Below are positions 1 to 64,000 of a stretch of DNA of 64,000 nucleotides, piece after piece (positions within the stretch are counted from its first letter, which is position 1; each line of letters starts with the position of its first letter). This stretch comes from an uncultured Bacteroidales bacterium. GTDB taxonomy: Bacteria > Bacteroidota > Bacteroidia > Bacteroidales > Bacteroidaceae. Location: the NCBI GenBank assembly GCA_945836755.1, contig CAMAMB010000003.1:1-64000 (forward strand), given 5' to 3'. A program made the position numbers and the translations under genes. A model generated the notes under the pieces. It was not told the origin of the DNA and searched no databases. It worked only from the letters and a program-made list of their open reading frames with translations.

Positions 1-66
1 TAGATGTACATGCAGGAAAAACTAGATGTACATGTAGGAAATCTTAGATGTACATGTAGGTCAGTC
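1..66. repeat. 22-bp TGTACATGTA tandem array (copy A)
   Basis: Three units start at 1, 23 and 45. Each has the near-palindromic 15-mer TAGATGTACATGTAG (first unit has one change) followed by a 7-base A-rich spacer. The array lies directly behind the last visible gene of the polysaccharide operon and may continue beyond the window edge. The same family occurs at 42819-42950 and 52712-52799. Its function is unknown. Confidence 0.85.
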
Positions 67-89
67 TGCCTCTGCATGGCCCTCGCCGG

Positions 90-1268
90 TCAGAGGTCGA
101 CGCGTCGTCCCAGCTCGGCCGACATGTAAGCGGCATAGATGATGCGCGTCGTCTCGTAAGCCACATTGAAGTCAGCCTTGGGGCAGCGTCCGTAGAGGGC
201 ACACTCCATAAAGTCTTTCATCTCGTTGGCGTATCCGCGCATCACCTCGTCGAGCAGGAAAGGCTTGTTCCATCCCGTCTTGCTGGGCAGCATTTCCGAG
301 ATTTCTACATCGCCGAGCCCCTCCTCGTCGAGGAAGTACGTCTCCATCATGTCCGCCATGGTCAGCTTGCAGTGTATGGCCGCGTCGTTGCAGTAGAGTT
401 CCACGTAGTTGCGGCTGCCGCCGAGCAGGGTATCATTGGCCATGACGACGGCCCGCGAGCCGTCGCTGAAGGAGAGTATGGCGGTGCCTATATCCTCGAC
501 GTCGTGCGGCCGGGCCGCTATGTGACGGTGTTCGTGGACGGTGAGCGAGGGTGTGAGGCGCGTCATGTCGGCCTGTACGGCCGTCACCCTGATGTCCGTA
601 CCGCGTGCGAGAGCCTCCTGCCGCTTCAGCCAGAGTATGGCGCCCAAGGGGTGGGAGCCGGTGCGTATGAAGGTGCCCCCGCCCGTCTTGCTCCATTCTC
701 CGGCCACGGGCGAGCTCGACCCTTTGAGGCTCTCTTCGCCCTTGGCAAAGAGTATGCGGCTCTTCTTGGCGCGCACTATCTCGGCCGCCTTGATGATGGC
801 CGGCGCGTAGATGAAGTTTTCGCCATACATAAACTGCTTGCCGCTGCGCTCCACCACCTGCCTCAGATGGGCCAGCCGTTCGAGCAGGTGGCGGTACATG
901 GTGACCTTCGACACGCATTGCCCCACGGGCTGCGGGTCGCCTTCGCGGCCGAAGTATCCCGTAAGGGGCTTCTCGCAGATGACGTGTTTGCCGGCCGCGA
1001 GAGCCGCCTCAATCATTTCTTCGTGTACGTAAGGCGGCGTGCAGATGTCGATGACGTCGATCTCAGGGTCGGCCAGCAGGTCGCCGAAGCGGCATGAGGC
1101 CAGCTCGAAACCCCAGCGCTCGCGGGCAGCTTCTACCTGCGCCTGCCGGGGAGCGATGATGTGCTTGAGGCGTACGGGAAACCCGCTGAACATGCGCAGG
1201 GCGCTCATGTGCAGCTCAGTGGCACGGCCGGCGCCGGCCATGCCGAGAGTGAGGTGGTCTTTGTGCAT
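90..1268 (-). CDS. Gfo/Idh/MocA-family NAD(P)-dependent oxidoreductase
   Basis: A 392-residue protein with an N-terminal Rossmann motif (GMAGAGRATE, about residues 8-17) and the family's CEKP motif around residue 100, where the lysine and proline sit near the nicotinamide. The C-terminal half fits the family's beta-sheet substrate domain. The ATG at 1268 is preferred over one 60 bases upstream because the Rossmann strand follows at once and GAAAGG lies just before it. Members oxidise or reduce sugars and sugar nucleotides. As the last visible gene of the polysaccharide operon it probably makes or modifies a sugar precursor; the substrate cannot be read from sequence. Confidence 0.85.
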   Translation of the reverse strand: MHKDHLTLGMAGAGRATELHMSALRMFSGFPVRLKHIIAPRQAQVEAARERWGFELASCRFGDLLADPEIDVIDICTPPYVHEEMIEAALAAGKHVICEKPLTGYFGREGDPQPVGQCVSKVTMYRHLLERLAHLRQVVERSGKQFMYGENFIYAPAIIKAAEIVRAKKSRILFAKGEESLKGSSSPVAGEWSKTGGGTFIRTGSHPLGAILWLKRQEALARGTDIRVTAVQADMTRLTPSLTVHEHRHIAARPHDVEDIGTAILSFSDGSRAVVMANDTLLGGSRNYVELYCNDAAIHCKLTMADMMETYFLDEEGLGDVEISEMLPSKTGWNKPFLLDEVMRGYANEMKDFMECALYGRCPKADFNVAYETTRIIYAAYMSAELGRRVDL

Positions 1269-1340
1269 GGTGCCTTTCAGGTAAGTAAGGGAAACGTGAC
1301 GGCGACTGCGCAGAAGGGCAGGTAGCACCCGGGCAGCCCC

Positions 1341-1586
1341 CTATCCGGCCAGATGGGCCTCGACCATGGCGATGAGGCGGCCCACCACCTTGATGTCGTC
1401 GCTCTCTATCTCGTCGTCGCTGAACTGTATGCCAAACTCGTCTTCGATAAGTGCGATGAACTGGACAAAGCCTAACGAGTCGACGTAGCCTGTGTCTACG
1501 TAGTTGAGGGCCATGAGGTCGGTGTCGGCCGGAAGCGTGTACTCACGCTGGATGTAGTCGGTGACAAAATCTGTGATGCGTTCCAT
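1341..1586 (-). CDS. Acyl carrier protein (stand-alone)
   Basis: An 81-residue acidic, helical protein. The DSL motif at residues 36-38 places the phosphopantetheine-accepting serine at 37, and the segment after it (GFVQFIALIEDEFGI) is typical ACP helix II. It lies 104 bp downstream of an acyl-adenylating ligase on the same strand, which suggests that the ligase loads this carrier. Fatty-acid AcpP is normally found beside fabF/fabD, so this copy, inside a polysaccharide operon, is probably dedicated to acylating or otherwise decorating a sugar. The acyl group is unknown. Confidence 0.9.
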   Translation of the reverse strand: MERITDFVTDYIQREYTLPADTDLMALNYVDTGYVDSLGFVQFIALIEDEFGIQFSDDEIESDDIKVVGRLIAMVEAHLAG

Positions 1587-1690
1587 AAGCGGGGAGTGGG
1601 GGCAGGCGAAGCGGCGGAGCTTGGCCCATTGGTGGAAATGGTAGTGAGAGATGGCGGGAAGCAGCGGGCCGGCGGCTTTCGGCGTCGGCG

Positions 1691-3217
1691 TCAGTCGATG
1701 GCAGCCTCCCTGACGAGGGGGAGAATATCGTTGCGCCTCAGCTTGCCCATGGCGTTGCGCGGCAGCGCGTCGACCCTGAAGATCTTGTGCGGCTGCTGGA
1801 AGTCAGCGAGGTGGCGGGCGCAGTAGGTCTGTATGCGGCGTTTCTGAAACACCGTGCCGGGCTTGGTCACGACGGCCAGAGCCACCACTTCGCCCAGCCT
1901 ATGGTCGGGGAAGCTGAAGGCCGCGCATTCGGCAATGCCCTCCATGCGAGCCACCACGGTGTCGATGTCGGCCGGATATACGTTGACGGCCCCCGTGATG
2001 ATGAGTTCCTTCTTGCGGCCGGCGAAGTAGAGGTAGCCGTCGGCGTCGACGCTGCCGAGGTCGCCGGTGCGGAAGAAGCCGCGGGTGGTGGCTTCGTCCA
2101 TGAGGGCAGGCAACTTGTAGTAGCCCTTGCAGCGCAGCGGCGAGGCTACGGCTATCTCGCCCACGGTGTAGGGGGCGCACTCGCGGCCCTCGTCGTCGAG
2201 AATGGCGATGGCGGCCCCGTCGAAGGCGCGACCCACGGAGTCGCGCTTCGAAGGCTCTTGCTGAAAGCAGATAGACGTGGCAGTCGACGTCTCAGAAGTG
2301 CCGTACATCTCGTGAAACTCGCAGGGCAGCAGGCGCGTCAGTTCCAGCTTCACGTCCTGCTCCAAGAGGGCCGACGAAGAGACGATGGCGCGAAACGAAG
2401 CGATGGGCGGTATTTGCCACTGCTTCACCACGTCGAGTATCTGGGCCAGCTGGGCCGAAACGGCTATGGTGAAGGTGGCTTTGAGGCTTCGGGCGCAGTC
2501 AATCCACAGCTGCGGCGTAAAGCGCGGCAGGAGGACGCAGGTGGCGCCCAGCACGAGCGGCATGAGCACGAGGCGCTCGGCCAGCGAATGGTAGAGAGGA
2601 GTGGCTGCAAGTATGCGGTCGGCCTCGCTGATGGCGTACACCCGTTGGTGGGCCATGATGCGGTTGAGCTTGTTGTCCTGGCTCAGGTCGATGGGCTTGG
2701 GGCTTCCCGTCGAGCCCGACGTCAAGGTCAGGATGTACGTCTCGCCGCCATCCACTTCGGGGCCGTCGGGCCGCGTGGCGGGCATCTCGTCAATACGCGA
2801 AAAGGGCACGGCGCCCTCAAAGTCGGTGTCGAGACAGAGCGTGAAGCCCTCCGTGACCCGGTGGCCGTAGCGGGCGCAGTCGCGCAGGAAGGAGCTGCGA
2901 GCTATGAGGTGCTTGGCATCGGCCGCCTGCATGGCCGCCTTCACAGCCTCGTAGGGCATGCTGGCGTTGAGCGGCACGAGACAGAGCCCGAGGTCGGCAG
3001 CCGAGACGAAGAGGGCCACCGACTCGATGCTGTTGTTCATAGGGATGGCGATGTGGTCGCCATAGGTGGCTCCACAGCTGAGCAGCAGATGCGACAGGCG
3101 GCTCACGAAGTCGGCAAGCTCGCCGTAGGTCATGGCCTTGCCGTCGCAGATGATGGCCTCCTTGTCGGGGGTGAGGGTAGCGTGGCGGTAAAAGGCGTCG
3201 GCTATTTTACTTTTCAT
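1691..3217 (-). CDS. Acyl-adenylating ligase (AMP-binding family)
   Basis: A 508-residue member of the ANL superfamily with all main motifs: phosphate loop LTSGSTGSPKP (165-175), YGTSET (305-310), RTGDLG (383-388), hinge GRKKE (400-404) and the C-terminal catalytic lysine K492 in MGKLRR. Such enzymes activate a carboxylic acid with ATP and pass it to CoA or a carrier protein. With an acyl carrier protein next in the operon and a NeuD-like acyltransferase just upstream (3246-3878), the natural reading is acid activation, loading on the carrier, then transfer to a sugar. There is no DltB-like MBOAT protein nearby, so a D-alanylation system is not supported. The substrate is not predictable. Confidence 0.88.
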   Translation of the reverse strand: MKSKIADAFYRHATLTPDKEAIICDGKAMTYGELADFVSRLSHLLLSCGATYGDHIAIPMNNSIESVALFVSAADLGLCLVPLNASMPYEAVKAAMQAADAKHLIARSSFLRDCARYGHRVTEGFTLCLDTDFEGAVPFSRIDEMPATRPDGPEVDGGETYILTLTSGSTGSPKPIDLSQDNKLNRIMAHQRVYAISEADRILAATPLYHSLAERLVLMPLVLGATCVLLPRFTPQLWIDCARSLKATFTIAVSAQLAQILDVVKQWQIPPIASFRAIVSSSALLEQDVKLELTRLLPCEFHEMYGTSETSTATSICFQQEPSKRDSVGRAFDGAAIAILDDEGRECAPYTVGEIAVASPLRCKGYYKLPALMDEATTRGFFRTGDLGSVDADGYLYFAGRKKELIITGAVNVYPADIDTVVARMEGIAECAAFSFPDHRLGEVVALAVVTKPGTVFQKRRIQTYCARHLADFQQPHKIFRVDALPRNAMGKLRRNDILPLVREAAID

Positions 3218-3245
3218 AGTGTCAGAGGTAAATGAGATGGGGCCC

Positions 3246-3878
3246 TTAGAAGGGCACTGCGCGGGCCGGGCAGCCGAAGACTTTGGTATGGGGCGCTACG
3301 TCTTTGACCACCACCGACCCCAGGCCGAGGTAGGCTCCGTCGCCCACCACTACGTCCTGGGCCACGCACACACCGGCGGCCACAAAGACGTCGGCACCGA
3401 GACGCACGTTGCGCAGTATGTTGCAGCCGCCACTCACCACGGTGAAGTCGCCGATGACGTTGTCGTGGCCTATCTGCGTACTGAGAATGGTGACGTGGTC
3501 GCCCACCGTGGTCTGGCACGACAGCTTAGAGAAGGGGAACATGATGAGCCCCTCGCCGTAGACGGCGTAAGGGCTAACGAGGGCCGTGGGATGGATGACG
3601 GTGGCGAAGGCAGCGCCGCGGGCCTGCAGCGAGGCCACGACGGCACGCTTGGCCGCCGGCGAGCCGAGGGCTAAGGCAAAGACCTCGTCGCTCTGCGGCT
3701 TCCAGCCGCTAATCGTGCCGACCACGGAGCAGCCTATGTCGAGACCGTCGAGGGCATGGAGATTGTCGTCGAGGAAGCCGGCCACCTGCCAGGTAGGCTC
3801 CACGGCGTTGATGTCGCGTATCCATTGGAGCAACTCGCGGCCGAAGCCGCCGGCACCTACAATGAGTATCTTCTTCAT
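3246..3878 (-). CDS. NeuD/PglD-family sugar O/N-acyltransferase
   Basis: 210 residues. It begins with a Rossmann-like MKKILIVGAGGFGREL, then has a C-terminal left-handed beta-helix with hexapeptide character (VSGGCNILRNVRLGADVFVAAG, in part). This is the PglD/NeuD layout, in which an N-terminal nucleotide-sugar domain precedes the acetyl-CoA-dependent helix. The ATG at 3878 is chosen because the longer frame upstream is arginine-rich shadow sequence of the next gene. It stands between the sugar-phosphate transferase and the acyl ligase; it may acetylate an amino sugar or, less conventionally, use the acyl carrier protein encoded downstream. Confidence 0.85.
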   Translation of the reverse strand: MKKILIVGAGGFGRELLQWIRDINAVEPTWQVAGFLDDNLHALDGLDIGCSVVGTISGWKPQSDEVFALALGSPAAKRAVVASLQARGAAFATVIHPTALVSPYAVYGEGLIMFPFSKLSCQTTVGDHVTILSTQIGHDNVIGDFTVVSGGCNILRNVRLGADVFVAAGVCVAQDVVVGDGAYLGLGSVVVKDVAPHTKVFGCPARAVPF

Positions 3879-3928
3879 GGTGTTCAGATGGAAGGGGTTA
3901 TAGGTTTGGTAAATGGGGAAAGCAGTGG

Positions 3929-4582
3929 TCAGAGCTTCATGAAGTTGCCCTCGGCGTCGTGGCGTAGGTCCTCGATGCGGGCCGTGCCTATAAATTCTCC
4001 GCGGGCACCGCCGTCGTCGGCCACCGCCCCTTTGCGGGAGATGACGATGCGGAGGGTCTGGATGACGCAATGCAGGTCGGTGAGCAGACTGACGTGGTCG
4101 ACGTAACGCACATCGCCCTCAAACTGCGCCTCCCACGTGGCGCTGTTGCGGCCGGCCACCACCGAGGGACACGAAAGGCCCGGACGAACCTCGTGGCGGC
4201 GTAGCTGAGTGGGTGTGTAGCGCTCCAGATAACGTACAGGCAGGGGGCGCGGACCGATAAGGCTCATGTCGCCCTTCAGCACGTTCAGCAGTTCGGGCAG
4301 CTCGTCGATGGACGTGCTGCGGAGCAGGCGTCCCAAAGGAGTAAGGCGCTCAGGGTCGGGCAGATATACGCCGCGGCTGTCGCGGGCCTCGGTCATGGAA
4401 CGGAACTTGTACATGGTGAAGGGACGATTGCCCTTGCCGATGCGCTGCTGACGGAACAACACAGGCCTCCCTACGGCGACGCGGACGGCCAGAGCCACCA
4501 CGAGCAGCGGCAGAGCCAGCACGAGGAGGGCCAGCAGCGAGAGCGTGAAGTCGAAAAACCTCTTGAAATAACGGGCGTACAT
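3929..4582 (-). CDS. Initiating sugar-phosphate transferase (PglC/WcaJ catalytic type)
   Basis: 217 residues. An N-terminal hydrophobic segment (about 11-33) is followed by the polyprenyl-phosphate phosphoglycosyltransferase core: KFRSM (59-63), the DE dyad D93-E94 in SIDELPELLNV, and IGPRP (109-113). Members move a sugar-1-phosphate from a nucleotide sugar to undecaprenyl phosphate at the inner face of the membrane, the first committed step of polysaccharide assembly. The size matches the short PglC class rather than the long WbaP/WcaJ class with extra membrane spans. The C-terminal extension after about residue 185 is hydrophilic. Confidence 0.92.
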   Translation of the reverse strand: MYARYFKRFFDFTLSLLALLVLALPLLVVALAVRVAVGRPVLFRQQRIGKGNRPFTMYKFRSMTEARDSRGVYLPDPERLTPLGRLLRSTSIDELPELLNVLKGDMSLIGPRPLPVRYLERYTPTQLRRHEVRPGLSCPSVVAGRNSATWEAQFEGDVRYVDHVSLLTDLHCVIQTLRIVISRKGAVADDGGARGEFIGTARIEDLRHDAEGNFMKL

Positions 4583-4600
4583 GGGGATAAAAAGGAAAAG

Positions 4601-5419
4601 TTAGGTATGGCTGCGGTGACGGCGGCCCGTGAGGCCCAGCTTGGCACACAGACCGCGGGCACGCCGGCCTAAGTACATGGCGAAGATACGGCAGAAGAGG
4701 AGGATGGCGCCGAGGCGGCCTCGGCCGAATTTGCATGACGCCAACCACTGGTCGGCGAGCCACTTGCGGTGATGCAGGCGGGTGGAGATGCCGCCGTAGC
4801 TCATTGTGGTGAGTGGGCGAGGCAGCGTGACGAAGCCCACGCCCTGCTCCATACAGCGCACGAAGAGGTCTTTATCGCCGAGGATGAAGTAGCGGTCGTC
4901 GTAGAGACCCACGGAAGCATAGACCTCGCGACTGAACACCGCGGCGGGGTGAGTGATGCCCAACAGCCTGCGGCGGTAGAAGGCGTGCCGGGTGGCGTCG
5001 GTGCTGAGGGGTGAGAGGCGGTAGCTGCCGTCGGGCTGCTCCAAGCGGGCCACGCCCTCGATGATGGTGCGCTCGCCGCAGTGGGCCGCAGCCACGGGGG
5101 CGAGGACGGTGAGGGCGTCGGGCTCGAGATAGTCGTCGGAGTTGACGAGCCATATATAGCTGCCGCGGGATTGCTTGATGCCCTTGTTGAATGCGTCGTA
5201 GATGCCCTTGTCAGGCTCAGACCACCACCGCAGCCGGCCCTCAAACTCCGGGGCAAGGCGGCGGATGATGTCGACAGTGGTGTCGGTCGAGGCGCCGTCT
5301 ATAATCAGATACTCGTAGTCGGTCCACCGCTGGGCTAGCACGGAGCGCAGGGTACGCTCAATGCTGCCGGCGCTCTGGTAGCATACGGTGACGATGGAGA
5401 AAAGGGGGCGTGCTTTCAT
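4601..5419 (-). CDS. Family 2 glycosyltransferase
   Basis: 272 residues with GT-A features: N-terminal FSIVTVCYQSAGSIERTLRS, the IIDGASTDTT nucleotide-binding loop, and VNSDDYLEPDAL carrying the metal-binding acidic pair. The ATG at 5419 directly precedes the first beta strand; the longer upstream frame overlaps the next gene and is discarded. It probably adds one sugar to the lipid-linked repeat unit in the cytoplasm. The gene is 18 bp from the sugar-phosphate transferase gene, in keeping with one transcript. Confidence 0.9.
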   Translation of the reverse strand: MKARPLFSIVTVCYQSAGSIERTLRSVLAQRWTDYEYLIIDGASTDTTVDIIRRLAPEFEGRLRWWSEPDKGIYDAFNKGIKQSRGSYIWLVNSDDYLEPDALTVLAPVAAAHCGERTIIEGVARLEQPDGSYRLSPLSTDATRHAFYRRRLLGITHPAAVFSREVYASVGLYDDRYFILGDKDLFVRCMEQGVGFVTLPRPLTTMSYGGISTRLHHRKWLADQWLASCKFGRGRLGAILLFCRIFAMYLGRRARGLCAKLGLTGRRHRSHT

Positions 5420-5429
5420 GTCGATGCGG

Positions 5430-6365
5430 TCAGCTAAGGGCTGCGTCGGGCGCAAACTCGTTGAGCAGGTTCTGCATAACCGTGGGCTTGCCTGCCGAGG
5501 TGACGAGAGGGTATGCCTTCTTCCAGGTGACGTAGTGCAAGGGCGCTGTATGGTAGAAAGCCTCCATGTGCTTGGTCGACCCTTCTTTCTGAAGGCGTTT
5601 GGCGTTGCCGTAAAGGCCATGGCGATAATTCAGCACCTCCCACTCGCGGGCGAAGAGCGGGTGGCGGCGGAGCGCGCCGGCGATGAAGAGGTCGGTGACG
5701 TGGTAATCAATCAGCTGCGAGTGTTCCAGCCAGAAGGCCGCCGTGATGTCACACATGTAGCGAGCAAAGGCGTGGTCCTTGGGTGTATATATAAGGCCGA
5801 TGCACCAGCGTCCCTTCGAGATGCAGCTTATCTGCGGCATGGGTTCCTTCCATGTCCAGAGACGCTGCTTGTTGGGCACGCTGAAGGGAGCCGTCACCAT
5901 GACGGTCGCGTCTATCCACAGACCGCCGTAGTGGTATAGCAGCTCGAAGCGGATGAGGTCAGAGAGGTGGGTGATGTCGAGGCTTCCCTCGCGGACGCGT
6001 TGCCGGATGTAGGCAGGCAGCTCGAGATAGTCTTTTACGTTCTCCTCGGTGATGACGACGTGCCGGCCTTCGAGGTGGCGGCGCTGGCTTTCGACGCAGG
6101 CCTTCACCGAGCGCGGCATCTTGCTTTCGCCCTGCCACCACATGGTCCACACGTAGTCTGAGGGCTGTACGGGTCTCTCTTCGCAGCTTGTCTTTGCGGC
6201 GAGCTTGACGAGCGGCTTGACTATCTTGAGGGCCGCCTTGTCTTTGCGGCGTGCGCAGCGGCGTGAGATGTCGTGGAGGCCTACGCGTCGCGTCGCCTTG
6301 GTGAGCAGGACCCACGCCGAGAGGCGCGGGCCGTATTCTAAGAGATAGGAAAGGGCTTTCAGCAT
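5430..6365 (-). CDS. Capsular polysaccharide synthesis glycosyltransferase (GT32-like)
   Basis: 311 residues. The segment SDLIRFELLYHYGGLWIDAT (about 144-163) is the signature of the Caps_synth/GT32 group, in which the aspartate of the WIDAT strand helps bind the nucleotide sugar. VWTMWWQG near residue 75 is the usual first strand. The start at 6365 overlaps the upstream gene's stop by 7 bases, which suggests translational coupling. Acceptor and donor are unknown. Confidence 0.85.
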   Translation of the reverse strand: MLKALSYLLEYGPRLSAWVLLTKATRRVGLHDISRRCARRKDKAALKIVKPLVKLAAKTSCEERPVQPSDYVWTMWWQGESKMPRSVKACVESQRRHLEGRHVVITEENVKDYLELPAYIRQRVREGSLDITHLSDLIRFELLYHYGGLWIDATVMVTAPFSVPNKQRLWTWKEPMPQISCISKGRWCIGLIYTPKDHAFARYMCDITAAFWLEHSQLIDYHVTDLFIAGALRRHPLFAREWEVLNYRHGLYGNAKRLQKEGSTKHMEAFYHTAPLHYVTWKKAYPLVTSAGKPTVMQNLLNEFAPDAALS

Positions 6366-7339
6366 TTCTTGAAACGGATGAGCAGGCTGCACGGCAGCTT
6401 GCAGATGAGGTCGAGCAGGCGATAGCAGCGCGGCCATCTCTCATAGACGAGGCGAAGCAGCCTGAAGGCATTGCCGTTACGCACCTCCAGCTCACGCCCT
6501 GCCACGATGTACGACTGCACAGCGTAGTTCTCCCTGGCCTGAAGTATGAGGCGCTCCACGGCGGGGCTTATCGTGCCGTCGCGCTTCACTTGCTCGTAGA
6601 CGCCGCTGTGGTAGAAAGGCGTGGCGTCGTTGAGCGGCAGCATGTGGTTGAAGTAATGGAGTATCTTGCCCGTCATGAGGTATCTCACGGAGAAGCGCAC
6701 CTGAGCGTTGAATGCACCGTCCATCTCGGTGATGAGGCCCAGCTCCTGCTGGGTGCGTTGCAGGGCTTGCTGGTCTATGGCGACGCCGCGGCGCACGCTG
6801 TGCTGCCAGTGCTCGAACCATCGGTCGTAAAACCGGCGGGTGTCTGCGCAGTCGCGGCAGTAGATGACGCCGCTGTTGTAATACTTCTCCCCCTTCAGGG
6901 GCTGGTCGAAGATTTTGCGGAATGTACGTTCCAGGTTGTCGCGCTCGGGCGAGTCGGCGAGTCGGCAGTGTCCGTTGGGCACCATCATGAGCACCCCGTC
7001 GAGCTGGTCTATCTCAGTGAGCGGTGCCACTATGACCGTATCGGTGTCGATGAACAGGAAGTCGCCTGCCACGTGCCGGCGCAGCCCGGTCTTCAGCCAG
7101 CGTGAGCGCAGCATGGGGCTCATTCCCTCGGGGGTGGTCACCCTCACTATGCGGTCCATCACCGCCAGCGCTCCACGCCGGTGGCTGTTCATGACATGCG
7201 TGTAGGTGGCCTCGTCGACCACGCACACCACTTCCATCCCGCGGTTGTGGTGCTTGAGTGACCATGCCGAGACCCAGGCCTGCTCGAAGTAGACGTCCTG
7301 AGAGCCACTGACCACTACATAGACTGCTTTCGTCTTCAT
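6359..7339 (-). CDS. GT8-like glycosyltransferase
   Basis: 326 residues. FLFIDTDTVIVAPL contains the DxD motif (D98, D100), and KYYNSGVIYCRD matches the conserved N-x-G region of glycogenin/LgtC-like enzymes. The ATG at 7339 precedes the first Rossmann-like strand (KAVYVVVSGS). The longer frame upstream is the shadow of the flippase gene. It lies 65 bp behind the flippase and overlaps the next glycosyltransferase gene by 7 bases. It probably transfers a hexose or uronic acid with retention of configuration. Confidence 0.82.
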   Translation of the reverse strand: MKTKAVYVVVSGSQDVYFEQAWVSAWSLKHHNRGMEVVCVVDEATYTHVMNSHRRGALAVMDRIVRVTTPEGMSPMLRSRWLKTGLRRHVAGDFLFIDTDTVIVAPLTEIDQLDGVLMMVPNGHCRLADSPERDNLERTFRKIFDQPLKGEKYYNSGVIYCRDCADTRRFYDRWFEHWQHSVRRGVAIDQQALQRTQQELGLITEMDGAFNAQVRFSVRYLMTGKILHYFNHMLPLNDATPFYHSGVYEQVKRDGTISPAVERLILQARENYAVQSYIVAGRELEVRNGNAFRLLRLVYERWPRCYRLLDLICKLPCSLLIRFKKC

Positions 7340-7404
7340 CGGTGTCGTGTGTGGGTGGGGTGGGGCTATATATAGAGGGAGGTATATGCGGTGAGGGTCT
7401 GCGT

Positions 7405-8931
7405 CTACCGCATATACCGTACTTTCCACGGCAGCAAGTGGAGCAGGGCTTGCCGTTCGCTCTTCGTCAGACCTATCGCCAGGGTGAGGCCGGCCGTGGC
7501 AGTGAAGGTCAGGAGCATGGCGGTCCAGCGTCCGGCCACCGCCGTCACTCCGCAGAGCGGGTACAGGCCGACGCCCACTCCCATCACCATGGCTACAAGC
7601 AAGGGGCGCAGGTATGCCTCCCTCACATAGCGTCCCGAGTCGAAGCCCGCCAGGCGCCGCAGCAGTACGAGCTGCATTACGCGGTGGCTCAGGTCGGCGC
7701 CGACGAAGAGCACGAGGACTGTGGGCGGCGGAAAGCCCACGCCATATAGACCGTAGCCTATCGGGATGCACAGCAGGTAGAACGTGCTCTGCTCTATCTG
7801 AAACCATTTCACGTCGTCGTAGGCCCTGACTACGTGGCTGAGGCCGCCGCTACTGAGCGCCACGCCTGCCACGAGCAGGTAAATCCTCACGAAGAGGCTT
7901 GCCCCCTCAGGCACATGCCCTAACCATAGGCCGAGCACGTAGTCCAATTCGACCCAGAGGCTGAAGAAGATTACTTCAAAGAGCAGCAGGTTGAAGCGGC
8001 CCGTCTTGTTGGCTAAGTAGCTTACGCGCTGCATGTCGCGCTGTGCGTAGGCGCTGATTATCTGAGGGGCGGCGGCGCGGTCGAAGTTATTGCTGAAGGT
8101 GGTGACATACGTGCCCACCGATTTGCTGATGGCGAAAGCCCCGTTGACGCCGGTGCCGAAGAAGCTGTTGATGAGTAGGTCTGCCCCGGAGGAGCGTCCC
8201 ATGATGGCGAAGCTGGTCACGACGTTCCAGCCGCAGTAGGCCAGCATCTTCTTGTAGTACTTCCATTGTCCCACCCATCGCAGTCTGACCACGTCGGGCC
8301 AGCATCGCCGGGCCTCTCTCAGGTAGACAGCCAGGGTGCAGAGCGTCGTGAGGCTGTAGATGAGGCTGTACAGTCGCAGGGCGTAGCCTCCCTCGTAGCC
8401 TAAGAGCAGCGCCACGAGGCCCAGCCGCAGCAGCGTGGTAGCGGTGTCGAGCAGCGCGAGAAACTTAAACCTTTCGTGGGCCTGGAAGAGGCTCTGATAG
8501 GGGGCGTTGGCTATGCCCATGCAGGCGGTGACGAGCGCCACTTGATAGACAAAGAGCGCATCGGCCTCCTTGCCCGGCTCCACGCGCAGGCAGTGGCTCA
8601 CGTACCACAGGCCCGCCGTTTCGGCCACCACCAGGGTGAGCAGCGCCAGCGCAGCGTGTATCGTCACGGCCACATGGAAGCAGCGGGCCACCTCGCCGTC
8701 GGGGCGGCTCATCTCGACGTTGAGGAAGCGCGACGTCGCGTTGGCTAAGGGGATGGTCACGAAGGTCAGCATCACCATCAGCCCGCCCACCACGCTGAAG
8801 AGGCCGAAGTCTGACACTCCCAGCAAGGCCAGCACGAGCCTTGAGGTGTACAGTCCGGCCACCACCATGGTGAGCAGGCGAACGTACATGTAGATGGTGT
8901 TGTGAGCGATGCGGCGGTTGGCGTCGTCCAT
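7405..8931 (-). CDS. wzx: Polysaccharide repeat-unit flippase (Wzx/MOP superfamily)
   Basis: 508 residues, almost entirely hydrophobic helices (12-14 predicted by eye). The N-terminus NTIYMYVRLLTMVVAGLYTSRLVLALLGVSDFGLF (given here only in outline) has the positive residues and G-x-SDFG loop typical of Wzx/MATE-type polysaccharide exporters in Bacteroidetes. It flips the undecaprenyl-linked repeat unit across the inner membrane. It sits between the chain-length kinase and the glycosyltransferases. No Wzy polymerase was recognised within the window; it may lie beyond position 1 or elsewhere. Confidence 0.88.
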   Translation of the reverse strand: MDDANRRIAHNTIYMYVRLLTMVVAGLYTSRLVLALLGVSDFGLFSVVGGLMVMLTFVTIPLANATSRFLNVEMSRPDGEVARCFHVAVTIHAALALLTLVVAETAGLWYVSHCLRVEPGKEADALFVYQVALVTACMGIANAPYQSLFQAHERFKFLALLDTATTLLRLGLVALLLGYEGGYALRLYSLIYSLTTLCTLAVYLREARRCWPDVVRLRWVGQWKYYKKMLAYCGWNVVTSFAIMGRSSGADLLINSFFGTGVNGAFAISKSVGTYVTTFSNNFDRAAAPQIISAYAQRDMQRVSYLANKTGRFNLLLFEVIFFSLWVELDYVLGLWLGHVPEGASLFVRIYLLVAGVALSSGGLSHVVRAYDDVKWFQIEQSTFYLLCIPIGYGLYGVGFPPPTVLVLFVGADLSHRVMQLVLLRRLAGFDSGRYVREAYLRPLLVAMVMGVGVGLYPLCGVTAVAGRWTAMLLTFTATAGLTLAIGLTKSERQALLHLLPWKVRYMR

Positions 8932-8946
8932 GCGGTGTCGTCTTGT

Positions 8947-11070
8947 TTACGCGAGGTAGGGATAATCGCCTTGGTAGCCTCTTCCTCTGCCGTAGCGGTA
9001 GCCGTAGAGATTGCTCGCGGGTGTGGCGTTGAGTATGATGGATAGATGTTTGTAGCGGCCGTTCTCCACTTCTTCTTCGAGGTCGCTGAGGCGGGCGCGC
9101 ACGAAGAGGCCGGCGCGTATGATGAAGAGGGTGCGGTCGGCGTGGCGGCTGATGATGCCGGTGTCGGCCAGCGTGTTGTTGGGCGGGCAGTCTATGAGCA
9201 CGAATTCGTATGCCCGGCTCACGGTGTCGAGCAGTCGGCCGAGCCTTTCGCCGGCCAGCAATTCGGTGGGGTTAGGCGGCAGGGTGCCCACGGGCAGCAC
9301 GTCTAGCTGATCGTACTCCTCGGGGTGCACGAGCAGTTCCCGGTAGTCGTCGGTCTGCTCGCCGAGGTAGTCTGCCAGCCCCTTGTCAGCGTTGCCAAAC
9401 TTTCGCGAGGCCGAGGCGTGGCGCAGGTCGCCGTCGATGAGCAGCACGCGGCGTCCCTTGATGGCTAAGCTCAGGGCCAGGTTGAGGCTCACGAAGGTCT
9501 TGCCTGAGCCGGGATAGGCCGAGGTCACCACATAGATGCCGCGCTCCCCTTTGCCCGTGCCCATAAACTCTAAGTTGGTGCGTATGAAGCGGAACGACTC
9601 GTTGATGAGGTCCTGCCGCCCGGGTGCTACGACGAGCGGCCGTGACGTTGCCGTGCGCCGGCTTCCCCACAGGTGCGGCAGTCGGCGGCGTCTCGGGCGT
9701 GCCTCTGCGCAGAAGGGCACTTCGCCTATGAGCGCGAGGCGTGTGTGGCGTTCGATGTCGTGCTTGTCGCGCACGGTGTTGTTGAGGTTCTCTTTCACAA
9801 AGAGCACCACCACCGGCAGCAGCAGGCCCATTATCAGGGCGGCCACCATGATGCCCGCGCGGTTGGGGGCTGTGGGTCGGTCGCTGCCGTGGGGCATGTC
9901 GATGAGCTGTGTGAAGGCCGAGTTATAGGTCATGCTGATTTCGTTCTCCTCTTTCTTTTGCAGCAGATAGAGGTAGAGGCTTTCTTTGACCTTCTGCTCG
10001 CGCTCGATGCTCACGAGCTGCTTGGCCTGGTTGGGGCTCGACGAGATCTTGCTGCCGGTCTCTGCGTTGTAGCCCTGTAGCGACTGCAGCTGTATGTCGA
10101 GCGTCTTCACCTGGTTCTCTATCGTGGCCACGATGCTGCGTCTGAGGTCGTCGAGTTCGGTTTCGCTCTTGATGATGAGGGGGTTCTGTCGCGAGGTGCC
10201 TATGAGATTTTTTTTGAGTTGCAGCAGCATGTTGTTGTACTGCTGTATCTGTGCCTCTGCCATCACGTTGTTGATGCCTGAGTTGGTGGGCAGCAGCTGG
10301 TAGTTGGTGCGTGTCTGCTTCAGGTGGTCTAAGATGTAGCGTGCCATCTGTAGCTGATTGCTCAGGCGTAGCATTTCGGTTTCTGAGTGGCTTTGCTGTT
10401 TGAGGTAGATGCTGTTGGCTTGTTCGAGGTCGGTGATGCGGTTTGTCTGCTTGTAGGCTGAGATACTGTCGTCCACGATGCCTAACTCTTGCTTGAGTAT
10501 GCGCAGCCTGTCTTCTATAAAGAGCGACGCCCCTTTGGCCACTTGTGTTTTCTCCCATAGCGACAGCTCGTTGTACACCTGCACCAGGAGGTTCAGCACC
10601 TGCTCTGCCTCATGGGTCGACGGCGCCGTGCAGGTTAGGTTGATGATGGTTGATTTGTCGTTCTCTATCGTGGCTTTCAGGTTTTTGCGCAGCGCTTCGG
10701 CCCGGCGCACGCTTTCTTCGTAGCCGAGCTTTGGACTTAGGTGTCTCATCACCTCAGAGAGCACTTTGAGCGAGGTCAGTTCGCGCCGCACGTTTTCCAC
10801 GTTGCTCACCGGCTGCACGAGGCCTATGCTGTTGAACTCCTCGCCGTGGAGGCCGTGTCCCGTGTTGTTGCCCTTGGTCTCCTGGCGCACGAGGATGGCG
10901 GCTTCGCGGGTGAACAGGTCGGGGGTGACGCTGAGGTAGTAGGCCGCAGCGCCCAGCGTGAGGACCACGGTGACCACAAACCAGCGCCAGTGGCTCAGGC
11001 AGATGCGCCAGAGGTCTATGACGCTCAGAAAGTCGTCCATGTCGCGTTGCTTCGGTGTTTTCTTATACAT
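8947..11070 (-). CDS. wzc: Wzc-type polysaccharide co-polymerase and tyrosine kinase
   Basis: 707 residues. Order: cytoplasmic N-tail, first membrane helix (about 30-48), Wzz domain and coiled-coil periplasmic stretch (about 50-395), second helix (about 406-426), then the BY-kinase domain with Walker A SAYPGSGKT (517-525), Walker A-prime LLIDGDLR (543-550) and Walker B VLIDCPP (624-630). The last 20 residues hold a tyrosine cluster (Y689, 691, 693, 699, 703, 705), the autophosphorylation tail that controls polymer length. A second in-frame ATG at residue 11 is a possible start. It forms the export machine with the Wza-like protein encoded just upstream. Confidence 0.95.
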   Translation of the reverse strand: MYKKTPKQRDMDDFLSVIDLWRICLSHWRWFVVTVVLTLGAAAYYLSVTPDLFTREAAILVRQETKGNNTGHGLHGEEFNSIGLVQPVSNVENVRRELTSLKVLSEVMRHLSPKLGYEESVRRAEALRKNLKATIENDKSTIINLTCTAPSTHEAEQVLNLLVQVYNELSLWEKTQVAKGASLFIEDRLRILKQELGIVDDSISAYKQTNRITDLEQANSIYLKQQSHSETEMLRLSNQLQMARYILDHLKQTRTNYQLLPTNSGINNVMAEAQIQQYNNMLLQLKKNLIGTSRQNPLIIKSETELDDLRRSIVATIENQVKTLDIQLQSLQGYNAETGSKISSSPNQAKQLVSIEREQKVKESLYLYLLQKKEENEISMTYNSAFTQLIDMPHGSDRPTAPNRAGIMVAALIMGLLLPVVVLFVKENLNNTVRDKHDIERHTRLALIGEVPFCAEARPRRRRLPHLWGSRRTATSRPLVVAPGRQDLINESFRFIRTNLEFMGTGKGERGIYVVTSAYPGSGKTFVSLNLALSLAIKGRRVLLIDGDLRHASASRKFGNADKGLADYLGEQTDDYRELLVHPEEYDQLDVLPVGTLPPNPTELLAGERLGRLLDTVSRAYEFVLIDCPPNNTLADTGIISRHADRTLFIIRAGLFVRARLSDLEEEVENGRYKHLSIILNATPASNLYGYRYGRGRGYQGDYPYLA

Positions 11071-11141
11071 AGAGGTCGGGGTGAGGCAGGGTTAGCGTTG
11101 TGGCGGCAGGGGGGTGAGGTCCGGGCGGGCTGTGCCGGCTG

Positions 11142-11978
11142 CTACTTGACGATGAGCGCTGTGATGGTGGTCAGCAGCGAGGCTATCGAAATCCATACGG
11201 CCGGGGTGTTGAACGTGTTGCCGGCGCTGTAAGCCTCGCGCTTGCGCTTGTTGTTGGGCGCTACGTAGATCAGGTCGTTCTGCCGCAGGTAGTAGACGGG
11301 CGAGGCCAGGGTGGTCTGCATGTTGGTCAGGTCGACGTAGTACACCCTGTTGACTCCGTCCACCTGTCTGTTCACCATCACGCGTTCGCGCACACCGTAG
11401 ATGGTCAAGTCGCCCGCGGCGGCTATGGCGTCGACTATGGTGAAGCGGTCTTTGGTGATGTCGATGCGGCCGGCCTTGTTGACCTCGCCCAGCACGTTGA
11501 CGCCCATGTTGACGTACTCCACGGTGACGATGGGATCGGTCACGAGGTCGCGCTCTATGAGGCGTTCCTGCAGGTAGAGGGCCAGCTCGCGGCGTGTCTT
11601 GCCGCCCACACTGATGCGCCCCAGCACGGGGAAGTCTATCGTGCCCTGTTCGTCTACGGTGTAGGCGATGGCCTGGTTGTTGCTGTTGCGGCCGACGGAT
11701 ATGTCGGGCGAGCCGCTGCTCCCCAACGTGTTTCCCGCGGCGGTCATGAGCGTAAACTGCTGCTGGAGCATGGGGTTCGAGCTGTTGACCACGATGTTCA
11801 CCTTGTCGCCGGTGTGCAGGCGCAGCTGTTGCTCCTGCTGCACGGCCATCTCGTCGAGCAGGGCGGCATCCTGAAAGTAGCTCACGTTGGTGGGGGTGGT
11901 GCAGGCTGCCATCAGCAGCCCCACTATGGCGGCCGCGGCACAGCGCCAGACGGCCCGCAGGTGGACTTTTGCTTTCAT
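11142..11978 (-). CDS. wza: Wza-like polysaccharide export lipoprotein
   Basis: 278 residues. A lipoprotein signal ends in the lipobox LMAAC with the lipidated cysteine at residue 26. Poly_export and SLBB-type domains follow (FPVLGRISVGGKTRREL; VNVLGEVNKAG). The C-terminal hydrophobic helix (VWISIASLLTTITALIV) corresponds to the barrel-forming amphipathic/anchor helix of the Wza octamer. It makes the outer-membrane channel for the polysaccharide and lies 71 bp ahead of the kinase gene. Confidence 0.93.
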   Translation of the reverse strand: MKAKVHLRAVWRCAAAAIVGLLMAACTTPTNVSYFQDAALLDEMAVQQEQQLRLHTGDKVNIVVNSSNPMLQQQFTLMTAAGNTLGSSGSPDISVGRNSNNQAIAYTVDEQGTIDFPVLGRISVGGKTRRELALYLQERLIERDLVTDPIVTVEYVNMGVNVLGEVNKAGRIDITKDRFTIVDAIAAAGDLTIYGVRERVMVNRQVDGVNRVYYVDLTNMQTTLASPVYYLRQNDLIYVAPNNKRKREAYSAGNTFNTPAVWISIASLLTTITALIVK

Positions 11979-12080
11979 CTTGAAGGGTAGGGGTATGTAG
12001 CTCCGCCGCCGTCTACGGGGCGGAAGGTCGGGGGGCGGAACGGACAGCCGTGCATGAGGCGCCGGCCGACGCTCCTGCTC

Positions 12081-12620
12081 TCAGGGTCTAATCTCTTGTA
12101 TGTATTGTCCTTCCACCTCTATGCCCGCGGCCACGAGGCCCTCCAGTTCTACGATCAGGCGCTTCACCTTCGAGCCTCGGCGGCTCATGAGGCGGCCTTC
12201 GAGGCCGTCGAGCACTCCGCCCACCATCCTGATGCGCTTGCCGAAGAGGCTGGCGGGCACCTCGTCGGGTGCGTAGAGGCGGTAGGCAGCCGCCCGGCCG
12301 ATGGCGCTCATGAAGCGGTTCATCTCCTCCTCTCTCACCGTCATCGCCCGCCCCGCGCCGCCGCCTCTGACGAAGCGGTATTGCAGCGTGCCGATGGCCG
12401 CCACCACGGGGTCGAGCTCCTCGCGCTCGGCATAGACAAAGAGGAGGTCGTGGATGCAGGGCACTTCCTCCTTCCGCGCTTTCCCCTCCACCATGGTGAC
12501 GCGCTCCTTCATAGGGGTGTAAACCACCAACTCGGGCGACGCCATCGCTCCGAGCCGTTTATAGGCAGGCAGCTTGGCGTTGGACCGCGTGAGGTCACGC
12601 AGTACGTACCACTTTTTCAT
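12081..12620 (-). CDS. upxY: UpxY-type NusG-like antiterminator
   Basis: 179 residues. The N-terminal NGN-like domain begins KKWYVLRDL and a C-terminal KOW motif spans about 127-155 (GKRIRMVGGVLDGLEG). It is the first gene of the polysaccharide operon, the usual place of Bacteroides UpxY proteins, which bind RNA polymerase in the leader and keep it from stopping early in their own capsule operon. A 320-bp leader with a strong hairpin lies upstream and is the likely target. No UpxZ partner was found next to it. Confidence 0.9.
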   Translation of the reverse strand: MKKWYVLRDLTRSNAKLPAYKRLGAMASPELVVYTPMKERVTMVEGKARKEEVPCIHDLLFVYAEREELDPVVAAIGTLQYRFVRGGGAGRAMTVREEEMNRFMSAIGRAAAYRLYAPDEVPASLFGKRIRMVGGVLDGLEGRLMSRRGSKVKRLIVELEGLVAAGIEVEGQYIQEIRP

Positions 12621-12690
12621 GAAGAGGGGTGGGGTGGGACGGAATATGTGCGTCCGGAGAGCCTTGCCGTACGGGCAAAACCCTCTATTC

Positions 12691-12725
12691 CTGCCTGTTT
12701 TCGCTACACGTTGTGAAACAGGCAG
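12691..12725 (-). promoter_or_regulatory. Leader hairpin of the polysaccharide operon (possible attenuator)
   Basis: CTGCCTGTTT (12691-12700) and AAACAGGCAG (12716-12725) form a perfect 10-bp stem with a 15-nt loop. It lies 71 bp upstream of upxY and some 210 bp behind the promoter. A second small stem, TTGCC/GGCAA, follows at 12664-12678. No long U-run follows, so it may be a pause or antitermination site rather than a full terminator. Confidence 0.55.
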
Positions 12726-12938
12726 TTAGTGGTCTTTGTGTAAAAAGGTAAGCGACCTGTCATTGGCTGAATGCAGGTGAGTACGAAGCGTATACCCTTG
12801 ACACAACAGGCTTGTGGCGTGCACCCTCTGCTGAGAAGGTAATAGTGCGTGGGGAGAGGGATGCAGGGTGGTCCGATGGCTGTACGAGCGTGGCCGCAAC
12901 GTTTTTGTTCGGGGCGATGACTATGTGTTCGTTCGGCG

Positions 12939-12946
12939 CAAAAGTA
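12939..12946 (-). promoter_or_regulatory. Promoter -7 box of the polysaccharide operon
   Basis: On the minus strand the sequence reads TACTTTTG, which matches the Bacteroidetes -7 consensus TAnnTTTG. It lies in a short AT-rich stretch about 320 bp ahead of upxY, leaving a long untranslated leader as in Bacteroides capsule operons. No clear TTG -33 box is seen at the usual distance. Confidence 0.6.
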
Positions 12947-13109
12947 GTAAAAATTCTCAAAAACCATGTCTCCCCTTCCGCCAAATAATGGCGTATCGCC
13001 GAAAAAATAGGGCCGACGACACAGCCCTTCCTTGCGCTGTCGGCCGCCAAGGCCGGCGTGTCGGGGAGCGCGGCCGCGTGGTGCAGTCATCTCCCCCGAC
13101 GTCGGTTTT

Positions 13110-13380
13110 ACAAGCGATCCTGCCGTGCCTGCAAGCCTCCGCGCCGCGCGTAGAAGCATTCCGGTGAGTGACATTCGGCCCAATGTCAGGTTGCATTGGG
13201 CCGAATGCAACCTTGCATCCGCCCGAAAGCAAGGTGACATCCGCCCCAATGTTACTCGCGAGAAGGCTTCCGAGAATGGCGAGGAGCCTTTAAATAACGG
13301 CGGCATGCCTTCTACACATGGCGGAATACTATCTACACACGGCGGGACGCCTCTTGCGAATGGTGGAGAGGCGTCCCGCC
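13110..13380. repeat. Composite repeat element, copy 1
   Basis: Left part: three 21-bp units start at 13110, 13131 and 13152. Core: four 22-bp units start at 13168, 13190, 13212 and 13234, each a dyad with 7-base arms (for example GTTGCAT...ATGCAAC) around 8 bases. Right part: five 21-bp units start at 13265, 13286, 13307, 13328 and 13349, in opposite orientation to the left ones (compare GGCTTCT on the right with AGAAGC on the left). The core also folds as a 14-bp hairpin (13172-13185 with 13194-13207). A homologous copy is at 34021-34259. The rest of the 12,621-13,397 gap is operon leader and promoter. Confidence 0.85.
13341..13380 (-). terminator. Strong hairpin behind the GH127-like gene
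   Basis: GGCGGGACGCCTCT (13341-13354) and AGAGGCGTCCCGCC (13367-13380) form a perfect 14-bp stem with a 12-nt loop, 18 bp past the stop of the gene ending at 13398. No T-run follows. It overlaps the last 21-bp units of the composite repeat, so it may be part of that element rather than a dedicated terminator. Confidence 0.5.
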
Positions 13381-13397
13381 GTGGGTGAAGGGGGCGG

Positions 13398-14615
13398 CTA
13401 TTTCAGAGGTAGGTCTACGGTGCCGCGATCGGCGGTGGCGTATGGCCGGGCGCAGGTCGGGGGTGAGTCGGCAGAGGTCTCGGGCACCGTGGTCAGCGGG
13501 TAGAAGCCGTAGAAGTCGGCCTCCGCTTCAGCGTCAATGCCGAAGGGCGCGCGCAGAGGGTCGGTCCCGCTCGGGGCAGGCAGGGCAGCGAGGCCCCCGG
13601 GCAGGGCGTAGAGGAGTGGACCGCGTTGGAGACAGACCTCGTGACGGCCCGGAAGTTCCACGTAGCGTGCGGGCAGGGGCAGCCGCACGAATAGCTCGTC
13701 GCCCGTGTGCCAGGTGTGGTCTATGACCACGTAGCCCCTTCCGTCGGCGCGACACCAGTGTGGCAGCATCTCGTGGCCGTTGATGTAGATGGGGCACTCC
13801 GGCGAGCCCAGCAGGTCGGCCCATTGTCCGGCCGTCAATGCCTGCCACCCCGACCAGTCAGGCAGCCGCAGACAGAGGCGGAAGCGGGCGCCTGTGCGGG
13901 GCAGGTGCATGAAGCGCAGTTTGACATTGCCGTCGCGCGGCATGTAGGTGATCATGTCGAGCACGAAGTGGCGCCCGCCCCATGGCACACGGGCCGTGGC
14001 ATTGGTGTAGCCGTTGACGAAAAGGGTCGAGTCGCCTGTGGCCAGCATCATGCCCGGGTAGGCCAGCACGGTCTCGGCGGCGCTCCGCAGGTCGTTGTCG
14101 CGAGAGGCGGTGGCCGAGGCGGCCGGCCGGCCGGGAGTTGTCGCTGTGGCTGCGCTGTCGGCCGTGGCTGCGCGGTAGAGGGCATGCAGGGCCGCGTTGT
14201 AGACGCTGCGCTCGACTGCGTCCATCCAGACTGCCTGGCCGGTGAGCAGGAAGAGGCGGGCGAAGGTGGCGGCCTGCATCATGGCCGGCAGTCCCTGGGG
14301 GTCGGCAAAGGGGTCGCCGCCTCCCCCCACGGCGTTGCGCTGGTCCATGAAGGTGCGGGCTATCCGTGCTATCCGTTCGCGCAGGGCCAGGTGTGTGGAG
14401 TCGATGTTGAACGAGCGCACCTGGGCGTCAGGGCAGAGCGCGAAGGCCAGTTGGCGCGGGTCGGTGCCCTGGTAGCCCCATACCGACACACTGTCGGCCG
14501 GCACAAAGACCGGCGGCCGCGGCAGCCAGCCGGCGGGCGAGGGCGTCTGAGCCGTGGCGGGGAGGCCGGGGAGCGCAGCCCACACGAGGAGAATGAGGGG
14601 GAGAAAACGGATCAT
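13398..14615 (-). CDS. Secreted GH127-like protein, probably without the catalytic zinc/cysteine site
   Basis: 405 residues with a signal peptide (cleavage near ATAQ, residue 23). VWMDAVERSVYNAAL corresponds to the end of the GH127 (beta-L-arabinofuranosidase, DUF1680) helical barrel. Later LYVN-like LFVNGYTNA, LCLRLPDWS, IYINGHEM and VCLQRGPLLYAL match its beta-sandwich domains. Family members are about 600-650 residues, so much of the N-terminal barrel is missing. The stretch where the family has its C-x-CC zinc and nucleophile cysteines is replaced by an Ala/Thr-rich insert followed by DLRSAAETVLAYPG, with no cysteines. It is probably a non-enzymatic relic or binding protein. Assignment rests on the C-terminal motifs. 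Confidence 0.6.
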   Translation of the reverse strand: MIRFLPLILLVWAALPGLPATAQTPSPAGWLPRPPVFVPADSVSVWGYQGTDPRQLAFALCPDAQVRSFNIDSTHLALRERIARIARTFMDQRNAVGGGGDPFADPQGLPAMMQAATFARLFLLTGQAVWMDAVERSVYNAALHALYRAATADSAATATTPGRPAASATASRDNDLRSAAETVLAYPGMMLATGDSTLFVNGYTNATARVPWGGRHFVLDMITYMPRDGNVKLRFMHLPRTGARFRLCLRLPDWSGWQALTAGQWADLLGSPECPIYINGHEMLPHWCRADGRGYVVIDHTWHTGDELFVRLPLPARYVELPGRHEVCLQRGPLLYALPGGLAALPAPSGTDPLRAPFGIDAEAEADFYGFYPLTTVPETSADSPPTCARPYATADRGTVDLPLK

Positions 14616-14785
14616 GGTTTGTGAGATATGGAGACAGGGAGCAGCCCTGCCTCGCGGTGAGAGGTTGTGGCCGGCTCGGCGCGCGGCCGCCTGTGGCCTG
14701 TGTGGCGGGTGCTTGTGACCGGGGGTTTAGGGAGCGCCCAAGGGTTAAAGCCCTGCGCGCAGGGCTGAAACTTCTATTTTTTAGC

Positions 14786-14793
14786 TAATTTTG
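14786..14793 (+). promoter_or_regulatory. Promoter -7 box for the YqiA-like gene
   Basis: TAATTTTG fits TAnnTTTG and lies about 100 bp upstream of the ATG at 14897. Just before it is a GC-rich palindrome, AGCCCTGCGCGCAGGGCT, near 14749-14766, which could be a terminator for upstream transcription or an operator. Confidence 0.5.
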
Positions 14794-14896
14794 CGGCTGT
14801 CAGCCCTCCGCGCCATCCCGGTGGAGGCGGGTGGCCGGCTGTGAGCGCCTTCTCGCCTGCAGCAGGTGAAGAGGGGTTACCATCAATATACTGCCC

Positions 14897-15532
14897 ATGA
14901 AACTTATCTACTTCCACGGCTTTGCCTCCAGTGGGGCGAGCGGCACGGTGCAACTATTGCGCGACCTGCTGCCCTCTGCCGAGGTCATCGCTCCCGACAT
15001 ACCCGTCGACCCTCTCGAGGCGTTGGAGATGCTCCATGCCTTGGTCGAAGAGACACAGCCCGACCTGATCATCGGTACCAGTATGGGCGGCATGTACGCG
15101 CAGCAGATGCACGGCCACTTGCGGCTGTGTGTCAATCCCGCCTTCCAGATGTCGTCGCTCTCAAAAGCCATGCACACGGGGGAGCATAGGTGGCTGAACG
15201 GCCGCAAGGACAAGGCCAAGACCTTCCGCATCAGCGCCGAGACCATTCAGCACTTCCGCCAGATGGAGCGACGCCAGTTTGACGGCATCACCCCCGACGA
15301 CCGCGGCCTCTGCTACGGCCTCTTCGGGGTGAACGACGAGTTTGTCAATCCGCTCAACGCCTACAACACCTTCCGCAAGTATTACGACCACGCCGAGCGC
15401 TTCGACGGCGGCCATCAGCTCAACGAGAAAGTGTTGCGCAAGGTGGTGATGCCCTTAGTCAGGCAGCTGTTAGGCCCTGTCTACGAGGCAGCGTGCCGTC
15501 CGCCCCTGCCCGACTACATGAAGTATATGTAG
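14897..15532 (+). CDS. YqiA-like alpha/beta-hydrolase (small esterase)
   Basis: 211 residues. It starts with MKLIYFHGFASSG, has the nucleophile elbow G-T-S62-M-G-G, a likely acid D147 in GVNDEFV and the histidine H173 in FDGGHQL, so a complete Ser-Asp-His triad. Length and order fit the YqiA/YcfP (UPF0227) group, whose members cleave short acyl esters. It is a single gene, convergent with folA (19 bp between stops), so no pathway can be inferred from context. Confidence 0.8.
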   Translation: MKLIYFHGFASSGASGTVQLLRDLLPSAEVIAPDIPVDPLEALEMLHALVEETQPDLIIGTSMGGMYAQQMHGHLRLCVNPAFQMSSLSKAMHTGEHRWLNGRKDKAKTFRISAETIQHFRQMERRQFDGITPDDRGLCYGLFGVNDEFVNPLNAYNTFRKYYDHAERFDGGHQLNEKVLRKVVMPLVRQLLGPVYEAACRPPLPDYMKYM

Positions 15533-15551
15533 GCAGCGCCACGGCCGCGCG

Positions 15552-16052
15552 CTACGGCTGCGGTTTGCGTCTGAAGGTGCAGAAGCGGTATGCCTCGGCG
15601 TTACGCTCGTCGGGCTCGTGACACTCTTCAGCCACCAGCTGCCACTCCGCCTCGTCATAGGCCGGGAAGTAAGTATCGGCCTCGGGCGCGGTGGCCTCGA
15701 CGAAGGTCAGGCAAAGCTCGTGGGCCAGGGGCAGGGCCGCCGCGTAGACACTCTCGCCGCCAATGACAAAGACCAGCTCATCGGCCTCACAGGCAGCAAG
15801 AGCCGCCTCCATCGTGGGATAGACTTCAGCTCCCTCGGCCGTAAAGGCCGGGTTGCGGCTCACCACCACGTTTCGACGGTTGGGCAGGGCGCCCTTGGGG
15901 AGCGACTGGAACGTGCGCCGCCCCATGAGCACCGTGTGGCCCGTGGTCAGGGCCTTGAAGTGACGGAGGTCGGCAGGAAGATAGAAAAGCAACTCGCCGC
16001 GCAGCCCGATGGCCCGCCGGCGGTCTAACGCACATATCAGGGACAGTTTCAT
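15552..16052 (-). CDS. folA: Dihydrofolate reductase
   Basis: 166 residues. It shows the DHFR landmarks: LSLICALDRRRAIGLRGELLFYLPADLRHFKALT at the N-terminus (here in outline), the GRRTFQSLP NADPH loop, and FVIGGESVYAAAL. It reduces dihydrofolate to tetrahydrofolate with NADPH and thereby recycles the product of thymidylate synthase, encoded divergently 193 bp away. The ATG at 16052 is chosen because DHFR starts there; a longer frame upstream is not family-like. A TACCTTTG box ends only five bases before this ATG. Confidence 0.95.
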   Translation of the reverse strand: MKLSLICALDRRRAIGLRGELLFYLPADLRHFKALTTGHTVLMGRRTFQSLPKGALPNRRNVVVSRNPAFTAEGAEVYPTMEAALAACEADELVFVIGGESVYAAALPLAHELCLTFVEATAPEADTYFPAYDEAEWQLVAEECHEPDERNAEAYRFCTFRRKPQP

Positions 16053-16057
16053 GCCGC

Positions 16058-16065
16058 AAAGGTAC
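16058..16065 (-). promoter_or_regulatory. folA -7 promoter box, very close to the start codon
   Basis: On the minus strand TACCTTTG is followed by CGGC and then ATG. In this phylum transcription begins about five to seven bases after the box, which would put the first base of the mRNA at or within the start codon. This predicts a leaderless or nearly leaderless message. Confidence 0.55.
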
Positions 16066-16245
16066 ACATTTATGCCATACGGCGCTGTCTGCCCGCCCCT
16101 CCAAGGGCCGCCGACGCCCCCGGCCGCCCCGTCAGACCGACACACAGAGGGCTTCGCCCCTCGTCACCAACGCTTTATATATAGGTAGCGCCCTCACGCC
16201 AGCACCTGAGAGAGGCTACCCCGCATCACCCTACACACTCCACTC

Positions 16246-17040
16246 ATGCAACCCTATCTCGACCTGCTTCGCCGCATTCTGCAAGACGGCACCGTCAAGG
16301 GCGACCGCACCGGTACCGGCACGAAGAGCGTCTTCGGCCACCAGATGCGCTTCAACCTCGAAGACGGCTTCCCCCTCGTGACCACCAAGAAGCTCCATCT
16401 CAAATCCATCATCTACGAACTGCTATGGTTCTTGAAGGGCGATACGAACGTGAAGTATCTGCAAGACCACGGGGTGCGTATCTGGAACGAGTGGGCCGGT
16501 CCGGACGGCGACCTGGGCCATATCTACGGCTATCAGTGGCGCTCCTGGCCCGACTATCAGGGCGGCCACATCGACCAGATAAGCCGCGTGGTCGACGAGA
16601 TAAGGCATAACCCCGACTCGCGCCGCCTCCTCGTGTCGGCCTGGAACGTGGCCGACCTCGGCAGCATGCACCTGCCGCCCTGCCACCTGCTGTTCCAGTT
16701 TTACGTGGCCGACGGGCGCCTCTCGCTGCAACTATACCAGCGCTCGGCCGACACCTTCCTCGGAGTGCCGTTCAACATTGCCAGCTACGCCCTGTTGCTG
16801 CTCATGGTGGCTCAGGTGACGGGACTGAAGGCCGGCGACTTTGTGCACACCACCGGCGACACCCACCTCTATCTCGACCATATAGAGCAGGCCAAGCTGC
16901 AACTCACGCGCACGCCCCGCCCACTACCCGTCATGCGCCTCAACCCCGAGGTGACCGACCTCTTCGCCTTCGACTACGACGACTTCAGCCTCGAGAACTA
17001 CGACCCCTGGCCCCACATAGCCGCCAAAGTATCAGTATGA
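16246..17040 (+). CDS. thyA: Thymidylate synthase
   Basis: 264 residues, the normal ThyA length. The catalytic cysteine is C146 in [11 protein letters not shown]; the arginine-rich phosphate site (DRTGTGT, residues 20-26, and [11 protein letters not shown]) and the QRSAD and HLYLDH motifs are all present. It methylates dUMP to dTMP using methylene-tetrahydrofolate. Its stop overlaps the ATG of rsmF by four bases (ATGA), so the two are translationally coupled. Confidence 0.98.
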
Positions 17041-18437
17041 CGCCCCTGCCCATCGACTTTGTGGCCTCCATGCAGCGCCGGCTCGGCGCCACCGAGGCCG
17101 AAGCCCTCTGCCAAGCCCTCGACGCCCCGGCCGAAGGAGCCTGGCTGCGCTTCAACCCCCTCAAGACACAAGGCTACACAGCCGGCGAGGGAGTGGAAGC
17201 GACCCCCGTGCCCTGGTGTGCCACCGGACTGCGCCTCAGCCGCCGCCCCGCCTTCACGTACGACCCCCTGCTACACGCGGGCTGCTTCTACGTGCAGGAG
17301 GCCGCCTCCATGTTTGTGGAGCAAGCCTATCGCGTACTCAGCGCCCGCCTGTCGCCCCTCCGCCTGCTCGACCTCTGCGCCGCTCCCGGCGGCAAGTCGA
17401 CCCTCTGGCGCAGCATCCTGCCCGAAGGAAGCCTGCTCGTGGCCAACGAACCGGTGAGGCAGCGCGCCCAGATACTGCAGGAGAACCTCGCCAAGTGGGG
17501 ACATCCCGACGTGGTCTGCACCCAGGCCTACCCCGAGGAGTTTGCGAGCCTCGGCAGCTTCTTCGACGTGGTGGCCGCCGACGTGCCATGCTCGGGCGAA
17601 GGCATGTTCCGCAAGGACGAACGCGCCCGCAGCGAATGGAGCACCGAGGCCGTGGCCCGCTGTGCCGCCCGCCAGCGCCAAATCATAGCCGACGTGTGGC
17701 CGGCCCTGCGTCAGGGAGGCTTCCTCGTATACAGCACCTGCACCTTCAACCGCGAGGAAAATGAAGACAACGTGGCCCACATCTGTCAGACCCTCGGCGC
17801 CGAGACAGTACCGCTTGACGCCCCCACAGACTGGCACATAGAGGGCGACACCACCGGGCGCGGCCTCCACGTCAGCCATTTCTATCCCCACCGCACCGAG
17901 GGAGAAGGCTTCTTCATGGCCCTGCTGCGCAAGACGAGTGAGGCCCCGTCGCCCCGCACACCCCGCAAGGCAGCCTCCAAGCAGCGGACCAAGGAGCAGC
18001 CCGTCAAAGGCGCCCGCCAAGCCGCAGGATGGCTGCACGACCCCGACAGCTACCGCCTCTTCCAACCCACAGAGACACACCTGGCCGCCGTCAGCAAGGC
18101 ACACCACGAGGCCGTGGTCCGGCTCTGTGCCACCGTGAGGGCCCTCAGTGCCGGCGTGCTGCTGGCCGAAGCCAAGGGGCAGAAACTCATACCCTCACAG
18201 GCCCTCGCTCTCAGTACAGCGCTCCGGCCCGATGCCTTTGGGCGCGTCGAGCTCAGCCGGGAAGAAGCCCTGGCCTACCTCCACCGTGAAGCCCTCGTCT
18301 GCCCACCAACAGCGCCGAGGGGCTACGTGATGGCCTGCTACGACGGCCACCCCTTGGGCTTCATGAACAATCTCGGCACACGCGCCAACAACCTCTACCC
18401 GGCGGAGTGGCGCATACGCCACGAGCAGCGCGACTGA
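17037..18437 (+). CDS. rsmF: rRNA/tRNA cytosine-C5 methyltransferase, RsmF/NOL1/NOP2 type
   Basis: 466 residues. The SAM motif [10 protein letters not shown] (111-120) and both RCMT cysteines are present: C185 in [12 protein letters not shown] (release) and C235 in [11 protein letters not shown] (nucleophile). The C-terminal third contains a PUA-like RNA-binding region as in RsmF. A low-complexity linker rich in Pro/Lys/Arg (about 300-325) joins the two halves. It is cotranscribed with thyA by overlap. Confidence 0.92.
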
Positions 18438-18520
18438 CCGCTGAAGCCCCCGCCACCCCCGCCATAGGCTTCCATACCGGGCTGAGAGGGGGCTAAACGT
18501 ACTCTTTTGTGCCTCACGCT

Positions 18521-18550
18521 TTTTGTTTCAATATTTTAGCCTTACCTTTG
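18521..18550 (+). promoter_or_regulatory. Promoter of the amidase/MCE operon
   Basis: TTTTG (18521-18525) and TACCTTTG (18543-18550) match the -33 and -7 boxes of the Bacteroidetes primary sigma factor with a 17-bp spacer. The amidase ATG is 65 bp downstream. Confidence 0.7.
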
Positions 18551-18614
18551 CTGCCGTCAAGCAAAACTGCTTTGCGCGAGTGGGTTTTCAGGCCACTGTA
18601 TAGACATCCTCATC

Positions 18615-19910
18615 ATGCCCGCCAACACACACTTAGTCCTTTCCCTCCTTCTCAGTCTTGCCTCCATTCTTAGCGCGATGGCCGATGGCAACCGCCCCTT
18701 CGTGCTGGTGATAGATGCGGGGCATGGGGGTCACGACCCCGGCGCACTGGGAGCTTACTCGAAGGAGAAGACCATCAACCTGAACGTAGCCCTGGCCTTC
18801 GGCCGACTGGTGGAGTATAATTGCCCCGACGTGAAGGTGGTCTACACCCGTACCCGCGACGTGTTCATACCCCTGCAACGCCGGGCTGACATAGCCAACA
18901 ACCACAAGGCCGACCTCTTCATCAGCATTCACACCAATGCCCTGCCCGGCAAACGCACCGCCTACGGCTCGGAGACCTACTCGCTCGGTATGGCGCGCGC
19001 CAACGCCAACCTCGAAGTGGCTAAACGCGAAAACTCAGTCATCACCCTCGAGACCGACTACCAGCACACCTACCAGGGCTTCGACCCCAACAAGGCCGAG
19101 AGCTACGTCATCTTCGAAATCATGCAGGACCGCTACATGAAACAGAGCGTAGACCTGGCCAGCTATATACAAAAACAATATAAAGCCGCCGGACGCCCCG
19201 ACAAGGGAGTACACCAAGCCGGCTTCCTCGTGTTGCGCAACACCACCATGCCCTCCGTGCTCACCGAGTTAGGTTTCATTTCTACCCCCTCAGAGGAGGC
19301 GTATCTCAACTCAGAGCAAGGCATCCAGGACCTCAGTCGCAGCATCTACAACGGCTTTCTCAACTACCGCCGCCACTACGACAGAAGCGCCCACCAGCTG
19401 CCGGCCAACCTGCCCACGCAGGAGAAAGTAAAGAAACCCGACTTCTCGCTAAAGCCCCGGCTCGACGACAACACCGAGACACCACCCGCGGAAGTCAAAG
19501 AACCGGTCACGCCGCCCCAAGAAGCCACTCCCGCAAAGACGCAGGAGGAAACGCCTGAGACCACAGCGGCCCGCCCGACCCGAAACCAAACCACCGACCG
19601 CAAGCCACGCCCGAACACCACGCCCAGGCAGAGCAAGGCCGGGCAACCTGCACTCGTCTATCGTGTACAACTGGGCGCAGGCAAGCGCCAGATACCGGAG
19701 AACGACGCCCAATTCAAGGGACTCAAAGTGAAACGGCAGAAAGAGGGAGAGCTCTACAAGTACTACCTCGCCCCCAGCTTCACCACACACGCCGAAGCCG
19801 GGAAGGCCCTCGCCGAAGCCAAGAAGAAGATGCCCGCCGCCTACATCGTGGCCTTCCACAACGGCCGGACCATCAGCGTGACCGACGCCCGCAGGCTCGA
19901 AGGCAAATAA
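18615..19910 (+). CDS. N-acetylmuramoyl-L-alanine amidase with SPOR-like C-terminus
   Basis: 431 residues with a signal peptide (about 1-23). The Amidase_3 domain follows: DAGHGGHDPGA with zinc ligand H37, E51, the third ligand H106 in ISIHTNA, and the catalytic glutamate in VLTELGFIS. A Pro/Thr/Glu-rich linker (about 275-345) leads to a final domain (VYRVQLGAGKRQIP to the end) that resembles SPOR repeats, which bind denuded septal glycan. It cuts the amide between muramic acid and the peptide stem in the periplasm, probably during cell separation. The MCE gene follows after 39 bp. Confidence 0.92.
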   Translation: MPANTHLVLSLLLSLASILSAMADGNRPFVLVIDAGHGGHDPGALGAYSKEKTINLNVALAFGRLVEYNCPDVKVVYTRTRDVFIPLQRRADIANNHKADLFISIHTNALPGKRTAYGSETYSLGMARANANLEVAKRENSVITLETDYQHTYQGFDPNKAESYVIFEIMQDRYMKQSVDLASYIQKQYKAAGRPDKGVHQAGFLVLRNTTMPSVLTELGFISTPSEEAYLNSEQGIQDLSRSIYNGFLNYRRHYDRSAHQLPANLPTQEKVKKPDFSLKPRLDDNTETPPAEVKEPVTPPQEATPAKTQEETPETTAARPTRNQTTDRKPRPNTTPRQSKAGQPALVYRVQLGAGKRQIPENDAQFKGLKVKRQKEGELYKYYLAPSFTTHAEAGKALAEAKKKMPAAYIVAFHNGRTISVTDARRLEGK

Positions 19911-19949
19911 CCGATTACAAGCAGAACCCCAACATACACTACACGACAC

Positions 19950-20867
19950 ATGAAAAAGGAAATCAAGATAGCGCTCACGGCCATTGTGACCCTCGTCCTC
20001 CTCTTCGTAGGTATCAACTTCCTGAAAGGCATCAACGTCTTTCAGTCCACCAACACCTACTACGTCAAGTTTGCCAATATCGGCGGCCTCGCCGTCTCCA
20101 ATCCCGTTTATGCCAATGGTTATCCTGTAGGCATCGTGCGCACCATCGACTACGACTACGGCACCGGCCGCCAGGTAGTGGTGGGCATCGAGTTGGACAA
20201 GGAGATGAAAGTGCCCGAGCAGACCCATGCCGAGCTGGAGGCCGAGCTGATGGGCGGCGTCAAGATGTCGTTGCTCTTAGGCCCTAATCCCACCCGCCAC
20301 GTAGCACCCGGCGACACCATCACCGGCGCCATGAAGACAGGGGCCATGTCGAAGGTCGAAGAGATGCTGCCCGCCCTCGAGGAAATGCTGCCCAAGCTCG
20401 ACAGCATACTCACCAACGTAAACCGTCTCACGGCCAGCCCGGCCCTCATGCAGACCCTCGAAAACACAGCAGCCATGACGGCTGAACTGAGAGAGGCTTC
20501 GGCCACCCTCAACACCATGCTCCGTAACGATCTGCCGCAGACCATGACGAGCCTCAAGCACACGGCCGCCAACGCCGAGCAGCTCAGCGCCAACCTCGCC
20601 GCACTCAACCTTGAGGCCACCCTGGCCGGGGTGGACGCCACACTCAAAAACGCCGAGGCCCTTACGGCCAAGATGGACAACACCGTGGGCATACTGCACA
20701 CCAAGCTCTCGTCGAAGGACAACACACTGGGGCTCTTCCTCAATGACCGTAGCGCCTACGACCACCTCAGCTCCACGCTCTCACACGCAGACTCCCTCAT
20801 GATAGACCTCAAGGCCCACCCCAAACGCTACGTACACTTCTCCGTCTTCGGAAAGAAGGACAAGTAG
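19950..20867 (+). CDS. MCE/MlaD-family lipid transport protein
   Basis: 305 residues. One N-terminal membrane anchor (about 7-25) is followed by an MCE domain (YYVKFANIGGLAVSNPVYANG... to about 115). The rest is helical and Ala/Thr/Leu-rich, probably a coiled coil spanning the periplasm. MlaD-type proteins form hexameric rings that carry phospholipids between membranes with an MlaE/MlaF ABC transporter; none is adjacent, so partners must be elsewhere. Adjacency to an amidase gene is common in Bacteroidetes. Confidence 0.9.
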   Translation: MKKEIKIALTAIVTLVLLFVGINFLKGINVFQSTNTYYVKFANIGGLAVSNPVYANGYPVGIVRTIDYDYGTGRQVVVGIELDKEMKVPEQTHAELEAELMGGVKMSLLLGPNPTRHVAPGDTITGAMKTGAMSKVEEMLPALEEMLPKLDSILTNVNRLTASPALMQTLENTAAMTAELREASATLNTMLRNDLPQTMTSLKHTAANAEQLSANLAALNLEATLAGVDATLKNAEALTAKMDNTVGILHTKLSSKDNTLGLFLNDRSAYDHLSSTLSHADSLMIDLKAHPKRYVHFSVFGKKDK

Positions 20868-20947
20868 CCCGGCCCCATCCCATCCTTCGGCGCAACCCAC
20901 ATGGAGGATGGCCCACGTATACAGCCTATCATCGCCCTATACCTGAG

Positions 20948-20997
20948 CGAGCGCCTGCAGCCTTTCCCCATCAGGCGGGAAACGCTGCAGGCGCTCG
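20948..20997. terminator. Long hairpin downstream of the MCE gene
   Basis: CGAGCGCCTGCAGC (20948-20961) pairs perfectly with 20984-20997, then after one mismatch TTTCCC (20963-20968) pairs with GGGAAA (20977-20982), leaving an 8-nt loop. That is 20 base pairs with one internal mismatch. It lies 80 bp past the MCE stop and probably ends that transcript, but no T-run follows. Nothing else is seen in 20868-21139. Confidence 0.55.
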
Positions 20998-21139
20998 GTG
21001 GATAATCGGGGCCGCAGCCCGCAACACGCCAGCTATGTGGCGAAGCCCCCTCCACATCACTGCCAGGCGTGCGGGAGAGGCTACACGGCTTTCACACTTT
21101 TCAACCCGCCACATGGAGGGCCGTACGAAAAAGATAGTG

Positions 21140-21147
21140 TAACTTTG
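21140..21147 (+). promoter_or_regulatory. Promoter -7 box of the MATE operon
   Basis: TAACTTTG fits TAnnTTTG, 46 bp ahead of the MATE start at 21194. The -33 region is not distinct. Confidence 0.55.
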
Positions 21148-21193
21148 CTGCGGGTGGCAGCTGTCACACCGCTATCCGTCACATTCTCCATCT

Positions 21194-22567
21194 ATGAACA
21201 CCGGCACCGAACAGTTTAATGTGCTCTCAGAGAAGCCTGTCGGCAGTCTTCTCCTGCAATACGCCATTCCCGCCATCATCGCCATGGCCGCCTCGTCCGT
21301 CTACAACATCATCGACGGCATCTTCATCGGGCAGGGCGTGGGCGCAGAGGCCATCATGGGCTTGGCCCTGACCATGCCCATCATGTCGCTCACCGCCGCC
21401 TTCGGCGCCATGGTGGGTGTAGGCGCTGCCACGCTGATGAGCGTGCGCCTCGGCCAGAAAGACTACGACACCGCCCGCAGCATCTTGGGCAACGTGATTA
21501 TTATGAACGTGGTGCTCGGCCTTATGTTAGGCCTCCTGCTGCTTGTCTTTATCGATCCCGTGCTCCGCTTCTTCGGAGCGAGCGACGCCACCCTTCCCTA
21601 TGCGCGGAGCTTCATGACCGTCATCTTGATAGGCAATGTGATTACGCACCTCTACCTTGGCCTCAATGCCATGTTGCGCTCCACCAACCGCCCGCAGCAG
21701 GCCATGTACGCCACCATAGGCACCGTCATGCTCAACTGCCTGATGGCCCCGCTCTTCATCTTTGTCTGTGGATGGGGCATAGCCGGAGCGGCTGCCGCCA
21801 CCATCGTCGCCCAGCTGCTCATGCTGCTATGGCAGATTAGGCTGTTCTCCGACAAGCGCCAGTTTATCCACCTCGAACGCCGGATTATCAGGCTGCGGCT
21901 GCGCATAGTGAGAGAGTCGTTGGTGGTAGGCCTGCCACAGTTTCTCATCAATCTCTGTGCCTGTCTGGTGGCTGCCACGATGACGCGAAGCCTCACGGAG
22001 TATGGCGGCGACACGGCCGTGGGAGCCTTCGGCATTTGCAACCGCCTGGTGCTGTTCATCGTGATGGTGGTCATAGGGCTCAACCAGGGTATGCAGCCCA
22101 TCGCGGGATACAACTACGGCGCCGGCCGCTACGACCGCGTCATCGGTGTGCTCGGCCGTGCCTTAGTCGTGGCCTCAGCCATTACGCTGGCCGGCTTCGT
22201 GGTGGGCACGTTCTTTGCAGAACCCTTTGCCACCCTCTTTGCCAAGGACTCACCCGAGCTGGTGCACCTGGCCGCCCATGCGCTCAACTGTATGGTGCTC
22301 ATGTTCCCCATTGTGGGGGTACAGATAGTGAGCACCGCTTTCTTCCAGAGCATAGGCTTTGCCGGCAAGAGTATCTTCCTTTCACTTACACGCCAGCTCA
22401 TCTTCCTTGTGCCCGCCATCTTCGTGTTGCCTCATGTCTTTGCCGACCCGCTTGAGGGCTTGTGGCACGCTTCGCCCCTGGCCGACGGCCTGGCCTCCGT
22501 GCTGGCTATCACGCTCCTGCTTAAAGAGGTCAGGAAACTGCGAGCCAGACATGCTTCCACCCTTTAA
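21194..22567 (+). CDS. MATE-family multidrug/Na+ efflux protein
   Basis: 457 residues, about 12 hydrophobic helices in two similar halves. The start (LSEKPVGSLLLQYAIPAIIAMAASSVYNIID, in outline) and the later MFPIVGVQIVSTAFFQSIG are typical of the DinF/NorM-type MATE group. Such proteins export cationic compounds in exchange for Na+ or H+. The cytidylate-kinase-like gene follows after 21 bp. Confidence 0.9.
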   Translation: MNTGTEQFNVLSEKPVGSLLLQYAIPAIIAMAASSVYNIIDGIFIGQGVGAEAIMGLALTMPIMSLTAAFGAMVGVGAATLMSVRLGQKDYDTARSILGNVIIMNVVLGLMLGLLLLVFIDPVLRFFGASDATLPYARSFMTVILIGNVITHLYLGLNAMLRSTNRPQQAMYATIGTVMLNCLMAPLFIFVCGWGIAGAAAATIVAQLLMLLWQIRLFSDKRQFIHLERRIIRLRLRIVRESLVVGLPQFLINLCACLVAATMTRSLTEYGGDTAVGAFGICNRLVLFIVMVVIGLNQGMQPIAGYNYGAGRYDRVIGVLGRALVVASAITLAGFVVGTFFAEPFATLFAKDSPELVHLAAHALNCMVLMFPIVGVQIVSTAFFQSIGFAGKSIFLSLTRQLIFLVPAIFVLPHVFADPLEGLWHASPLADGLASVLAITLLLKEVRKLRARHASTL

Positions 22568-22588
22568 CCTTCCACAATCTCCCTTGCC

Positions 22589-23233
22589 ATGACCGAACCT
22601 TATATCATCAACATTGGTCGCTCCTTAGGTAGTGGCGGCCGCGCCGTTGGACGCCTGCTTCAAAAGATGCTGGACATCGACTACTACGACCGCGAACTCC
22701 TTAACCTGGCAGCGAGGGAGAGCGGACTGACCCCCGAAGTCTTCGCCAAGACCGACGAGAAGAACCGCTTCCTCCACACGCTCGGCAATATGGTCCCCTT
22801 TTTTGGTACAGCCGCCTGCTACTATGACAACGGGCTCAGCGGCGAGAGCCTCTTCCGTATACAGAGTGAGGCCATACGCAAGGCCGCCGCGCAGAAGTCA
22901 TGTATCTTCATTGGACGCTGTGCCGACTATGTGCTGCGCGACAACCCCCGCTGCGTGAACGTCTTCGTGACGGCCGACATGGCCGACCGTCTGCGAGCCG
23001 TCTGCGAGCGTGAAGGCTGTGACCGGCAGCGGGCCGCCGCCCTCATTGAGCGAGGTGACCGCGAACGGGCCAACTATTACAACTTCTATACAGCCTCCAC
23101 ATGGGGCGCTGCCGAGACCTATCACCTCTGTATCAACTCCTCCGTCTTAGGCATTGAAGGTACGGCCGCCTACATTCGTGACTTCGCGGCAAGGAAGCTC
23201 GGTCTGATCCTTGACGCACCCGATGCACGCTGA
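22589..23233 (+). CDS. Cytidylate-kinase-like family protein
   Basis: 214 residues. The N-terminus IINIGRSLGSGGRAVGRLLQ contains a P-loop-like GRSLGSGGRAVG of the Cytidylate_kin2 group rather than the strict GxxxxGK[ST] loop: the usual lysine is replaced by arginine. DYYDRELL and FIGRCADYVL fit the same group. It probably binds a nucleotide and a phosphoryl donor, but the true substrate of this family is not settled. It lies between a MATE gene and a secreted protein gene. Confidence 0.8.
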   Translation: MTEPYIINIGRSLGSGGRAVGRLLQKMLDIDYYDRELLNLAARESGLTPEVFAKTDEKNRFLHTLGNMVPFFGTAACYYDNGLSGESLFRIQSEAIRKAAAQKSCIFIGRCADYVLRDNPRCVNVFVTADMADRLRAVCEREGCDRQRAAALIERGDRERANYYNFYTASTWGAAETYHLCINSSVLGIEGTAAYIRDFAARKLGLILDAPDAR

Positions 23234-23280
23234 GCGAGGCATCAGCCTACCGATAAACTGATTGTTATAAAGTATACTAT

Positions 23281-23949
23281 ATGAATGCTATCCCTTTCCT
23301 CCCCCGCCTCATCGCCTGTCTGCTCACGGCCCTGCTCTGCCTGCCTACCGCCACTGCTCAGCAGGCACAGGAACTCCGGCGAAGCAAAACGATATTTCTC
23401 TTCCCCGAATTCAGGGATGCCAAGATACGGCAGTCGTTTGGCCGTGTGGCTAAGGCCAAGGCCAATATCTACTTGAAAGACGGCTCCCTCTTCTTTATCA
23501 AGGATGGTAAAAAGCTCAAAGCCTACACGGATGGCATTTTCGGAGTGACCTTCGGCGACAGCATCGAGTTTATGAAGGTGGACTCAGTGATGGCACGCGT
23601 CGTGGCTCGCAAAGGATACAATGCCCTGCTCCGCCTGACCTGTGTCGACATGAAGAGATACATAGACGAGACCTACGGCGGTGCCCACCTTGACTACATT
23701 GATATACCCGAGCTCAACTACTTCGTCGAAATGGGAGCCGAGGACCGTGACGAGGATATGGGCCTGCCACTTCAGAACAAGTATTTCTTTAGTGTGGAGG
23801 GCCTGATAGTGCCCGCCACCCAGACGGACTTTAAGAAAATCCTCTTGCCGGCCCAGCGGGATGCCTTTAAGAAACTCATGCAGGACAAGTTCTGGAGCTG
23901 GGCCGACGAGAAGTCACTCATTCAGCTTCTCGACTATCTGCCACAGTAG
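23281..23949 (+). CDS. Secreted protein of unknown function
   Basis: 222 residues with a signal peptide (LIACLLTALLCLPTATAQ, cleavage near residue 26). The mature protein is rich in aromatic and charged residues, with FLFPEFRDAKIRQSFGR and a later DGIFGVTFGDSIEFMKVD that suggest a mostly beta fold. No domain was recognised. It follows the kinase-like gene by 47 bp and precedes menA by 29 bp, so it is probably cotranscribed with them and acts in the periplasm. Confidence 0.75.
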   Translation: MNAIPFLPRLIACLLTALLCLPTATAQQAQELRRSKTIFLFPEFRDAKIRQSFGRVAKAKANIYLKDGSLFFIKDGKKLKAYTDGIFGVTFGDSIEFMKVDSVMARVVARKGYNALLRLTCVDMKRYIDETYGGAHLDYIDIPELNYFVEMGAEDRDEDMGLPLQNKYFFSVEGLIVPATQTDFKKILLPAQRDAFKKLMQDKFWSWADEKSLIQLLDYLPQ

Positions 23950-23978
23950 CATACTGCGCTTACTAAAATCCCTTCCCC

Positions 23979-24851
23979 GTGATGATACGTTACTGGTTAC
24001 TGGCCGCAAGGCCCAAGACCCTCTCGGCCGCTCTCTTGCCGGTCTGCTGTGCCACGGCCCTGGCCTTTCGTGAGGGCCGGGGCGACCTCACGGCAGCCTT
24101 GTGGTGTGTGTTCTTTGCTGCCCTCATGCAGGTGGCGGCCAACTTCATCAACGACCTCTTCGACTACCTCCGCGGCAGCGACGGCAGCGACCGCCTGGGC
24201 CCTGAACGTGCTTGTGCGCAGGGCTGGATCAGTCCGAGGGCCATGCGGGTGGGTATCGGTGTGACGCTGACCTTAGCGCTGCTCTGCGGCCTCCGGCTTC
24301 TGCGATACGGGGGCTGGGAGCTGGTGGTGCTGGGTGCGGCCTGCGTGATATTTGCCTTCCTCTACACCACGCTGCTCTCTTGCCTGGCCATGGGCGATGT
24401 GCTGGTGTGGGTCTTCTTTGGCTTCGTGCCGGTGCTGGGCACATACTACGTGCAAGCCGGTAGCCTCAGTCCCTCGGCTTGGCTCATGGCGGCGGCCTGC
24501 GGTCTGGTGACCGATACCCTTCTTGTACTTAACAACTACCGCGACCGCGACCAGGATGCAGCCCACGGCAAGCGCACACTTGTAGTCGTAGGCGGCGAGC
24601 GCTTCGGCTCGGCCCTCTATCTCGGGCAAGGCATTTTAGGGTATGTCTGCATAGCCTTCACGGCCTTTTATGGCCATCTGTGGTGTGCCATCCTGCCGCT
24701 GCTTTATCTGCTGCCGCATTACCTCACCTGGCGTAAGATGACCGGTATCGGCCGGGGGCGTGAGCTCAACCGTGTGCTGGGTTTCACCTCACGTAACATG
24801 CTGACCTTTGGGCTGCTTGTTATTCTGGCTCTCGTGGCCCATGGGTGGTAG
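23979..24851 (+). CDS. menA: 1,4-dihydroxy-2-naphthoate polyprenyltransferase
   Basis: 290 residues of the UbiA superfamily, about eight or nine membrane helices. The first aspartate-rich motif NDLFDYLRGSDGSDR and the second, NNYRDRDQDAAHGKRTL, match MenA. It attaches the polyprenyl chain to dihydroxynaphthoate in menaquinone synthesis at the inner membrane. The start may be either of two adjacent ATGs (23979 or 23982). It converges on the NRAMP gene with only 3 bp between stops. Confidence 0.93.
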   Translation: MMIRYWLLAARPKTLSAALLPVCCATALAFREGRGDLTAALWCVFFAALMQVAANFINDLFDYLRGSDGSDRLGPERACAQGWISPRAMRVGIGVTLTLALLCGLRLLRYGGWELVVLGAACVIFAFLYTTLLSCLAMGDVLVWVFFGFVPVLGTYYVQAGSLSPSAWLMAAACGLVTDTLLVLNNYRDRDQDAAHGKRTLVVVGGERFGSALYLGQGILGYVCIAFTAFYGHLWCAILPLLYLLPHYLTWRKMTGIGRGRELNRVLGFTSRNMLTFGLLVILALVAHGW

Positions 24852-24854
24852 GCG

Positions 24855-26129
24855 TCAGAAGAACAGCCCCGCCAGGAGGTAGACGTTGAGGCCGGTGACG
24901 ATGAAGCTCAACGTGTAGAGCAGGCAGCGTGTGAAGGTGGAGTTGGCGTAGCTTCCCATGATTTGATGCGACGAAGTCAACCTCACCTGTGTAAACATAG
25001 TGACGGGAAGCTGTAGGCTGAGCACGGCCTGCGAGATGATAAGCCCCTTGAACGTGTCGCCGATGAAGAGGAGCACGATGAAAGCACCTACAAAGGAGAA
25101 AAGAATGCCTGCGCGAGAGTGTATGTCTTTCACGTCGTAGGGCTCGTCGTACATGCCTGCAAAGATGGAGCCCGCAGCCATGCCGCTGGTTATCGTGCTG
25201 GAGATGCCCGCCAGCAGCAGGGCAATGGCGAAAATCGTGGCTGCCCCTCCGCCCAGCAGCGGAGCAAGCAAGGCCCCGGCGTCAGGTAGCTCCTCCACCA
25301 GCCGACCGTGGCGGTGGAAGGTATCGGCAGCCAGCACAATCATGGCAGAGTTGATGGCCCAACCGATGGTCATTGCCAGCAGTGTGTCATAGAACTCATA
25401 CTTGAGCGCATGGCGTATGTGGTCCGGTCCCTGCGTGTTGACCTGACGGCTCTGTATCACCTCTGAGTGTAGGAACAGGTTGTGGGGCATGACCACGGCT
25501 CCAAGCACACTCATCACTACGAGCATGCAGCCTTCAGGCAGCGACGGTGTGACGGCAGACGTCAGTGCCTCGCCCCATTGGGTATCGGTCAGGGTGAGCT
25601 CGTAGAGGAAAGAAAATCCAATCAGCGAGACAAAGGCGATGATGCCTCGCTCCACGCGGCTGTAGGAGTTGGTGAAGAGCAACAGGGTGCAGACTGCCAC
25701 GGCAATGGCTGCGCCGACCACGATGGGCAGCCCGAAAAGCATCTCCAAGGCAATGGCTGCGCCCAGTATCTCTGCCAGCGATGTGGAGAGTGAGGCCAGC
25801 ATGGCGCTTCCCAGGATGGCGCGGGAGGCGGGACGTGAGAAGTGACGCGTCGTTGCCTCCGAGAGACACAGCCCCGTCACGATGCCGAGATGGGCCACAT
25901 TGTGCTGGAGGATGATGAGCATGACCGTCGACAGCGTGACCACCCACAGCAGGGCGTAGCCGTATTCAGAGCCGGCGGCAAAGTTTGAAGCCCAGTTTCC
26001 GGGGTCGATGAAGCCCACGGTCACCAGTAGGCCGGGGCCTATATAGCGCAGTATGTCAAGTCCGGCGGGGTGGAAGCCCTCCTTGGCCTGCCAGTGGCGG
26101 CGCCAGTCGTTAAGTTTTTCTTTCCACAT
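24855..26129 (-). CDS. mntH: NRAMP-family Mn2+/Fe2+ transporter
   Basis: 424 residues, about 11 helices. The metal-binding motifs of helix 1 (DPGN, 42-45) and helix 6 (MPHN, 214-217) are intact, including the methionine that selects transition metals over calcium. It imports manganese or iron with protons. It is downstream of the perR-rubrerythrin genes on the same strand, but a strong hairpin lies between, so it probably has its own promoter. Manganese import fits a peroxide-defence role. Confidence 0.93.
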   Translation of the reverse strand: MWKEKLNDWRRHWQAKEGFHPAGLDILRYIGPGLLVTVGFIDPGNWASNFAAGSEYGYALLWVVTLSTVMLIILQHNVAHLGIVTGLCLSEATTRHFSRPASRAILGSAMLASLSTSLAEILGAAIALEMLFGLPIVVGAAIAVAVCTLLLFTNSYSRVERGIIAFVSLIGFSFLYELTLTDTQWGEALTSAVTPSLPEGCMLVVMSVLGAVVMPHNLFLHSEVIQSRQVNTQGPDHIRHALKYEFYDTLLAMTIGWAINSAMIVLAADTFHRHGRLVEELPDAGALLAPLLGGGAATIFAIALLLAGISSTITSGMAAGSIFAGMYDEPYDVKDIHSRAGILFSFVGAFIVLLFIGDTFKGLIISQAVLSLQLPVTMFTQVRLTSSHQIMGSYANSTFTRCLLYTLSFIVTGLNVYLLAGLFF

Positions 26130-26275
26130 GGGGTGTCTGATAGTCTGTAAAGGTTTCGGGAAGTGGGGAGAAGGGTGGTGTGTTGACCATATAGTATGGA
26201 GGAATGAGGCGATAGCCTCTCCGCCGGAGTGCCTGGCTCAGTGTCAGGCCCGCCACCAGTGAGCGAAAATGGTAA

Positions 26276-26310
26276 ACCCACCCATTGCAGGGCGAACTGC
26301 TTGGGTGGGT
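26276..26310 (-). terminator. Hairpin behind the rubrerythrin gene
   Basis: ACCCACCC (26276-26283) and GGGTGGGT (26303-26310) form an 8-bp stem with inner GCAG/CTGC pairing. Read on the minus strand it is followed by TTTACCATTTTC. It lies 43 bp past the rubrerythrin stop and before mntH. Confidence 0.6.
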
Positions 26311-26352
26311 CACTATCAAATAGGACGTTAGTGGCAGAAGGTAAGCAGCTGC

Positions 26353-26895
26353 TTAGTAGTTCTCTGCGCGAAGTTCAAAGTAGCTCTGAGGGTGGGCGCA
26401 GACGGGGCAGAGTTCGGGTGCCTTCTTGCCCACGACGATGTGGCCGCAGTTTGAGCACTGCCATACGCAGTCGCCTTCGCGTGAGAATACGCAGTCGCCT
26501 TCGATGTTCTGGAGGAGTTTGAGGTAGCGTGCTTCGTGTTCTTTCTCGATGGCACCTACCATCTCAAACTTGTCAGCAATTTCTTCGAAGCCTTCTTCGC
26601 GTGCTTCCTTGGCAAAGGTGGCGTACATGTCGGTCCACTCGTAGTTTTCACCGGCAGCAGCGTCGGCCAGGTTGGTCTTGGTGTCGGGCACACTGCCTCC
26701 GTGTAGGTACTTGAACCATAGCTTGGCGTGTTCCTTCTCATTCTTGGCGGTTTCAGTGAAGATGTTCGACATCTGGACATAACCATCCTTCTTGGCCTTC
26801 GAAGCGTAATACTGGTATTTGGCGTGGGCCTGAGATTCGCCGGCGAAGGCGGCGAGAAGGTTTTGCTCGGTCTTGGAGCCTTTCAGTTCTTTCAT
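26353..26895 (-). CDS. rbr: Rubrerythrin
   Basis: 180 residues. The N-terminal four-helix diiron domain carries ExxH motifs ([35 protein letters not shown]) and the C-terminal rubredoxin knuckle pairs (CSNCG and CPVC) bind one Fe. It reduces hydrogen peroxide to water in anaerobes. It is the third gene behind perR, 105 bp from the other rubrerythrin gene. Confidence 0.97.
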
Positions 26896-27000
26896 GTAGG
26901 GGTGTGGTGGGTTAGCGTGTGTGGTATAAAGGAGAGGAGGTGGCTGCTGTGCGTGTCTTGCGGTAGTCGCCTCCTCTCCGTGTGTAGTCGGTTGGGTTGC

Positions 27001-27552
27001 TTACTTCTTGAAGTAGCGGTTGTAGAGACCCTGGAAGCCGCAGCCGTGGCGAGCCTCGTCGCGGGCCATCTCGTGCACGGTGTCATGGATGGCGTCGAGG
27101 TTGAGTTCCTTGGCGCGCTTGGCGATGCGTGCCTTGTCGGCGCATGCCCCGGACTCTGCGTTCATTCTCTTCTCGAGGTTGGTCTTGGTGTCCCAAACTA
27201 CGTCGCCGAGCAGTTCAGCGAACTTGGCAGCGTGCTCTGCCTCTTCCCAGGCGTAGCGCTTGAAGGCTTCGGCCACCTCGGGATAGCCCTCACGGTCGGC
27301 CTGGCGGGACATAGCGAGGTACATACCCACCTCGGTGCATTCGCCATTGAAATGGGCGTTGAGGTCTTTGATCATTTCTTCGTCGCAGCCTTTGGCCACG
27401 CCGATTTCGTGCTCGGCCACGAAGGAGAGACCGGCGTCTTCTACGAGTTCCTTGAACTTAGAGGCGGGAACGCCACACATGGGGCACTTCTCAGGGGCGC
27501 TATCGCCTTCATGTACATAACCGCATACGGTGCAGATGAATTTCTTTTTCAT
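27001..27552 (-). CDS. Reverse rubrerythrin (N-terminal rubredoxin domain)
   Basis: 183 residues. The rubredoxin domain comes first ([21 protein letters not shown]), then a ferritin-like diiron domain with [22 protein letters not shown] and DEARHG motifs. This order is the opposite of classical rubrerythrin and defines the reverse-rubrerythrin group, which also reduces peroxide and oxygen. It lies 54 bp downstream of perR on the same strand. Confidence 0.93.
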
Positions 27553-27606
27553 GTTGAGTCAAATGGTTAAAGTGAATATGGAGAGTTGTAAAGTGTTTCG
27601 TTCGTC

Positions 27607-28059
27607 TCACTCGGGGCTTTCTTGCCTGGTTGGCGTCTCTGCTGCCAGCAGGCAGTCCTTGCATACGCCGCGCAGGTAGAGGGCTGAGTGGTCTATCCTG
27701 AAGCCTTCGGGCACTTCGGTATCTTCGATGAGCTGTGGCTTGCGAATGGCCACGTCGTACACCTTGCCGCAGTGCTTGCATAGAAAGTGGGCGTGCTCGT
27801 GGAGGGTGGCGTCGAAGCATACGTTGCGTTCGTCTATGGTGAGCTGTCGCGCGGCCCCCTGCTCGGTGAAGAGCTTGAGTGTATTGTAGACCGTAGTCTT
27901 AGAGAGCGTGGGCATCTTGGGATGCAGGGCCGTATAAATCTCATCCACGCTCGGATGGCTGTGGTGGGTCACCAGATATTCCATCACCGCGAGCCGCTGC
28001 ACGGAGGGCTTTATGCCGTGTGCGGTAAGGTTGTCAATGATGTCTTGGTGATCGACCAT
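27607..28059 (-). CDS. perR: Fur-family peroxide regulator, PerR type
   Basis: 150 residues. It has a winged helix (RLAVMEYLVTHHSHPSVDEIY ... KTTVYNTLKLF) and the metal-binding C-terminal half (HEHAHFLCKHCG and CKDC, two CxxC pairs for structural zinc). The start at 28059 is chosen because the Fur N-terminus lies there; the longer frame reads through the operator. PerR rather than Fur is inferred from the TTGTAATnATTACAA box just upstream and from the two peroxide-reducing genes that follow. Confidence 0.88.
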   Translation of the reverse strand: MVDHQDIIDNLTAHGIKPSVQRLAVMEYLVTHHSHPSVDEIYTALHPKMPTLSKTTVYNTLKLFTEQGAARQLTIDERNVCFDATLHEHAHFLCKHCGKVYDVAIRKPQLIEDTEVPEGFRIDHSALYLRGVCKDCLLAAETPTRQESPE

Positions 28060-28064
28060 ATAGT

Positions 28065-28079
28065 TTGTAATAATTACAA
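28065..28079. promoter_or_regulatory. PerR box
   Basis: TTGTAATAATTACAA is a perfect 15-bp palindrome (7-1-7) and differs from the PerR consensus TTATAATnATTATAA by one base per arm. It lies 5 bp before the perR start codon and behind the promoter box, so bound protein should block the perR-rubrerythrin transcript. Confidence 0.85.
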
Positions 28080-28093
28080 TTTTGTTTCTGGTG

Positions 28094-28101
28094 CAAATAT
28101 A
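28094..28101 (-). promoter_or_regulatory. perR promoter -7 box
   Basis: On the minus strand TATATTTG matches TAnnTTTG, 35 bp ahead of the perR ATG with the PerR box between. Confidence 0.7.
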
Positions 28102-28311
28102 AAGCCTCTCCGTGTATCCCCCAAATTTTTGGGATAAAATTATGATGACTTTTTCTGCTTGGGGCAATCTTCGGGCCATATCCACCCATGGCATGGTTCT
28201 TCGCCGGCTTCCGCAGGTGCGTCCTTATATATATAAATAGGTGTGTGGAGGGCGAAAATAGGGTGTACCATAAAAATATTACACTCCGGCGAAAATTTTT
28301 TGCCTTTTCGC

Positions 28312-28365
28312 TTGGTCCGTAATTACGAAGCCTATACTTTTGCAGTGTACTATGGAAGTGGTACA
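28312..28365 (+). promoter_or_regulatory. Promoter and dyad operator of the ABC/GntR operon
   Basis: TTGG (28312) and TACTTTTG (28335-28342) form a Bacteroidetes promoter. Directly behind the -7 box, TGTAC (28346-28350) and GTACA (28361-28365) make an inverted repeat over the expected transcription start. The GntR repressor encoded at the end of the same operon is the obvious candidate to bind it. A second GTGTA...TACAC dyad lies at 28263-28285. Confidence 0.6.
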
Positions 28366-28384
28366 GTATTACAATTTTTTTCGC

Positions 28385-28447
28385 GAGGCTTCCATCGGGG
28401 GCTGCGAGGCTTCCATCGGGGGCTGCGAGGCGTCAGCCGGCTGCTCC
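28385..28447. repeat. 21-bp array in the leader of the ABC operon
   Basis: Two identical 21-bp units begin GAGGCTTCCATCGGGGG at 28385 and 28406, and a diverged third is at 28427. The array lies between the promoter and the ABC ATPase gene. On the reverse strand it contains the AAGCCT core shared with other 21-bp arrays in this window. Nothing else is seen in 28102-28311. Confidence 0.85.
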
Positions 28448-28557
28448 AAGCGGTATGGTAGTCCTCCCGTCCTTTCTCGTGAAGCCGGCAGGCATCAGCC
28501 GGATCGTCCACGGGCATGAAGCCGCACAGAGAGAGTAACGACATAAATCTTAGCCTT

Positions 28558-29421
28558 ATGATACAGATCAGCGACATCAGCTTCCGCTATGGCTTACGCG
28601 GTCAGCAAGTGTTCAACCACTTCAGTCTTCAGTTCACCCCCGGCCACATCTACGGCCTCCTTGGTAAAAACGGCACGGGCAAGAGCACCCTGCTCTACCT
28701 CGTCAGCGGCCTGTTGTTCCCCGACAGCGGCAGTGTCAGCTGCTTCGACACCGACGTCACCCTGCGCCGTCCCGAAGTGTTGCAGGACGTCTTCTTGGTG
28801 CCTGAGGAGTTTGAGCTGCCCAACCTCACCATGGCCGACTATGTGAAGCTCAATGCCCCCTTCTATCCGCGCTTCGACGCGGCCATCCTGAGCCGTTGCC
28901 TCGCCGACTTCGAGCTCCCGGCCAACGTGCGTCTCGGTTCCCTCTCCATGGGGCAGAAGAAGAAGGCCTTCATGAGCTTTGCCCTCGCCACCAATACCCG
29001 TCTCGTGTTGATGGACGAGCCTACCAATGGTCTTGACATACCTTCCAAGAGCATCTTCCGCAGCGTGGTGGCCCGCCATATCACCGACGACCGCACCCTC
29101 ATCATATCTACCCATCAGGTGCGCGACGTCGAAGCCCTTCTCGACCATATTGTCATGATCGACAACGACGGCATCCTCCTCGACCGCAGCGTGAGCGATG
29201 TCTGTGCCGCCGTGCGTTGCGAGAGCCGTCCTATGGGCAGTCCCACCGACGATGCGCTCTACATGCAGCCCTCCCTTTCGGGTTTCGACGTCGTAGTGCC
29301 CAACGAGGGCGAGGCCGACGAGGCGCCCCTCAACCTTGAGCTACTCTTCTGCTGCGCCCAGGCCAAGCGGTTGCCCGACGTGCTCACCCACCCTTTGTCC
29401 CACTCTGATCACAACGAATAG
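28558..29421 (+). CDS. ABC transporter ATP-binding protein
   Basis: 287 residues. Walker A GKNGTGKST, signature LSMGQKKK (a YtrB-like variant of LSGGQ), Walker B LVLMDEPTNGLD and the switch histidine in ISTHQ are all present. The start at 28558 gives the normal beta-strand opening MIQISDISFRYG; an upstream ATG at 28516 would add 14 unrelated residues. Its last 60 residues, after about 225, are an extra acidic tail. It powers the two permeases encoded next. Confidence 0.93.
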   Translation: MIQISDISFRYGLRGQQVFNHFSLQFTPGHIYGLLGKNGTGKSTLLYLVSGLLFPDSGSVSCFDTDVTLRRPEVLQDVFLVPEEFELPNLTMADYVKLNAPFYPRFDAAILSRCLADFELPANVRLGSLSMGQKKKAFMSFALATNTRLVLMDEPTNGLDIPSKSIFRSVVARHITDDRTLIISTHQVRDVEALLDHIVMIDNDGILLDRSVSDVCAAVRCESRPMGSPTDDALYMQPSLSGFDVVVPNEGEADEAPLNLELLFCCAQAKRLPDVLTHPLSHSDHNE

Positions 29422-29422
29422 T

Positions 29423-30220
29423 ATGAAGCGGTTTTTTCTTGTGCTGGAGCGCGACCTGCGCCTGCGCCGCGCCCACTATCTCTCTATGGCGGGTGGTTAT
29501 TTCACTGCCGAGTTCTTGTCCCAGTGTCTGGCTTACTTCTCGCGTGTCCATAGCCACGGCTACGCGCCTGCCATGGAGGAGAGTTTCAATGCCGACGTGG
29601 CTGTCACGGCGCTCATGGTGGCGGGTTTCATCTTCCTGTGCTACAATTCCCTCGCCTTCAGCCATCTCTCCACGAAGGGTGGCCGTCAGACCGAGCTTAT
29701 GCTGCCTGCCTCGTCGTGGGTCAAGCTCTCTGAGGTGCTGCTTATCTACGTGCCTGTGTCGTTGGCGGTAGCCTTCCTCGCCGTGTTTGTGGGCGACGCC
29801 TTGCGCATGTTGGTCTTCGCCCTATGGGGCTATCCTTATGGTTCGGCCATGCCCGCCGTCTTCCACCACATAGGCTATTGTCTGCGAGAGGCCACGTCCG
29901 GTTTCCACCTCACCGGCGACAGCGCCCTCTACGACTTCCTCGACAGCCTGAGCATGATACTCTTCCTACTCAACATCTGGGTCAGCGAGTTATTAGGCGG
30001 CCTGCTCTTCTGCCGCCGTCCCACCCTCTACACCAATATCGTCATTTTCGGCGTACTCTTCGTGCTCTTCGTTGTGACCGACGACATGCCCGGCTGTACC
30101 TCCTTCGTTCGGTCCTACCCCATGGCTGCGCAGTCTCTTTCCACCCTCGTAGGGGCGCTCGTCTTCGGCGGTCTGTGCTGGGTATTTCTCAGGCGTTTTC
30201 GCTGCCGTCAGGTGGTGTAG
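29423..30220 (+). CDS. ABC transporter permease subunit 1
   Basis: 265 residues, six hydrophobic segments. It opens with a cytoplasmic MKRFFLVLERDLRLRR and has LSTKGGRQTELMLPASSWVKL, a loop also seen in the next permease (LRTRQGRIAHLMLPATAWQKY). The pair are therefore paralogues and probably form a heterodimer. It starts one base after the ATPase gene's stop. Substrate unknown; YtrA-type neighbours suggest export of an antimicrobial or cell-envelope compound. Confidence 0.82.
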   Translation: MKRFFLVLERDLRLRRAHYLSMAGGYFTAEFLSQCLAYFSRVHSHGYAPAMEESFNADVAVTALMVAGFIFLCYNSLAFSHLSTKGGRQTELMLPASSWVKLSEVLLIYVPVSLAVAFLAVFVGDALRMLVFALWGYPYGSAMPAVFHHIGYCLREATSGFHLTGDSALYDFLDSLSMILFLLNIWVSELLGGLLFCRRPTLYTNIVIFGVLFVLFVVTDDMPGCTSFVRSYPMAAQSLSTLVGALVFGGLCWVFLRRFRCRQVV

Positions 30221-30267
30221 CCGCCCGTGGTCCTCATTGTTCCACCCCTTTCCAAGCATTCAGCCTT

Positions 30268-31071
30268 ATGAACCTTGAAACGTATCAACATCTCCTGCTC
30301 CACCGCATAGGTGTCAGGTTGCGCGGCAATCTCTTAGCCTTTGCCGGCATGACGCTGGCCTTTCTCGGGGCGCGTTATATAGGCATGTTCTTCGACCCTG
30401 CGAGCAGCCTGATGGCCGGTGTGATCATCCGGGTGCTGGCCTGGCTCATCCTCACCTACGCCCTCACCCAGACCTTCGCCTCCCTGCGCACCAGGCAGGG
30501 CCGCATAGCCCATCTCATGCTGCCTGCCACAGCCTGGCAGAAGTATCTCGTCTTCCTCCTCATCTCCACCGTGGGCACATTCGTGCTTATACTGGCGGCC
30601 TGGTTGCTCTCCGACCTCCTCTGGTGGCTGCTGGCAGCCTGCTTAGGCTATCCCTTCCACTCCGCCATCCCTGCCATTTACGACTGGCTGAAGCCCGGCG
30701 TAGTCTTCATCAACATGGGCGGCACTCACCATCTCGCCAGCGGCCTCGTCGTTGTACTTTCCGCCATCACCTTCTCCACCATGTGGTTTAGCTTCAACGT
30801 CCTGGGCGGCCTCGTCTTCCATAAAAACGCCTTTGTCAAGACCATGGTCTTCTACACGGGCTATACCATGCTCGGCAGCTTGCTCGGAGTGGCTCTGACC
30901 TATCTTCTCGGCGACAGCCTCCTCAGCAACGAGACCTTCATGTGGTGTCTGATCGTGGCCATCCTCCTCTTTCAGTTGGTTGTCAACTGCGTGGCCCTCT
31001 GGTACAGCTGGCAGATCTTTCGCCGCCGCCAAGTAGTTCTTCCTTCCTTCTTCCAACAGTTCCGGCTATGA
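30268..31071 (+). CDS. ABC transporter permease subunit 2
   Basis: 267 residues, six hydrophobic segments, paralogous to the preceding gene by the shared LMLPA-TAW loop. The ATG at 30268 is chosen since the longer frame is a shadow of the preceding permease gene. It overlaps the GntR gene by four bases, so translation is coupled. Confidence 0.82.
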   Translation: MNLETYQHLLLHRIGVRLRGNLLAFAGMTLAFLGARYIGMFFDPASSLMAGVIIRVLAWLILTYALTQTFASLRTRQGRIAHLMLPATAWQKYLVFLLISTVGTFVLILAAWLLSDLLWWLLAACLGYPFHSAIPAIYDWLKPGVVFINMGGTHHLASGLVVVLSAITFSTMWFSFNVLGGLVFHKNAFVKTMVFYTGYTMLGSLLGVALTYLLGDSLLSNETFMWCLIVAILLFQLVVNCVALWYSWQIFRRRQVVLPSFFQQFRL

Positions 31072-31451
31072 CTTTCAAAGAAAACTGTCCGATATACATT
31101 CAGATGGCCGACCGTCTCTGCGACGAAATCCTGGCAGGGACTTATGCCGCCGATGAGCGCGTCCCTGGCGTCAGGGAGTACAGTGTCCTGCTCCAGGTAA
31201 ACGTCAACACCACGGTCAAGGCCTACGACCTCCTCTCCCAGCGCGGCATTATCTACTCACGCCGCGGCATGGGCTACTTCGTCGCCCCCGAAGCGCGCAA
31301 TCTTATCATTGAGGAGCGCAAGCAGAACTTCCGCAGCCACGTGCTGCCCTACTTCATACAGCAACTGTTTCAACTCCACATACCCTTTGCCGAGGTTCAA
31401 AGAGCCTACGACGAAGCCTTCCAACATGATGTAAAAGATGAGAACAAGTAA
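31068..31451 (+). CDS. Short GntR-family repressor, YtrA type
   Basis: 127 residues. An N-terminal winged helix (CPIYIQMADRLCDEILAGTYAADERVPGVREYS, in outline) is followed by only about 50 residues of effector/dimer helices, as in the YtrA subfamily that controls ABC exporters. It overlaps both its neighbours (4 bp with the permease, 14 bp with the outer-membrane gene). It probably represses its own operon through the dyad at 28346-28365. Confidence 0.9.
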   Translation: MTFKENCPIYIQMADRLCDEILAGTYAADERVPGVREYSVLLQVNVNTTVKAYDLLSQRGIIYSRRGMGYFVAPEARNLIIEERKQNFRSHVLPYFIQQLFQLHIPFAEVQRAYDEAFQHDVKDENK

Positions 31452-33792
31452 ATTCACCTTCCTCCTCGCCGCCTCTCTGTTCACTGTGGTGGCAGCTACG
31501 GCCCAGACCAAGGGGCGTGTGACCACCGACGACGGTCAGCCTGTGGCCTTTGCCGGCGTCGTCATTCTCCATCCCGCCGACTCCACCGTGGTCAATGCCT
31601 GCCTCAGTGGCGAAGACGGCACTTTCACCCTCCCCGCAGGCGTAAGGCCGTGCCTGCTGCGTGTCAACGCCCTGGGCTATCAGACGGCCTACTTCCCCTT
31701 ACCTGCCGCCGAGGCCGGCAAGCCTCTCTCGCTCTGTCTGCGCCCCTTGAAGGCCAAGGCGCTGGGCGAGGCCACGGTGACCGCCAAGCGCCCCGTGGCC
31801 CGCATCGAGGGCGACGCCCTGGTGACCACCATCGAGAGCACATCTCTCTCAGAGGCAGGCAATGCCAACGACGTCTTGCGTCAGGTGCCGGGCATCATCG
31901 ACAAGGGCAACGAGGACGGAAGCCTCGAGGTAGTGGGCAAAGGCACACCCGTCTACTACATCAACGGCCGGCAGGTGCGCGACCTCAAGGAGCTCAAGCA
32001 GCTGCGCAGCACCGACATCAAACAGGTCGAGGTGGTCAGCACTCCCGGTGCACGCTACGACGCCTCGGTCAACGCCGTGGTGCGCATACGCACCGTGCGC
32101 CGCAAGGGCGAGGGCTTCGGCCTCAACTTCTCCGAAGAGCTTGAGGTGGGCGAGTTCGTGCGCTCCGACACTTACCTCAAGCTGACCTACCGCCGCAATG
32201 CCTTCGACCTCTTCGCCGGCGTAGGCTTCAACCCCAGCAAATGGTTCTGGGAGAGCTTCTGCGAGCAGAGGGTCACCACAGACGAAGGCAGGTGGCAGCT
32301 ACCCCTCTTCCAGCACCTCGAAAGCACCCAGCACACCATCCCCTTCGAGATGGGCTTCAACTATGAGATTGCCGACGGCCATACCCTGGGCTTCAAATAT
32401 AGCGGCTCGGCCACTCCCAAACTCGACGCCTCAGGCCACCTCAACTCCGACGTCCTCCTCGACGGCCGCCTCACCGACCGCCTGGCCACCACCATCGTTC
32501 AGAACCACGACCTCGACGTCTCCCACTCCCTCAATGCCTACTATGTGGGCCGCATCGGAAAGGGCGAACTCTCCATGGACGCCGACTTCTACGCCTCGGG
32601 CGACGAAAATACTTCTTACCAGAACGAGGTGAGCGAGACCGAAGACGACCGCGCTTTCCCCACCCACAGCCGCGTGCGCAACCGCCTCTTCGCCGCCAAG
32701 GCACAGTACGAGTGGCCATGGCTCGGAGGCAAGGTGGCCTTCGGCGGACAGTACACACAGACCAACCGCCACGACAACTACTTCGTCGATGAGGCCCTGC
32801 CGGGCGTCACGCCCGCTCGCTCCAAGCAGGAAGAACGCACGGCGGCAGCCTTCCTCCAGTACTCGGCCTTCATCGCCAAGCGCTACGCCCTCACCGCCGG
32901 CCTGCGCTTTGAGCACGCCGACTACGAGTACTTCAACAACGGCCGGCGCAGTGCAGCCCAGTCGCCCACCTACGACAACTTCTTCCCCTCACTCTCACTC
33001 TCCACTGCCTACGGCAAAGGCAAAAACATGGTACAGCTCATGGCTGCCTACACCGTCAAGACCGTGCGCCCAAGCTACTCCCAGCTCTCCAACAACGTGA
33101 CCTACGGCAACCGCTTCCTCCTGCAGGGCGGAAACCCTAACCTCAAACCTATGATCAAGCACGACCTGACGCTCACAGCCGTCTGGAAGTGGATACAGAC
33201 CGTCTTCAACTACGATCACTATACCGATGGCCACCTCTGGTGGGGCGAATCGCTCCCCGAGAAGCCGGAGGTCACCAAGGTGACCTACATCAACAAGAGC
33301 TACGACGGCATACAGGCCATGGTCACCCTCTCGCCCAAGTTGGGCTTCTACCGTCCCTCCTGGACCCTGATGTACCGCCAGTCGTTCCTCAGCATCCTGA
33401 CCGGGGGCAAGAAGCAACGCTTCAACAACCCCATGCCCATGGCCACACTCAACAACACCTTCGTCTTGCCCAAAGACTACCACCTCGGCCTCAACTACAC
33501 CTTCGTCGGACGAGGCGAGCAGCAAAACAGCAGCGTCATTGACCCCATGCACTTCCTCGAAGTGTACGTGTCACACTCCTTCCTCCACAAGAGCCTCACC
33601 GTGCGCATGGGCGGCCGAGACCTCCTCTACAAGCAGATCAAGAACCGCATCTACATGGCCTCGGGCACATTTACGCAGCAAGGCAACGGCGACTCACGCT
33701 ACTTCTACATCAACCTCAACTATAACTTCAACGCCCAACGCGACCGCTCGAAGAGCAAGAGCGAGATGGACCAGCTCATCAACCGATTGTAG
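31438..33792 (+). CDS. TonB-receptor-like outer-membrane barrel with CarboxypepD_reg domain
   Basis: 784 residues. Signal peptide (ATAQ, about residue 23), a carboxypeptidase-regulatory-like beta domain (TKGRVTTDDGQPVAFAGVVI), a plug-like region (NDVLRQVPGIIDKGNEDGS; VYYINGRQVRD) and a long beta barrel ending in an aromatic strand. It has the form of the outer-membrane beta-barrel family related to SusC, but no SusD gene follows. The overlap with the GntR gene puts it under the same control as the ABC exporter, so it may be that exporter's outer-membrane partner. After its TAG the frame stays open for another 218 codons (see 33793-34449). Confidence 0.87.
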   Translation: MRTSKFTFLLAASLFTVVAATAQTKGRVTTDDGQPVAFAGVVILHPADSTVVNACLSGEDGTFTLPAGVRPCLLRVNALGYQTAYFPLPAAEAGKPLSLCLRPLKAKALGEATVTAKRPVARIEGDALVTTIESTSLSEAGNANDVLRQVPGIIDKGNEDGSLEVVGKGTPVYYINGRQVRDLKELKQLRSTDIKQVEVVSTPGARYDASVNAVVRIRTVRRKGEGFGLNFSEELEVGEFVRSDTYLKLTYRRNAFDLFAGVGFNPSKWFWESFCEQRVTTDEGRWQLPLFQHLESTQHTIPFEMGFNYEIADGHTLGFKYSGSATPKLDASGHLNSDVLLDGRLTDRLATTIVQNHDLDVSHSLNAYYVGRIGKGELSMDADFYASGDENTSYQNEVSETEDDRAFPTHSRVRNRLFAAKAQYEWPWLGGKVAFGGQYTQTNRHDNYFVDEALPGVTPARSKQEERTAAAFLQYSAFIAKRYALTAGLRFEHADYEYFNNGRRSAAQSPTYDNFFPSLSLSTAYGKGKNMVQLMAAYTVKTVRPSYSQLSNNVTYGNRFLLQGGNPNLKPMIKHDLTLTAVWKWIQTVFNYDHYTDGHLWWGESLPEKPEVTKVTYINKSYDGIQAMVTLSPKLGFYRPSWTLMYRQSFLSILTGGKKQRFNNPMPMATLNNTFVLPKDYHLGLNYTFVGRGEQQNSSVIDPMHFLEVYVSHSFLHKSLTVRMGGRDLLYKQIKNRIYMASGTFTQQGNGDSRYFYINLNYNFNAQRDRSKSKSEMDQLINRL

Positions 33793-34449
33793 TTGCCCTT
33801 TATCAACATTGTGTCTATTCTTCTTCAATGTGGCTCCGCAGGTGTCCTCTCCCATAGGCCCTGCGGAGTTTTGGCGTCCGGCTCCGGGTGCTGCCGACCC
33901 GTCTGCCCGACCCTTCTAAGCCTTAGCCCCGTCCACGTCCTCCTCCCCGCCATCCCTCCCCTTCTCGAGGCTGTCAGCCCAACCATCTTCATCATCTTCC
34001 CAATCATCTCCGCTATTCCTGCAAGCCTCCCGGCTGCTCTTCGAAGCGTCCAATCCATATGTAGAAGCCTCCCGGCCATTTTTAGAAGCATTCCAGCGAG
34101 TGACATTCGGCCCGATGTCAGGTTGCATTGGGCCGAATGCCACCTTGCATCCGTCCGAAAGCAAGGTGACATCCGCCCCAATGTTACTCGCGCGAAGGCT
34201 TCTAAACACGGCGAGGCGCCTTTAAACAACGGCGAGACGCCTTCTGCGCATGGAGCGGAGGTTCGCGGCATCGGCGCCGGGGCTGCGGGCATGGGTCACG
34301 CGGCGCGGCGAAGCGGGAGAGACGCAGAGGTAGAAAATTTTTCTGCCATGCCGCCGTTTTCTGCGTCAATGGCAATCAAATCCTGGATGTATGGCCTCTT
34401 TTTGAGCCATATTCTTGGTGTGTTGTTCTGCGTGGTGGCTAAACTATAG
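33793..34449 (+). other. Stop-free in-frame continuation behind the outer-membrane barrel gene
   Basis: The reading frame of the barrel gene stays open for 218 codons after its TAG, to a second TAG at 34447. It crosses the whole of composite repeat copy 2. There is no start signal and no recognisable domain, so it is not called as a gene. In a genome this GC-rich, random stops are spaced only about 34 codons apart on average, which makes the openness worth noting. The remaining 34450-34494 holds only the cysK promoter region. Confidence 0.35.
34021..34259. repeat. Composite repeat element, copy 2
   Basis: Same layout as the copy at 13110-13380. Four left 21-bp units start at 34021, 34042, 34063 and 34084; the core has four 22-bp dyads starting at 34100, 34122, 34144 and 34166; three right 21-bp units start at 34197, 34218 and 34239 in inverted orientation. 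The core differs from copy 1 at only a few bases. One of them turns an A-U pair of the main hairpin into G-U, which keeps the stem in RNA. Confidence 0.85.
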
Positions 34450-34458
34450 ATTACTATT

Positions 34459-34502
34459 CTGCGTCCACGGCTTGACGCAGCAAGATCTTCGTCCTATCTT
34501 TG
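34459..34502 (+). promoter_or_regulatory. cysK promoter with upstream inverted repeat
   Basis: TATCTTTG (34495-34502) is a good -7 box 36 bp before cysK. CTGCGTC (34459-34465) and GACGCAG (34474-34480) form a 7-bp inverted repeat where the -33 region would be and could be an operator. Confidence 0.55.
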
Positions 34503-34537
34503 CCGCCGAAAACGTACCAACCAATCTATCGTAGACT

Positions 34538-35467
34538 ATGAGCAAGATTTACAAAAGCCTTACTGAACTCGTGGGGAACACCCCCCTCTTGGAAGTGAAC
34601 CAATTAGCGAAGCACCTGCAGCTTAAAGCGCGCGTCCTCGTCAAGCTCGAGCGCGCCAACCCGGGCGGCAGCGTCAAGGACCGCGTGGCACTCGCCATGA
34701 TAGAGGCTGCCGAGCGCAGCGGGCAGCTCACCGCCGACGGCGTCATCATTGAGCCCACCAGCGGCAATACGGGCATCGGCCTGGCCTGGGTGGCTGCAGT
34801 CAAGGGATACCGCATCATACTGACCATGCCCGAGACCATGAGCGTGGAGCGCCGCAACCTGCTGAAGGCCCTCGGCGCCGAACTCGTGCTCACCCCGGGA
34901 AGCGAGGGCATGAAGGGCGCCATAGCCAAGGCCGAGCTGCTCAAAGAGGCCACACCCGGCGCCTTCATTCCACAGCAGTTTGACAATCCCGCCAACCCTG
35001 CCGCCCATCTTGCCACCACCGCCGAGGAGATATGGAGCGATACAGACGGCGACGTCGACGCCTTTGTGGCCGGCGTGGGCACGGGCGGCACGGTGAGCGG
35101 CGTAGGGCGTGGCCTGAAGAGCCACCGGCCCGACATCCACATTGTGGCGGTGGAGCCTGCCACCTCTGCCGTGCTGGAGGGCCAACCCGCAGGGCCGCAT
35201 AAGATACAGGGCATAGGAGCCGGCTTTGTGCCTAAGAACTATGACGCCGGCGCTGTCGACGAGATAGTGGCCGTGGCCGACGAGGAGGCTTTTGCAGCCT
35301 CGCGCCTGCTGACCAAGCACGAAGGCGTGCTCGTGGGCATCAGCTCGGGCGCTGCCCTCCATGCCGCCCTCGGTCTGGCCGCCCGGCCTGAATTTGAGGG
35401 CAAGACCATCGTCGTTCTGCTGCCCGACACGGGCGAGCGCTACCTCTCTACAGCCCTCTACCAATAG
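34538..35467 (+). CDS. cysK: Cysteine synthase A (O-acetylserine sulfhydrylase)
   Basis: 309 residues, the normal CysK length. The PLP lysine is K47 in GGSVKDR; the substrate loop PTSGNTG and the phosphate-binding [11 protein letters not shown] are intact. It makes cysteine from O-acetylserine and sulfide. It stands alone with its own promoter and a bidirectional terminator behind it. Confidence 0.97.
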
Positions 35468-35550
35468 GGAGGAGGAGTGGGCAGCGGCCGTGGGCGTCAC
35501 GTGTCTCTTTGGCTCCGTGCCGTGTCCGCTCCCCCCTGCTTCTTGACGTA

Positions 35551-35596
35551 ACAATGCCCCGATGTCCGGCCTTGCGGCCTCGCGTCGGGGCATTGT
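35551..35596. terminator. Bidirectional terminator between cysK and the Stealth cluster
   Basis: ACAATGCCCCGA (35551-35562) and TCGGGGCATTGT (35585-35596) form a perfect 12-bp stem with further GGCC/GGCC pairing inside. It lies between two convergent transcripts. Confidence 0.8.
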
Positions 35597-35641
35597 CGTG
35601 AAGCTATCGTTTGTCTTGAAATAGTCGGGGAAGGGGGCGGC

Positions 35642-36571
35642 CTACTTCTCGAAGGGCGACTTCTCGGGGAAGTAGCGGCTCAAGAAGCGGGCGCAGCGTT
35701 CGCGGTCATCGTTCGTGGCAAACTGCGAGTCGTTCATGCAGAAGAGGGTGGGGTTGAAGCGGCGGAACTTGTCGTACTGACGGGGATTGTCTATGTGGAA
35801 GCGGAAGGAGAAGTGCTGGGTCACATAGCGGAGGTGGCAGCAATGGGTGGCCAAGGCCGTGTACGTATAGAGGTTGCGCTGTATGTCGGCGGTGGAGCGC
35901 ACGTGGTGGTGGAGGGTTGCGCTGATGTCGTCGTCGAAGATGGCGCGGGTCATGGCGTAGTGGCTTTTGAGGTAGGCGTCGATGTTGTGGTGCGTCTTGC
36001 CGTTGTAGTAATGGCCGAACTTCTTCTCCACGAGCAGGGCGGCGTTGTGTATGGTCTGCCTGTAGGCGTTGAGGGGCTTGCCGAGGCGTGCCTTCAAGGC
36101 GTTGAGGGTCTTCTTGAAGGGGCGGCGGTTGAGGCGCATGATGGGCAGGCCGTCCGGGGCGTAGAAGGTCTGGGGCGTCACCGGCTTGTTGAAGTACATG
36201 TCGTCGTTGGCGTAGAGAAAGCGCTCGGCCAAGCCGGGAATGCGGTGCAGGTGGTGCTCGATGACGACGGAGTTGAAGCAGGGCAGACAGTGGGCCGGCA
36301 TGATGTCGGTGTGGTCGACTATCTGTATCTTGGGGTGGGTGGTGTCTAACCACTCGGGCGTCTGTCCGTCGGTCACGATAAAGATGCGCCTGAGCCACGG
36401 GGCGTAGCGGGCCACGGAGCGCAGGCTGTATTTGAGCTCGTCGTTATCGGCGTACCTACCTTTACAGTTTTCTTCAGCCTCGGAGGGGAGGCCGATGAGG
36501 GCGTTGTGCTTGGCTATCCACTTAGGGTCGTTGCCGTTGACCCATAGATAAACGAGGTCGATGTCTGCCAT
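35642..36571 (-). CDS. Stealth-family sugar-phosphate transferase (paralogue 1)
   Basis: 309 residues. CR1: DIDLVYLWVNGNDPKW at the start; CR2: DNDELKYSLRSVARYAPWLRRIFIVTDGQTPEWL (in outline) and ANDDMYFNKP; CR3/CR4 follow, ending PEKSPFEK. Stealth proteins transfer hexose-1-phosphate units and are related to the human GlcNAc-1-phosphotransferase; in bacteria they build phosphate-linked capsules. The ATG at 36571 directly precedes CR1. It is the most diverged of the first three paralogues here. Confidence 0.9.
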   Translation of the reverse strand: MADIDLVYLWVNGNDPKWIAKHNALIGLPSEAEENCKGRYADNDELKYSLRSVARYAPWLRRIFIVTDGQTPEWLDTTHPKIQIVDHTDIMPAHCLPCFNSVVIEHHLHRIPGLAERFLYANDDMYFNKPVTPQTFYAPDGLPIMRLNRRPFKKTLNALKARLGKPLNAYRQTIHNAALLVEKKFGHYYNGKTHHNIDAYLKSHYAMTRAIFDDDISATLHHHVRSTADIQRNLYTYTALATHCCHLRYVTQHFSFRFHIDNPRQYDKFRRFNPTLFCMNDSQFATNDDRERCARFLSRYFPEKSPFEK

Positions 36572-36615
36572 GAGGGGGAAATGTAAGGGTTGGGACTGAC
36601 GCACTGCGTGTGGGG

Positions 36616-37566
36616 TTAACGTTCAAACTGCGACTTCTCGGGATATTCTTCCTCGAGGAAGCGGCGCACGGCCTCTCTGTCGCCGTCGTTGCCGAACTGG
36701 GTGTCGTTGAGGCAGAGGAAGGTGGGTTGGTACTTCCGCAGCAGCTCGTTGAGGTATCCCTCGTGGTGGAGGTGTATGTGGTCGATGCGGAAGTTGAGCG
36801 AGGTGTGGGCGTCGACGTACTGAAGGTGGGCGCAGCGCGTGGCAAGGGCCGTGAAGGTGTAGATGTTGCGTTGCACATCGTTCTGCGAGCGCAGGTGATG
36901 GGGCAGGGTGGGCGCTATCTGCGGATCAAAGAGCTGGCGGGTGAGGGCGTAGTTGCTTCGGAGGTAGGCGTCGATGTTGTGGTGGGTGCGGCAGCCGTAG
37001 TAGTGGCCGAACATTTTCTCCACGAGCCTGGCGGCGTAGTCTATGGTCTTGGCGTAGGTGTTGAGACGATGTCGCATCACTTTTTCCTTGAAGAAGACGA
37101 AGAGCTTGCGGCAGTGCAGGCGGCGCATACGTGCAATGGGGAAGCCGTCGGCGGCGAAGAAGGTCTCGGGCATGGCAGGCCGGTAGAGCAGCATGTCGTC
37201 GTTGGCGTAGATGAAACGCTCGGCGAGGCCGGGAATAAGGTGGAGGTGATGCTCAATGACGGCGGAGTTGAAGCAGGGAAGGCATTCGGGCGGCATTATC
37301 TGCGTGTGGTCGACGATTTGGACGCGTGGGTTGTCGGTGTTCAGCCATGCAGGCTTCTGTCCGTCGGTCACGATGAAGATGCGCCTTATCCACGGGGCGT
37401 AGCGGTCTATCGAACGCAGACTGTACTTGAGCTCGTCGTTGTCGACGAACCTTGCCCTGCAGTTGTCTTCGCTGTCAGTGGGCTTGCCGATGGTGGCGTC
37501 GCGCTTGGCGCGCCATTGAGGGTCGTTGCCGTCTACCCAGAGGTAGACCAAGTCTATTTCAGGCAT
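36616..37566 (-). CDS. Stealth-family sugar-phosphate transferase (paralogue 2)
   Basis: 316 residues. CR1 EIDLVYLWVDGNDPQW, CR2 DNDELKYSLRSIDRYAPW...FIVTDGQKPAWL, ANDDMLLYRP, and C-terminus PEKSQFER. It shares a 320-bp stretch (37134-37453) with paralogue 3 without a single visible difference, while the rest of the two genes has diverged. Its role is probably the same as its neighbours', with a different sugar or acceptor set by the variable C-terminal half. Confidence 0.9.
   Translation of the reverse strand: MPEIDLVYLWVDGNDPQWRAKRDATIGKPTDSEDNCRARFVDNDELKYSLRSIDRYAPWIRRIFIVTDGQKPAWLNTDNPRVQIVDHTQIMPPECLPCFNSAVIEHHLHLIPGLAERFIYANDDMLLYRPAMPETFFAADGFPIARMRRLHCRKLFVFFKEKVMRHRLNTYAKTIDYAARLVEKMFGHYYGCRTHHNIDAYLRSNYALTRQLFDPQIAPTLPHHLRSQNDVQRNIYTFTALATRCAHLQYVDAHTSLNFRIDHIHLHHEGYLNELLRKYQPTFLCLNDTQFGNDGDREAVRRFLEEEYPEKSQFER
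37134..37453. repeat. 320-bp segment identical to 38187-38506
   Basis: Read base by base, this part of Stealth paralogue 2 is identical to positions 38187-38506 in paralogue 3 (offset 1053). It covers CR2. The flanks differ, so this points to recent gene conversion or partial duplication. Confidence 0.9.
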
Positions 37567-37668
37567 AGTGGAAAGGGATGGCGGAGGTGGCGAAGTGAGG
37601 GGAGGTGGCGCGCCGTATGGCCCGCAGGCCCGGCGAAAGGGGCGTGGCGGGGGGAGATGGCTCGGCGC

Positions 37669-38628
37669 CTACTTTTCAAACTGCGACTTCTCGGGGAATT
37701 GCGTCTCCAAGAATTGGCGGATGATTTCACGGTCGCTTTCGACGGTCCACTCCGTGTCGTTGAGGCAGAGGAAGGTGGGGCGATACTTTTCAAGCAGCTC
37801 TGTCAGCCTTTCCAGCCCGTGGCGGTGTATGCCGTGGAGGCCGAAATAGAGCGACGTGCGCTTGTAGGCGTATTCAAGATGGGCTCGATGGGTGGCCAGG
37901 CCGGCGAAGGCGTAGATGGTGCGCTGTATGTCGCCTATCTGTCTGCCGTGATGCGTCAGTGTGGGCTCGATGTCGCTCTTGAAGAACTCCCGGAAGTGGG
38001 CGTTCGTGCTTTTGAGGTAGGCGTCGATGTTGTGGTGCGGTAGGCCGTTGTATCTGACGTGGAAGGCTTTTTCTACAATGTCCGCCGATTTGATGACAGT
38101 CCTTCGGTAGGTTCCTTTGGGGCGTCTGAGGACTATTTTCTTCAGCGCGATGTAGCGGTCCTTGAGGTTCAGTCCCTTCATACGTACAATGGGGAAGCCG
38201 TCGGCGGCGAAGAAGGTCTCGGGCATGGCAGGCCGGTAGAGCAGCATGTCGTCGTTGGCGTAGATGAAACGCTCGGCGAGGCCGGGAATAAGGTGGAGGT
38301 GATGCTCAATGACGGCGGAGTTGAAGCAGGGAAGGCATTCGGGCGGCATTATCTGCGTGTGGTCGACGATTTGGACGCGTGGGTTGTCGGTGTTCAGCCA
38401 TGCAGGCTTCTGTCCGTCGGTCACGATGAAGATGCGCCTTATCCACGGGGCGTAGCGGTCTATCGAACGCAGACTGTACTTGAGCTCGTCGTTGTCGACG
38501 AACCTTCCCTTGCAGTCTAAGGACGTGTTGGAGGGTTTGCCGATGGTGGCGTCGCGCTTAGCGCGCCATTGAGGGTCGTTGCCGTCCACCCAGAGGTAGA
38601 CGAGGTCTATGTCACTTGTTTCTGTCAT
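37669..38628 (-). CDS. Stealth-family sugar-phosphate transferase (paralogue 3)
   Basis: 319 residues. CR1 SDIDLVYLWVDGNDPQW, the CR2 block identical in DNA to paralogue 2, and C-terminus PEKSQFEK. The middle region (about 155-290) is unlike paralogue 2. The gene is the third of four Stealth genes on one strand; spacing to paralogue 2 is 102 bp. Confidence 0.9.
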   Translation of the reverse strand: MTETSDIDLVYLWVDGNDPQWRAKRDATIGKPSNTSLDCKGRFVDNDELKYSLRSIDRYAPWIRRIFIVTDGQKPAWLNTDNPRVQIVDHTQIMPPECLPCFNSAVIEHHLHLIPGLAERFIYANDDMLLYRPAMPETFFAADGFPIVRMKGLNLKDRYIALKKIVLRRPKGTYRRTVIKSADIVEKAFHVRYNGLPHHNIDAYLKSTNAHFREFFKSDIEPTLTHHGRQIGDIQRTIYAFAGLATHRAHLEYAYKRTSLYFGLHGIHRHGLERLTELLEKYRPTFLCLNDTEWTVESDREIIRQFLETQFPEKSQFEK

Positions 38629-38694
38629 ATTGTGAGGGGGCGCCGCGAGCCTTGGCGTGTGGTTGGCGAGGGTTGCGGACTTTTGTCAGAGGGG

Positions 38695-39492
38695 CTATCT
38701 GTTGTCTCCGTGCAGCAGGCTTTCGAGCGCGGGGTACATGGCGAGGATGGTGCGTAGTGCCGTGGTGTTGCGGTCGGTCCCGCTTTTGTAGTTGTTGGTT
38801 TTGAGCGAGATGGCCTTGGGCTTGCCGACTCCTTTAGGCTTGTTGTGGCCGAAGGGGACGGGTATGACGGGGTAGCCATTGCTTGCGGCGGCGGCCCAGA
38901 ACCATATATCGTCGCAGCTGGGGGCTGCACGGGTGAAGAGGTCTATCTGCATCATCTCCGGGTCTAAGCTGTGAGGCGGGTAGAGCACTCCGCCCACGCC
39001 TGTCTGCAGGTTGGCGAAGCTGCGGTGTATGCGGCGGAAGAGGAAGTCGTACCAGCGATACTTGCTCCACTTGCGGTAGGGCTTTCCGAGCTTGATGCGA
39101 CGGGCGCGGTGGGCGAGCACGGCGTGGGGATGGCGTGCGTGGAGTCTGAGAAGGTCGCGCAGCATGTCGGGATGGTAGTGCACGTCGTCGTCGACGGTGA
39201 CGATGATGGCTTCGGGGTAGTCGCGAAGCGCCGGGATGAGTTTGCGGTAGCTGCGTATGTCGGGGTCGAAGTTTCTAACCTCGAAGATGGGATTTCTGGC
39301 AGCAAGGGCCCGGAGCTCGGCCGGTATGCCCTTTTCGCCAAACTGGGCGAAGGTGAGGTAGAGTACCAGCTTGTCGGGCAGCACTGTACCGCTGAGAAGC
39401 GACTGCACGGCCCGCATGGCGTAGGCAATGGCCTGGGGAAACGAGGTCATGGATACGACCACTTCTGGCTTGGTGGGAGGGGTTTGGGCCAT
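38695..39492 (-). CDS. Glycosyltransferase (GT-A-like, small)
   Basis: 265 residues. VVVSMTSFPQAIAYAMRAVQSLL opens a Rossmann-like fold, and VTVDDDVHYHPDML carries the acidic metal-binding triplet. The family resembles glycosyltransferase-like proteins of capsule clusters; sugar unknown. The ATG at 39492 is chosen because the longer frame upstream is out of frame with the repeats and lacks family features. The ATG follows, after four bases, a TAA that closes the continued frame of the gene upstream. Confidence 0.75.
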   Translation of the reverse strand: MAQTPPTKPEVVVSMTSFPQAIAYAMRAVQSLLSGTVLPDKLVLYLTFAQFGEKGIPAELRALAARNPIFEVRNFDPDIRSYRKLIPALRDYPEAIIVTVDDDVHYHPDMLRDLLRLHARHPHAVLAHRARRIKLGKPYRKWSKYRWYDFLFRRIHRSFANLQTGVGGVLYPPHSLDPEMMQIDLFTRAAPSCDDIWFWAAAASNGYPVIPVPFGHNKPKGVGKPKAISLKTNNYKSGTDRNTTALRTILAMYPALESLLHGDNR

Positions 39493-39496
39493 GGTT

Positions 39497-39667
39497 TTAG
39501 GCGTTGGTCGGTGGCGGGTGTGGATGACGGAGCGGCTTTTGCTGTTTCTCGGTCGCGTTGTGGCGGTTGCCGAGCGGCTTTTGCTGTTCCTCGGTCGCGT
39601 CGTGGCGGTTGCCGAGCGGCTTTTGCTGTTCCTCAGCTGCGTCGTGGTGTTTTCTGAAAGCTTTCTC
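39497..39667 (-). pseudogene. In-frame 56-codon tail behind the stop of the GT92-like gene
   Basis: After the TAG at 39668-39670 the same frame reads EKAFRKHHDAAEE, then 14-residue repeats (QQKPLGNRHDATEE and variants) and PHPPPTNA before a TAA at 39497-39499. The TAG codon falls where the repeats have CAG (GAG-GAG-TAG versus GAG-GAA-CAG). The TAA lies four bases before the next ATG, normal operon spacing. The simplest reading is a tail cut off by one nonsense change; stop read-through is the alternative. Confidence 0.6.
39530..39655. repeat. Three 42-bp tandem repeats between two glycosyltransferase genes
   Basis: Units start at 39530, 39572 and 39614, each beginning GAGCGGCTTTTGCTGTT on the plus strand. 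The first two differ at three bases. A fourth, diverged unit at 39656-39697 overlaps the 3-prime end of the upstream gene. 42 bp is twice the 21-bp period seen elsewhere in the window. Confidence 0.9.
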
Positions 39668-40546
39668 CTACTCCTCGGCCACGTCGTTGAGGTCGTAGTA
39701 ATGGAAGTAGTCGAGGCTGAGGCTACGCACGGTGCCGCTGGCCCGGCCGCGGGCTTGTTTCTCGGCAAATTCTTCGAGCGACTTGACGGCGTAGTGGTTG
39801 ATGCGTGCGATGTCGAGCTGCGGTTCGCGGTCGCGGAAGTGGCGGCGTACGGGCCGTCCGGCCGGGTCGACGGCGTAGCCGTTGATGCGTGCGGCTTCGT
39901 GGCAGCCTATCATATTGTAGACGCGTCGCGGATTGACTATGCTCTTGACGTGACGGTTGACGGGGTGTTGGGGCAGGGCGTGGCGTTTGAAGCGTTGCAT
40001 CACGGTGCCTTCGGAGCGTGTTTGCCGGCCGCTGCTTCCGTAGACGAGCCAGTTGAGCTCGACGGCGGGGTAGTCTTCCAGCTCTTGGAGGAGGGCGGGC
40101 AGGTTGTGGTGTTTGAGGGGCACTATAAACTCGTCGATGTCGATAAAGGCGATCCAGCGGGCCTCATAGCGGTGGTGGCTGAGGCAGTCGTCGTAGGCGG
40201 CCAGCTGCATGCGGTGGCCGGGGAAGGGTTTGTAGTCAACGATGCCTGCGTCGATGTAGGGGGCGAGGATGCTGCGGGTGGAGTCGGTGCTGCCGTTGTC
40301 GTAGACGTAGAACTTCTCCACGCCCTGTCCGACGTGCCAGTCTATCCATTCCTTGAAGTAAGGTCCTTCGTCCTTGGCTATGGCGCACACTGCGAGGTAG
40401 TGGCGGGGTGCGGGGTGGTCGCGGCGCAGGTCTCTGCGTAGCCTGAGGGCATTGAGAAGGCCGTAGCGCAGGATGCCGCGCCAGCGGTTGCGGGCCATCT
40501 TGCAGGGAATGAGGCCTGCGAGTATTTCGGCATAGACTTTCTTCAT
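39668..40546 (-). CDS. GT92/GT2-like glycosyltransferase
   Basis: 292 residues. CAIAKDEGPYFKEWIDWHVGQGVEKFYVYDNGSTDST (in outline) and FIDIDEFIVP are the hallmarks of the GT92 (DUF23)-like group, with DxD in DID. HYAVKSLEEF near the C-terminus also fits. It starts 2 bp behind Stealth paralogue 4. The present C-terminus (DLNDVAEE) may be truncated: an in-frame, repeat-containing continuation follows the TAG. Confidence 0.85.
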   Translation of the reverse strand: MKKVYAEILAGLIPCKMARNRWRGILRYGLLNALRLRRDLRRDHPAPRHYLAVCAIAKDEGPYFKEWIDWHVGQGVEKFYVYDNGSTDSTRSILAPYIDAGIVDYKPFPGHRMQLAAYDDCLSHHRYEARWIAFIDIDEFIVPLKHHNLPALLQELEDYPAVELNWLVYGSSGRQTRSEGTVMQRFKRHALPQHPVNRHVKSIVNPRRVYNMIGCHEAARINGYAVDPAGRPVRRHFRDREPQLDIARINHYAVKSLEEFAEKQARGRASGTVRSLSLDYFHYYDLNDVAEE

Positions 40547-40548
40547 GG

Positions 40549-41541
40549 CTACTTTTCGAAGGACGACTTCCGGGGGAGTATCTCTTGGAAGGCGTGGTCC
40601 AGCTCACCCATCACGCGGTCGTAGTGACGTATGTGGACGTTGTCGTTGAGGCATATCAGGGTGTACGTCTGGCGGCGGATGGCTTTGACGGCCTGCCCGG
40701 AGCGTATCATGAGGGGGAACATCTTGGTGTCGCAGTAGGTATTGTAGGGCTCGAAGCAGCCCCGGCATATCTGCCAGGCACGGAAGAGTTCGGGGGTATA
40801 GTCGTTGAGGGCGCGGAAGCGGTTGACGGAGGTCTCCGTCAGTTCGCGGCCTGCTGCGCTCCACACTTCCTCGAACGTGCGCTTTAGGTAGGGCTGGGCG
40901 TTGTGGGGGGTGCGCAGGGTGATGAACTTCGGGTAGAATTTCAGCAGGTAGTTCCAGCGGGCTTTGAGGCCGTAGGAGGGGTGAAACCACTTGTCGCGGT
41001 CGCGGGCCATGACTTCGCGCTTGTCGAAGTGGCGGTTGATGAGGCGGATGTTGTTTTTGATGCGCGTGTACCACTGCGACCACGAGGGGTTATAGTCGAA
41101 CACGGCGATGTCGCACGGCAGGCCGTTACGGAAGAAGCGTTCCGGCTCCACCTTGTTGGTCAGGTAGAAGTCGTCGTTGAAGTAGACGAAGTGGTCGCTC
41201 AGTCCCGGTATCTTGTGCATGTATCGCTCGATGACCACGGAGTTGTAAGTGGGCAGGAACTCGGCCGGGATGAAGTCTTTATGGTCTACGAGGTGTATCT
41301 TGGGGTTGTCCGTGTTAAGCCACTCGGGCTTCTGTCCGCTTGTGACGAGGTGAATTTTTCTGACCCATGGGGCAAATTCCTCCACGCCGCGCCACCAGTA
41401 TCTGAAGAAGCCGTAGTCTCTGAAGCGGGCTTTGCTCACGCCGTTCTTGGTCTCCTGCTTCTGTTGCGAGTAGCGGGCGAACTGGGCTTGCCACTGCGGG
41501 TCGTTCATGTCGACCCAGGTGATTACAAAATCGATGTCCAT
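40549..41541 (-). CDS. Stealth-family sugar-phosphate transferase (paralogue 4, diverged)
   Basis: 330 residues. CR1 DIDFVITWVDMNDPQW and CR2 with RDYGFFRYWWRGVEEFAPWVRKIHLVTSGQKPEWL (in outline), then FNDDFYL. In place of the DELKYSLR of the other three it has DYGFFRYWWR, a clearly different subfamily. The end, PRKSSFEK, matches the PEKS-FE tail of the others, so all four share a common C-terminal cap. Confidence 0.87.
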   Translation of the reverse strand: MDIDFVITWVDMNDPQWQAQFARYSQQKQETKNGVSKARFRDYGFFRYWWRGVEEFAPWVRKIHLVTSGQKPEWLNTDNPKIHLVDHKDFIPAEFLPTYNSVVIERYMHKIPGLSDHFVYFNDDFYLTNKVEPERFFRNGLPCDIAVFDYNPSWSQWYTRIKNNIRLINRHFDKREVMARDRDKWFHPSYGLKARWNYLLKFYPKFITLRTPHNAQPYLKRTFEEVWSAAGRELTETSVNRFRALNDYTPELFRAWQICRGCFEPYNTYCDTKMFPLMIRSGQAVKAIRRQTYTLICLNDNVHIRHYDRVMGELDHAFQEILPRKSSFEK

Positions 41542-41586
41542 GTTTGTCAGGTATTAGGATGGGGGTGACAATGGCTGGTTGGGGCG

Positions 41587-42549
41587 TCAGGGCAGCTTGG
41601 TGGCATATCTGAAGCGTTTGTGGGTCCAGAGGTAGAGCTCGGGGCATTCGCGTATTTGCTGCTCTAATCGCCGGAAGTAGAGGGAGGTGAGTTCGAAGTC
41701 GGGCAGCGTCTTGGGGTCGGGGTGGAGGGGGCTCAGCTCGCAGGTGTAGCGGCCGCGTCCGAGTCGGCGCACTCCCACGAAGAAGGCCGCGTAGTCGAAG
41801 TGTTTGGTGGCCTTCTCCGTGCCCGTCAGCACGGGTGTGTGGTGGTGGAGGAAGGGGATGAAGTGGCGGGCCTCCCGCCGTTTGGGCGACTGGTCGGCTA
41901 TGAAGCCTATGATGTGGGGCTTGCCGCTGCGGGCGGCCTGTGCCATGTAGCGCACGGTCTGGTACATGTCGATGCATACGCTGCCCATGCGCTCGCGCAG
42001 GGTGAGCATGGTGCGGTCCATGGCCTCGTTGCTGAGTTTGTGGTATATCTGGGCGGGCACGGCGTCTTTGTGGAGCCAGAGGCGGACGGAGGTGATCCAC
42101 TCCCAGTTGCCGTAATGGCCCAGGTAGAGGGCTACGCTTTTGCCCTGGGCCAGCAGGGTGTTGACGGTGTCCACTCCGCTGAATGTCATGCGGCGCATCA
42201 TCTCTTCGTGGCTGATGGTGAGCAGCTTGCAGCTCTCTACCATCATGTCGGTGAAGTAGTGGTAGAAGCCTCTCTCTATGTCCACAATCTCGCGGAGGCT
42301 TTTCTCGGGGAAGGCCTCGGTCAGGTTGCGCCTCACCACGCCGCGCCGATAGCCTGCCAGGCGGTAGACCAGCAGGTAGAGCAGGTCGGAGAGGGCGTAG
42401 AGCAGCCGGAAGGGCATGAGGCCGACTATCCTGACAAGGAGCAGGAGCAGCCGGGAGGTCAGCCCGTGGGGCGTGGTGGGGGTATGGTGTGTGGCAGAAC
42501 CCATGTGTATGGACTGTGTCGTGAGGGACCGCGCGGGGCGGAGCGTCAT
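41587..42549 (-). CDS. LpxL/HtrB-family lysophospholipid/lipid A acyltransferase
   Basis: 320 residues. One N-terminal membrane segment is followed by the LPLAT core: GHYGNWEW (H-x4-like catalytic site of this group), then FIADQSPKRREARHFIPFL and an ELYLWTHKRFR motif near the end (typical LWxHRRFK). It adds a secondary acyl chain to lipid A or a related lipid at the inner membrane. Start may be 42549 or the ATG at 42504. It is the first gene of the minus-strand Stealth cluster. Confidence 0.85.
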   Translation of the reverse strand: MTLRPARSLTTQSIHMGSATHHTPTTPHGLTSRLLLLLVRIVGLMPFRLLYALSDLLYLLVYRLAGYRRGVVRRNLTEAFPEKSLREIVDIERGFYHYFTDMMVESCKLLTISHEEMMRRMTFSGVDTVNTLLAQGKSVALYLGHYGNWEWITSVRLWLHKDAVPAQIYHKLSNEAMDRTMLTLRERMGSVCIDMYQTVRYMAQAARSGKPHIIGFIADQSPKRREARHFIPFLHHHTPVLTGTEKATKHFDYAAFFVGVRRLGRGRYTCELSPLHPDPKTLPDFELTSLYFRRLEQQIRECPELYLWTHKRFRYATKLP

Positions 42550-42613
42550 GGCCCGTGGCGTGGGTGGAGGGCGTCGGCCCGGCCCTCGGGCGCAGGAGCG
42601 TTTTGGTATCTGG

Positions 42614-42621
42614 CAAAGATA
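42614..42621 (-). promoter_or_regulatory. Promoter -7 box of the Stealth/acyltransferase operon
   Basis: On the minus strand TATCTTTG fits TAnnTTTG, 65 bp before the ATG at 42549. From 42622 to 42818 no gene or other signal is seen, only an AT-rich patch at 42630-42690. Confidence 0.6.
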
Positions 42622-42818
42622 TGCAAATATTACAGCATAGTGAAGATTTTACGGGCCGTGCCTCAAACTTTTTTTTACTTTTCGGCTTTTCGCCTTTGCC
42701 CGGTCCTTCTCGTCGGCGGTCTGTGGTTATGGTCTGTGGCTTTCGCGGGTGGCGGTCCGGCCTGCTCCGGGGCTGCGTGATGCCCGGCGTTTCGGCTACA
42801 CTTATATGCCGCGAAACT

Positions 42819-42950
42819 TAGATGTACATGTAGTTTTTCCTGGATGTACATGTAGTTTTTCCTAGATGTACATGTAGTTTTTTCTGGATGTACATGTAGT
42901 TTTTTCTAGATGTACATGTAGTTTTTCCTGGATGTACATGTAGGAAGATT
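42819..42950. repeat. 22-bp TGTACATGTA tandem array (copy B)
   Basis: Six units of exactly 22 bp start at 42819, 42841, 42863, 42885, 42907 and 42929. Units alternate strictly between TAGATG and TGGATG at their start, and the first five have a T5-6CC/TC spacer. The core TACATGTA is a perfect palindrome. Between 42951 and 43029 nothing is recognised. Confidence 0.95.
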
Positions 42951-43029
42951 GGGCGGTGCATGGATGCTCTCCCGGGCCGCGGTGGGGCATGGCTGTGGAG
43001 GTCGGGGCGGCCGGCGGGCGCAGATGCAG

Positions 43030-43067
43030 CAAGGCGCCGCCCGGGGTGAGCCGCAGGCAGCGCCTTG
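43030..43067 (-). terminator. Hairpin behind the M6 metalloprotease gene
   Basis: CAAGGCGC (43030-43037) and GCGCCTTG (43060-43067) pair perfectly, with possible GCC/GGC pairing inside. It lies 28 bp past the protease stop. There is no T-run. Confidence 0.45.
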
Positions 43068-43094
43068 AAGTAAGTGTGTGGGTGGGGTGAAGTG

Positions 43095-45665
43095 TTATTT
43101 CCGTCCGTTGACAGCCTTGGCCACTCCTTCGGCCGACTGCAGGAGATAGGTGCCGGCGGGCAGGTTGTCGTTCCAGCCGGCTACGCGACTGCGGCGCAGC
43201 ATGCGTCCGTCTATGCTGTAGACGGTCACTTCGGTCTCGGGGCTGAGTTTGTCTATGGTGAGCTCGTGGATGTCGGCGTTGTCGCTGAGCACGACCTCCT
43301 GCCATTCGCTCCACATGGTGGGTGCTTCCGCCTTCTCGGCGCGCACGCGCCAGCGGTAGGTGGCGTTTTTCTCCAGGTTGGTGAAGTCGAGGTAGCAGGC
43401 CGTAAGTCCCTCTGCGGTCTGTATACCTCCCGTGGCGCCTCCGGCCGAGGGGTCGCCCACTTCGTCGAGGGTGTAGGTGCCGTTGTAGACGGCCACTTTC
43501 TCGAGATAGCCGCGGGCTGCGGGCAGGAACTTCAGCATGTAGGGCACGCCTATGCCTTCGAAGTTGACCACCTGGGGAGTGCCATTCATGACGATGGTCT
43601 GGGTGGGGGCTATGCTTACGCCGCCGGCGTTGGTGATGTAGATTTTCAATGTCTTGGTAGCTCCCACTTCGGGGTGGGCCAGGATGTAGACGGTGACGGT
43701 TCCTGTCTCGGGGGCTTGCATGGTGGGGCTGATGGCGTAGCCTGTGGATCCGCTCTTGCCTACCTTGAGGCCCTTGAGGCCCTTGAAGAGGTTGTAGCCG
43801 GTCCATCCCGGCACGCTGAGGTAGGAGTCGAGCGACGAGGCTATGCTGGTGGTGCCGTCGGCGGTCAGTCCGTCGGCCAGCGCGGAGAAGTCGGTGAGCA
43901 TGTCGGGGGCTAAGCCTGATGTCGACATGGCAAGCTTCGACTCTACGGTGTAGGTGAGGGCGCCTTCGACGGGTTTCCAGGCGGCGCGGAAGGCGGTGGA
44001 GGTGACGCGCTGTGCGGGTGCGCCGTCAATTTCGGGTGCGGGGTCTTTGGCTCCGCCGTTGAAGACGAAGGAGATGAGGCCGTCGACTTCAGAGATTTGC
44101 TCGATGGGACGATGGAGGAACTTGGTGCCGTCGGAGTTAGCGTTGTAGAGGGTGGCGGCGGGGCTGGTGTAATCGGTGAGTGCGGTCACGTTTCTACTAC
44201 CGGGGAAGGGGTCGCCCTTGACGCCGGACATGGTGGAGGCGGCAGAGTTGCCGTCGGCAGCCACCACGGTGCAGCGTTGGTGGGAGGGGTCGTCGTTGGG
44301 CCCGTTGTTAATCCAGGCGCTGCGGTTGTAGTCTATGTGGAAGACGAGCAGGCCGTGGCCGTAGAGCTGTGCGTCGGTGCCTTCCTGCTGACGGTTTTCG
44401 AGTATGTAGTACTCGTTGCGGTTGGCCTGATTATAGACGACGTAAGCCTCGGGCTCCTGGGTGAGGGGCTTCATCTGCGTGATGGTTTTTCCTTCGTCGA
44501 GCTCGCGTAGCTCGAGCCAGCCGCAGAAGGAGCGTTCGTAGGCTGTGTAACCGCAGGGGCTCTTTGAGTTGTTGAGGTGGCAGCCTGAGTCCATGACGTC
44601 CCAGAATCCGGTGCCGACTCCGCCGCTGTAGTCGATGTCGTAGAAGTCGGGCAGGAAGAGGCAGTGGCTGAACTCGTGGGTGGGGGTGCCTATGCCCCCG
44701 AGTTTGGTGGTGTTGGTGTGCAGCTCATTGCCGCAGGCGTAGCGGTTGACGGTCACTCCGTCGGCGCGCAAGACTGAGCCTGTGCCGTAACGTAGGTAGT
44801 AGGCGTGCGGCCATATGGTGTTGGGATCGGAGCCCGTATAGGCTTCTCCCTCGCCGGCATAGAGCACGTAGAAGTTCTCCACCTCGCCGTCGCCGTCCCA
44901 GTCGTAGTCTTTGTAGTTGACTATGTCGTCGGCCAGCCTGGCAGCCTCCTTGACCATGTCAGAGGCGTGGACATCGTTGCCGGCGCTGCCGTCGTTGGCG
45001 CCGTAGTAGGCCATGGTGTTGCTGACGGTCACGGGGCCTACTACGTCAAACTCCACGTCGAACTGGCCGTACGACTGGGCCTTGAAGTAATCTCTGACGC
45101 TGCCCGTGGCCCCTTCGAAGTTGAAGCCTTCCTGGTTGAACATGTTGTTCATAACCTCCGGCGTGTGGTCGGGACGGAACTTGACGTCAGTGAAATTGAC
45201 GAGGATGACGAGGCCCTTCTTCTGGCCTTTCCATCCGCCGGCGGGCTGGTCGCCGATGGCCTTTACCTTGATGCCTGCGTTGCGGTCGGCAGTGAGGGGA
45301 GCCATCTTGGTGGCGCGTGCGGCTTTTCCGAGCTCGTTGAGGTCGGTGCGTGAGGCTGTCCGTAGGCTGACGAAGCTCTGCTCGTCGGCATTGCGGAGGT
45401 CGGCGGTGTGGGCGAGGCGGTCGGTGGCCGTAAGGGCGTTGGCCTCGCGCCGTGCATAGACGTAAGCGCCGGCGGCGTTACGCACGACGGGAATGCCGTC
45501 GAGGGTTTCGTAGAAGTGGAAGAACTCGTCGCCGCGCATCTTGACGGTGAGCTCTGTGCCGTCGGGCTGCTTCACGGTCTTGGTGAGGGGATAGACCGGA
45601 ACGGCCGTGGCAGTCAGCGAGAGGGCGGCGGAGAGAAGGGAAGTGAGTAGAAAGCGTTTCATCAT
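43095..45665 (-). CDS. Secreted M6-like metalloprotease with probable T9SS sorting tail
   Basis: About 855 residues. Signal peptide (FLLTSLLSAALSLTATA), a propeptide to about 125, then the protease: GLVILVNFTDVKF, VRDYFKAQSYGQFD, and the zinc site HEFSHCLFLPDFYD (HExxHxxxLPD; HEFSH at 329-333). Further LGG-like and jelly-roll segments follow. The last 75 residues (ELTIDKLSPETEVTVYSIDGRML ... NLPAGTYLLQ ... NGRK) look like a type A C-terminal sorting domain of the type IX system. Start is one of two adjacent ATGs (45665 or 45662). It probably degrades host or dietary protein outside the cell. Confidence 0.88.
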   Translation of the reverse strand: MMKRFLLTSLLSAALSLTATAVPVYPLTKTVKQPDGTELTVKMRGDEFFHFYETLDGIPVVRNAAGAYVYARREANALTATDRLAHTADLRNADEQSFVSLRTASRTDLNELGKAARATKMAPLTADRNAGIKVKAIGDQPAGGWKGQKKGLVILVNFTDVKFRPDHTPEVMNNMFNQEGFNFEGATGSVRDYFKAQSYGQFDVEFDVVGPVTVSNTMAYYGANDGSAGNDVHASDMVKEAARLADDIVNYKDYDWDGDGEVENFYVLYAGEGEAYTGSDPNTIWPHAYYLRYGTGSVLRADGVTVNRYACGNELHTNTTKLGGIGTPTHEFSHCLFLPDFYDIDYSGGVGTGFWDVMDSGCHLNNSKSPCGYTAYERSFCGWLELRELDEGKTITQMKPLTQEPEAYVVYNQANRNEYYILENRQQEGTDAQLYGHGLLVFHIDYNRSAWINNGPNDDPSHQRCTVVAADGNSAASTMSGVKGDPFPGSRNVTALTDYTSPAATLYNANSDGTKFLHRPIEQISEVDGLISFVFNGGAKDPAPEIDGAPAQRVTSTAFRAAWKPVEGALTYTVESKLAMSTSGLAPDMLTDFSALADGLTADGTTSIASSLDSYLSVPGWTGYNLFKGLKGLKVGKSGSTGYAISPTMQAPETGTVTVYILAHPEVGATKTLKIYITNAGGVSIAPTQTIVMNGTPQVVNFEGIGVPYMLKFLPAARGYLEKVAVYNGTYTLDEVGDPSAGGATGGIQTAEGLTACYLDFTNLEKNATYRWRVRAEKAEAPTMWSEWQEVVLSDNADIHELTIDKLSPETEVTVYSIDGRMLRRSRVAGWNDNLPAGTYLLQSAEGVAKAVNGRK

Positions 45666-45754
45666 GAGTGGGTGTAAGGGTGGATGACTATGCCGTGGTG
45701 GCGAACAGGCGGCCCGCTGGTAGCAAAGTGTTCGGGCGAGGCCGTATAACGCGG

Positions 45755-45762
45755 CAAAAATA
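45755..45762 (-). promoter_or_regulatory. Promoter -7 box of the metalloprotease gene
   Basis: On the minus strand TATTTTTG fits TAnnTTTG, about 90 bp upstream of the ATG. It lies inside the stop-free frame that continues from sbcC. Confidence 0.6.
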
Positions 45763-45877
45763 CAAACATTCTGCATATACGGCGACGCGCATAGTTAAAA
45801 AAGTGTGGTTGAGGCGGCGCGGCGATGCCCGGGCTGCCTGGCGGGCGTGGGGCAAAGGGGCGCGGGGTGAGCGGAAG

Positions 45878-45961
45878 GTTGGTCGTCGGTAGTGGAAGGG
45901 CAGTCGGCTTGAGCGGAAGGTTGGTCGTCGGTAGCGGAAGGGCATTCGGCTTGAGCGGAAG
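45878..45961. repeat. Two 42-bp (four 21-bp) repeats behind sbcC
   Basis: On the minus strand the units start with CTTCCGCT at 45961, 45940, 45919 and 45898 and a partial unit follows at 45877. Two alternating 21-bp versions make a 42-bp repeat. In the frame of sbcC, past its stop, they read LPLKPNA-LPLPTTN twice. This frame stays open for 102 codons to a TGA that overlaps the protease start codon. Confidence 0.85.
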
Positions 45962-45970
45962 GGGTGGGGC

Positions 45971-48900
45971 TCAGCGTATTTCTATGAGCGAGCTTCCCGT
46001 GCCGCCGAGCTTGCGGCGCAGGTGTATGCGGGGCGAGATTTGGCGGCGTATCTGCTCGGTGTGGCTGATGACGCCGACTTTGCGGCCCTGCATGGTCTCG
46101 AGGGCAGAGAGGGTAGCCATGACGAGGTCTAACGACTCGTTGTCGAGATTGCCGAAGCCCTCGTCGATGAAGAGGGCGCCGATGTGGAAAGTGCCCGACG
46201 AGAGCGTGGCGAGGCCTAAGGCGAGGGCGAGACTGACGACGAACGTCTCTCCGCCCGAGAGCGAGGGCACGTAGCGGTGTGTGTCGAAGAGGTAGTGGTC
46301 GATGACTTCGAGGGTGAGCGTGCCGGGCCTGTTGTAGAGTGCATAGCGTGGCGAGAGGGTGGATAGGTGGCGGTTAGCGTGAGCCACCAAGGTGCTGAAG
46401 GTGTAGCTCTGGGCCATGGTGCGGAAGCGCTTGCCGTCGGCGCTGCCGTATAGCTCGTTGAGGCGGCGCCACTCGGCGGCGTTGCGGGAGGCTTCGTCGA
46501 GTCTGGCTTGCAGGCCCTCGGCGCGCTTGGTGCAGGTGTGGTGGAGAGTGAGCTTAGTGCGCAGGGCGGCGAGCTGCTCGTCGAGGGCCTGGAGCCGCGC
46601 AGTGGTTTCGGTGAGCTGCTGTTGGAGGTCGCTGCACTGCCGGACGAAGTCGTCGTCGGCTTTGGTGAGGCCGGTGTCAAAGGGGCGGTCGGGGTTGGCC
46701 CGCAGGGCGAGCAGCTGCTGACGTGCCTGGTCGAGACGGTTCTCTGTGAGCAGTCGTTGCTCCTCAAGCCCGCGCAGCTTGAGCCGCAGGGCCTTCCAGT
46801 CGCGTGTATCGGTGAAGAGCTCGGTCAGTTCGGTCATGCTGATGGGTGCATGTTCGGCGTTGTAGCGCAGCACGAGGAGGTCGAGCTGCTGGCGGCAGTC
46901 GCGCAGCCGTTGCTGGGCGTCGGTGCGCGATGCGGCGAGGTTGTCGATGACGCCCATTATCTGATGGATGGAACGGCCCTCGGCTTCGGCTTCCTGCTGT
47001 GCCTCCTGCTGTGCGAGGCGTGCCGAGCGCACTGCCTGCTGTAGCTGTTCGGCTTCCTCCTTGGGCGTGGTGGTGCCAAAGAGGCGTGTCAGTTCTTCCT
47101 GCTTTCGCTTGAGCTCGTCTTGTGCGGCGTTGCGTGCCTCGCGGCAGTCGGCGAGGTGTTGTTGTGCTTCTGCGAGGCTCTGGGTGGCGTTTTTGATTTC
47201 CTCGCGCAGTAAGGTCTCGGAGCGTTCGGCCTCGTCGAGGGTGCTGCATGTACGGTTCCAGTCGTCGTGGAGGGCTGTGAGCCTGAGGCGGAGGGTGTCA
47301 GCGTTGTTGCGCCATAGCGTGTACCATCCGGAGAGGGTTACCATTTCGTCGAGGTCGGTGTAGAGCTGCGAGCAGGAGCGGTCGCTGACGCTGATGATGG
47401 ATGCCAGTTCGGTGAGGGCTGCTTCGGCTATTTGGTCTTCGGTGCGCAGCTTGCTCAGGGCCTGGTGGTTGCGGTCCATGACGTCGTCGAGGTCGGCGAT
47501 GGCCTCATTGAGGCGGTTGATGTGCCCTTGGTGGAAGTTATAAGTCTCGAGTTCCTGTCGAGCGAGTACGGCTTCGCGGGTGATGCCGGCTATGAGCAGT
47601 TCGATGGTGGTGCGTCGCGTGTCGCTGCTGACCATGGGCGAGCAGTCTGCGAGGGATGGGTCGAGGTTGGCGCAGGTTTTCCACTCTTCGACGTCGGCCT
47701 CCTGTCTGGCTGTGATGCGTTGCAGTTCGGCTTTGCCGCTCTGGATGCGTGCTACGTCGGCTGCGATGTCTTCCCGGAGGGTGGCGAGGTCTGTGCGCTG
47801 CTTTTCGAGTTGCAGGCTGACCTTTTCGTAGTCTTTGGAGAGGTTGCTGATGAGTTCTCCGAGGTGTTGCTCAGTCTCTGTGTGGTAGGGGTGGTGTGTG
47901 CCGCCGCATACGGGGCATGGTGTGCCCTCTTTGAGGCTCTGTCTGAGGCGGACGATGTTGTCGGAGCTGCTGAAGGTGTAGGCTGTGCGGGCTCTCTCGT
48001 AGGCTTCGTGGGTTACCTCGAAGACGGCCTGCATGCGCTGTTCGTCGTTGCGCTTTCGGGCCAGTTCTCCCTCGTTTCGTTGCAGGTCGGCGCGTATGGC
48101 TGCGATGGCGGCATAGCCTTCGCTGATGTGTTGCCATAGCACGGCGGCTCGTTTGAGGGCGTCGAGTTTGTTTTGGCTGTTGGCGGCGCGTTGCTGGAGG
48201 TTTTCGGAGTTTTGTCCGCTGTTGCTCTGGCGGTGTATGAGCAGTTCGCTTTTAAGGGTCGATAGTTTAGCCTCGTAGTCGTGGCGTTGCTTTTCGTTTT
48301 GCTCTATTCGCCTTTTGAGGTCGGTGCGCCGCTGCTGGAGTGCCACCTGCTTGAGGTGGCTGTCGGAGTTGCGCGTCGACTCTGTGAGCAGCATGGCCAG
48401 TTTGTCCTTGATGAGATCGAATTTTTCGAACATGAGGCGGTGCACGCTGAGCGACTGCTTGTGCAGGCCGAGGGTCTCCTTCTTTTTGAGCACGTCGCTG
48501 AGTTGTTCTTCGCGGCTTCTGAGGGCGGCTTGGCGGTCGAGCAGGTTTTTGCCGGTGGCTGTGAGCTGTTGTTCGTAGCGTCTGAGTTGTTTTTCGGAGG
48601 TAGTGATTTCTCCGGTGAGTATATGGCCGCGGTCGATGATGGTTTGTCGTTGTTGCTGGTGCTGCTCGGCCTCGGTGGTGCGCTCTCTGAGCACTTCGAG
48701 CTGTGCTTGCAGCTTATGGAGCTGTGCGTTGGCCTGACGCAGCTGAAGGCCGGCCTCCTGTTCCTGTTGCTTGATGTTGTCGGTGTCGGCCTTGCGCATG
48801 ATCATCTCGTGGTAGAGGTTTTGCATGGGCAGCACCGAGTCGTAGCGGTCGAGTTTCTGTCGGTCAGCCTGCTGTGCCATGCAGGCTTTGGTGGCGGCGG

Positions 48901-49756
48901 CGAAGCGGCGTTCGTGGTTGGCCACGTTGTCGAGGGCCTCTGTATAGCTTTCGACCCACTGTTGCTGTTTGCGTAGCAGGTCTTCGCGTTCCTGGTCGGT
49001 AGTTCGCTGTGAGGTGAGCAGGGTGAGCTTTTCCTCCAGAGCCTTGAGCTCGTCGGGTTCAAGGCGGTCGTGGAGTATGCCGCGTATTTCGCTTTCGATG
49101 TCGCGGGTGTCGGCTTCGGCCTGAAGCATGGAGCGATAGATTTCGCTGCTGATGGCGCCGTAGACCTCGGTTCCCGTGAGTTTCTCGAGCAGGATGGCCT
49201 TGTCTGCCTGCTTGGCGCGCAGAAAGTTGGCGAAGCTGTTTTGAGCGAGGATGACTGTACGGGTAAACTGGTCGTAGTTGAGGCCGACGGCCTGCTCTAT
49301 GGTGTCGTTGATGTCGCTTCGGTCGTACGTCTCACGGCGCGGGGTGAGCATTTCGAGGCTGCGTTTGGGCGAGGCAAACTTTCCCGCGGCCGACACCCTT
49401 ATGCTCCACGTGGCTTCGTAGCGTTCGCCGCGCTCGTTGGCGAATACCACGGCGGCTCCGCCCTCGCGACATCCGCGGCGCAGCAGGTTGGCCACGTTGC
49501 CGGCCTGCACCTGTGGGAGCTGGGCGGCGTCGGCGGTGGCGGTGGTGTCTACGGCCACGCGCTCGGTGCCTTCGAAGCGTGGCGCCTTGTTATAGAGGGC
49601 CAGGCAGATGGCGTCGAGTATGGTCGACTTGCCTGTCCCTGTGGCCCCGGTGATGGCGAAGAGCCCGGCCGAGCGAAGCGGTTCTTCGTTGAAGTCAATG
49701 ACTTGCTTTCCTTCTATGGCTGTGAGATTGTGTATGGTGATGCGTTCGATGTGCAT
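45971..49756 (-). CDS. sbcC: SbcC-type nuclease subunit (Rad50-like ATPase)
   Basis: 1261 residues. Walker A GATGTGKST near residue 40, two long coiled-coil arms, the zinc-hook CPVC near residue 615, the ABC signature SLSGGETF near 1165 and Walker B LFIDEGFGNLD near 1200. It works with SbcD to open hairpins and trim DNA ends. It begins 13 bp after sbcD's stop. Long palindromic elements in this window would be natural substrates for the complex. Confidence 0.97.
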   Translation of the reverse strand: MHIERITIHNLTAIEGKQVIDFNEEPLRSAGLFAITGATGTGKSTILDAICLALYNKAPRFEGTERVAVDTTATADAAQLPQVQAGNVANLLRRGCREGGAAVVFANERGERYEATWSIRVSAAGKFASPKRSLEMLTPRRETYDRSDINDTIEQAVGLNYDQFTRTVILAQNSFANFLRAKQADKAILLEKLTGTEVYGAISSEIYRSMLQAEADTRDIESEIRGILHDRLEPDELKALEEKLTLLTSQRTTDQEREDLLRKQQQWVESYTEALDNVANHERRFAAATKACMAQQADRQKLDRYDSVLPMQNLYHEMIMRKADTDNIKQQEQEAGLQLRQANAQLHKLQAQLEVLRERTTEAEQHQQQRQTIIDRGHILTGEITTSEKQLRRYEQQLTATGKNLLDRQAALRSREEQLSDVLKKKETLGLHKQSLSVHRLMFEKFDLIKDKLAMLLTESTRNSDSHLKQVALQQRRTDLKRRIEQNEKQRHDYEAKLSTLKSELLIHRQSNSGQNSENLQQRAANSQNKLDALKRAAVLWQHISEGYAAIAAIRADLQRNEGELARKRNDEQRMQAVFEVTHEAYERARTAYTFSSSDNIVRLRQSLKEGTPCPVCGGTHHPYHTETEQHLGELISNLSKDYEKVSLQLEKQRTDLATLREDIAADVARIQSGKAELQRITARQEADVEEWKTCANLDPSLADCSPMVSSDTRRTTIELLIAGITREAVLARQELETYNFHQGHINRLNEAIADLDDVMDRNHQALSKLRTEDQIAEAALTELASIISVSDRSCSQLYTDLDEMVTLSGWYTLWRNNADTLRLRLTALHDDWNRTCSTLDEAERSETLLREEIKNATQSLAEAQQHLADCREARNAAQDELKRKQEELTRLFGTTTPKEEAEQLQQAVRSARLAQQEAQQEAEAEGRSIHQIMGVIDNLAASRTDAQQRLRDCRQQLDLLVLRYNAEHAPISMTELTELFTDTRDWKALRLKLRGLEEQRLLTENRLDQARQQLLALRANPDRPFDTGLTKADDDFVRQCSDLQQQLTETTARLQALDEQLAALRTKLTLHHTCTKRAEGLQARLDEASRNAAEWRRLNELYGSADGKRFRTMAQSYTFSTLVAHANRHLSTLSPRYALYNRPGTLTLEVIDHYLFDTHRYVPSLSGGETFVVSLALALGLATLSSGTFHIGALFIDEGFGNLDNESLDLVMATLSALETMQGRKVGVISHTEQIRRQISPRIHLRRKLGGTGSSLIEIR

Positions 49757-49769
49757 GGCGTGGGCTGTT

Positions 49770-51023
49770 TTAGGCGCGGTGTGTGGTATCGTCTTCGGCC
49801 ACTCTGCGTGCGGCTTCCATGAAGCGCTCTTTGAGGGCGGGGGGCAGGGGTGAGCCGTAGCGTAGGCTGAACACTTCTTCGGCCAGGGCCAGGGGGGTAA
49901 GGGTGGCCACGTCGGGCCGTGTCTCCGGCTCGCCGGCTTTGCGTCGTGCGTCGGGCAGGTCGCGCATGACGCGGCAGAAGTGAACGTCGCGGTCGGCCAG
50001 GGCGCGGAGCAGGTCGTTGACGAGCGTGGGCTCGGGCTGCTGTTCTCTCACACACAGCTCGAGGTAGGGGGCGGCGTCGGAGCAGGTCTCGCCCTTGCGT
50101 TGCGGCAGCCGTGCCACGAGGTCGAGTATTTCGTGGATGGTGGCGCTGCCATGTTCGGGCAGTCGCAGCAGGCGGCGCAAGGGGGAGTAGGAGAGGCGCG
50201 ATACGTGGGCCTGTCCCTCTTCGTCTATCTCGACCCACTGCACGCCGTGGTCGTAATTCAGTTCGCCGAACGACAGGGGCAGGGGGCTGCCTGCGTAGAA
50301 GGCCGGGCTGCCTTTGCCCACGGCCTGGGGCTTGTGTATGTGGCCGAGGGCGGTGTAGCTGACGTCGCGGCCCACTACGCCGACGCTGACACTCTCCTGG
50401 CCGCCCACGACGACGCGTTCCGAGTGGTCGTACTCGCATATCTCGGCGCCTGTGGCGTAGAAGTGGGACGCTGCCACCACGGGCAGCCCCTTGAATTCCG
50501 ACCGGCGCAGCTGTTTGTGGAGCGCGGTGAAGTAGTGGCTGAGTGCCTGCTCGCCGTTCATGCCGGCGGGGTAGTCGGAGCTGCGCAGGAAGGGCAGGGC
50601 GAAGCATACGCAGACGGCCTCCCCGCCTGCGAGGGTGGCGAGGGGCAGGATGTGGTAGTCGTAGTCGGGCACACCGGCCTCGGCGGTATGGTGGATGTGG
50701 CCTCTGACGTAGACGTTGTGGGTCTTGAGCAGGGCTGCCGGGGCTTCAAGGCGTCCGGCCGAGTCGTGGTTGCCGGCCAGGATGACTATTTGTAGACCGG
50801 GCACAGCCTCGGTGGCTTCGAGCAGGAAGTCGTAGAGCAGGCTCTCGGAGCGGGCCGAGGGGTTGGTCGTGTCAAACACGTCGCCGGCCACGATGAGTGC
50901 GTCGGGCCGCCGCTCCCTCAGCGTGGCGAGCAGCCAGGCCAGGAAGTGACGATGTTCGGCCGTACGGTCGTGGCCGTGGAAGGTATTGCCCAAGTGCCAG
51001 TCGGCAGTATGCAAGATTTTCAT
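49770..51023 (-). CDS. sbcD: SbcD-type nuclease subunit (Mre11-like)
   Basis: 417 residues. The metallophosphoesterase motifs are complete: HTADWHLG (residues 5-12), VAGDVFD (about 46-52), LAGNHDS (about 81-87) and later ALGHIHKPQ. It is the Mn2+-dependent nuclease partner of SbcC. Confidence 0.97.
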   Translation of the reverse strand: MKILHTADWHLGNTFHGHDRTAEHRHFLAWLLATLRERRPDALIVAGDVFDTTNPSARSESLLYDFLLEATEAVPGLQIVILAGNHDSAGRLEAPAALLKTHNVYVRGHIHHTAEAGVPDYDYHILPLATLAGGEAVCVCFALPFLRSSDYPAGMNGEQALSHYFTALHKQLRRSEFKGLPVVAASHFYATGAEICEYDHSERVVVGGQESVSVGVVGRDVSYTALGHIHKPQAVGKGSPAFYAGSPLPLSFGELNYDHGVQWVEIDEEGQAHVSRLSYSPLRRLLRLPEHGSATIHEILDLVARLPQRKGETCSDAAPYLELCVREQQPEPTLVNDLLRALADRDVHFCRVMRDLPDARRKAGEPETRPDVATLTPLALAEEVFSLRYGSPLPPALKERFMEAARRVAEDDTTHRA

Positions 51024-51051
51024 AGCGTCAACGAATGCTTTCTGTGAGGCG

Positions 51052-51059
51052 CAAAGTTA
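51052..51059 (-). promoter_or_regulatory. Promoter -7 box of sbcDC
   Basis: On the minus strand TAACTTTG fits TAnnTTTG, 29 bp before the sbcD start codon. From 51060 to 51347 no gene is seen; this stretch separates the divergent sbcDC and AraC promoters. Confidence 0.6.
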
Positions 51060-51351
51060 CTACTCGCCCTTGTAACTGCCGCGCCGCGCCCTCGGTTTTT
51101 GCGCACGAAAGGTGCAGGTCGCCCGCTCGCGCCTCCGGCTTCGTGCGCCGCCGCCGTCGGGAAGATGGCAGCCCGTCGTGGCCGCATGGCGCAGCCTCTC
51201 CGGCCGAGGCATACCTATATATATAATAGGCTCCGCTACTGTGGCCGGTGACGTCGTCCTTTGTGGCGAGGGGGAGAGGGTAGGGTGGGGCTGCCGCCAT
51301 GCTCCGGCCCGCCTCCACGGCCCTTGCGCGGAGAAAGAGTGTGGCCGTTGC

Positions 51352-51381
51352 TTGTCAGCAGAAAGCCTTTTGTTATATTTG
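51352..51381 (+). promoter_or_regulatory. Promoter of the AraC-type regulator
   Basis: TTG (51352-51354) and TATATTTG (51374-51381) have 19 bp between them, matching the Bacteroidetes -33/-7 pattern. The ATG is 49 bp downstream. Confidence 0.65.
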
Positions 51382-51429
51382 CACATACCTCCCTGCCTGC
51401 GGGGCAGCGGTGGCTCTCACTCCACGACC

Positions 51430-52545
51430 ATGACACCCACCTTCTACGACCTTCTCTCTGAAGCATGCGCCCACTACGTCAGAGGCTTCATGAGCTGCTT
51501 TTTTCTCATCCTCTGTTTCAGGCTGAGAAGGGAGAGGCACGCCGACTCTACCCACCGCTGGCTCTACTACGCCACGCTGGCCGCCACCTTAGCCGTCTTC
51601 AAAGACCTGGTCTTCGTCGTTCCCGTGGTCAAGGACATGGGGATGGTCAATGCGGCGGTGCAGATTGTCGACCTTGCCACCATTTCGGTGGTCATGGTCT
51701 TCTTCTTAGAGGCTGTCTTCCCCGGCCGCAATTATGCCCGGGCCATACTTTGCGTCTTTCTGCTCCAGCTGTTGTTGCTGCCGCTGAGTGCCGTCATCGG
51801 CATCGACACTGCCCGCCGCGTGGGCTACATCGCGGCGCAGGTCCTGAACGTGGGTGTCAGCCTCGGTGTGGCGGCGGGTGTCATCATGCGCCGTCGTTAC
51901 ATCAAGCAGCACCTCTCTTACTCGCAAGGCGTCGATGTGACGTGGGTGCTGATATGCTGCCTCATCTTCTTCGTTGAGCAGCTGCTCTACTCGTTTGCCT
52001 TCTACGACACCACGTGGACGGGCGAGGCCGTCTACGACGTAGTGCTCATGCTCATGTGGACCTTTATGTACAAGAGCAGCCGCCACCTCGCGCCCCTGCG
52101 CGCCTTTGCCCGGGCCGAGGCTGCCCCCCTCGCTGCCAACGAGGCCGCTCCCGGTCCTGCGGCCGCTGCCGACGGCGGAGAGCCCGACATGCTGGCCGCC
52201 CGCTACGAACTGATAGAGAAGGGGCTGGCACGCTGCATGATGCAGGAGAAGCTCTATCTCAGAACCAATCTCAGCATCTTCGAAGTGGCTCAGGCCGTCG
52301 GCACCAACAAGACCTACCTCTCCGACTATCTGAACAACCGGATAAACACCTCCTTCTATGACTACATCAACGAGCTGAGGGTGGAATACGCCTGCCGCCT
52401 CATTGAGCGCATGGACCGCGACAACCGGCTGACCATGGGCGAGGTGGCCCAAGCTTGCGGCTTCGGCTCAGACAGCACCTTCCACCGCCAGTTTGTGCGC
52501 ACCATGGACGTCACGCCCAAGAAGTACTACCGTCAGACCCACTGA
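51430..52545 (+). CDS. Membrane-anchored AraC-family regulator
   Basis: 371 residues. About six or seven hydrophobic helices occupy residues 15-220, then an Ala/Pro-rich linker (about 230-255), then a C-terminal AraC DNA-binding domain with two helix-turn-helices (FEVAQAVGTNKTYLSDYLN and MGEVAQACGFGSDSTFHRQF). It probably senses a membrane-soluble signal or membrane state and binds DNA at the membrane. The start at 51430 follows the promoter; the longer frame reads back through it. No target gene is adjacent. Confidence 0.88.
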   Translation: MTPTFYDLLSEACAHYVRGFMSCFFLILCFRLRRERHADSTHRWLYYATLAATLAVFKDLVFVVPVVKDMGMVNAAVQIVDLATISVVMVFFLEAVFPGRNYARAILCVFLLQLLLLPLSAVIGIDTARRVGYIAAQVLNVGVSLGVAAGVIMRRRYIKQHLSYSQGVDVTWVLICCLIFFVEQLLYSFAFYDTTWTGEAVYDVVLMLMWTFMYKSSRHLAPLRAFARAEAAPLAANEAAPGPAAAADGGEPDMLAARYELIEKGLARCMMQEKLYLRTNLSIFEVAQAVGTNKTYLSDYLNNRINTSFYDYINELRVEYACRLIERMDRDNRLTMGEVAQACGFGSDSTFHRQFVRTMDVTPKKYYRQTH

Positions 52546-52711
52546 GGCCGCGCAGGCCTCACCCATAGCCTCAGAGGTACAAGTCGTCGCCTTAGACGAG
52601 CCAAGTGAAGGCACAAAGAGCATATTTCCCCCCTTTTCATCGAATAAACAAGGCTATGCCGTACGCTCTGACTGACGGTGCAGCCTCGCTTCATATATAT
52701 GTGGGAATACT

Positions 52712-52799
52712 TAGATGTACATGTAGTTTTTCTTAGATGTACATGTAGTTTTTTCTAGATGTACATGTAGTTTTTCCTGGATGTACATGTAGGGAAAAT
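52712..52799. repeat. 22-bp TGTACATGTA tandem array (copy C)
   Basis: Four units of 22 bp start at 52712, 52734, 52756 and 52778. Three begin TAG, the last TGG and is followed by GGGAAAAT, like the last unit of copy B. Between 52546-52711 nothing else is recognised. 52800-53103 has no gene but holds nested inverted repeats GAAGATTTT/AAAATCTTC (53023-53031, 53065-53073) and AAGCAATT/AATTGCTT (53042-53049, 53090-53097). Confidence 0.9.
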
Positions 52800-53103
52800 C
52801 ACAAGCACTCCCCCGCACTGCAGCAGCGCGGGCCATGCCCCCGCTGACGTCGACGCTGACGCATGGCCGCACGGAGCACTGCCGAGAGGCATATATCCCG
52901 CCGCCGTACACCAATGCCGAAGGCCCACGGCGGTGCGGGAGCATCTCGCCATTAGTCGCCCTTCGACCCCGAAAGAGAGCCGCATCCGCCGCGTGCAACA
53001 GGCAAAATAGCCCATATTCACCGAAGATTTTTCTCCCAATCAAGCAATTTTGTGGCAATCCGTCAAAATCTTCCGTCACCCCCGAAAATAATTGCTTCAC
53101 CCC

Positions 53104-53135
53104 TTGGCAAGCTGCGTCTGTAGGCCCTACCTTTG
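53104..53135 (+). promoter_or_regulatory. Promoter of the candidate small RNA
   Basis: TTGG (53104-53107) and TACCTTTG (53128-53135) with a 20-bp spacer is one of the best promoter matches in the window. No open reading frame of credible length follows it before the terminator at 53289-53322. Confidence 0.7.
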
Positions 53136-53140
53136 CATCA

Positions 53141-53325
53141 GAACGAAGGCGACCGGGCTGGTCGCCATCCGCCCTTCCTCATGGCTGTTTTGCCTGCTCC
53201 GAAGCCCTTCGCGAGGTATAGACAGCTATGTGGAAGCCGCGGCCGCCACGCAAGAAGATATACCACCTAAGCCTAAAAACACTATTCCACCGCCGGTGCG
53301 CTACGTTAGACGCACCGGCGGTTAC
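53141..53325 (+). ncRNA. Candidate small structured RNA, about 185 nt
   Basis: The segment lies between a strong promoter and a strong intrinsic terminator and has no convincing ORF. It can fold: GGCGACC/GGTCGCC near its 5-prime end (about 53149-53167), GGTATA/TATACC (about 53214-53219 with 53259-53264) enclosing further GTGG/CCAC pairing, then the terminator hairpin. Its size and unpaired setting would suit a 6S-like RNA, but no family was recognised with certainty. Confidence 0.5.
53289..53322 (+). terminator. Intrinsic terminator of the candidate small RNA
   Basis: ACCGCCGGTGCG (53289-53300) pairs perfectly with 53311-53322 (12 bp, 10-nt loop), followed by TACTCTTT. 53326-53446 contains only a CCGCC/GGCGG stem at 53411-53426. 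Confidence 0.75.
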
Positions 53326-53446
53326 TCTTTGTGCGCCTCGCCCGCGCCCCGACATCGGCCCCGGGCCGCCTAAGTAGAAGTGCACCCCGGGGAGCAGCGT
53401 GTGGAATATGCCGCCCCACACGGCGGTGTAAATCATATATTTATTA

Positions 53447-53454
53447 TATCTTTG
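53447..53454 (+). promoter_or_regulatory. Promoter -7 box of the YeiH-type gene
   Basis: TATCTTTG fits TAnnTTTG in an AT-rich island, 133 bp before the ATG at 53588. Confidence 0.6.
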
Positions 53455-53587
53455 CGCGCGTTTTGTCAGATACCGTCCTGCGAGGCCGGGCAGCCGCGCC
53501 CCTGCAGACGTAGGCCGCCAAGGCTCAGAGCGCCCCGAAACGCCCGCGGCCCAATTATCCACCACTACTTATAGCTTGCCACAAGCC

Positions 53588-54667
53588 ATGTTTCAGAAAG
53601 GTCACAGAGCCCATACCGCCCACGGCATACTCCTCATCGCCCTCTTCTCGTTCGCCGCTTTCTACCTGGCCGAGATACCCTTTGTCAAAAGCCTCTCGCT
53701 GAGTCCCCTCATCGTGGGCATCATCCTCGGCATGCTCTACGCCAACAGCCTGCGTAACCAGCTGCCCGAGACATGGGTGCCCGGCATCAAGTTCTGCACC
53801 AAGCAAGTGCTGCGCACGGGCATCGTGCTCTACGGCTTCCGCCTGACGCTGGCCCAAGTGGCCGAAGTGGGCCTGCCCGCCATAGTCTACGACCTGATCA
53901 TCGTGGGCGGTACGCTGCTGATAGGCTGCCTGTTGGGCCGCGCCCTCAAGATAGACCGCGACACAGCCCTCATGACCTCGACCGGTAGTGCCATCTGCGG
54001 CGCAGCGGCCGTGCTCGGTGCCGAACCCGTGGTGCGCTGCGAGGGCCACAAGACCGCCATCGCCGTGAGCACCGTCGTCATCTTCGGCACCATCGCCATG
54101 TTTCTCTATCCGGCCCTTTTCCGCGCCGGCCTGCTCGACATGACCCATACACAGGTGGCCATCTACACGGGCGGCACCCTGCACGAAGTGGCCCACGTGG
54201 CAGGCGCCGGCAACGCCATGGACCCCTCCGACCTGCTCGGCATAGCCGGCACGGCGACCATCACCAAGATGATACGCGTCATGCTGCTGGCCCCCGTGCT
54301 GCTCGTCATGGGTTACGTGCTGGCCCGCCTCGGCAGCAAAGGCAACCGCGACGAGGCCCGCGGCAAGCGCCCCGTCACCATACCCTGGTTTGCCTTCTTC
54401 TTCCTGATAGTCATAGGCTTCAACACCCTGTTGCAGTATCTCACCGAAGCACCTACGGTGAAGGATATCCCCCTCAACGGCGCCATCGAATACTGCGACA
54501 CCTTCCTGCTGACCATGGCCATGACCGCCCTCGGCGCGGAGACCAGCATCGACAAGTTTAAGCAGGCCGGCGCCAAGCCCTTCGTGCTGGCAGCCCTGCT
54601 CTTCGTCTGGCTGCTCGGCGGCGGCTATCTTCTGGCCAAGTATATGCTCCCCCTGCTCATGCACTAA
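53588..54667 (+). CDS. YeiH/UPF0324-family membrane protein (putative anion exporter)
   Basis: 359 residues, about ten hydrophobic helices. LSPLIVGIILGMLYAN, TSTGSAICGAAAVLGAEPV and GGTLHEVAHVAGAG are family hallmarks. The group is often annotated as a putative sulfate exporter but its substrate is not established. The ATG at 53588 is chosen over a TTG four codons upstream. The cvpA gene follows after 25 bp. Confidence 0.88.
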   Translation: MFQKGHRAHTAHGILLIALFSFAAFYLAEIPFVKSLSLSPLIVGIILGMLYANSLRNQLPETWVPGIKFCTKQVLRTGIVLYGFRLTLAQVAEVGLPAIVYDLIIVGGTLLIGCLLGRALKIDRDTALMTSTGSAICGAAAVLGAEPVVRCEGHKTAIAVSTVVIFGTIAMFLYPALFRAGLLDMTHTQVAIYTGGTLHEVAHVAGAGNAMDPSDLLGIAGTATITKMIRVMLLAPVLLVMGYVLARLGSKGNRDEARGKRPVTIPWFAFFFLIVIGFNTLLQYLTEAPTVKDIPLNGAIEYCDTFLLTMAMTALGAETSIDKFKQAGAKPFVLAALLFVWLLGGGYLLAKYMLPLLMH

Positions 54668-54692
54668 GACCTCCACACGATACATTTACCCC

Positions 54693-55229
54693 ATGTTAGA
54701 CCTCTTCATCGTCATACTTTTAGCGTGGGCCATCTTCAGCGGATGGCGCGCCGGCTTGCTTAAAGAGCTCATCTCCACGACCGGCTTCGTCGTGGGCCTC
54801 TTCATCGCCGCCACCTTCTATTCCACCCTGGGCTCATACCTGGCCGTCAACGGCAGTGAGACCAACATGTTTACCAGCATAGTGGCCTTCCTGCTGCTAT
54901 GGATCATCGTGCCCATCTCCCTCGGTCTGGCTGCCAACCTCCTGACCAAGGCCCTCAAGGGCATGAAGCTCGGCCTGCCCAACAGCCTGCTGGGAGCCGG
55001 TGTCAGCGTGGCTAAGTTTCTGCTGCTGCTGAGCTGCGTGTTCAACGCCATGACCGCCCTCGGCATCATGAACGAAGAACGCACCGCCGAGTCGAAGCTC
55101 TACCGCCCCGTCAGCGCCGTGGTAGGGGCCTTCTTCGACGAAGAGCCTGCCGCGGGAGGCGCCATGGAAGCCTCTGATGATGAAGAAGCAGGCGACACCA
55201 TCTGGGTGGACGTGAGCAAGAAACAATGA
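54693..55229 (+). CDS. CvpA-family membrane protein
   Basis: 178 residues with four membrane helices (DLFIVILLAWAIFSGWRAGLLKELIS is the classical CvpA opening) and an acidic C-terminal tail. CvpA proteins affect envelope homeostasis and colicin V release; the biochemical role is unclear. Confidence 0.88.
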   Translation: MLDLFIVILLAWAIFSGWRAGLLKELISTTGFVVGLFIAATFYSTLGSYLAVNGSETNMFTSIVAFLLLWIIVPISLGLAANLLTKALKGMKLGLPNSLLGAGVSVAKFLLLLSCVFNAMTALGIMNEERTAESKLYRPVSAVVGAFFDEEPAAGGAMEASDDEEAGDTIWVDVSKKQ

Positions 55230-55256
55230 CCGCAGCAGGGCGGCGCGCCTGCAGCT

Positions 55257-55340
55257 GAGGCGCAACGGAATGCACATGCCGGCGCAGCGCAATGGCAGGC
55301 AGACGTAGCGGAATGCACATTCGGACATAGCGGATTGCCC
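55257..55340. repeat. Degenerate 21-bp array between cvpA and sufB
   Basis: Four diverged units start at 55257, 55278, 55299 and 55320, sharing an A-CGGAATGC-like core that drifts by one or two bases. The frame of cvpA stays open through it after the TGA. Weaker than the other arrays. Confidence 0.5.
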
Positions 55341-55378
55341 CACCCTTACCTCCATCCCCCCCCTCACACTTTATCACC

Positions 55379-56821
55379 ATGGCCGACAACGACATAGCAA
55401 GGCAGTTTGCCGAAAAACAATACGAGTACGGTTTCACCACCGACGTACATACCGAGATCATAGAGCGTGGCCTCAACGAGGACATCATTCGCCTGATTTC
55501 CGCCAAGAAGGAAGAGCCCGACTGGATGCTTGACTTCCGTCTGAGAGCCTATCGCCACTGGCTCACCATGGAGACCCCGGACTGGGCGCACGTCAACCTG
55601 CCGCCCTTAGACTATCAGGCCATCTCCTACTACGCCGACCCCACGAAGAAACAACGCGACGAAGGGAAAAAGGAAATAGACCCCGAGCTGCTCAAAACCT
55701 TCGACAAACTGGGCATCCCCCTCGAAGAGCGAATGCAGCTGGCCGGCGTGGCCGTGGACGCCGTCATGGACTCCGTCAGCGTGAAGACCACCTTCAAGGA
55801 AAAGCTCCAGGAAAAAGGCATCATCTTCTGCTCCATCAGCGAAGCGGTGAGAGAAAACCCCGAGCTGGTCAAGAAATATCTCGGCACGGTGGTCAGCTAC
55901 CGTGACAACTTCTTCGCCGCCCTCAACTCGGCCGTCTTCAGCGACGGAAGCTTCGTCTACATACCCAAAGGCGTGCGCTGCCCCATGGAACTGTCGACGT
56001 ACTTCCGCATCAACGCCCGCAACACCGGCCAGTTCGAGCGCACCCTCATCGTATGCGACGACGGCGGCTACGTGAGCTACCTCGAAGGATGTACAGCCCC
56101 CATGCGCGACGAGAACCAGCTCCACGCGGCCATCGTAGAGATTGTGGTCAACACCGACGCCGAGGTCAAATATTCTACCGTGCAGAACTGGTATCCGGGC
56201 GACAAGGAAGGCCGCGGCGGAGTATACAACCTCGTGACCAAACGCGGCCAGCTGCGAGGCCGGAACGCCAAGCTCTCATGGACACAGGTGGAGACAGGCA
56301 GCGCCATCACCTGGAAATATCCCTCGTGCGTGCTCATGGGCGAGGGGTCGCAGGCAGAATTTTACAGCGTGGCCGTGACCAACAATTATCAGGAGGCAGA
56401 CACAGGCACAAAGATGATACACCTCGCCCCGCATACCCGCAGCACCATCATCTCCAAGGGCATCTCGGCCGGGCATAGCCAGAACTCCTACCGAGGCCTT
56501 GTCAGAATAGGCGCCAAGGCCGACGGGGCACGCAACTACTCGTCGTGCGACTCGCTGCTGCTGGGCGACAAGTGCGGGGCACATACCTTCCCCTACCTCG
56601 ACGTGGCCAACAACAACTCCACCGTAGAACACGAAGCCACCACCTCTAAGATTTCGGAGGACCAGCTGCTCTACTGCAACCAGCGAGGCATCCCGACCGA
56701 AGACGCCGTGGGCCTCATAGTGGGAGGATACGCCCGCGAGGTCATCAACAAGCTGCCCATGGAATTTGCCGTAGAGGCCACCAAGCTGCTCAGCGTCTCG
56801 CTCGAAGGCTCTGTGGGCTAA
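55379..56821 (+). CDS. sufB: Fe-S assembly scaffold SufB
   Basis: 480 residues, full length. [35 protein letters not shown] and [22 protein letters not shown] (in outline) are conserved SufB blocks, and the cysteines in EGCTAP and SSCDSLL match positions needed for cluster building. It assembles Fe-S clusters with SufC and SufD. Neither is next to it: a tandem repeat array and an SLC13 transporter follow. The frame continues open for 97 codons after the TAA. Confidence 0.95.
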
Positions 56822-56848
56822 GACTCGGCGGCATGGCGCGGCGACAAC

Positions 56849-57010
56849 CCTTCACGCCTGGCAGTTAAGCCTTCACGCCGGGCAGTTAATCCTTCACGCC
56901 TGGCAGTTAATCCTTCATGCCTGGCAGCTACGCCTTCACGCCTGGCAGTTAAGCCTTCACGCCTGGCAGTTAAGCCTTCACGCCGGGCAGTTAATCCTTC
57001 ACGCCTGGCC
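56849..57010. repeat. 21-bp tandem array behind sufB
   Basis: Seven full 21-bp units start at 56849, 56870, 56891, 56912, 56933, 56954 and 56975 and a partial one at 56996. The unit begins CCTTCACGCCTGGCAGTTAA. In the frame of sufB, past its TAA, they read as heptads PSRLAVK/N. That frame is open to a TAA at 57113, four bases before the next ATG. The AAG-CCT junction recurs in other arrays. Confidence 0.95.
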
Positions 57011-57119
57011 TATACTTCTCCACGCCTGGCTGCTGTCGTTTCATGGCGCGGCCGCGAAACCAACGCGCATATACATTTCACACACATAACCCCAACCCCA
57101 TCAAATCTACTTTAAAGAG

Positions 57120-59054
57120 ATGCACTCCATGACATCGCTACTGCTCTCACAGCTCGGCGGACTCTGGACGCAGATGTTCGATTATTTGGCCTCGCCCGAA
57201 GGGCAGGTGGTCACCGTGCTCGTCATTTTCGGCCTTACCATCGTGGCCTTCATCGCCGATAAGGTGCGTTCAGACATTGTCGCCCTCTCGTCGCTTGCCC
57301 TTCTGCTCGTGACCAACGTGCTTACCCCCTCCGAGGCGCTGGCCGGCTTTTCGAATTCGGCCGTGGTCATGATGATCGGCCTCTTCGTCGTGGGCGGCGC
57401 AGTGTTCCAGACCGGTCTGGCCAAGATTATCAGCGGCCGCCTCTTGAAGCTGGCCGGCACGAATGAGGTGAAGCTGTTCTTCCTCGTCATGCTCGTCACC
57501 GCCGTGGTGGCCGCCTTCGTGAGCAACACCGGCACCGTGGCCCTGCTGCTCCCCATCATTTTGGCCATGGCCAAGACCGCCGGCATCAGTCCTGCAAAGC
57601 TGATGATGCCACTTGCCTTCGCCAGTTCCATGGGTGGCATCCTGACCCTGATAGGCACGCCCCCCAACCTCATCGTCGACGGCTACCTCCGCGACAACGG
57701 CCGTGACGGCTTTGCCTTCTTCGACTTCCTGCCCATCGGCATCATCTGCCTCAGCGTGGGCCTCTTGCTGCTCTATCCCCTCTGCCGTATCTTCATGAGC
57801 AAGAAGGGCAAAGACACCATTGACGAGGGCGCCGCCGAAGACATAGCCTCCCTCCTTCACGAGTACCATATCGACAACTTCGTCTTCCGCCTTCAGGCCC
57901 CGTCGGGAAAGACGTCCCTCATCGCCGGACGTACGGTGGGCGAGCTTGACGTGCGGCGCCACTACGGTGTCAACATACTCGAGGTGCGCCGCGCCAATCG
58001 CACCGTCTTCAGCAGCAGCATACAGGAACCCGTCAGCACCTCCACCATCTTCCATCCCGGCGACACACTCTACGTGCTCGGCCAGCGCAGCAAGGTGGAT
58101 GCCTTCGCCGCAGAGTACGGCCTCACCGTCTTCGAAGACGAAGAGACCGACGGAAAAGCCAAACTCGACTTCTACGAAATAGGCCTCGCCGAGGTGCTCA
58201 TCTCCCCCGAGAGCGCGCTGATTAACCGCCCGCTACGCAAGGCTAACTTCAAGGAACGTTACAACGTGAGCGTGTTGGCCATCAAGCGGTCGGGCAAGTA
58301 TATCTTCGAAGACGTGCTCGAGTCTGTCATCAAGCCGGGCGATATGCTCCTCGTGCATGGCTACTGGAAGGGCATAGAGAGCATGAACAAGAAGAACCGC
58401 GAGTGGATAGTCATCGGCTCACCCAACAAAGACGAGGAAAGCGTGGCCCTCGACCACAAAGCCCCCCTCGCCGCCTTCATCATGGCCGCCATGGTGGTGT
58501 GCATGGTCTTCGCCGACTACATCGGCGTCAAGCCCGTGGCCTCCGTCATTATCGCCGGCCTCTTGATGGTGCTCACCGGCTGTGTGCGCAGCGTCGACGG
58601 CGCTTACAAGATGATAGGCTGGGAGAGCATCGTCCTCATTGCCGCCATGATGCCCATGAGCACCGCCCTCTCCAAGACCGGCATCTCTGAATGGATTGCC
58701 ACCACCCTTGTACAGAACCTCCATGTCTACGGGCCTATTGCCGCCCTTGCCGGGGTATACGTGGTGACCTCCGTTCTCTCTACCTTCATCAGCAATTCAG
58801 CCACCGCCATCCTCGTGGCACCCATCGCCTGGGCCGCTGCCGAGCAGTTAGGCGTTTCGCCCACGCCCTTCATGATGGCCGCTGCCGTAGCAGCGTCCGC
58901 CTGCTTCGCCACTCCTATCTGCACCCCGCCCAACGCCATGGTCATGAACGCAGGCCATTACAACTTCATGGATTACGTGAAGGTCGGCGTGCCTCTTCAG
59001 CTCATCATGGGAATAGTGGCCATTCTCACCATCCCCCTCTTCTTCCCCTTCTAA
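57120..59054 (+). CDS. SLC13/DASS-family transporter with two RCK_C (TrkA-C) domains
   Basis: 644 residues. Two membrane blocks (about 20-245 and 455-644) carry the family's substrate loops SNTGTVALLLP and TLIGTPPNLIVDG in the first half and SNSATAILVAP and ATPICTPPNAMV in the second. Between them are two TrkA-C domains (about 260-345 and 355-440) that bind ligands or nucleotides and may gate transport. Members carry dicarboxylates, sulfate or other anions with Na+. It is followed 29 bp later by a small outer-membrane protein gene. Confidence 0.9.
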   Translation: MHSMTSLLLSQLGGLWTQMFDYLASPEGQVVTVLVIFGLTIVAFIADKVRSDIVALSSLALLLVTNVLTPSEALAGFSNSAVVMMIGLFVVGGAVFQTGLAKIISGRLLKLAGTNEVKLFFLVMLVTAVVAAFVSNTGTVALLLPIILAMAKTAGISPAKLMMPLAFASSMGGILTLIGTPPNLIVDGYLRDNGRDGFAFFDFLPIGIICLSVGLLLLYPLCRIFMSKKGKDTIDEGAAEDIASLLHEYHIDNFVFRLQAPSGKTSLIAGRTVGELDVRRHYGVNILEVRRANRTVFSSSIQEPVSTSTIFHPGDTLYVLGQRSKVDAFAAEYGLTVFEDEETDGKAKLDFYEIGLAEVLISPESALINRPLRKANFKERYNVSVLAIKRSGKYIFEDVLESVIKPGDMLLVHGYWKGIESMNKKNREWIVIGSPNKDEESVALDHKAPLAAFIMAAMVVCMVFADYIGVKPVASVIIAGLLMVLTGCVRSVDGAYKMIGWESIVLIAAMMPMSTALSKTGISEWIATTLVQNLHVYGPIAALAGVYVVTSVLSTFISNSATAILVAPIAWAAAEQLGVSPTPFMMAAAVAASACFATPICTPPNAMVMNAGHYNFMDYVKVGVPLQLIMGIVAILTIPLFFPF

Positions 59055-59083
59055 ACCTTCCACCAATCTCACAGACACATCTT

Positions 59084-59707
59084 ATGAAACGCATGCACAG
59101 ACTTATCGTCCTGCTCGCCCTCTGCCTCACCGTCGGCATGGGCGCACAGGCACAGGGCCTGAAGTTTGGCCTCAGCGCAGGCATGAACTTCAATAAGCTC
59201 CACTTCAGCGGCAACCGCACCGACATGACCAATCAGGCTGTACACTCCTCCAACAGGGCGGGATGGTACATCGGTCCCAAGCTCACCCTCAGCACCGGTC
59301 TCGGACTGGGCGCCGACGCTGCCATCGAGTATACAGAACGCTATCTCGACATCAACGGAGAAACTGAGACCTACCGCACCTTTGAAGTGCCCGTCAACGT
59401 GCGCTACGGCATAGGTCTCGGCAGCCTTGCCAAGATTTACGCCACCACCGGACCGCAGTTCGGCTTCGCCCTCGGCCACATGAGCTGGAGCAACCTCGGC
59501 ACAGGCACCAACTTCAGCAAGCGCCACATGAATACCACCTGGAACGTCGGCGCGGGGCTTACCCTCCTCAGCCGCTTCGACGTCAGCGTAGGCTACAACA
59601 TAGCCTTCGGCAGCATCGGCAAGGCATCGCGCCACGCCGGCAACGACGACTATCAGCTCAAGTATAAGACCAACAGCTTCCGTGTCAGCGTGGCCTACCT
59701 CTTCTAA
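59084..59707 (+). CDS. Small outer-membrane beta-barrel protein
   Basis: 207 residues. Signal peptide (LIVLLALCLTVGMGAQAQ), then GLKFGLSAGMNFNKLHFSG and eight or so amphipathic strands ending in the C-terminal aromatic strand NSFRVSVAYLF. This is the porin-family/PorT-like outer_membrane beta-barrel group (OMP_b-brl). The ATG at 59084 begins the signal peptide; the longer frame is a shadow of the transporter gene. Confidence 0.87.
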   Translation: MKRMHRLIVLLALCLTVGMGAQAQGLKFGLSAGMNFNKLHFSGNRTDMTNQAVHSSNRAGWYIGPKLTLSTGLGLGADAAIEYTERYLDINGETETYRTFEVPVNVRYGIGLGSLAKIYATTGPQFGFALGHMSWSNLGTGTNFSKRHMNTTWNVGAGLTLLSRFDVSVGYNIAFGSIGKASRHAGNDDYQLKYKTNSFRVSVAYLF

Positions 59708-59734
59708 GCTGCGCGCCCCCGTCCCCGCCCTTTT

Positions 59735-59818
59735 CAGCCTGCGCTCTGACCCTTTCCGCCTGCGCTCTGACCCTTTAAGCCTGCGCCGCAGAACCTTCTA
59801 CCGGCGCCGCCCCTGCTC
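59735..59818. repeat. 21-bp array behind the small outer-membrane protein gene
   Basis: Four units start at 59735, 59756, 59777 and 59798. The first two share GCCTGCGCTCTGACCCTTT and the others diverge. In the frame of the upstream gene they read with the Pro-Ala in the same phase as the Lys-Pro of other arrays, but TGA codons interrupt the first two units. 59819-59917 contains only AT-rich promoter-proximal sequence. Confidence 0.85.
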
Positions 59819-59917
59819 ACCAGCCGAGGCGGCGCCGGTTGGCGTCTTTCCTGCCATGGTCGCGCGCAGCTATATATAATATATAAAGGAGGCTGCGTCC
59901 GTTTGAGAAAATTCTAT

Positions 59918-59925
59918 TACCTTTG
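59918..59925 (+). promoter_or_regulatory. Sialidase promoter -7 box
   Basis: TACCTTTG fits TAnnTTTG, 35 bp before the ATG at 59961. A TTTG 13 bp upstream is too near for a standard -33 box. Confidence 0.6.
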
Positions 59926-59960
59926 CCCCCAAATAAGACACTCTTAATCAAATAAATAGT

Positions 59961-62900
59961 ATGAAAGAACATTTACTCCAACTCGCTCGGGGCGCTGCCC
60001 TCCTGTGTGCTGGGCTTTTGGCCATGGGTCAGCAGGCTCTCGCTGCAGCTTCCAGCCCCGCCGCCACCCCTTCGCCGGCTCAGGTTGCAGAGGGAAGCAC
60101 CTCCAGCAATCTGCCCCAGGATGGCAAGACCTACTACATCTATTGTGACAATGCCACCCAGCAGTTCTTCTATAACAACGGAGGCACGCTCGCGGTGAGC
60201 AACGGTCTGACCAACGACCCCTCGCTCTACACCTTCACCTGTACGGTGACCTCTGAAGGCAAGTACCAGTTCCGCAACACGAGCAACAACAAGTACTTCG
60301 GCTTTAAGGCCTTCAGCGCCTCGGCTTACAGCTACACCATCAGCGACGGCTACCCCTCCGGAGTGGCCACCCATCTCTATGGCGACGCCAACGGCCGTTA
60401 CTTAGTCATGAAAGAAGATGGTGGCTTCGACCAGTCTACCAGCGCAGGCTATACCAAGGACGACAACAACATCTACTCGGCCAACTTCATCTTCGTAGAC
60501 GTCGAGACATGCAAGACGCTTTCCATCTCGGCTAATGCCGGCGCCGGTGCATCCGTCACCTGGAACGGCACGACCAAGACCCTGCCCTGCAGCTTCCTTT
60601 GCATGCCCGGCACCGAGGTTTCCGACCCCACCCTGACCCTCAGCTACGACGACGCCACCCTTGCCGCTGCCACCCTCAAGTATGAAGGCATCTTTGCCAG
60701 CGACGGCACAGAGACCAGCCTGCCTTCCACCTACGACGGCACCGCCGACGCCTTCTACGAGGTGCGTTTCATGCCCGACGTCTTCTCTTCCACCTACGGC
60801 GAGAAGTGGGTGCGCGTGGTCAACGTGCGTAAGCCCGCCAACGGCTTCACTCTCCCCGGCAACACCGCCGGACAGATTGCCACCAACACTATCGACCCCT
60901 CAAGCCTCGACCATCTCTGGTGCTTCGTGGGTAACTACAAGAGCTTCAAGATCTATTCCCACACCAGCGAGAGCCTCGTCATTACCCACGACGGTACACC
61001 CGCCGAGGGTGAAGCCGTAAGCCTTGCTGCCGAGAGCAGCACCAGCACGGCCCAGTCATGGACCCTCGCCGACTATACCGGCGCCTCCTCTTACCCCGGC
61101 TACTCCATCGAGGCCGTCAGCAAGTCCGGCCAGGGCCTCAACCCCCACGGCGGCATACCTAGGGACCTCAGGTTCTACTACAGCACCGACGCCGGCAGCC
61201 GCTGGACCTTCCCCGTCGTCGACGCCGATAACCCCATCACCCTCAGCGCTGATGTCACCGGCACAGCCTTCGAGGGAAATCCCGTGGCCAACATCACCAT
61301 CACCTCGGCAGGCTCTACGCTGACCTTCCCCATCCGTCAGACAGAGAGCAACCCCACCGGCAGCATAGCCGAGACCCGGCTCTATCTCTACAAGAACAAG
61401 CCCTTCACCGCCGCCTCCTATACCTATCGCGGCTTCAACTGCGAAGCCCGCCTCAACGGCAGCGTGACCTCCTCGCTCACCGACCTCGCCCTGACCGAGG
61501 GCCTTTCCCTCTGCTTCAGCTATACAGCTAACGAAGACCGCATCCTCTTCACCACTCCCGACGCCAACGGCAAGCCCTACCGCATACCCGCCATCGCCAC
61601 CGCACTCAACGGCGACGTCATCGCCATCAGCGACAACCGTCCCTGCGGTTCCGACATAGGCTACGGCGAGGTAGACATCAAAGCCCGTATCTCCACCGAC
61701 AACGGCCTTACATGGGGCGACGAATTCTTCCTCTTCAACGGCCACGGCAACGGCAGTAACATCACCTTCGACTACGCCTTTGGTGACGCCGCTGTAGTGG
61801 CCGACCGCGAGAGCAACAAGGTACTCGTGCTCGCTGTCTGCGGCAAGACCGTCTGCTGGAACGGCAACTACATCCCCGACTCCGCCGAAAGCAATCCTAA
61901 CCGCGTGGCCAAAGTCGTGGGCACCTACGACGACGCCACAAAGACCTGGCAGTGGACCACTCCCGTAGAAGTCACCGAAGACATCTACTCCCTCTTCGTC
62001 AGCGAGACCGACGGCGTCAAGACTGCCACCGTGAAGTCCCTCTTCGTAGGCTCCGGCCGCATCATGCAGAGCCGCGTGGTCAAGAAGGGCGACTACTACC
62101 GCCTCTACGCAGCCGTCTGGACCAAGAACGAGGGCAACCGCGTCATCTACTCCGACGACTTCGGCACCACCTGGAACGTCCTCGGCACCATCGCCGACCG
62201 TCCCGCTTCCGGCGGCGACGAGCCCAAGTGTGAAGAGCTGCCCGACGGCACAGTCATCCTCAGCAGCCGCAGAGCCTCAGGCCGTGTCTTCAACCTCTTC
62301 ACCTTTGCCTCCACCACCGGCGCCGACGCCTACACCACCGGCACCTGGGGCACAGCCGTCAACAGCAACAGCGTGACCGGCGGACTTACCACCGGCGACT
62401 CCGGCACCAATGGCGAAATCTATATGCTCAAGGGAGTGATGGACAAGTCTACAGGTCTGAAGAAGGACATCATGCTCCAGTCCGTCCCCAACGGTCCCGG
62501 CCGCAACAACGTATCTATCTGGTACAAGGTCATAGATAGCAGCGTCACTTACACCCCCACCACCTTCTCACAGGGATGGACCTTCGGCAAGCAGGTCAGC
62601 TTCCGCGGCTCCGCTTACTCCACCATGGCCCTCCAGGCCGACGGCCGCATCGGTTTCCTCTTTGAGGAAGAGCCCGGCGGATACTGCATCATCTACTGCC
62701 CCATCACCATCGACGAAGTGACCGGCGACCTCTACACCTTCTACCGCAAGGAAGAAGCTCTCGGCATCGGTGCTGCCGGCGCCAACAAGGTGCTCGCCAA
62801 GACCGGCCCCGGCTACCCCACAGCCACCAGCGCCGCACGCGCCACCCTTCAGAGCGCCATCGACGCTGCCCTTACCTCAGCCTCTGACGACACCGACGCC

Positions 62901-64000
62901 ACCCTCGCCACCCTCGCCACAGCCGTCACTGCCTACAAGTCGGCCACCACTGAGATACAGCTGCCCGAAGACGGCAAGGCTTACACCTTCGCCAACGTCA
63001 CATGGACAGGCGCCAAGCGCTACCTCAAGTATGAAGATGCCACCAACGGCATGAAGTATTCAGCCACCGGCGTCGACGACGCCACCGTCTTCGTATGCCG
63101 CGCCCTCGGTCAGGGCAAGTTTGCCTTCGTCTGCAACGACGGCAAGTACCTCATCTGGCGAGGCCGTAATGTAGGCGGCAACGGCATCAAGGGCTACTGC
63201 GACTACTTCAACCAGCCCTTCTCCGACACCCACTCTGCCACCGTCACCGACCCCGACACCGGCGAGAGCAGCACACAGAACGTCACCGAGACCATGACCG
63301 ACTGGCCCGCCATCACCCTCGCTAAGATGACCGCCGGCGGGCAAGTCAGCGGCTCTCAAGACAACCTCTTCGGCTACCTCACCTTCCGCGGACGCCGTAT
63401 AGCCTATGCAGGCAACGGCAACGAGTTCGCCTACACCGTCTTGGCCACGGCCGGTACCTACGACCAGGCTTCAGTGCCCTTCTTCAATGCCAATTTCACC
63501 TCCGCCATCCTTATGGAAGAGGCCACCTATCCTAACACGCTCAGCCTCACCGCTGTCAGCGAGTCCGACACCTATATCAAGGGCATCACCCCTGGTTCCA
63601 CCATCTGCACCTTCAGTGCGCCTTTTCCCACCGTCATTCCCGAGGGCGTCAAGGCATACTATGCCTCCGACACCGAAGATGGCGCTAAGATGAACTCCGT
63701 GGCCACTCCCGCCCTGCCTGCCAATCAGGGCGTCGTGCTCGTAGGCCCTGCCGGCTTCACCACCGGCGTCATGCTCCCCGCAGCAGGCGAAGAAGAGGCC
63801 GACCTCTCGCAGAACCTCTTCGCCCACACCGCAGCAGCACCCCACGAGTTGGTCGAAGGCGACTACATACTCGCCAACAGCACCTATGGCCTCGCCTTCT
63901 ATAAGGGACGCCCCGGCTCCTCCCTCCGTCAGGGAAGAGCTTACCTCCCCGCAGCCCTCACCACATCTGCCGACCGCGCCTTCACCCTCATCTTCGACGG
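59961..64000 (+). CDS. Secreted exo-alpha-sialidase (GH33), partial at window edge
   Basis: At least 1,346 residues; no stop before position 64000. Signal peptide (ALLCAGLLAMGQQALAAA), a long N-terminal region (about 40-530) probably of beta-sandwich binding domains, then the neuraminidase propeller: the YRIPA motif with catalytic-triad arginine (540-544), Asp boxes STDNGLTW (578-585) and YSDDFGTTW (730-738), EELPDGTVILSSR and FRGSAYSTM (from 881). After about residue 930 an Ala/Thr-rich helical segment leads to further domains. It removes terminal sialic acid from host glycans. The end, possibly a T9SS tail, lies outside the window. Confidence 0.88.
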   Translation, partial: MKEHLLQLARGAALLCAGLLAMGQQALAAASSPAATPSPAQVAEGSTSSNLPQDGKTYYIYCDNATQQFFYNNGGTLAVSNGLTNDPSLYTFTCTVTSEGKYQFRNTSNNKYFGFKAFSASAYSYTISDGYPSGVATHLYGDANGRYLVMKEDGGFDQSTSAGYTKDDNNIYSANFIFVDVETCKTLSISANAGAGASVTWNGTTKTLPCSFLCMPGTEVSDPTLTLSYDDATLAAATLKYEGIFASDGTETSLPSTYDGTADAFYEVRFMPDVFSSTYGEKWVRVVNVRKPANGFTLPGNTAGQIATNTIDPSSLDHLWCFVGNYKSFKIYSHTSESLVITHDGTPAEGEAVSLAAESSTSTAQSWTLADYTGASSYPGYSIEAVSKSGQGLNPHGGIPRDLRFYYSTDAGSRWTFPVVDADNPITLSADVTGTAFEGNPVANITITSAGSTLTFPIRQTESNPTGSIAETRLYLYKNKPFTAASYTYRGFNCEARLNGSVTSSLTDLALTEGLSLCFSYTANEDRILFTTPDANGKPYRIPAIATALNGDVIAISDNRPCGSDIGYGEVDIKARISTDNGLTWGDEFFLFNGHGNGSNITFDYAFGDAAVVADRESNKVLVLAVCGKTVCWNGNYIPDSAESNPNRVAKVVGTYDDATKTWQWTTPVEVTEDIYSLFVSETDGVKTATVKSLFVGSGRIMQSRVVKKGDYYRLYAAVWTKNEGNRVIYSDDFGTTWNVLGTIADRPASGGDEPKCEELPDGTVILSSRRASGRVFNLFTFASTTGADAYTTGTWGTAVNSNSVTGGLTTGDSGTNGEIYMLKGVMDKSTGLKKDIMLQSVPNGPGRNNVSIWYKVIDSSVTYTPTTFSQGWTFGKQVSFRGSAYSTMALQADGRIGFLFEEEPGGYCIIYCPITIDEVTGDLYTFYRKEEALGIGAAGANKVLAKTGPGYPTATSAARATLQSAIDAALTSASDDTDATLATLATAVTAYKSATTEIQLPEDGKAYTFANVTWTGAKRYLKYEDATNGMKYSATGVDDATVFVCRALGQGKFAFVCNDGKYLIWRGRNVGGNGIKGYCDYFNQPFSDTHSATVTDPDTGESSTQNVTETMTDWPAITLAKMTAGGQVSGSQDNLFGYLTFRGRRIAYAGNGNEFAYTVLATAGTYDQASVPFFNANFTSAILMEEATYPNTLSLTAVSESDTYIKGITPGSTICTFSAPFPTVIPEGVKAYYASDTEDGAKMNSVATPALPANQGVVLVGPAGFTTGVMLPAAGEEEADLSQNLFAHTAAAPHELVEGDYILANSTYGLAFYKGRPGSSLRQGRAYLPAALTTSADRAFTLIFD

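What the first reader, a model, noticed from the sequence alone, without database searches (positions are those of the whole stretch)
13110..59818. A family of intergenic arrays with an exact 21-bp (or 42-bp) period at seven or more loci
Arrays at 13110-13380, 28385-28447, 34021-34259, 39530-39697, 45878-45961, 56849-57010 and 59735-59818 (and weaker at 55257-55340) keep a 21-bp period although their units differ in sequence. Several share an AAGCC core. 21 bp is two helical turns and also seven codons. Unrelated microsatellites would not be expected to choose the same period, so a common mechanism or function is likely: phased protein-binding sites, heptapeptide-coding tails, or a mobile repeat that grows in 21-bp steps. 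I know of no named element that fits.
Basis: seen in the sequence. Interest (0 to 1): 0.82.

Follow-up and report, generated by a model that had tools for sequence, protein, structure and literature searches.

The report
Two-helical-turn repeat arrays between genes
In the sampled part of an uncultured bacterium related to Alloprevotella, medium-length repeats between genes recur every 21 or 22 bases, about two turns of the DNA helix, although the repeated sequences differ from place to place, which suggests regularly spaced landing sites for a still unknown DNA-binding protein.

Summary
In 842 kb of this genome (37%), 71 of 71 intergenic arrays with unit 12-40 bp have period 21 (20) or 22 (51); at lags 5-99 only multiples and sums of 21 and 22 occur. 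They form 21-24 sequence families.

Part of the 21-bp arrays share an AAGCCTTCC-like site; its copies sit 21 bp apart (67 pairs; 1 at 20, 3 at 22) and keep register when the site flips strand. Many 22-bp units are quasi-palindromes. Same-genus species keep the spacer AGTTTTTCCT with another core. Positions are not conserved. Relatives also use other periods, yet 21-23 leads in other Bacteroidota samples (34 of 61).

Best explanation: dispersed rows of dimer-binding sites two helical turns apart, so that neighbours bind one DNA face. Protein and purpose are unknown; a neutral slippage origin remains a serious rival. Closest known: BrickBuilt and REP/BIME. Heptapeptide coding is rejected for the 22-bp class. 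New variant of a known kind.

The parts
13112..13167 (+). Left 21-bp sites of composite element A: AAGC cores at 13112, 13133, 13154, exactly 21 bp apart
13168..13255 (.). Four 22-bp quasi-palindromic units (88 bp) at the centre of composite element A
   Evidence: dispersed copies
13256..13380 (-). Right 21-bp sites of composite A in inverted orientation (GCTT or CCTT cores at 13266, 13287, 13308)
34023..34099 (+). Left 21-bp sites of composite element B: AAGC cores at 34023, 34044, 34065, 34086
34100..34187 (.). Four 22-bp quasi-palindromic units of composite element B
34188..34259 (-). Right 21-bp sites of composite B, inverted (GCTT or CCTT cores at 34198, 34219, 34240)
28376..28447 (-). 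21-bp array (AAGCCTCGCAGC on the minus strand), between divergent genes
39517..39697 (.). 42-bp (2 x 21) array between two minus-strand genes; its right part overlaps the predicted 3' end of gene 39668-40546
45854..45970 (.). 42-bp (2 x 21) array
55257..55340 (.). Weak array; true lags 43 and 22 rather than 21
56835..57030 (+). 21-bp array, about 8 units, core AAGCCTTCACGCC
59721..59791 (+). 21-bp array
1..65 (-). 22-bp array of the ATGTACAT / AGTTTTTCCT family, cut by the window start
42811..42950 (+). 22-bp array, palindromic core CTAGATGTACATGTAG, spacer TTTTTC, six cores
52693..52797 (+). 22-bp array of the same family, four cores

Best explanation
The arrays are rows of DNA-binding sites held two helical turns apart. 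Each unit holds one site of roughly 10-16 bp, often a quasi-palindrome as expected for a dimer, plus a spacer that brings the unit up to 21 or 22 bp, the smallest whole number of turns that a site wider than one turn allows. Neighbouring dimers would then lie on one face of the DNA and could bind cooperatively or bridge to other arrays. Families spread between intergenic places by an unidentified copying process and are replaced quickly between species. SHOWN in the sampled sequence: the exclusive 21/22 period, intergenic restriction, exact spacing of the recurrent 21-bp site, register kept through strand flips, quasi-palindromic 22-bp units, dispersed families that differ between species, no positional conservation. 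INFERRED: that a protein binds, that it is dimeric, that cooperativity is what fixes the spacing, and what the bound array does (perhaps nucleoid folding, or insulation between convergent genes).
For: Only 21, 22 and their sums occur among intergenic lags 5-99. 78 arrays in 21 families at a similarity of 14 of 20 (99.9th percentile of 3000 permuted pairs) and 24 at 15 (reached by none of the 3000), so the period is not the trace of one recent ancestor. GAAGCCTTC-like sites (at most 2 mismatches) pair at 21 bp 67 times, at 20 once, at 22 three times; AAGCMTTCC-like sites (at most 1 mismatch) 19 times at 21 and never at 17-20 or 22-26. Among 64 adjacent pairs at 21 the spacer identity averages 0.61, and 19 have under 50%. 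Opposite-strand sites also fall in register: head-to-head 19, 107 and 128 (distances seen at least 3 times), tail-to-tail 23, 44, 65 and 111 (at least twice). ATGTACAT cores: 91 of 94 neighbours at 22, the rest at 44 or 66; 127 of 141 intergenic. Units palindromic at permutation p < 0.05 in 11 of 23 lag-22 arrays of the first 464 kb, 7 of the 11 from the ATGTACAT family; outside this genome in 18 of 47 arrays of lag 21-23 against 1 of 21 of other lags (Fisher p 0.004), and without loci chosen by the linker 9 of 26 against 1 of 20 (p 0.03). Linker spacing in the fetched G009 and G049 stretches: 22 bp 22 and 80 times, 21 bp 1 and 19 times, 23 bp 0 and 1 times. Period 21-23 makes up 34 of 61 intergenic arrays of unit 12-40 in other Bacteroidota samples. 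22-type arrays are over-represented between convergent genes: 15 of 49 such gaps against 22 of 387 others.
Against: No binding protein was identified and no binding was measured. 21-bp units are not palindromic in this genome (0 of 14 at p < 0.05). The higher identity of the site (0.81) over the spacer (0.61) in the 64 pairs is partly by construction, since both members had to match the site; 9 of the 19 pairs with diverged spacers are junctions with the 22-bp block, where another spacer is expected; and one site pattern (GAAGCNTYC) gives 4 pairs at 20 bp and 3 at 41 beside 33 at 21. The 107, 111 and 128 distances come largely from copies of one composite element. Array positions are not conserved (2 of 19 orthologous gene sides against 6 of 73 background), which speaks against fixed operators. 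21 or more families in one genome are awkward for a single sequence-specific protein. Exclusivity is particular to this genome: G049 and G009 also have lags such as 16, 24 and 32, and 80 kb of the complete genome G004 had no 21, 22 or 42 at all. Y1 transposase (PF01797) and rve integrase (PF00665) were not found in this 85%-complete genome, so the spread is unexplained. I lowered this confidence from 0.48 to 0.45 when rechecking these points.
Confidence: 0.45

Rival explanations
1. Neutral minisatellites. Quasi-palindromes provoke replication slippage and template switching, and the geometry of that process favours steps of two helical turns; the arrays have no function and are merely tolerated between genes.
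For: Loops of both orientations inside quasi-palindromes, which I recall as a mark of template switching; no positional conservation; over-representation between convergent genes, where insertions should do least harm. 6 of 24 coding regions lie at 21 or its multiples, a small number that does not exclude a weak mutational preference.
Against: In coding DNA lag 21 itself is not the leading lag (2 of 24, against 3 at 15 and 2 at 9), although in-frame 21-bp duplications would be tolerated. The 21-bp site shows almost no drift to 20 or 22; neutral decay should add indels (inference).
Confidence: 0.27
2. Miniature mobile elements of the BrickBuilt or REP/BIME kind: non-autonomous repeats moved by a transposase encoded elsewhere, whose unit length reflects the transposase footprint.
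For: Composite element in dispersed places of this genome (34 blastn matches, the query itself and matches on both strands of one place included; 28 rows, both orientations, aligned) and in 0 of 40 relatives; composites with a 21-plus-22 layout but other sequences in G049; BrickBuilt is a Bacteroidales precedent with a 23-nt unit (PMC4596501, passages seen).
Against: No sharp ends: 21-bp sites fade outward. No Y1_Tnp or rve (other transposase families were not searched). No Pfam family matched more than 2 of 100 flanking proteins. No exact pattern hits in viral contigs and no match of the 22-bp array in phage records.
Confidence: 0.2
3. RNA-level function: tandem hairpins ending transcripts or feeding RNase III, whose double-stranded RNA step is also about two turns (recalled).
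For: Some units can form short stems with a T-rich run beside them; 22-type arrays are over-represented at convergent gene ends.
Against: T-run orientation relative to co-directional genes is even, 3 sense and 4 antisense; divergent gaps carry 22-type arrays too (9 of 59); 21-bp units of this genome are no more palindromic than permutations; no Rfam family at gathering score in the window.
Confidence: 0.07
4. Heptapeptide-coding tails.
For: 21 bp is seven codons (arithmetic only); one array (39530) runs into the predicted 3' end of a gene.
Against: The commoner period is 22; the arrays are intergenic by my gene calls; lag 21 is 2 of 24 coding regions.
Confidence: 0.01

Closest known systems
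BrickBuilt MITE minisatellite of Porphyromonas gingivalis (PMC4596501; passages seen, abstract among them)
   Same: Bacteroidales; intergenic; tandem unit of about two helical turns (23 nt) without spacers; 19 elements in one strain; host range narrow (BLASTx hits in P. gulae); units imperfect, with conserved and variable positions.
   Different: One family with leader, tail and terminal inverted repeats like those of IS elements. Here the period is 21 and 22, one genome holds 21-24 sequence families, sites flip in register, no sharp ends were seen, and the core differs between species while a spacer is kept. Sequences were not compared.
REP / BIME (PMC2817692; passages seen, abstract among them)
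   Same: Intergenic, palindromic, abundant, species-specific; in BIMEs the REPs are regularly spaced and in alternating orientation; known binding sites of several proteins.
   Different: REPs are tied to RAYT (Y1) transposases, not found here; in the passage on Stenotrophomonas the inter-REP segments vary in length between clusters, whereas here the pitch is one or two fixed values over all families.
Plasmid iterons (recalled, no call)
   Same: Direct repeats of about 19-22 bp spaced in whole helical turns for cooperative protein binding.
   Different: Iterons sit at a replication origin beside rep; these are dispersed chromosomal arrays next to ordinary genes.
Heptamer repeat arrays (PMC4679880, PMC6344855; passages seen)
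   Same: Intergenic tandem arrays known in Bacteroidota and many other bacteria.
   Different: Lags 7 and 14 are absent from the sampled intergenic DNA of this genome.

Membership tests
BrickBuilt MITE | 23-nt tandem unit | tested here: not met
   Only 21, 22 and sums of them in the sample
BrickBuilt MITE | Intergenic, multicopy, narrow host range | tested here: met
   Composite element: and 0 of 40 relatives; the 22-bp family is found in 3 of 57 other genus genomes
BrickBuilt MITE | Leader and tail with IS-like terminal inverted repeats | tested here: inconclusive
   Composite is flanked by inverted 21-bp sites that fade outward; no sharp end in 28 aligned rows; target duplications were not examined
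REP/BIME | Abundant intergenic palindromes | tested here: met
   22-bp class
REP/BIME | Cognate RAYT (Y1 transposase) in the genome | tested here: not met
   PF01797: 0 matches at E <= 0.001 in an 85%-complete genome; control rings in 5 of 14 genomes
REP/BIME | REPs regularly spaced within a BIME, in alternating orientation | tested here: inconclusive
   Pitch is regular and some sites flip, but most arrays listed are head-to-tail
Iteron array | Located at a replication origin next to a rep gene | tested here: not met
   Arrays are dispersed and 100 flanking proteins show no family in more than 2 members
CRISPR array | Repeats separated by unique spacers of about 20-50 bp (recalled) | tested here: not met
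   Units of 21-22 bp abut
Heptamer SSR | Period 7 | tested here: not met
   No intergenic lag 7 or 14
Phased dimer-binding array (works like) | A protein binds cooperatively in a spacing-dependent way | not testable with these tools
   Needs bench work

The most novel reading that the evidence does not exclude
Many Bacteroidota, and Alloprevotella relatives above all, carry a chromosome-wide nucleoprotein lattice: dispersed intergenic arrays whose only invariant is a two-turn pitch, bound by a fast-evolving dimeric protein whose recognised palindrome is swapped from species to species while pitch and spacer stay, much as satellite DNA and its binding proteins evolve in eukaryotes.
Probability: 0.23. 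Interest if true: 0.85.

Novelty: new variant of a known kind. Interest (0 to 1): 0.6.

Why it matters
A rule that fixes repeat pitch at two DNA turns regardless of sequence would point to an undescribed DNA-binding system in bacteria of the gut and rumen (the source of many of the related records). It would give a direct route to the protein, and would place minisatellites such as BrickBuilt in a wider class. It also warns that such arrays break assemblies.

Tried and rejected
Heptapeptide coding: rejected for the 22-bp class. Intrinsic terminators: T-run orientation even, 3 against 4. RAYT/REP and rve transposons: PF01797 and PF00665 not found; other transposase families were not searched. 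A tie to a gene class: 100 of 103 eligible flanking proteins scanned (eligible: gene of 240-2400 bp not touching a stretch end), 185 Pfam families, none in more than 2 members. Conserved operator positions: 2 of 19 against 6 of 73, p 0.67; the 19 rows count some gaps twice (once from each neighbouring gene), and one orthologous gap (G009 L201, G000 L189) that holds an array in one species and a composite element in the other was scored as no array by the threshold. Phage or plasmid origin: no hits; one plasmid hit at 73% identity, not followed. Simple A-tract curvature: lags 10 and 11 do not occur. Compensatory changes in the arms of the 22-bp units: looked at in the rows; the variable position pairs only in part, so no claim is made. 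Core pattern AAGCMTYCCCGCC in 16 units of the 21-type (15 unclustered at threshold 15 plus one of a pair): 6 have p < 0.05, combined p 3e-6, but the pattern was chosen after seeing some of them, so it is descriptive only. In one search a longer pattern was significant for 13110, 34021 and 56849 only (3 of 8).

Rows dropped: intergenic gaps under 50 bp (under 60); loci under 5 kb (2 of 20 order loci, 4 of 20 phylum loci, 1 of 80 SufB loci); segments with N; arrays explained by a shorter period; blastn hits under 90 bp; gene sides at stretch ends. The set from L144-L173 was chosen by the linker pattern, so counts without it are given too. Gene calls are my own hexamer model, not a published caller.

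Literature: seven searches; I saw no description of a 21/22-bp rule in Bacteroidota among the listed papers. Only open-licence papers are held. PMC4596501, PMC4679880, PMC5771137, PMC6344855 and PMC2817692 were seen as passages; all other papers only as search listings.

Full report
WHERE IT IS. The window is G000:C3:1-64000 of a 2.25-Mb, 94-contig, 84.8% complete genome, 61% G+C. A SufB tree places it beside Alloprevotella records in Prevotellaceae, nearest row L021 at 84% identity, with the closest forks only moderately supported.

I extended the test to 842,445 bp of the genome (window plus 40 stretches). Intergenic regions with at least 23 matches in 30 bp occur at lag 21 (20), 22 (51), 42 (18), 44 (37), 63 (11), 66 (18), 84 (14), 88 (12), and at sums of 21 and 22 (43, 64, 65, 85, 87; 1-2 each), and at no other lag from 5 to 99. 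Counting each array once by its primary period from 12 to 40, 71 of 71 are 21 or 22. Three resamples of the intergenic DNA of the first 464 kb gave none at those lags. Coding DNA gave 24 regions, all at multiples of three, 2 at lag 21 and 6 at 21, 42, 63 or 84. Some stretches were taken from contigs known to hold arrays, so density may be inflated.

ANATOMY, 21-BP CLASS. Composite elements at 13110-13380 and 34021-34259 show it best. AAGC cores stand at 13112, 13133, 13154 and at 34023, 34044, 34065, 34086, each step 21; then come four 22-bp units (88 bp); then inverted cores at 13266, 13287, 13308 and 34198, 34219, 34240. Over the sampled intergenic DNA, GAAGCCTTC-like sites (at most 2 mismatches) pair at 21 bp 67 times, at 20 once, at 22 and 23 three times each; one shuffle gives 0-2 at 20-23. 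AAGCMTTCC (at most 1 mismatch) gives 19 at 21 and none at the other distances from 17 to 26. GAAGCNTYC gives 33 at 21 and 4 at 20, the only sign of drift (all). In 64 adjacent pairs at 21, spacer identity averages 0.61 and 19 pairs are under 50%; the site's 0.81 is partly by construction, and 9 of the 19 are junctions with the 22-bp block. Sites on opposite strands also fall on the lattice: head-to-head 19, 107 and 128, tail-to-tail 23, 44, 65 and 111 (distances with fewer than 3 and 2 cases were not listed); 107 is 19 plus the four 22-bp units, and the longer distances come largely from copies of one element.

ANATOMY, 22-BP CLASS. The largest family has core CTAGATGTACATGTAG and spacer TTTTTC. 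ATGTACAT is intergenic in 127 of 141 cases and neighbours lie 22 bp apart in 91 of 94. In the first 464 kb 11 of 23 lag-22 arrays have a unit more palindromic than permutations at p < 0.05 (7 of the 11 from this family), and 0 of 14 lag-21 arrays do. Loops inside the palindromes occur in both orientations.

HOW MANY FAMILIES. 78 arrays cluster into 21 families at 14 of 20 identities (the 99.9th percentile of permuted pairs, so a few links may be chance) and 24 at 15 (reached by none of 3000). The largest, of 33, mixes 27 lag-22 and 6 lag-21 arrays. Several unclustered 21-bp units still share an AAGCCTYCNCGCC-like core (6 of 16 at p < 0.05; pattern chosen after seeing some of them).

OTHER SPECIES. 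The composite of this genome is in 0 of 40 relatives (24 of the same genus) at E <= 0.001. The 22-bp family query finds 3 of 57 other genus genomes. Their arrays keep the spacer AGTTTTTCCT but have another core: ATGCGCAT or GGTGCGCTCC in G049, CATGCCTATG in G052, GTGTATAGAG and variants in G009. Searching for the spacer twice with any 12 bases between finds 12 of 58 genus genomes including the window's own (212 matches there; two of the twelve have a single match), while the reversed control has 1 in all; outside the genus 15 of 148 genomes have 1-2 matches, with 0-3 per genome in the control. G049 has composites of a 21-bp CCTTCC array joined to a 22-bp array. Relatives are less strict: G049 and G009 also have lags such as 16, 24 and 32, and of nine genus genomes sampled at 28-80 kb each, eight have an intergenic lag of 21, 22 or 42 and one (G004, complete, 80 kb) has none.

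BREADTH. With one caller, period 21-23 among intergenic arrays of unit 12-40 is 12 of 24 in random genus stretches, 16 of 29 in SufB loci of 79 Bacteroidales, 4 of 5 in other families of the order, 2 of 3 in other orders and classes of the phylum, together 34 of 61 (binomial p 3e-18 against even use of 29 periods; even use is a crude null). E. coli (150 kb, 24 kb intergenic) gave 1 array, at 18, and 50 kb of pSymB none: too little to say whether other phyla differ. Outside this genome units of period 21-23 are palindromic at p <= 0.05 in 18 of 47 arrays against 1 of 21 of other periods; leaving out loci chosen by the linker, 9 of 26 against 1 of 20.

PLACEMENT. 22-bp arrays lie in 15 of 49 convergent gaps against 22 of 387 others (p 1e-6; 2e-4 after correction for gap length); 21-bp arrays show no such bias. 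Flanking genes are ordinary. Positions are not conserved: next to orthologous genes, 2 of 19 gap sides with an array in G009 or G049 have one in G000, against 6 of 73 without (a few gaps are counted from both sides, and one composite was missed by the threshold).

READING. A pitch of two turns that holds over 21 or more sequence families, with an exactly spaced site and register kept through inversions, is what rows of same-face binding sites would give; the absence of 10-11 bp arrays and a palindrome wider than one turn would explain why two turns is the smallest step (inference). A mutational origin is the main rival; it must explain why lag 21 does not lead in coding DNA and why the spaced sites hardly drift to 20 or 22. 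Turnover of positions and cores says that the arrays behave like dispersed satellites, not like operators of given genes. Which protein binds, and to what end, is unknown. Contig ends inside arrays (contig lengths) show that arrays break this assembly, so copy numbers are lower bounds.

KNOWN WORK. BrickBuilt in P. gingivalis (PMC4596501, passages) is the nearest case: 19 intergenic elements with a 23-nt tandem unit inside a MITE, and mention of other 41-, 23- and 22-nt repeats. REP/BIME (PMC2817692, passages) resembles it in palindromes, regular spacing and species-specificity but is tied to RAYT, not found here. I did not compare sequences with BrickBuilt.

Noticed in passing
G000 contig ends (e.g. 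C3:79202-79255 of 79259, C5:3-34, C12 both ends, C14:47318-47349 of 47352, C24, C31 and C33 starts); window 1-65: Several contigs of this assembly end inside or next to 22-bp arrays, so the arrays break the assembly and copy numbers are underestimates.
   Followed up: partly
L163 1443-1536; composite copies, e.g. window 13168-13211: Small loops inside quasi-palindromes occur in both orientations within one array (TTCGGCCCAA and TTGGGCCGAA in the composite).
   Followed up: partly
G049 L214, L216, L224, L232; G009 L131, L213: Same-genus genomes also carry intergenic arrays with lags 16, 24, 32, 40 (8-bp period), absent from the sample of the window's genome.
   Followed up: no
window 4488-4535 and 20352-20401: Two stretches with 21-bp self-similarity inside predicted genes, unlike the intergenic arrays.
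   Followed up: no
window 60018-63998: A long open frame of about 1,327 codons that runs to the window end; not identified.
   Followed up: no
H1 (Borrelia turicatae plasmid record, 130236-130351): The only plasmid record that matches the 22-bp array, at 73% identity; probably chance in A+T-rich DNA.
   Followed up: no
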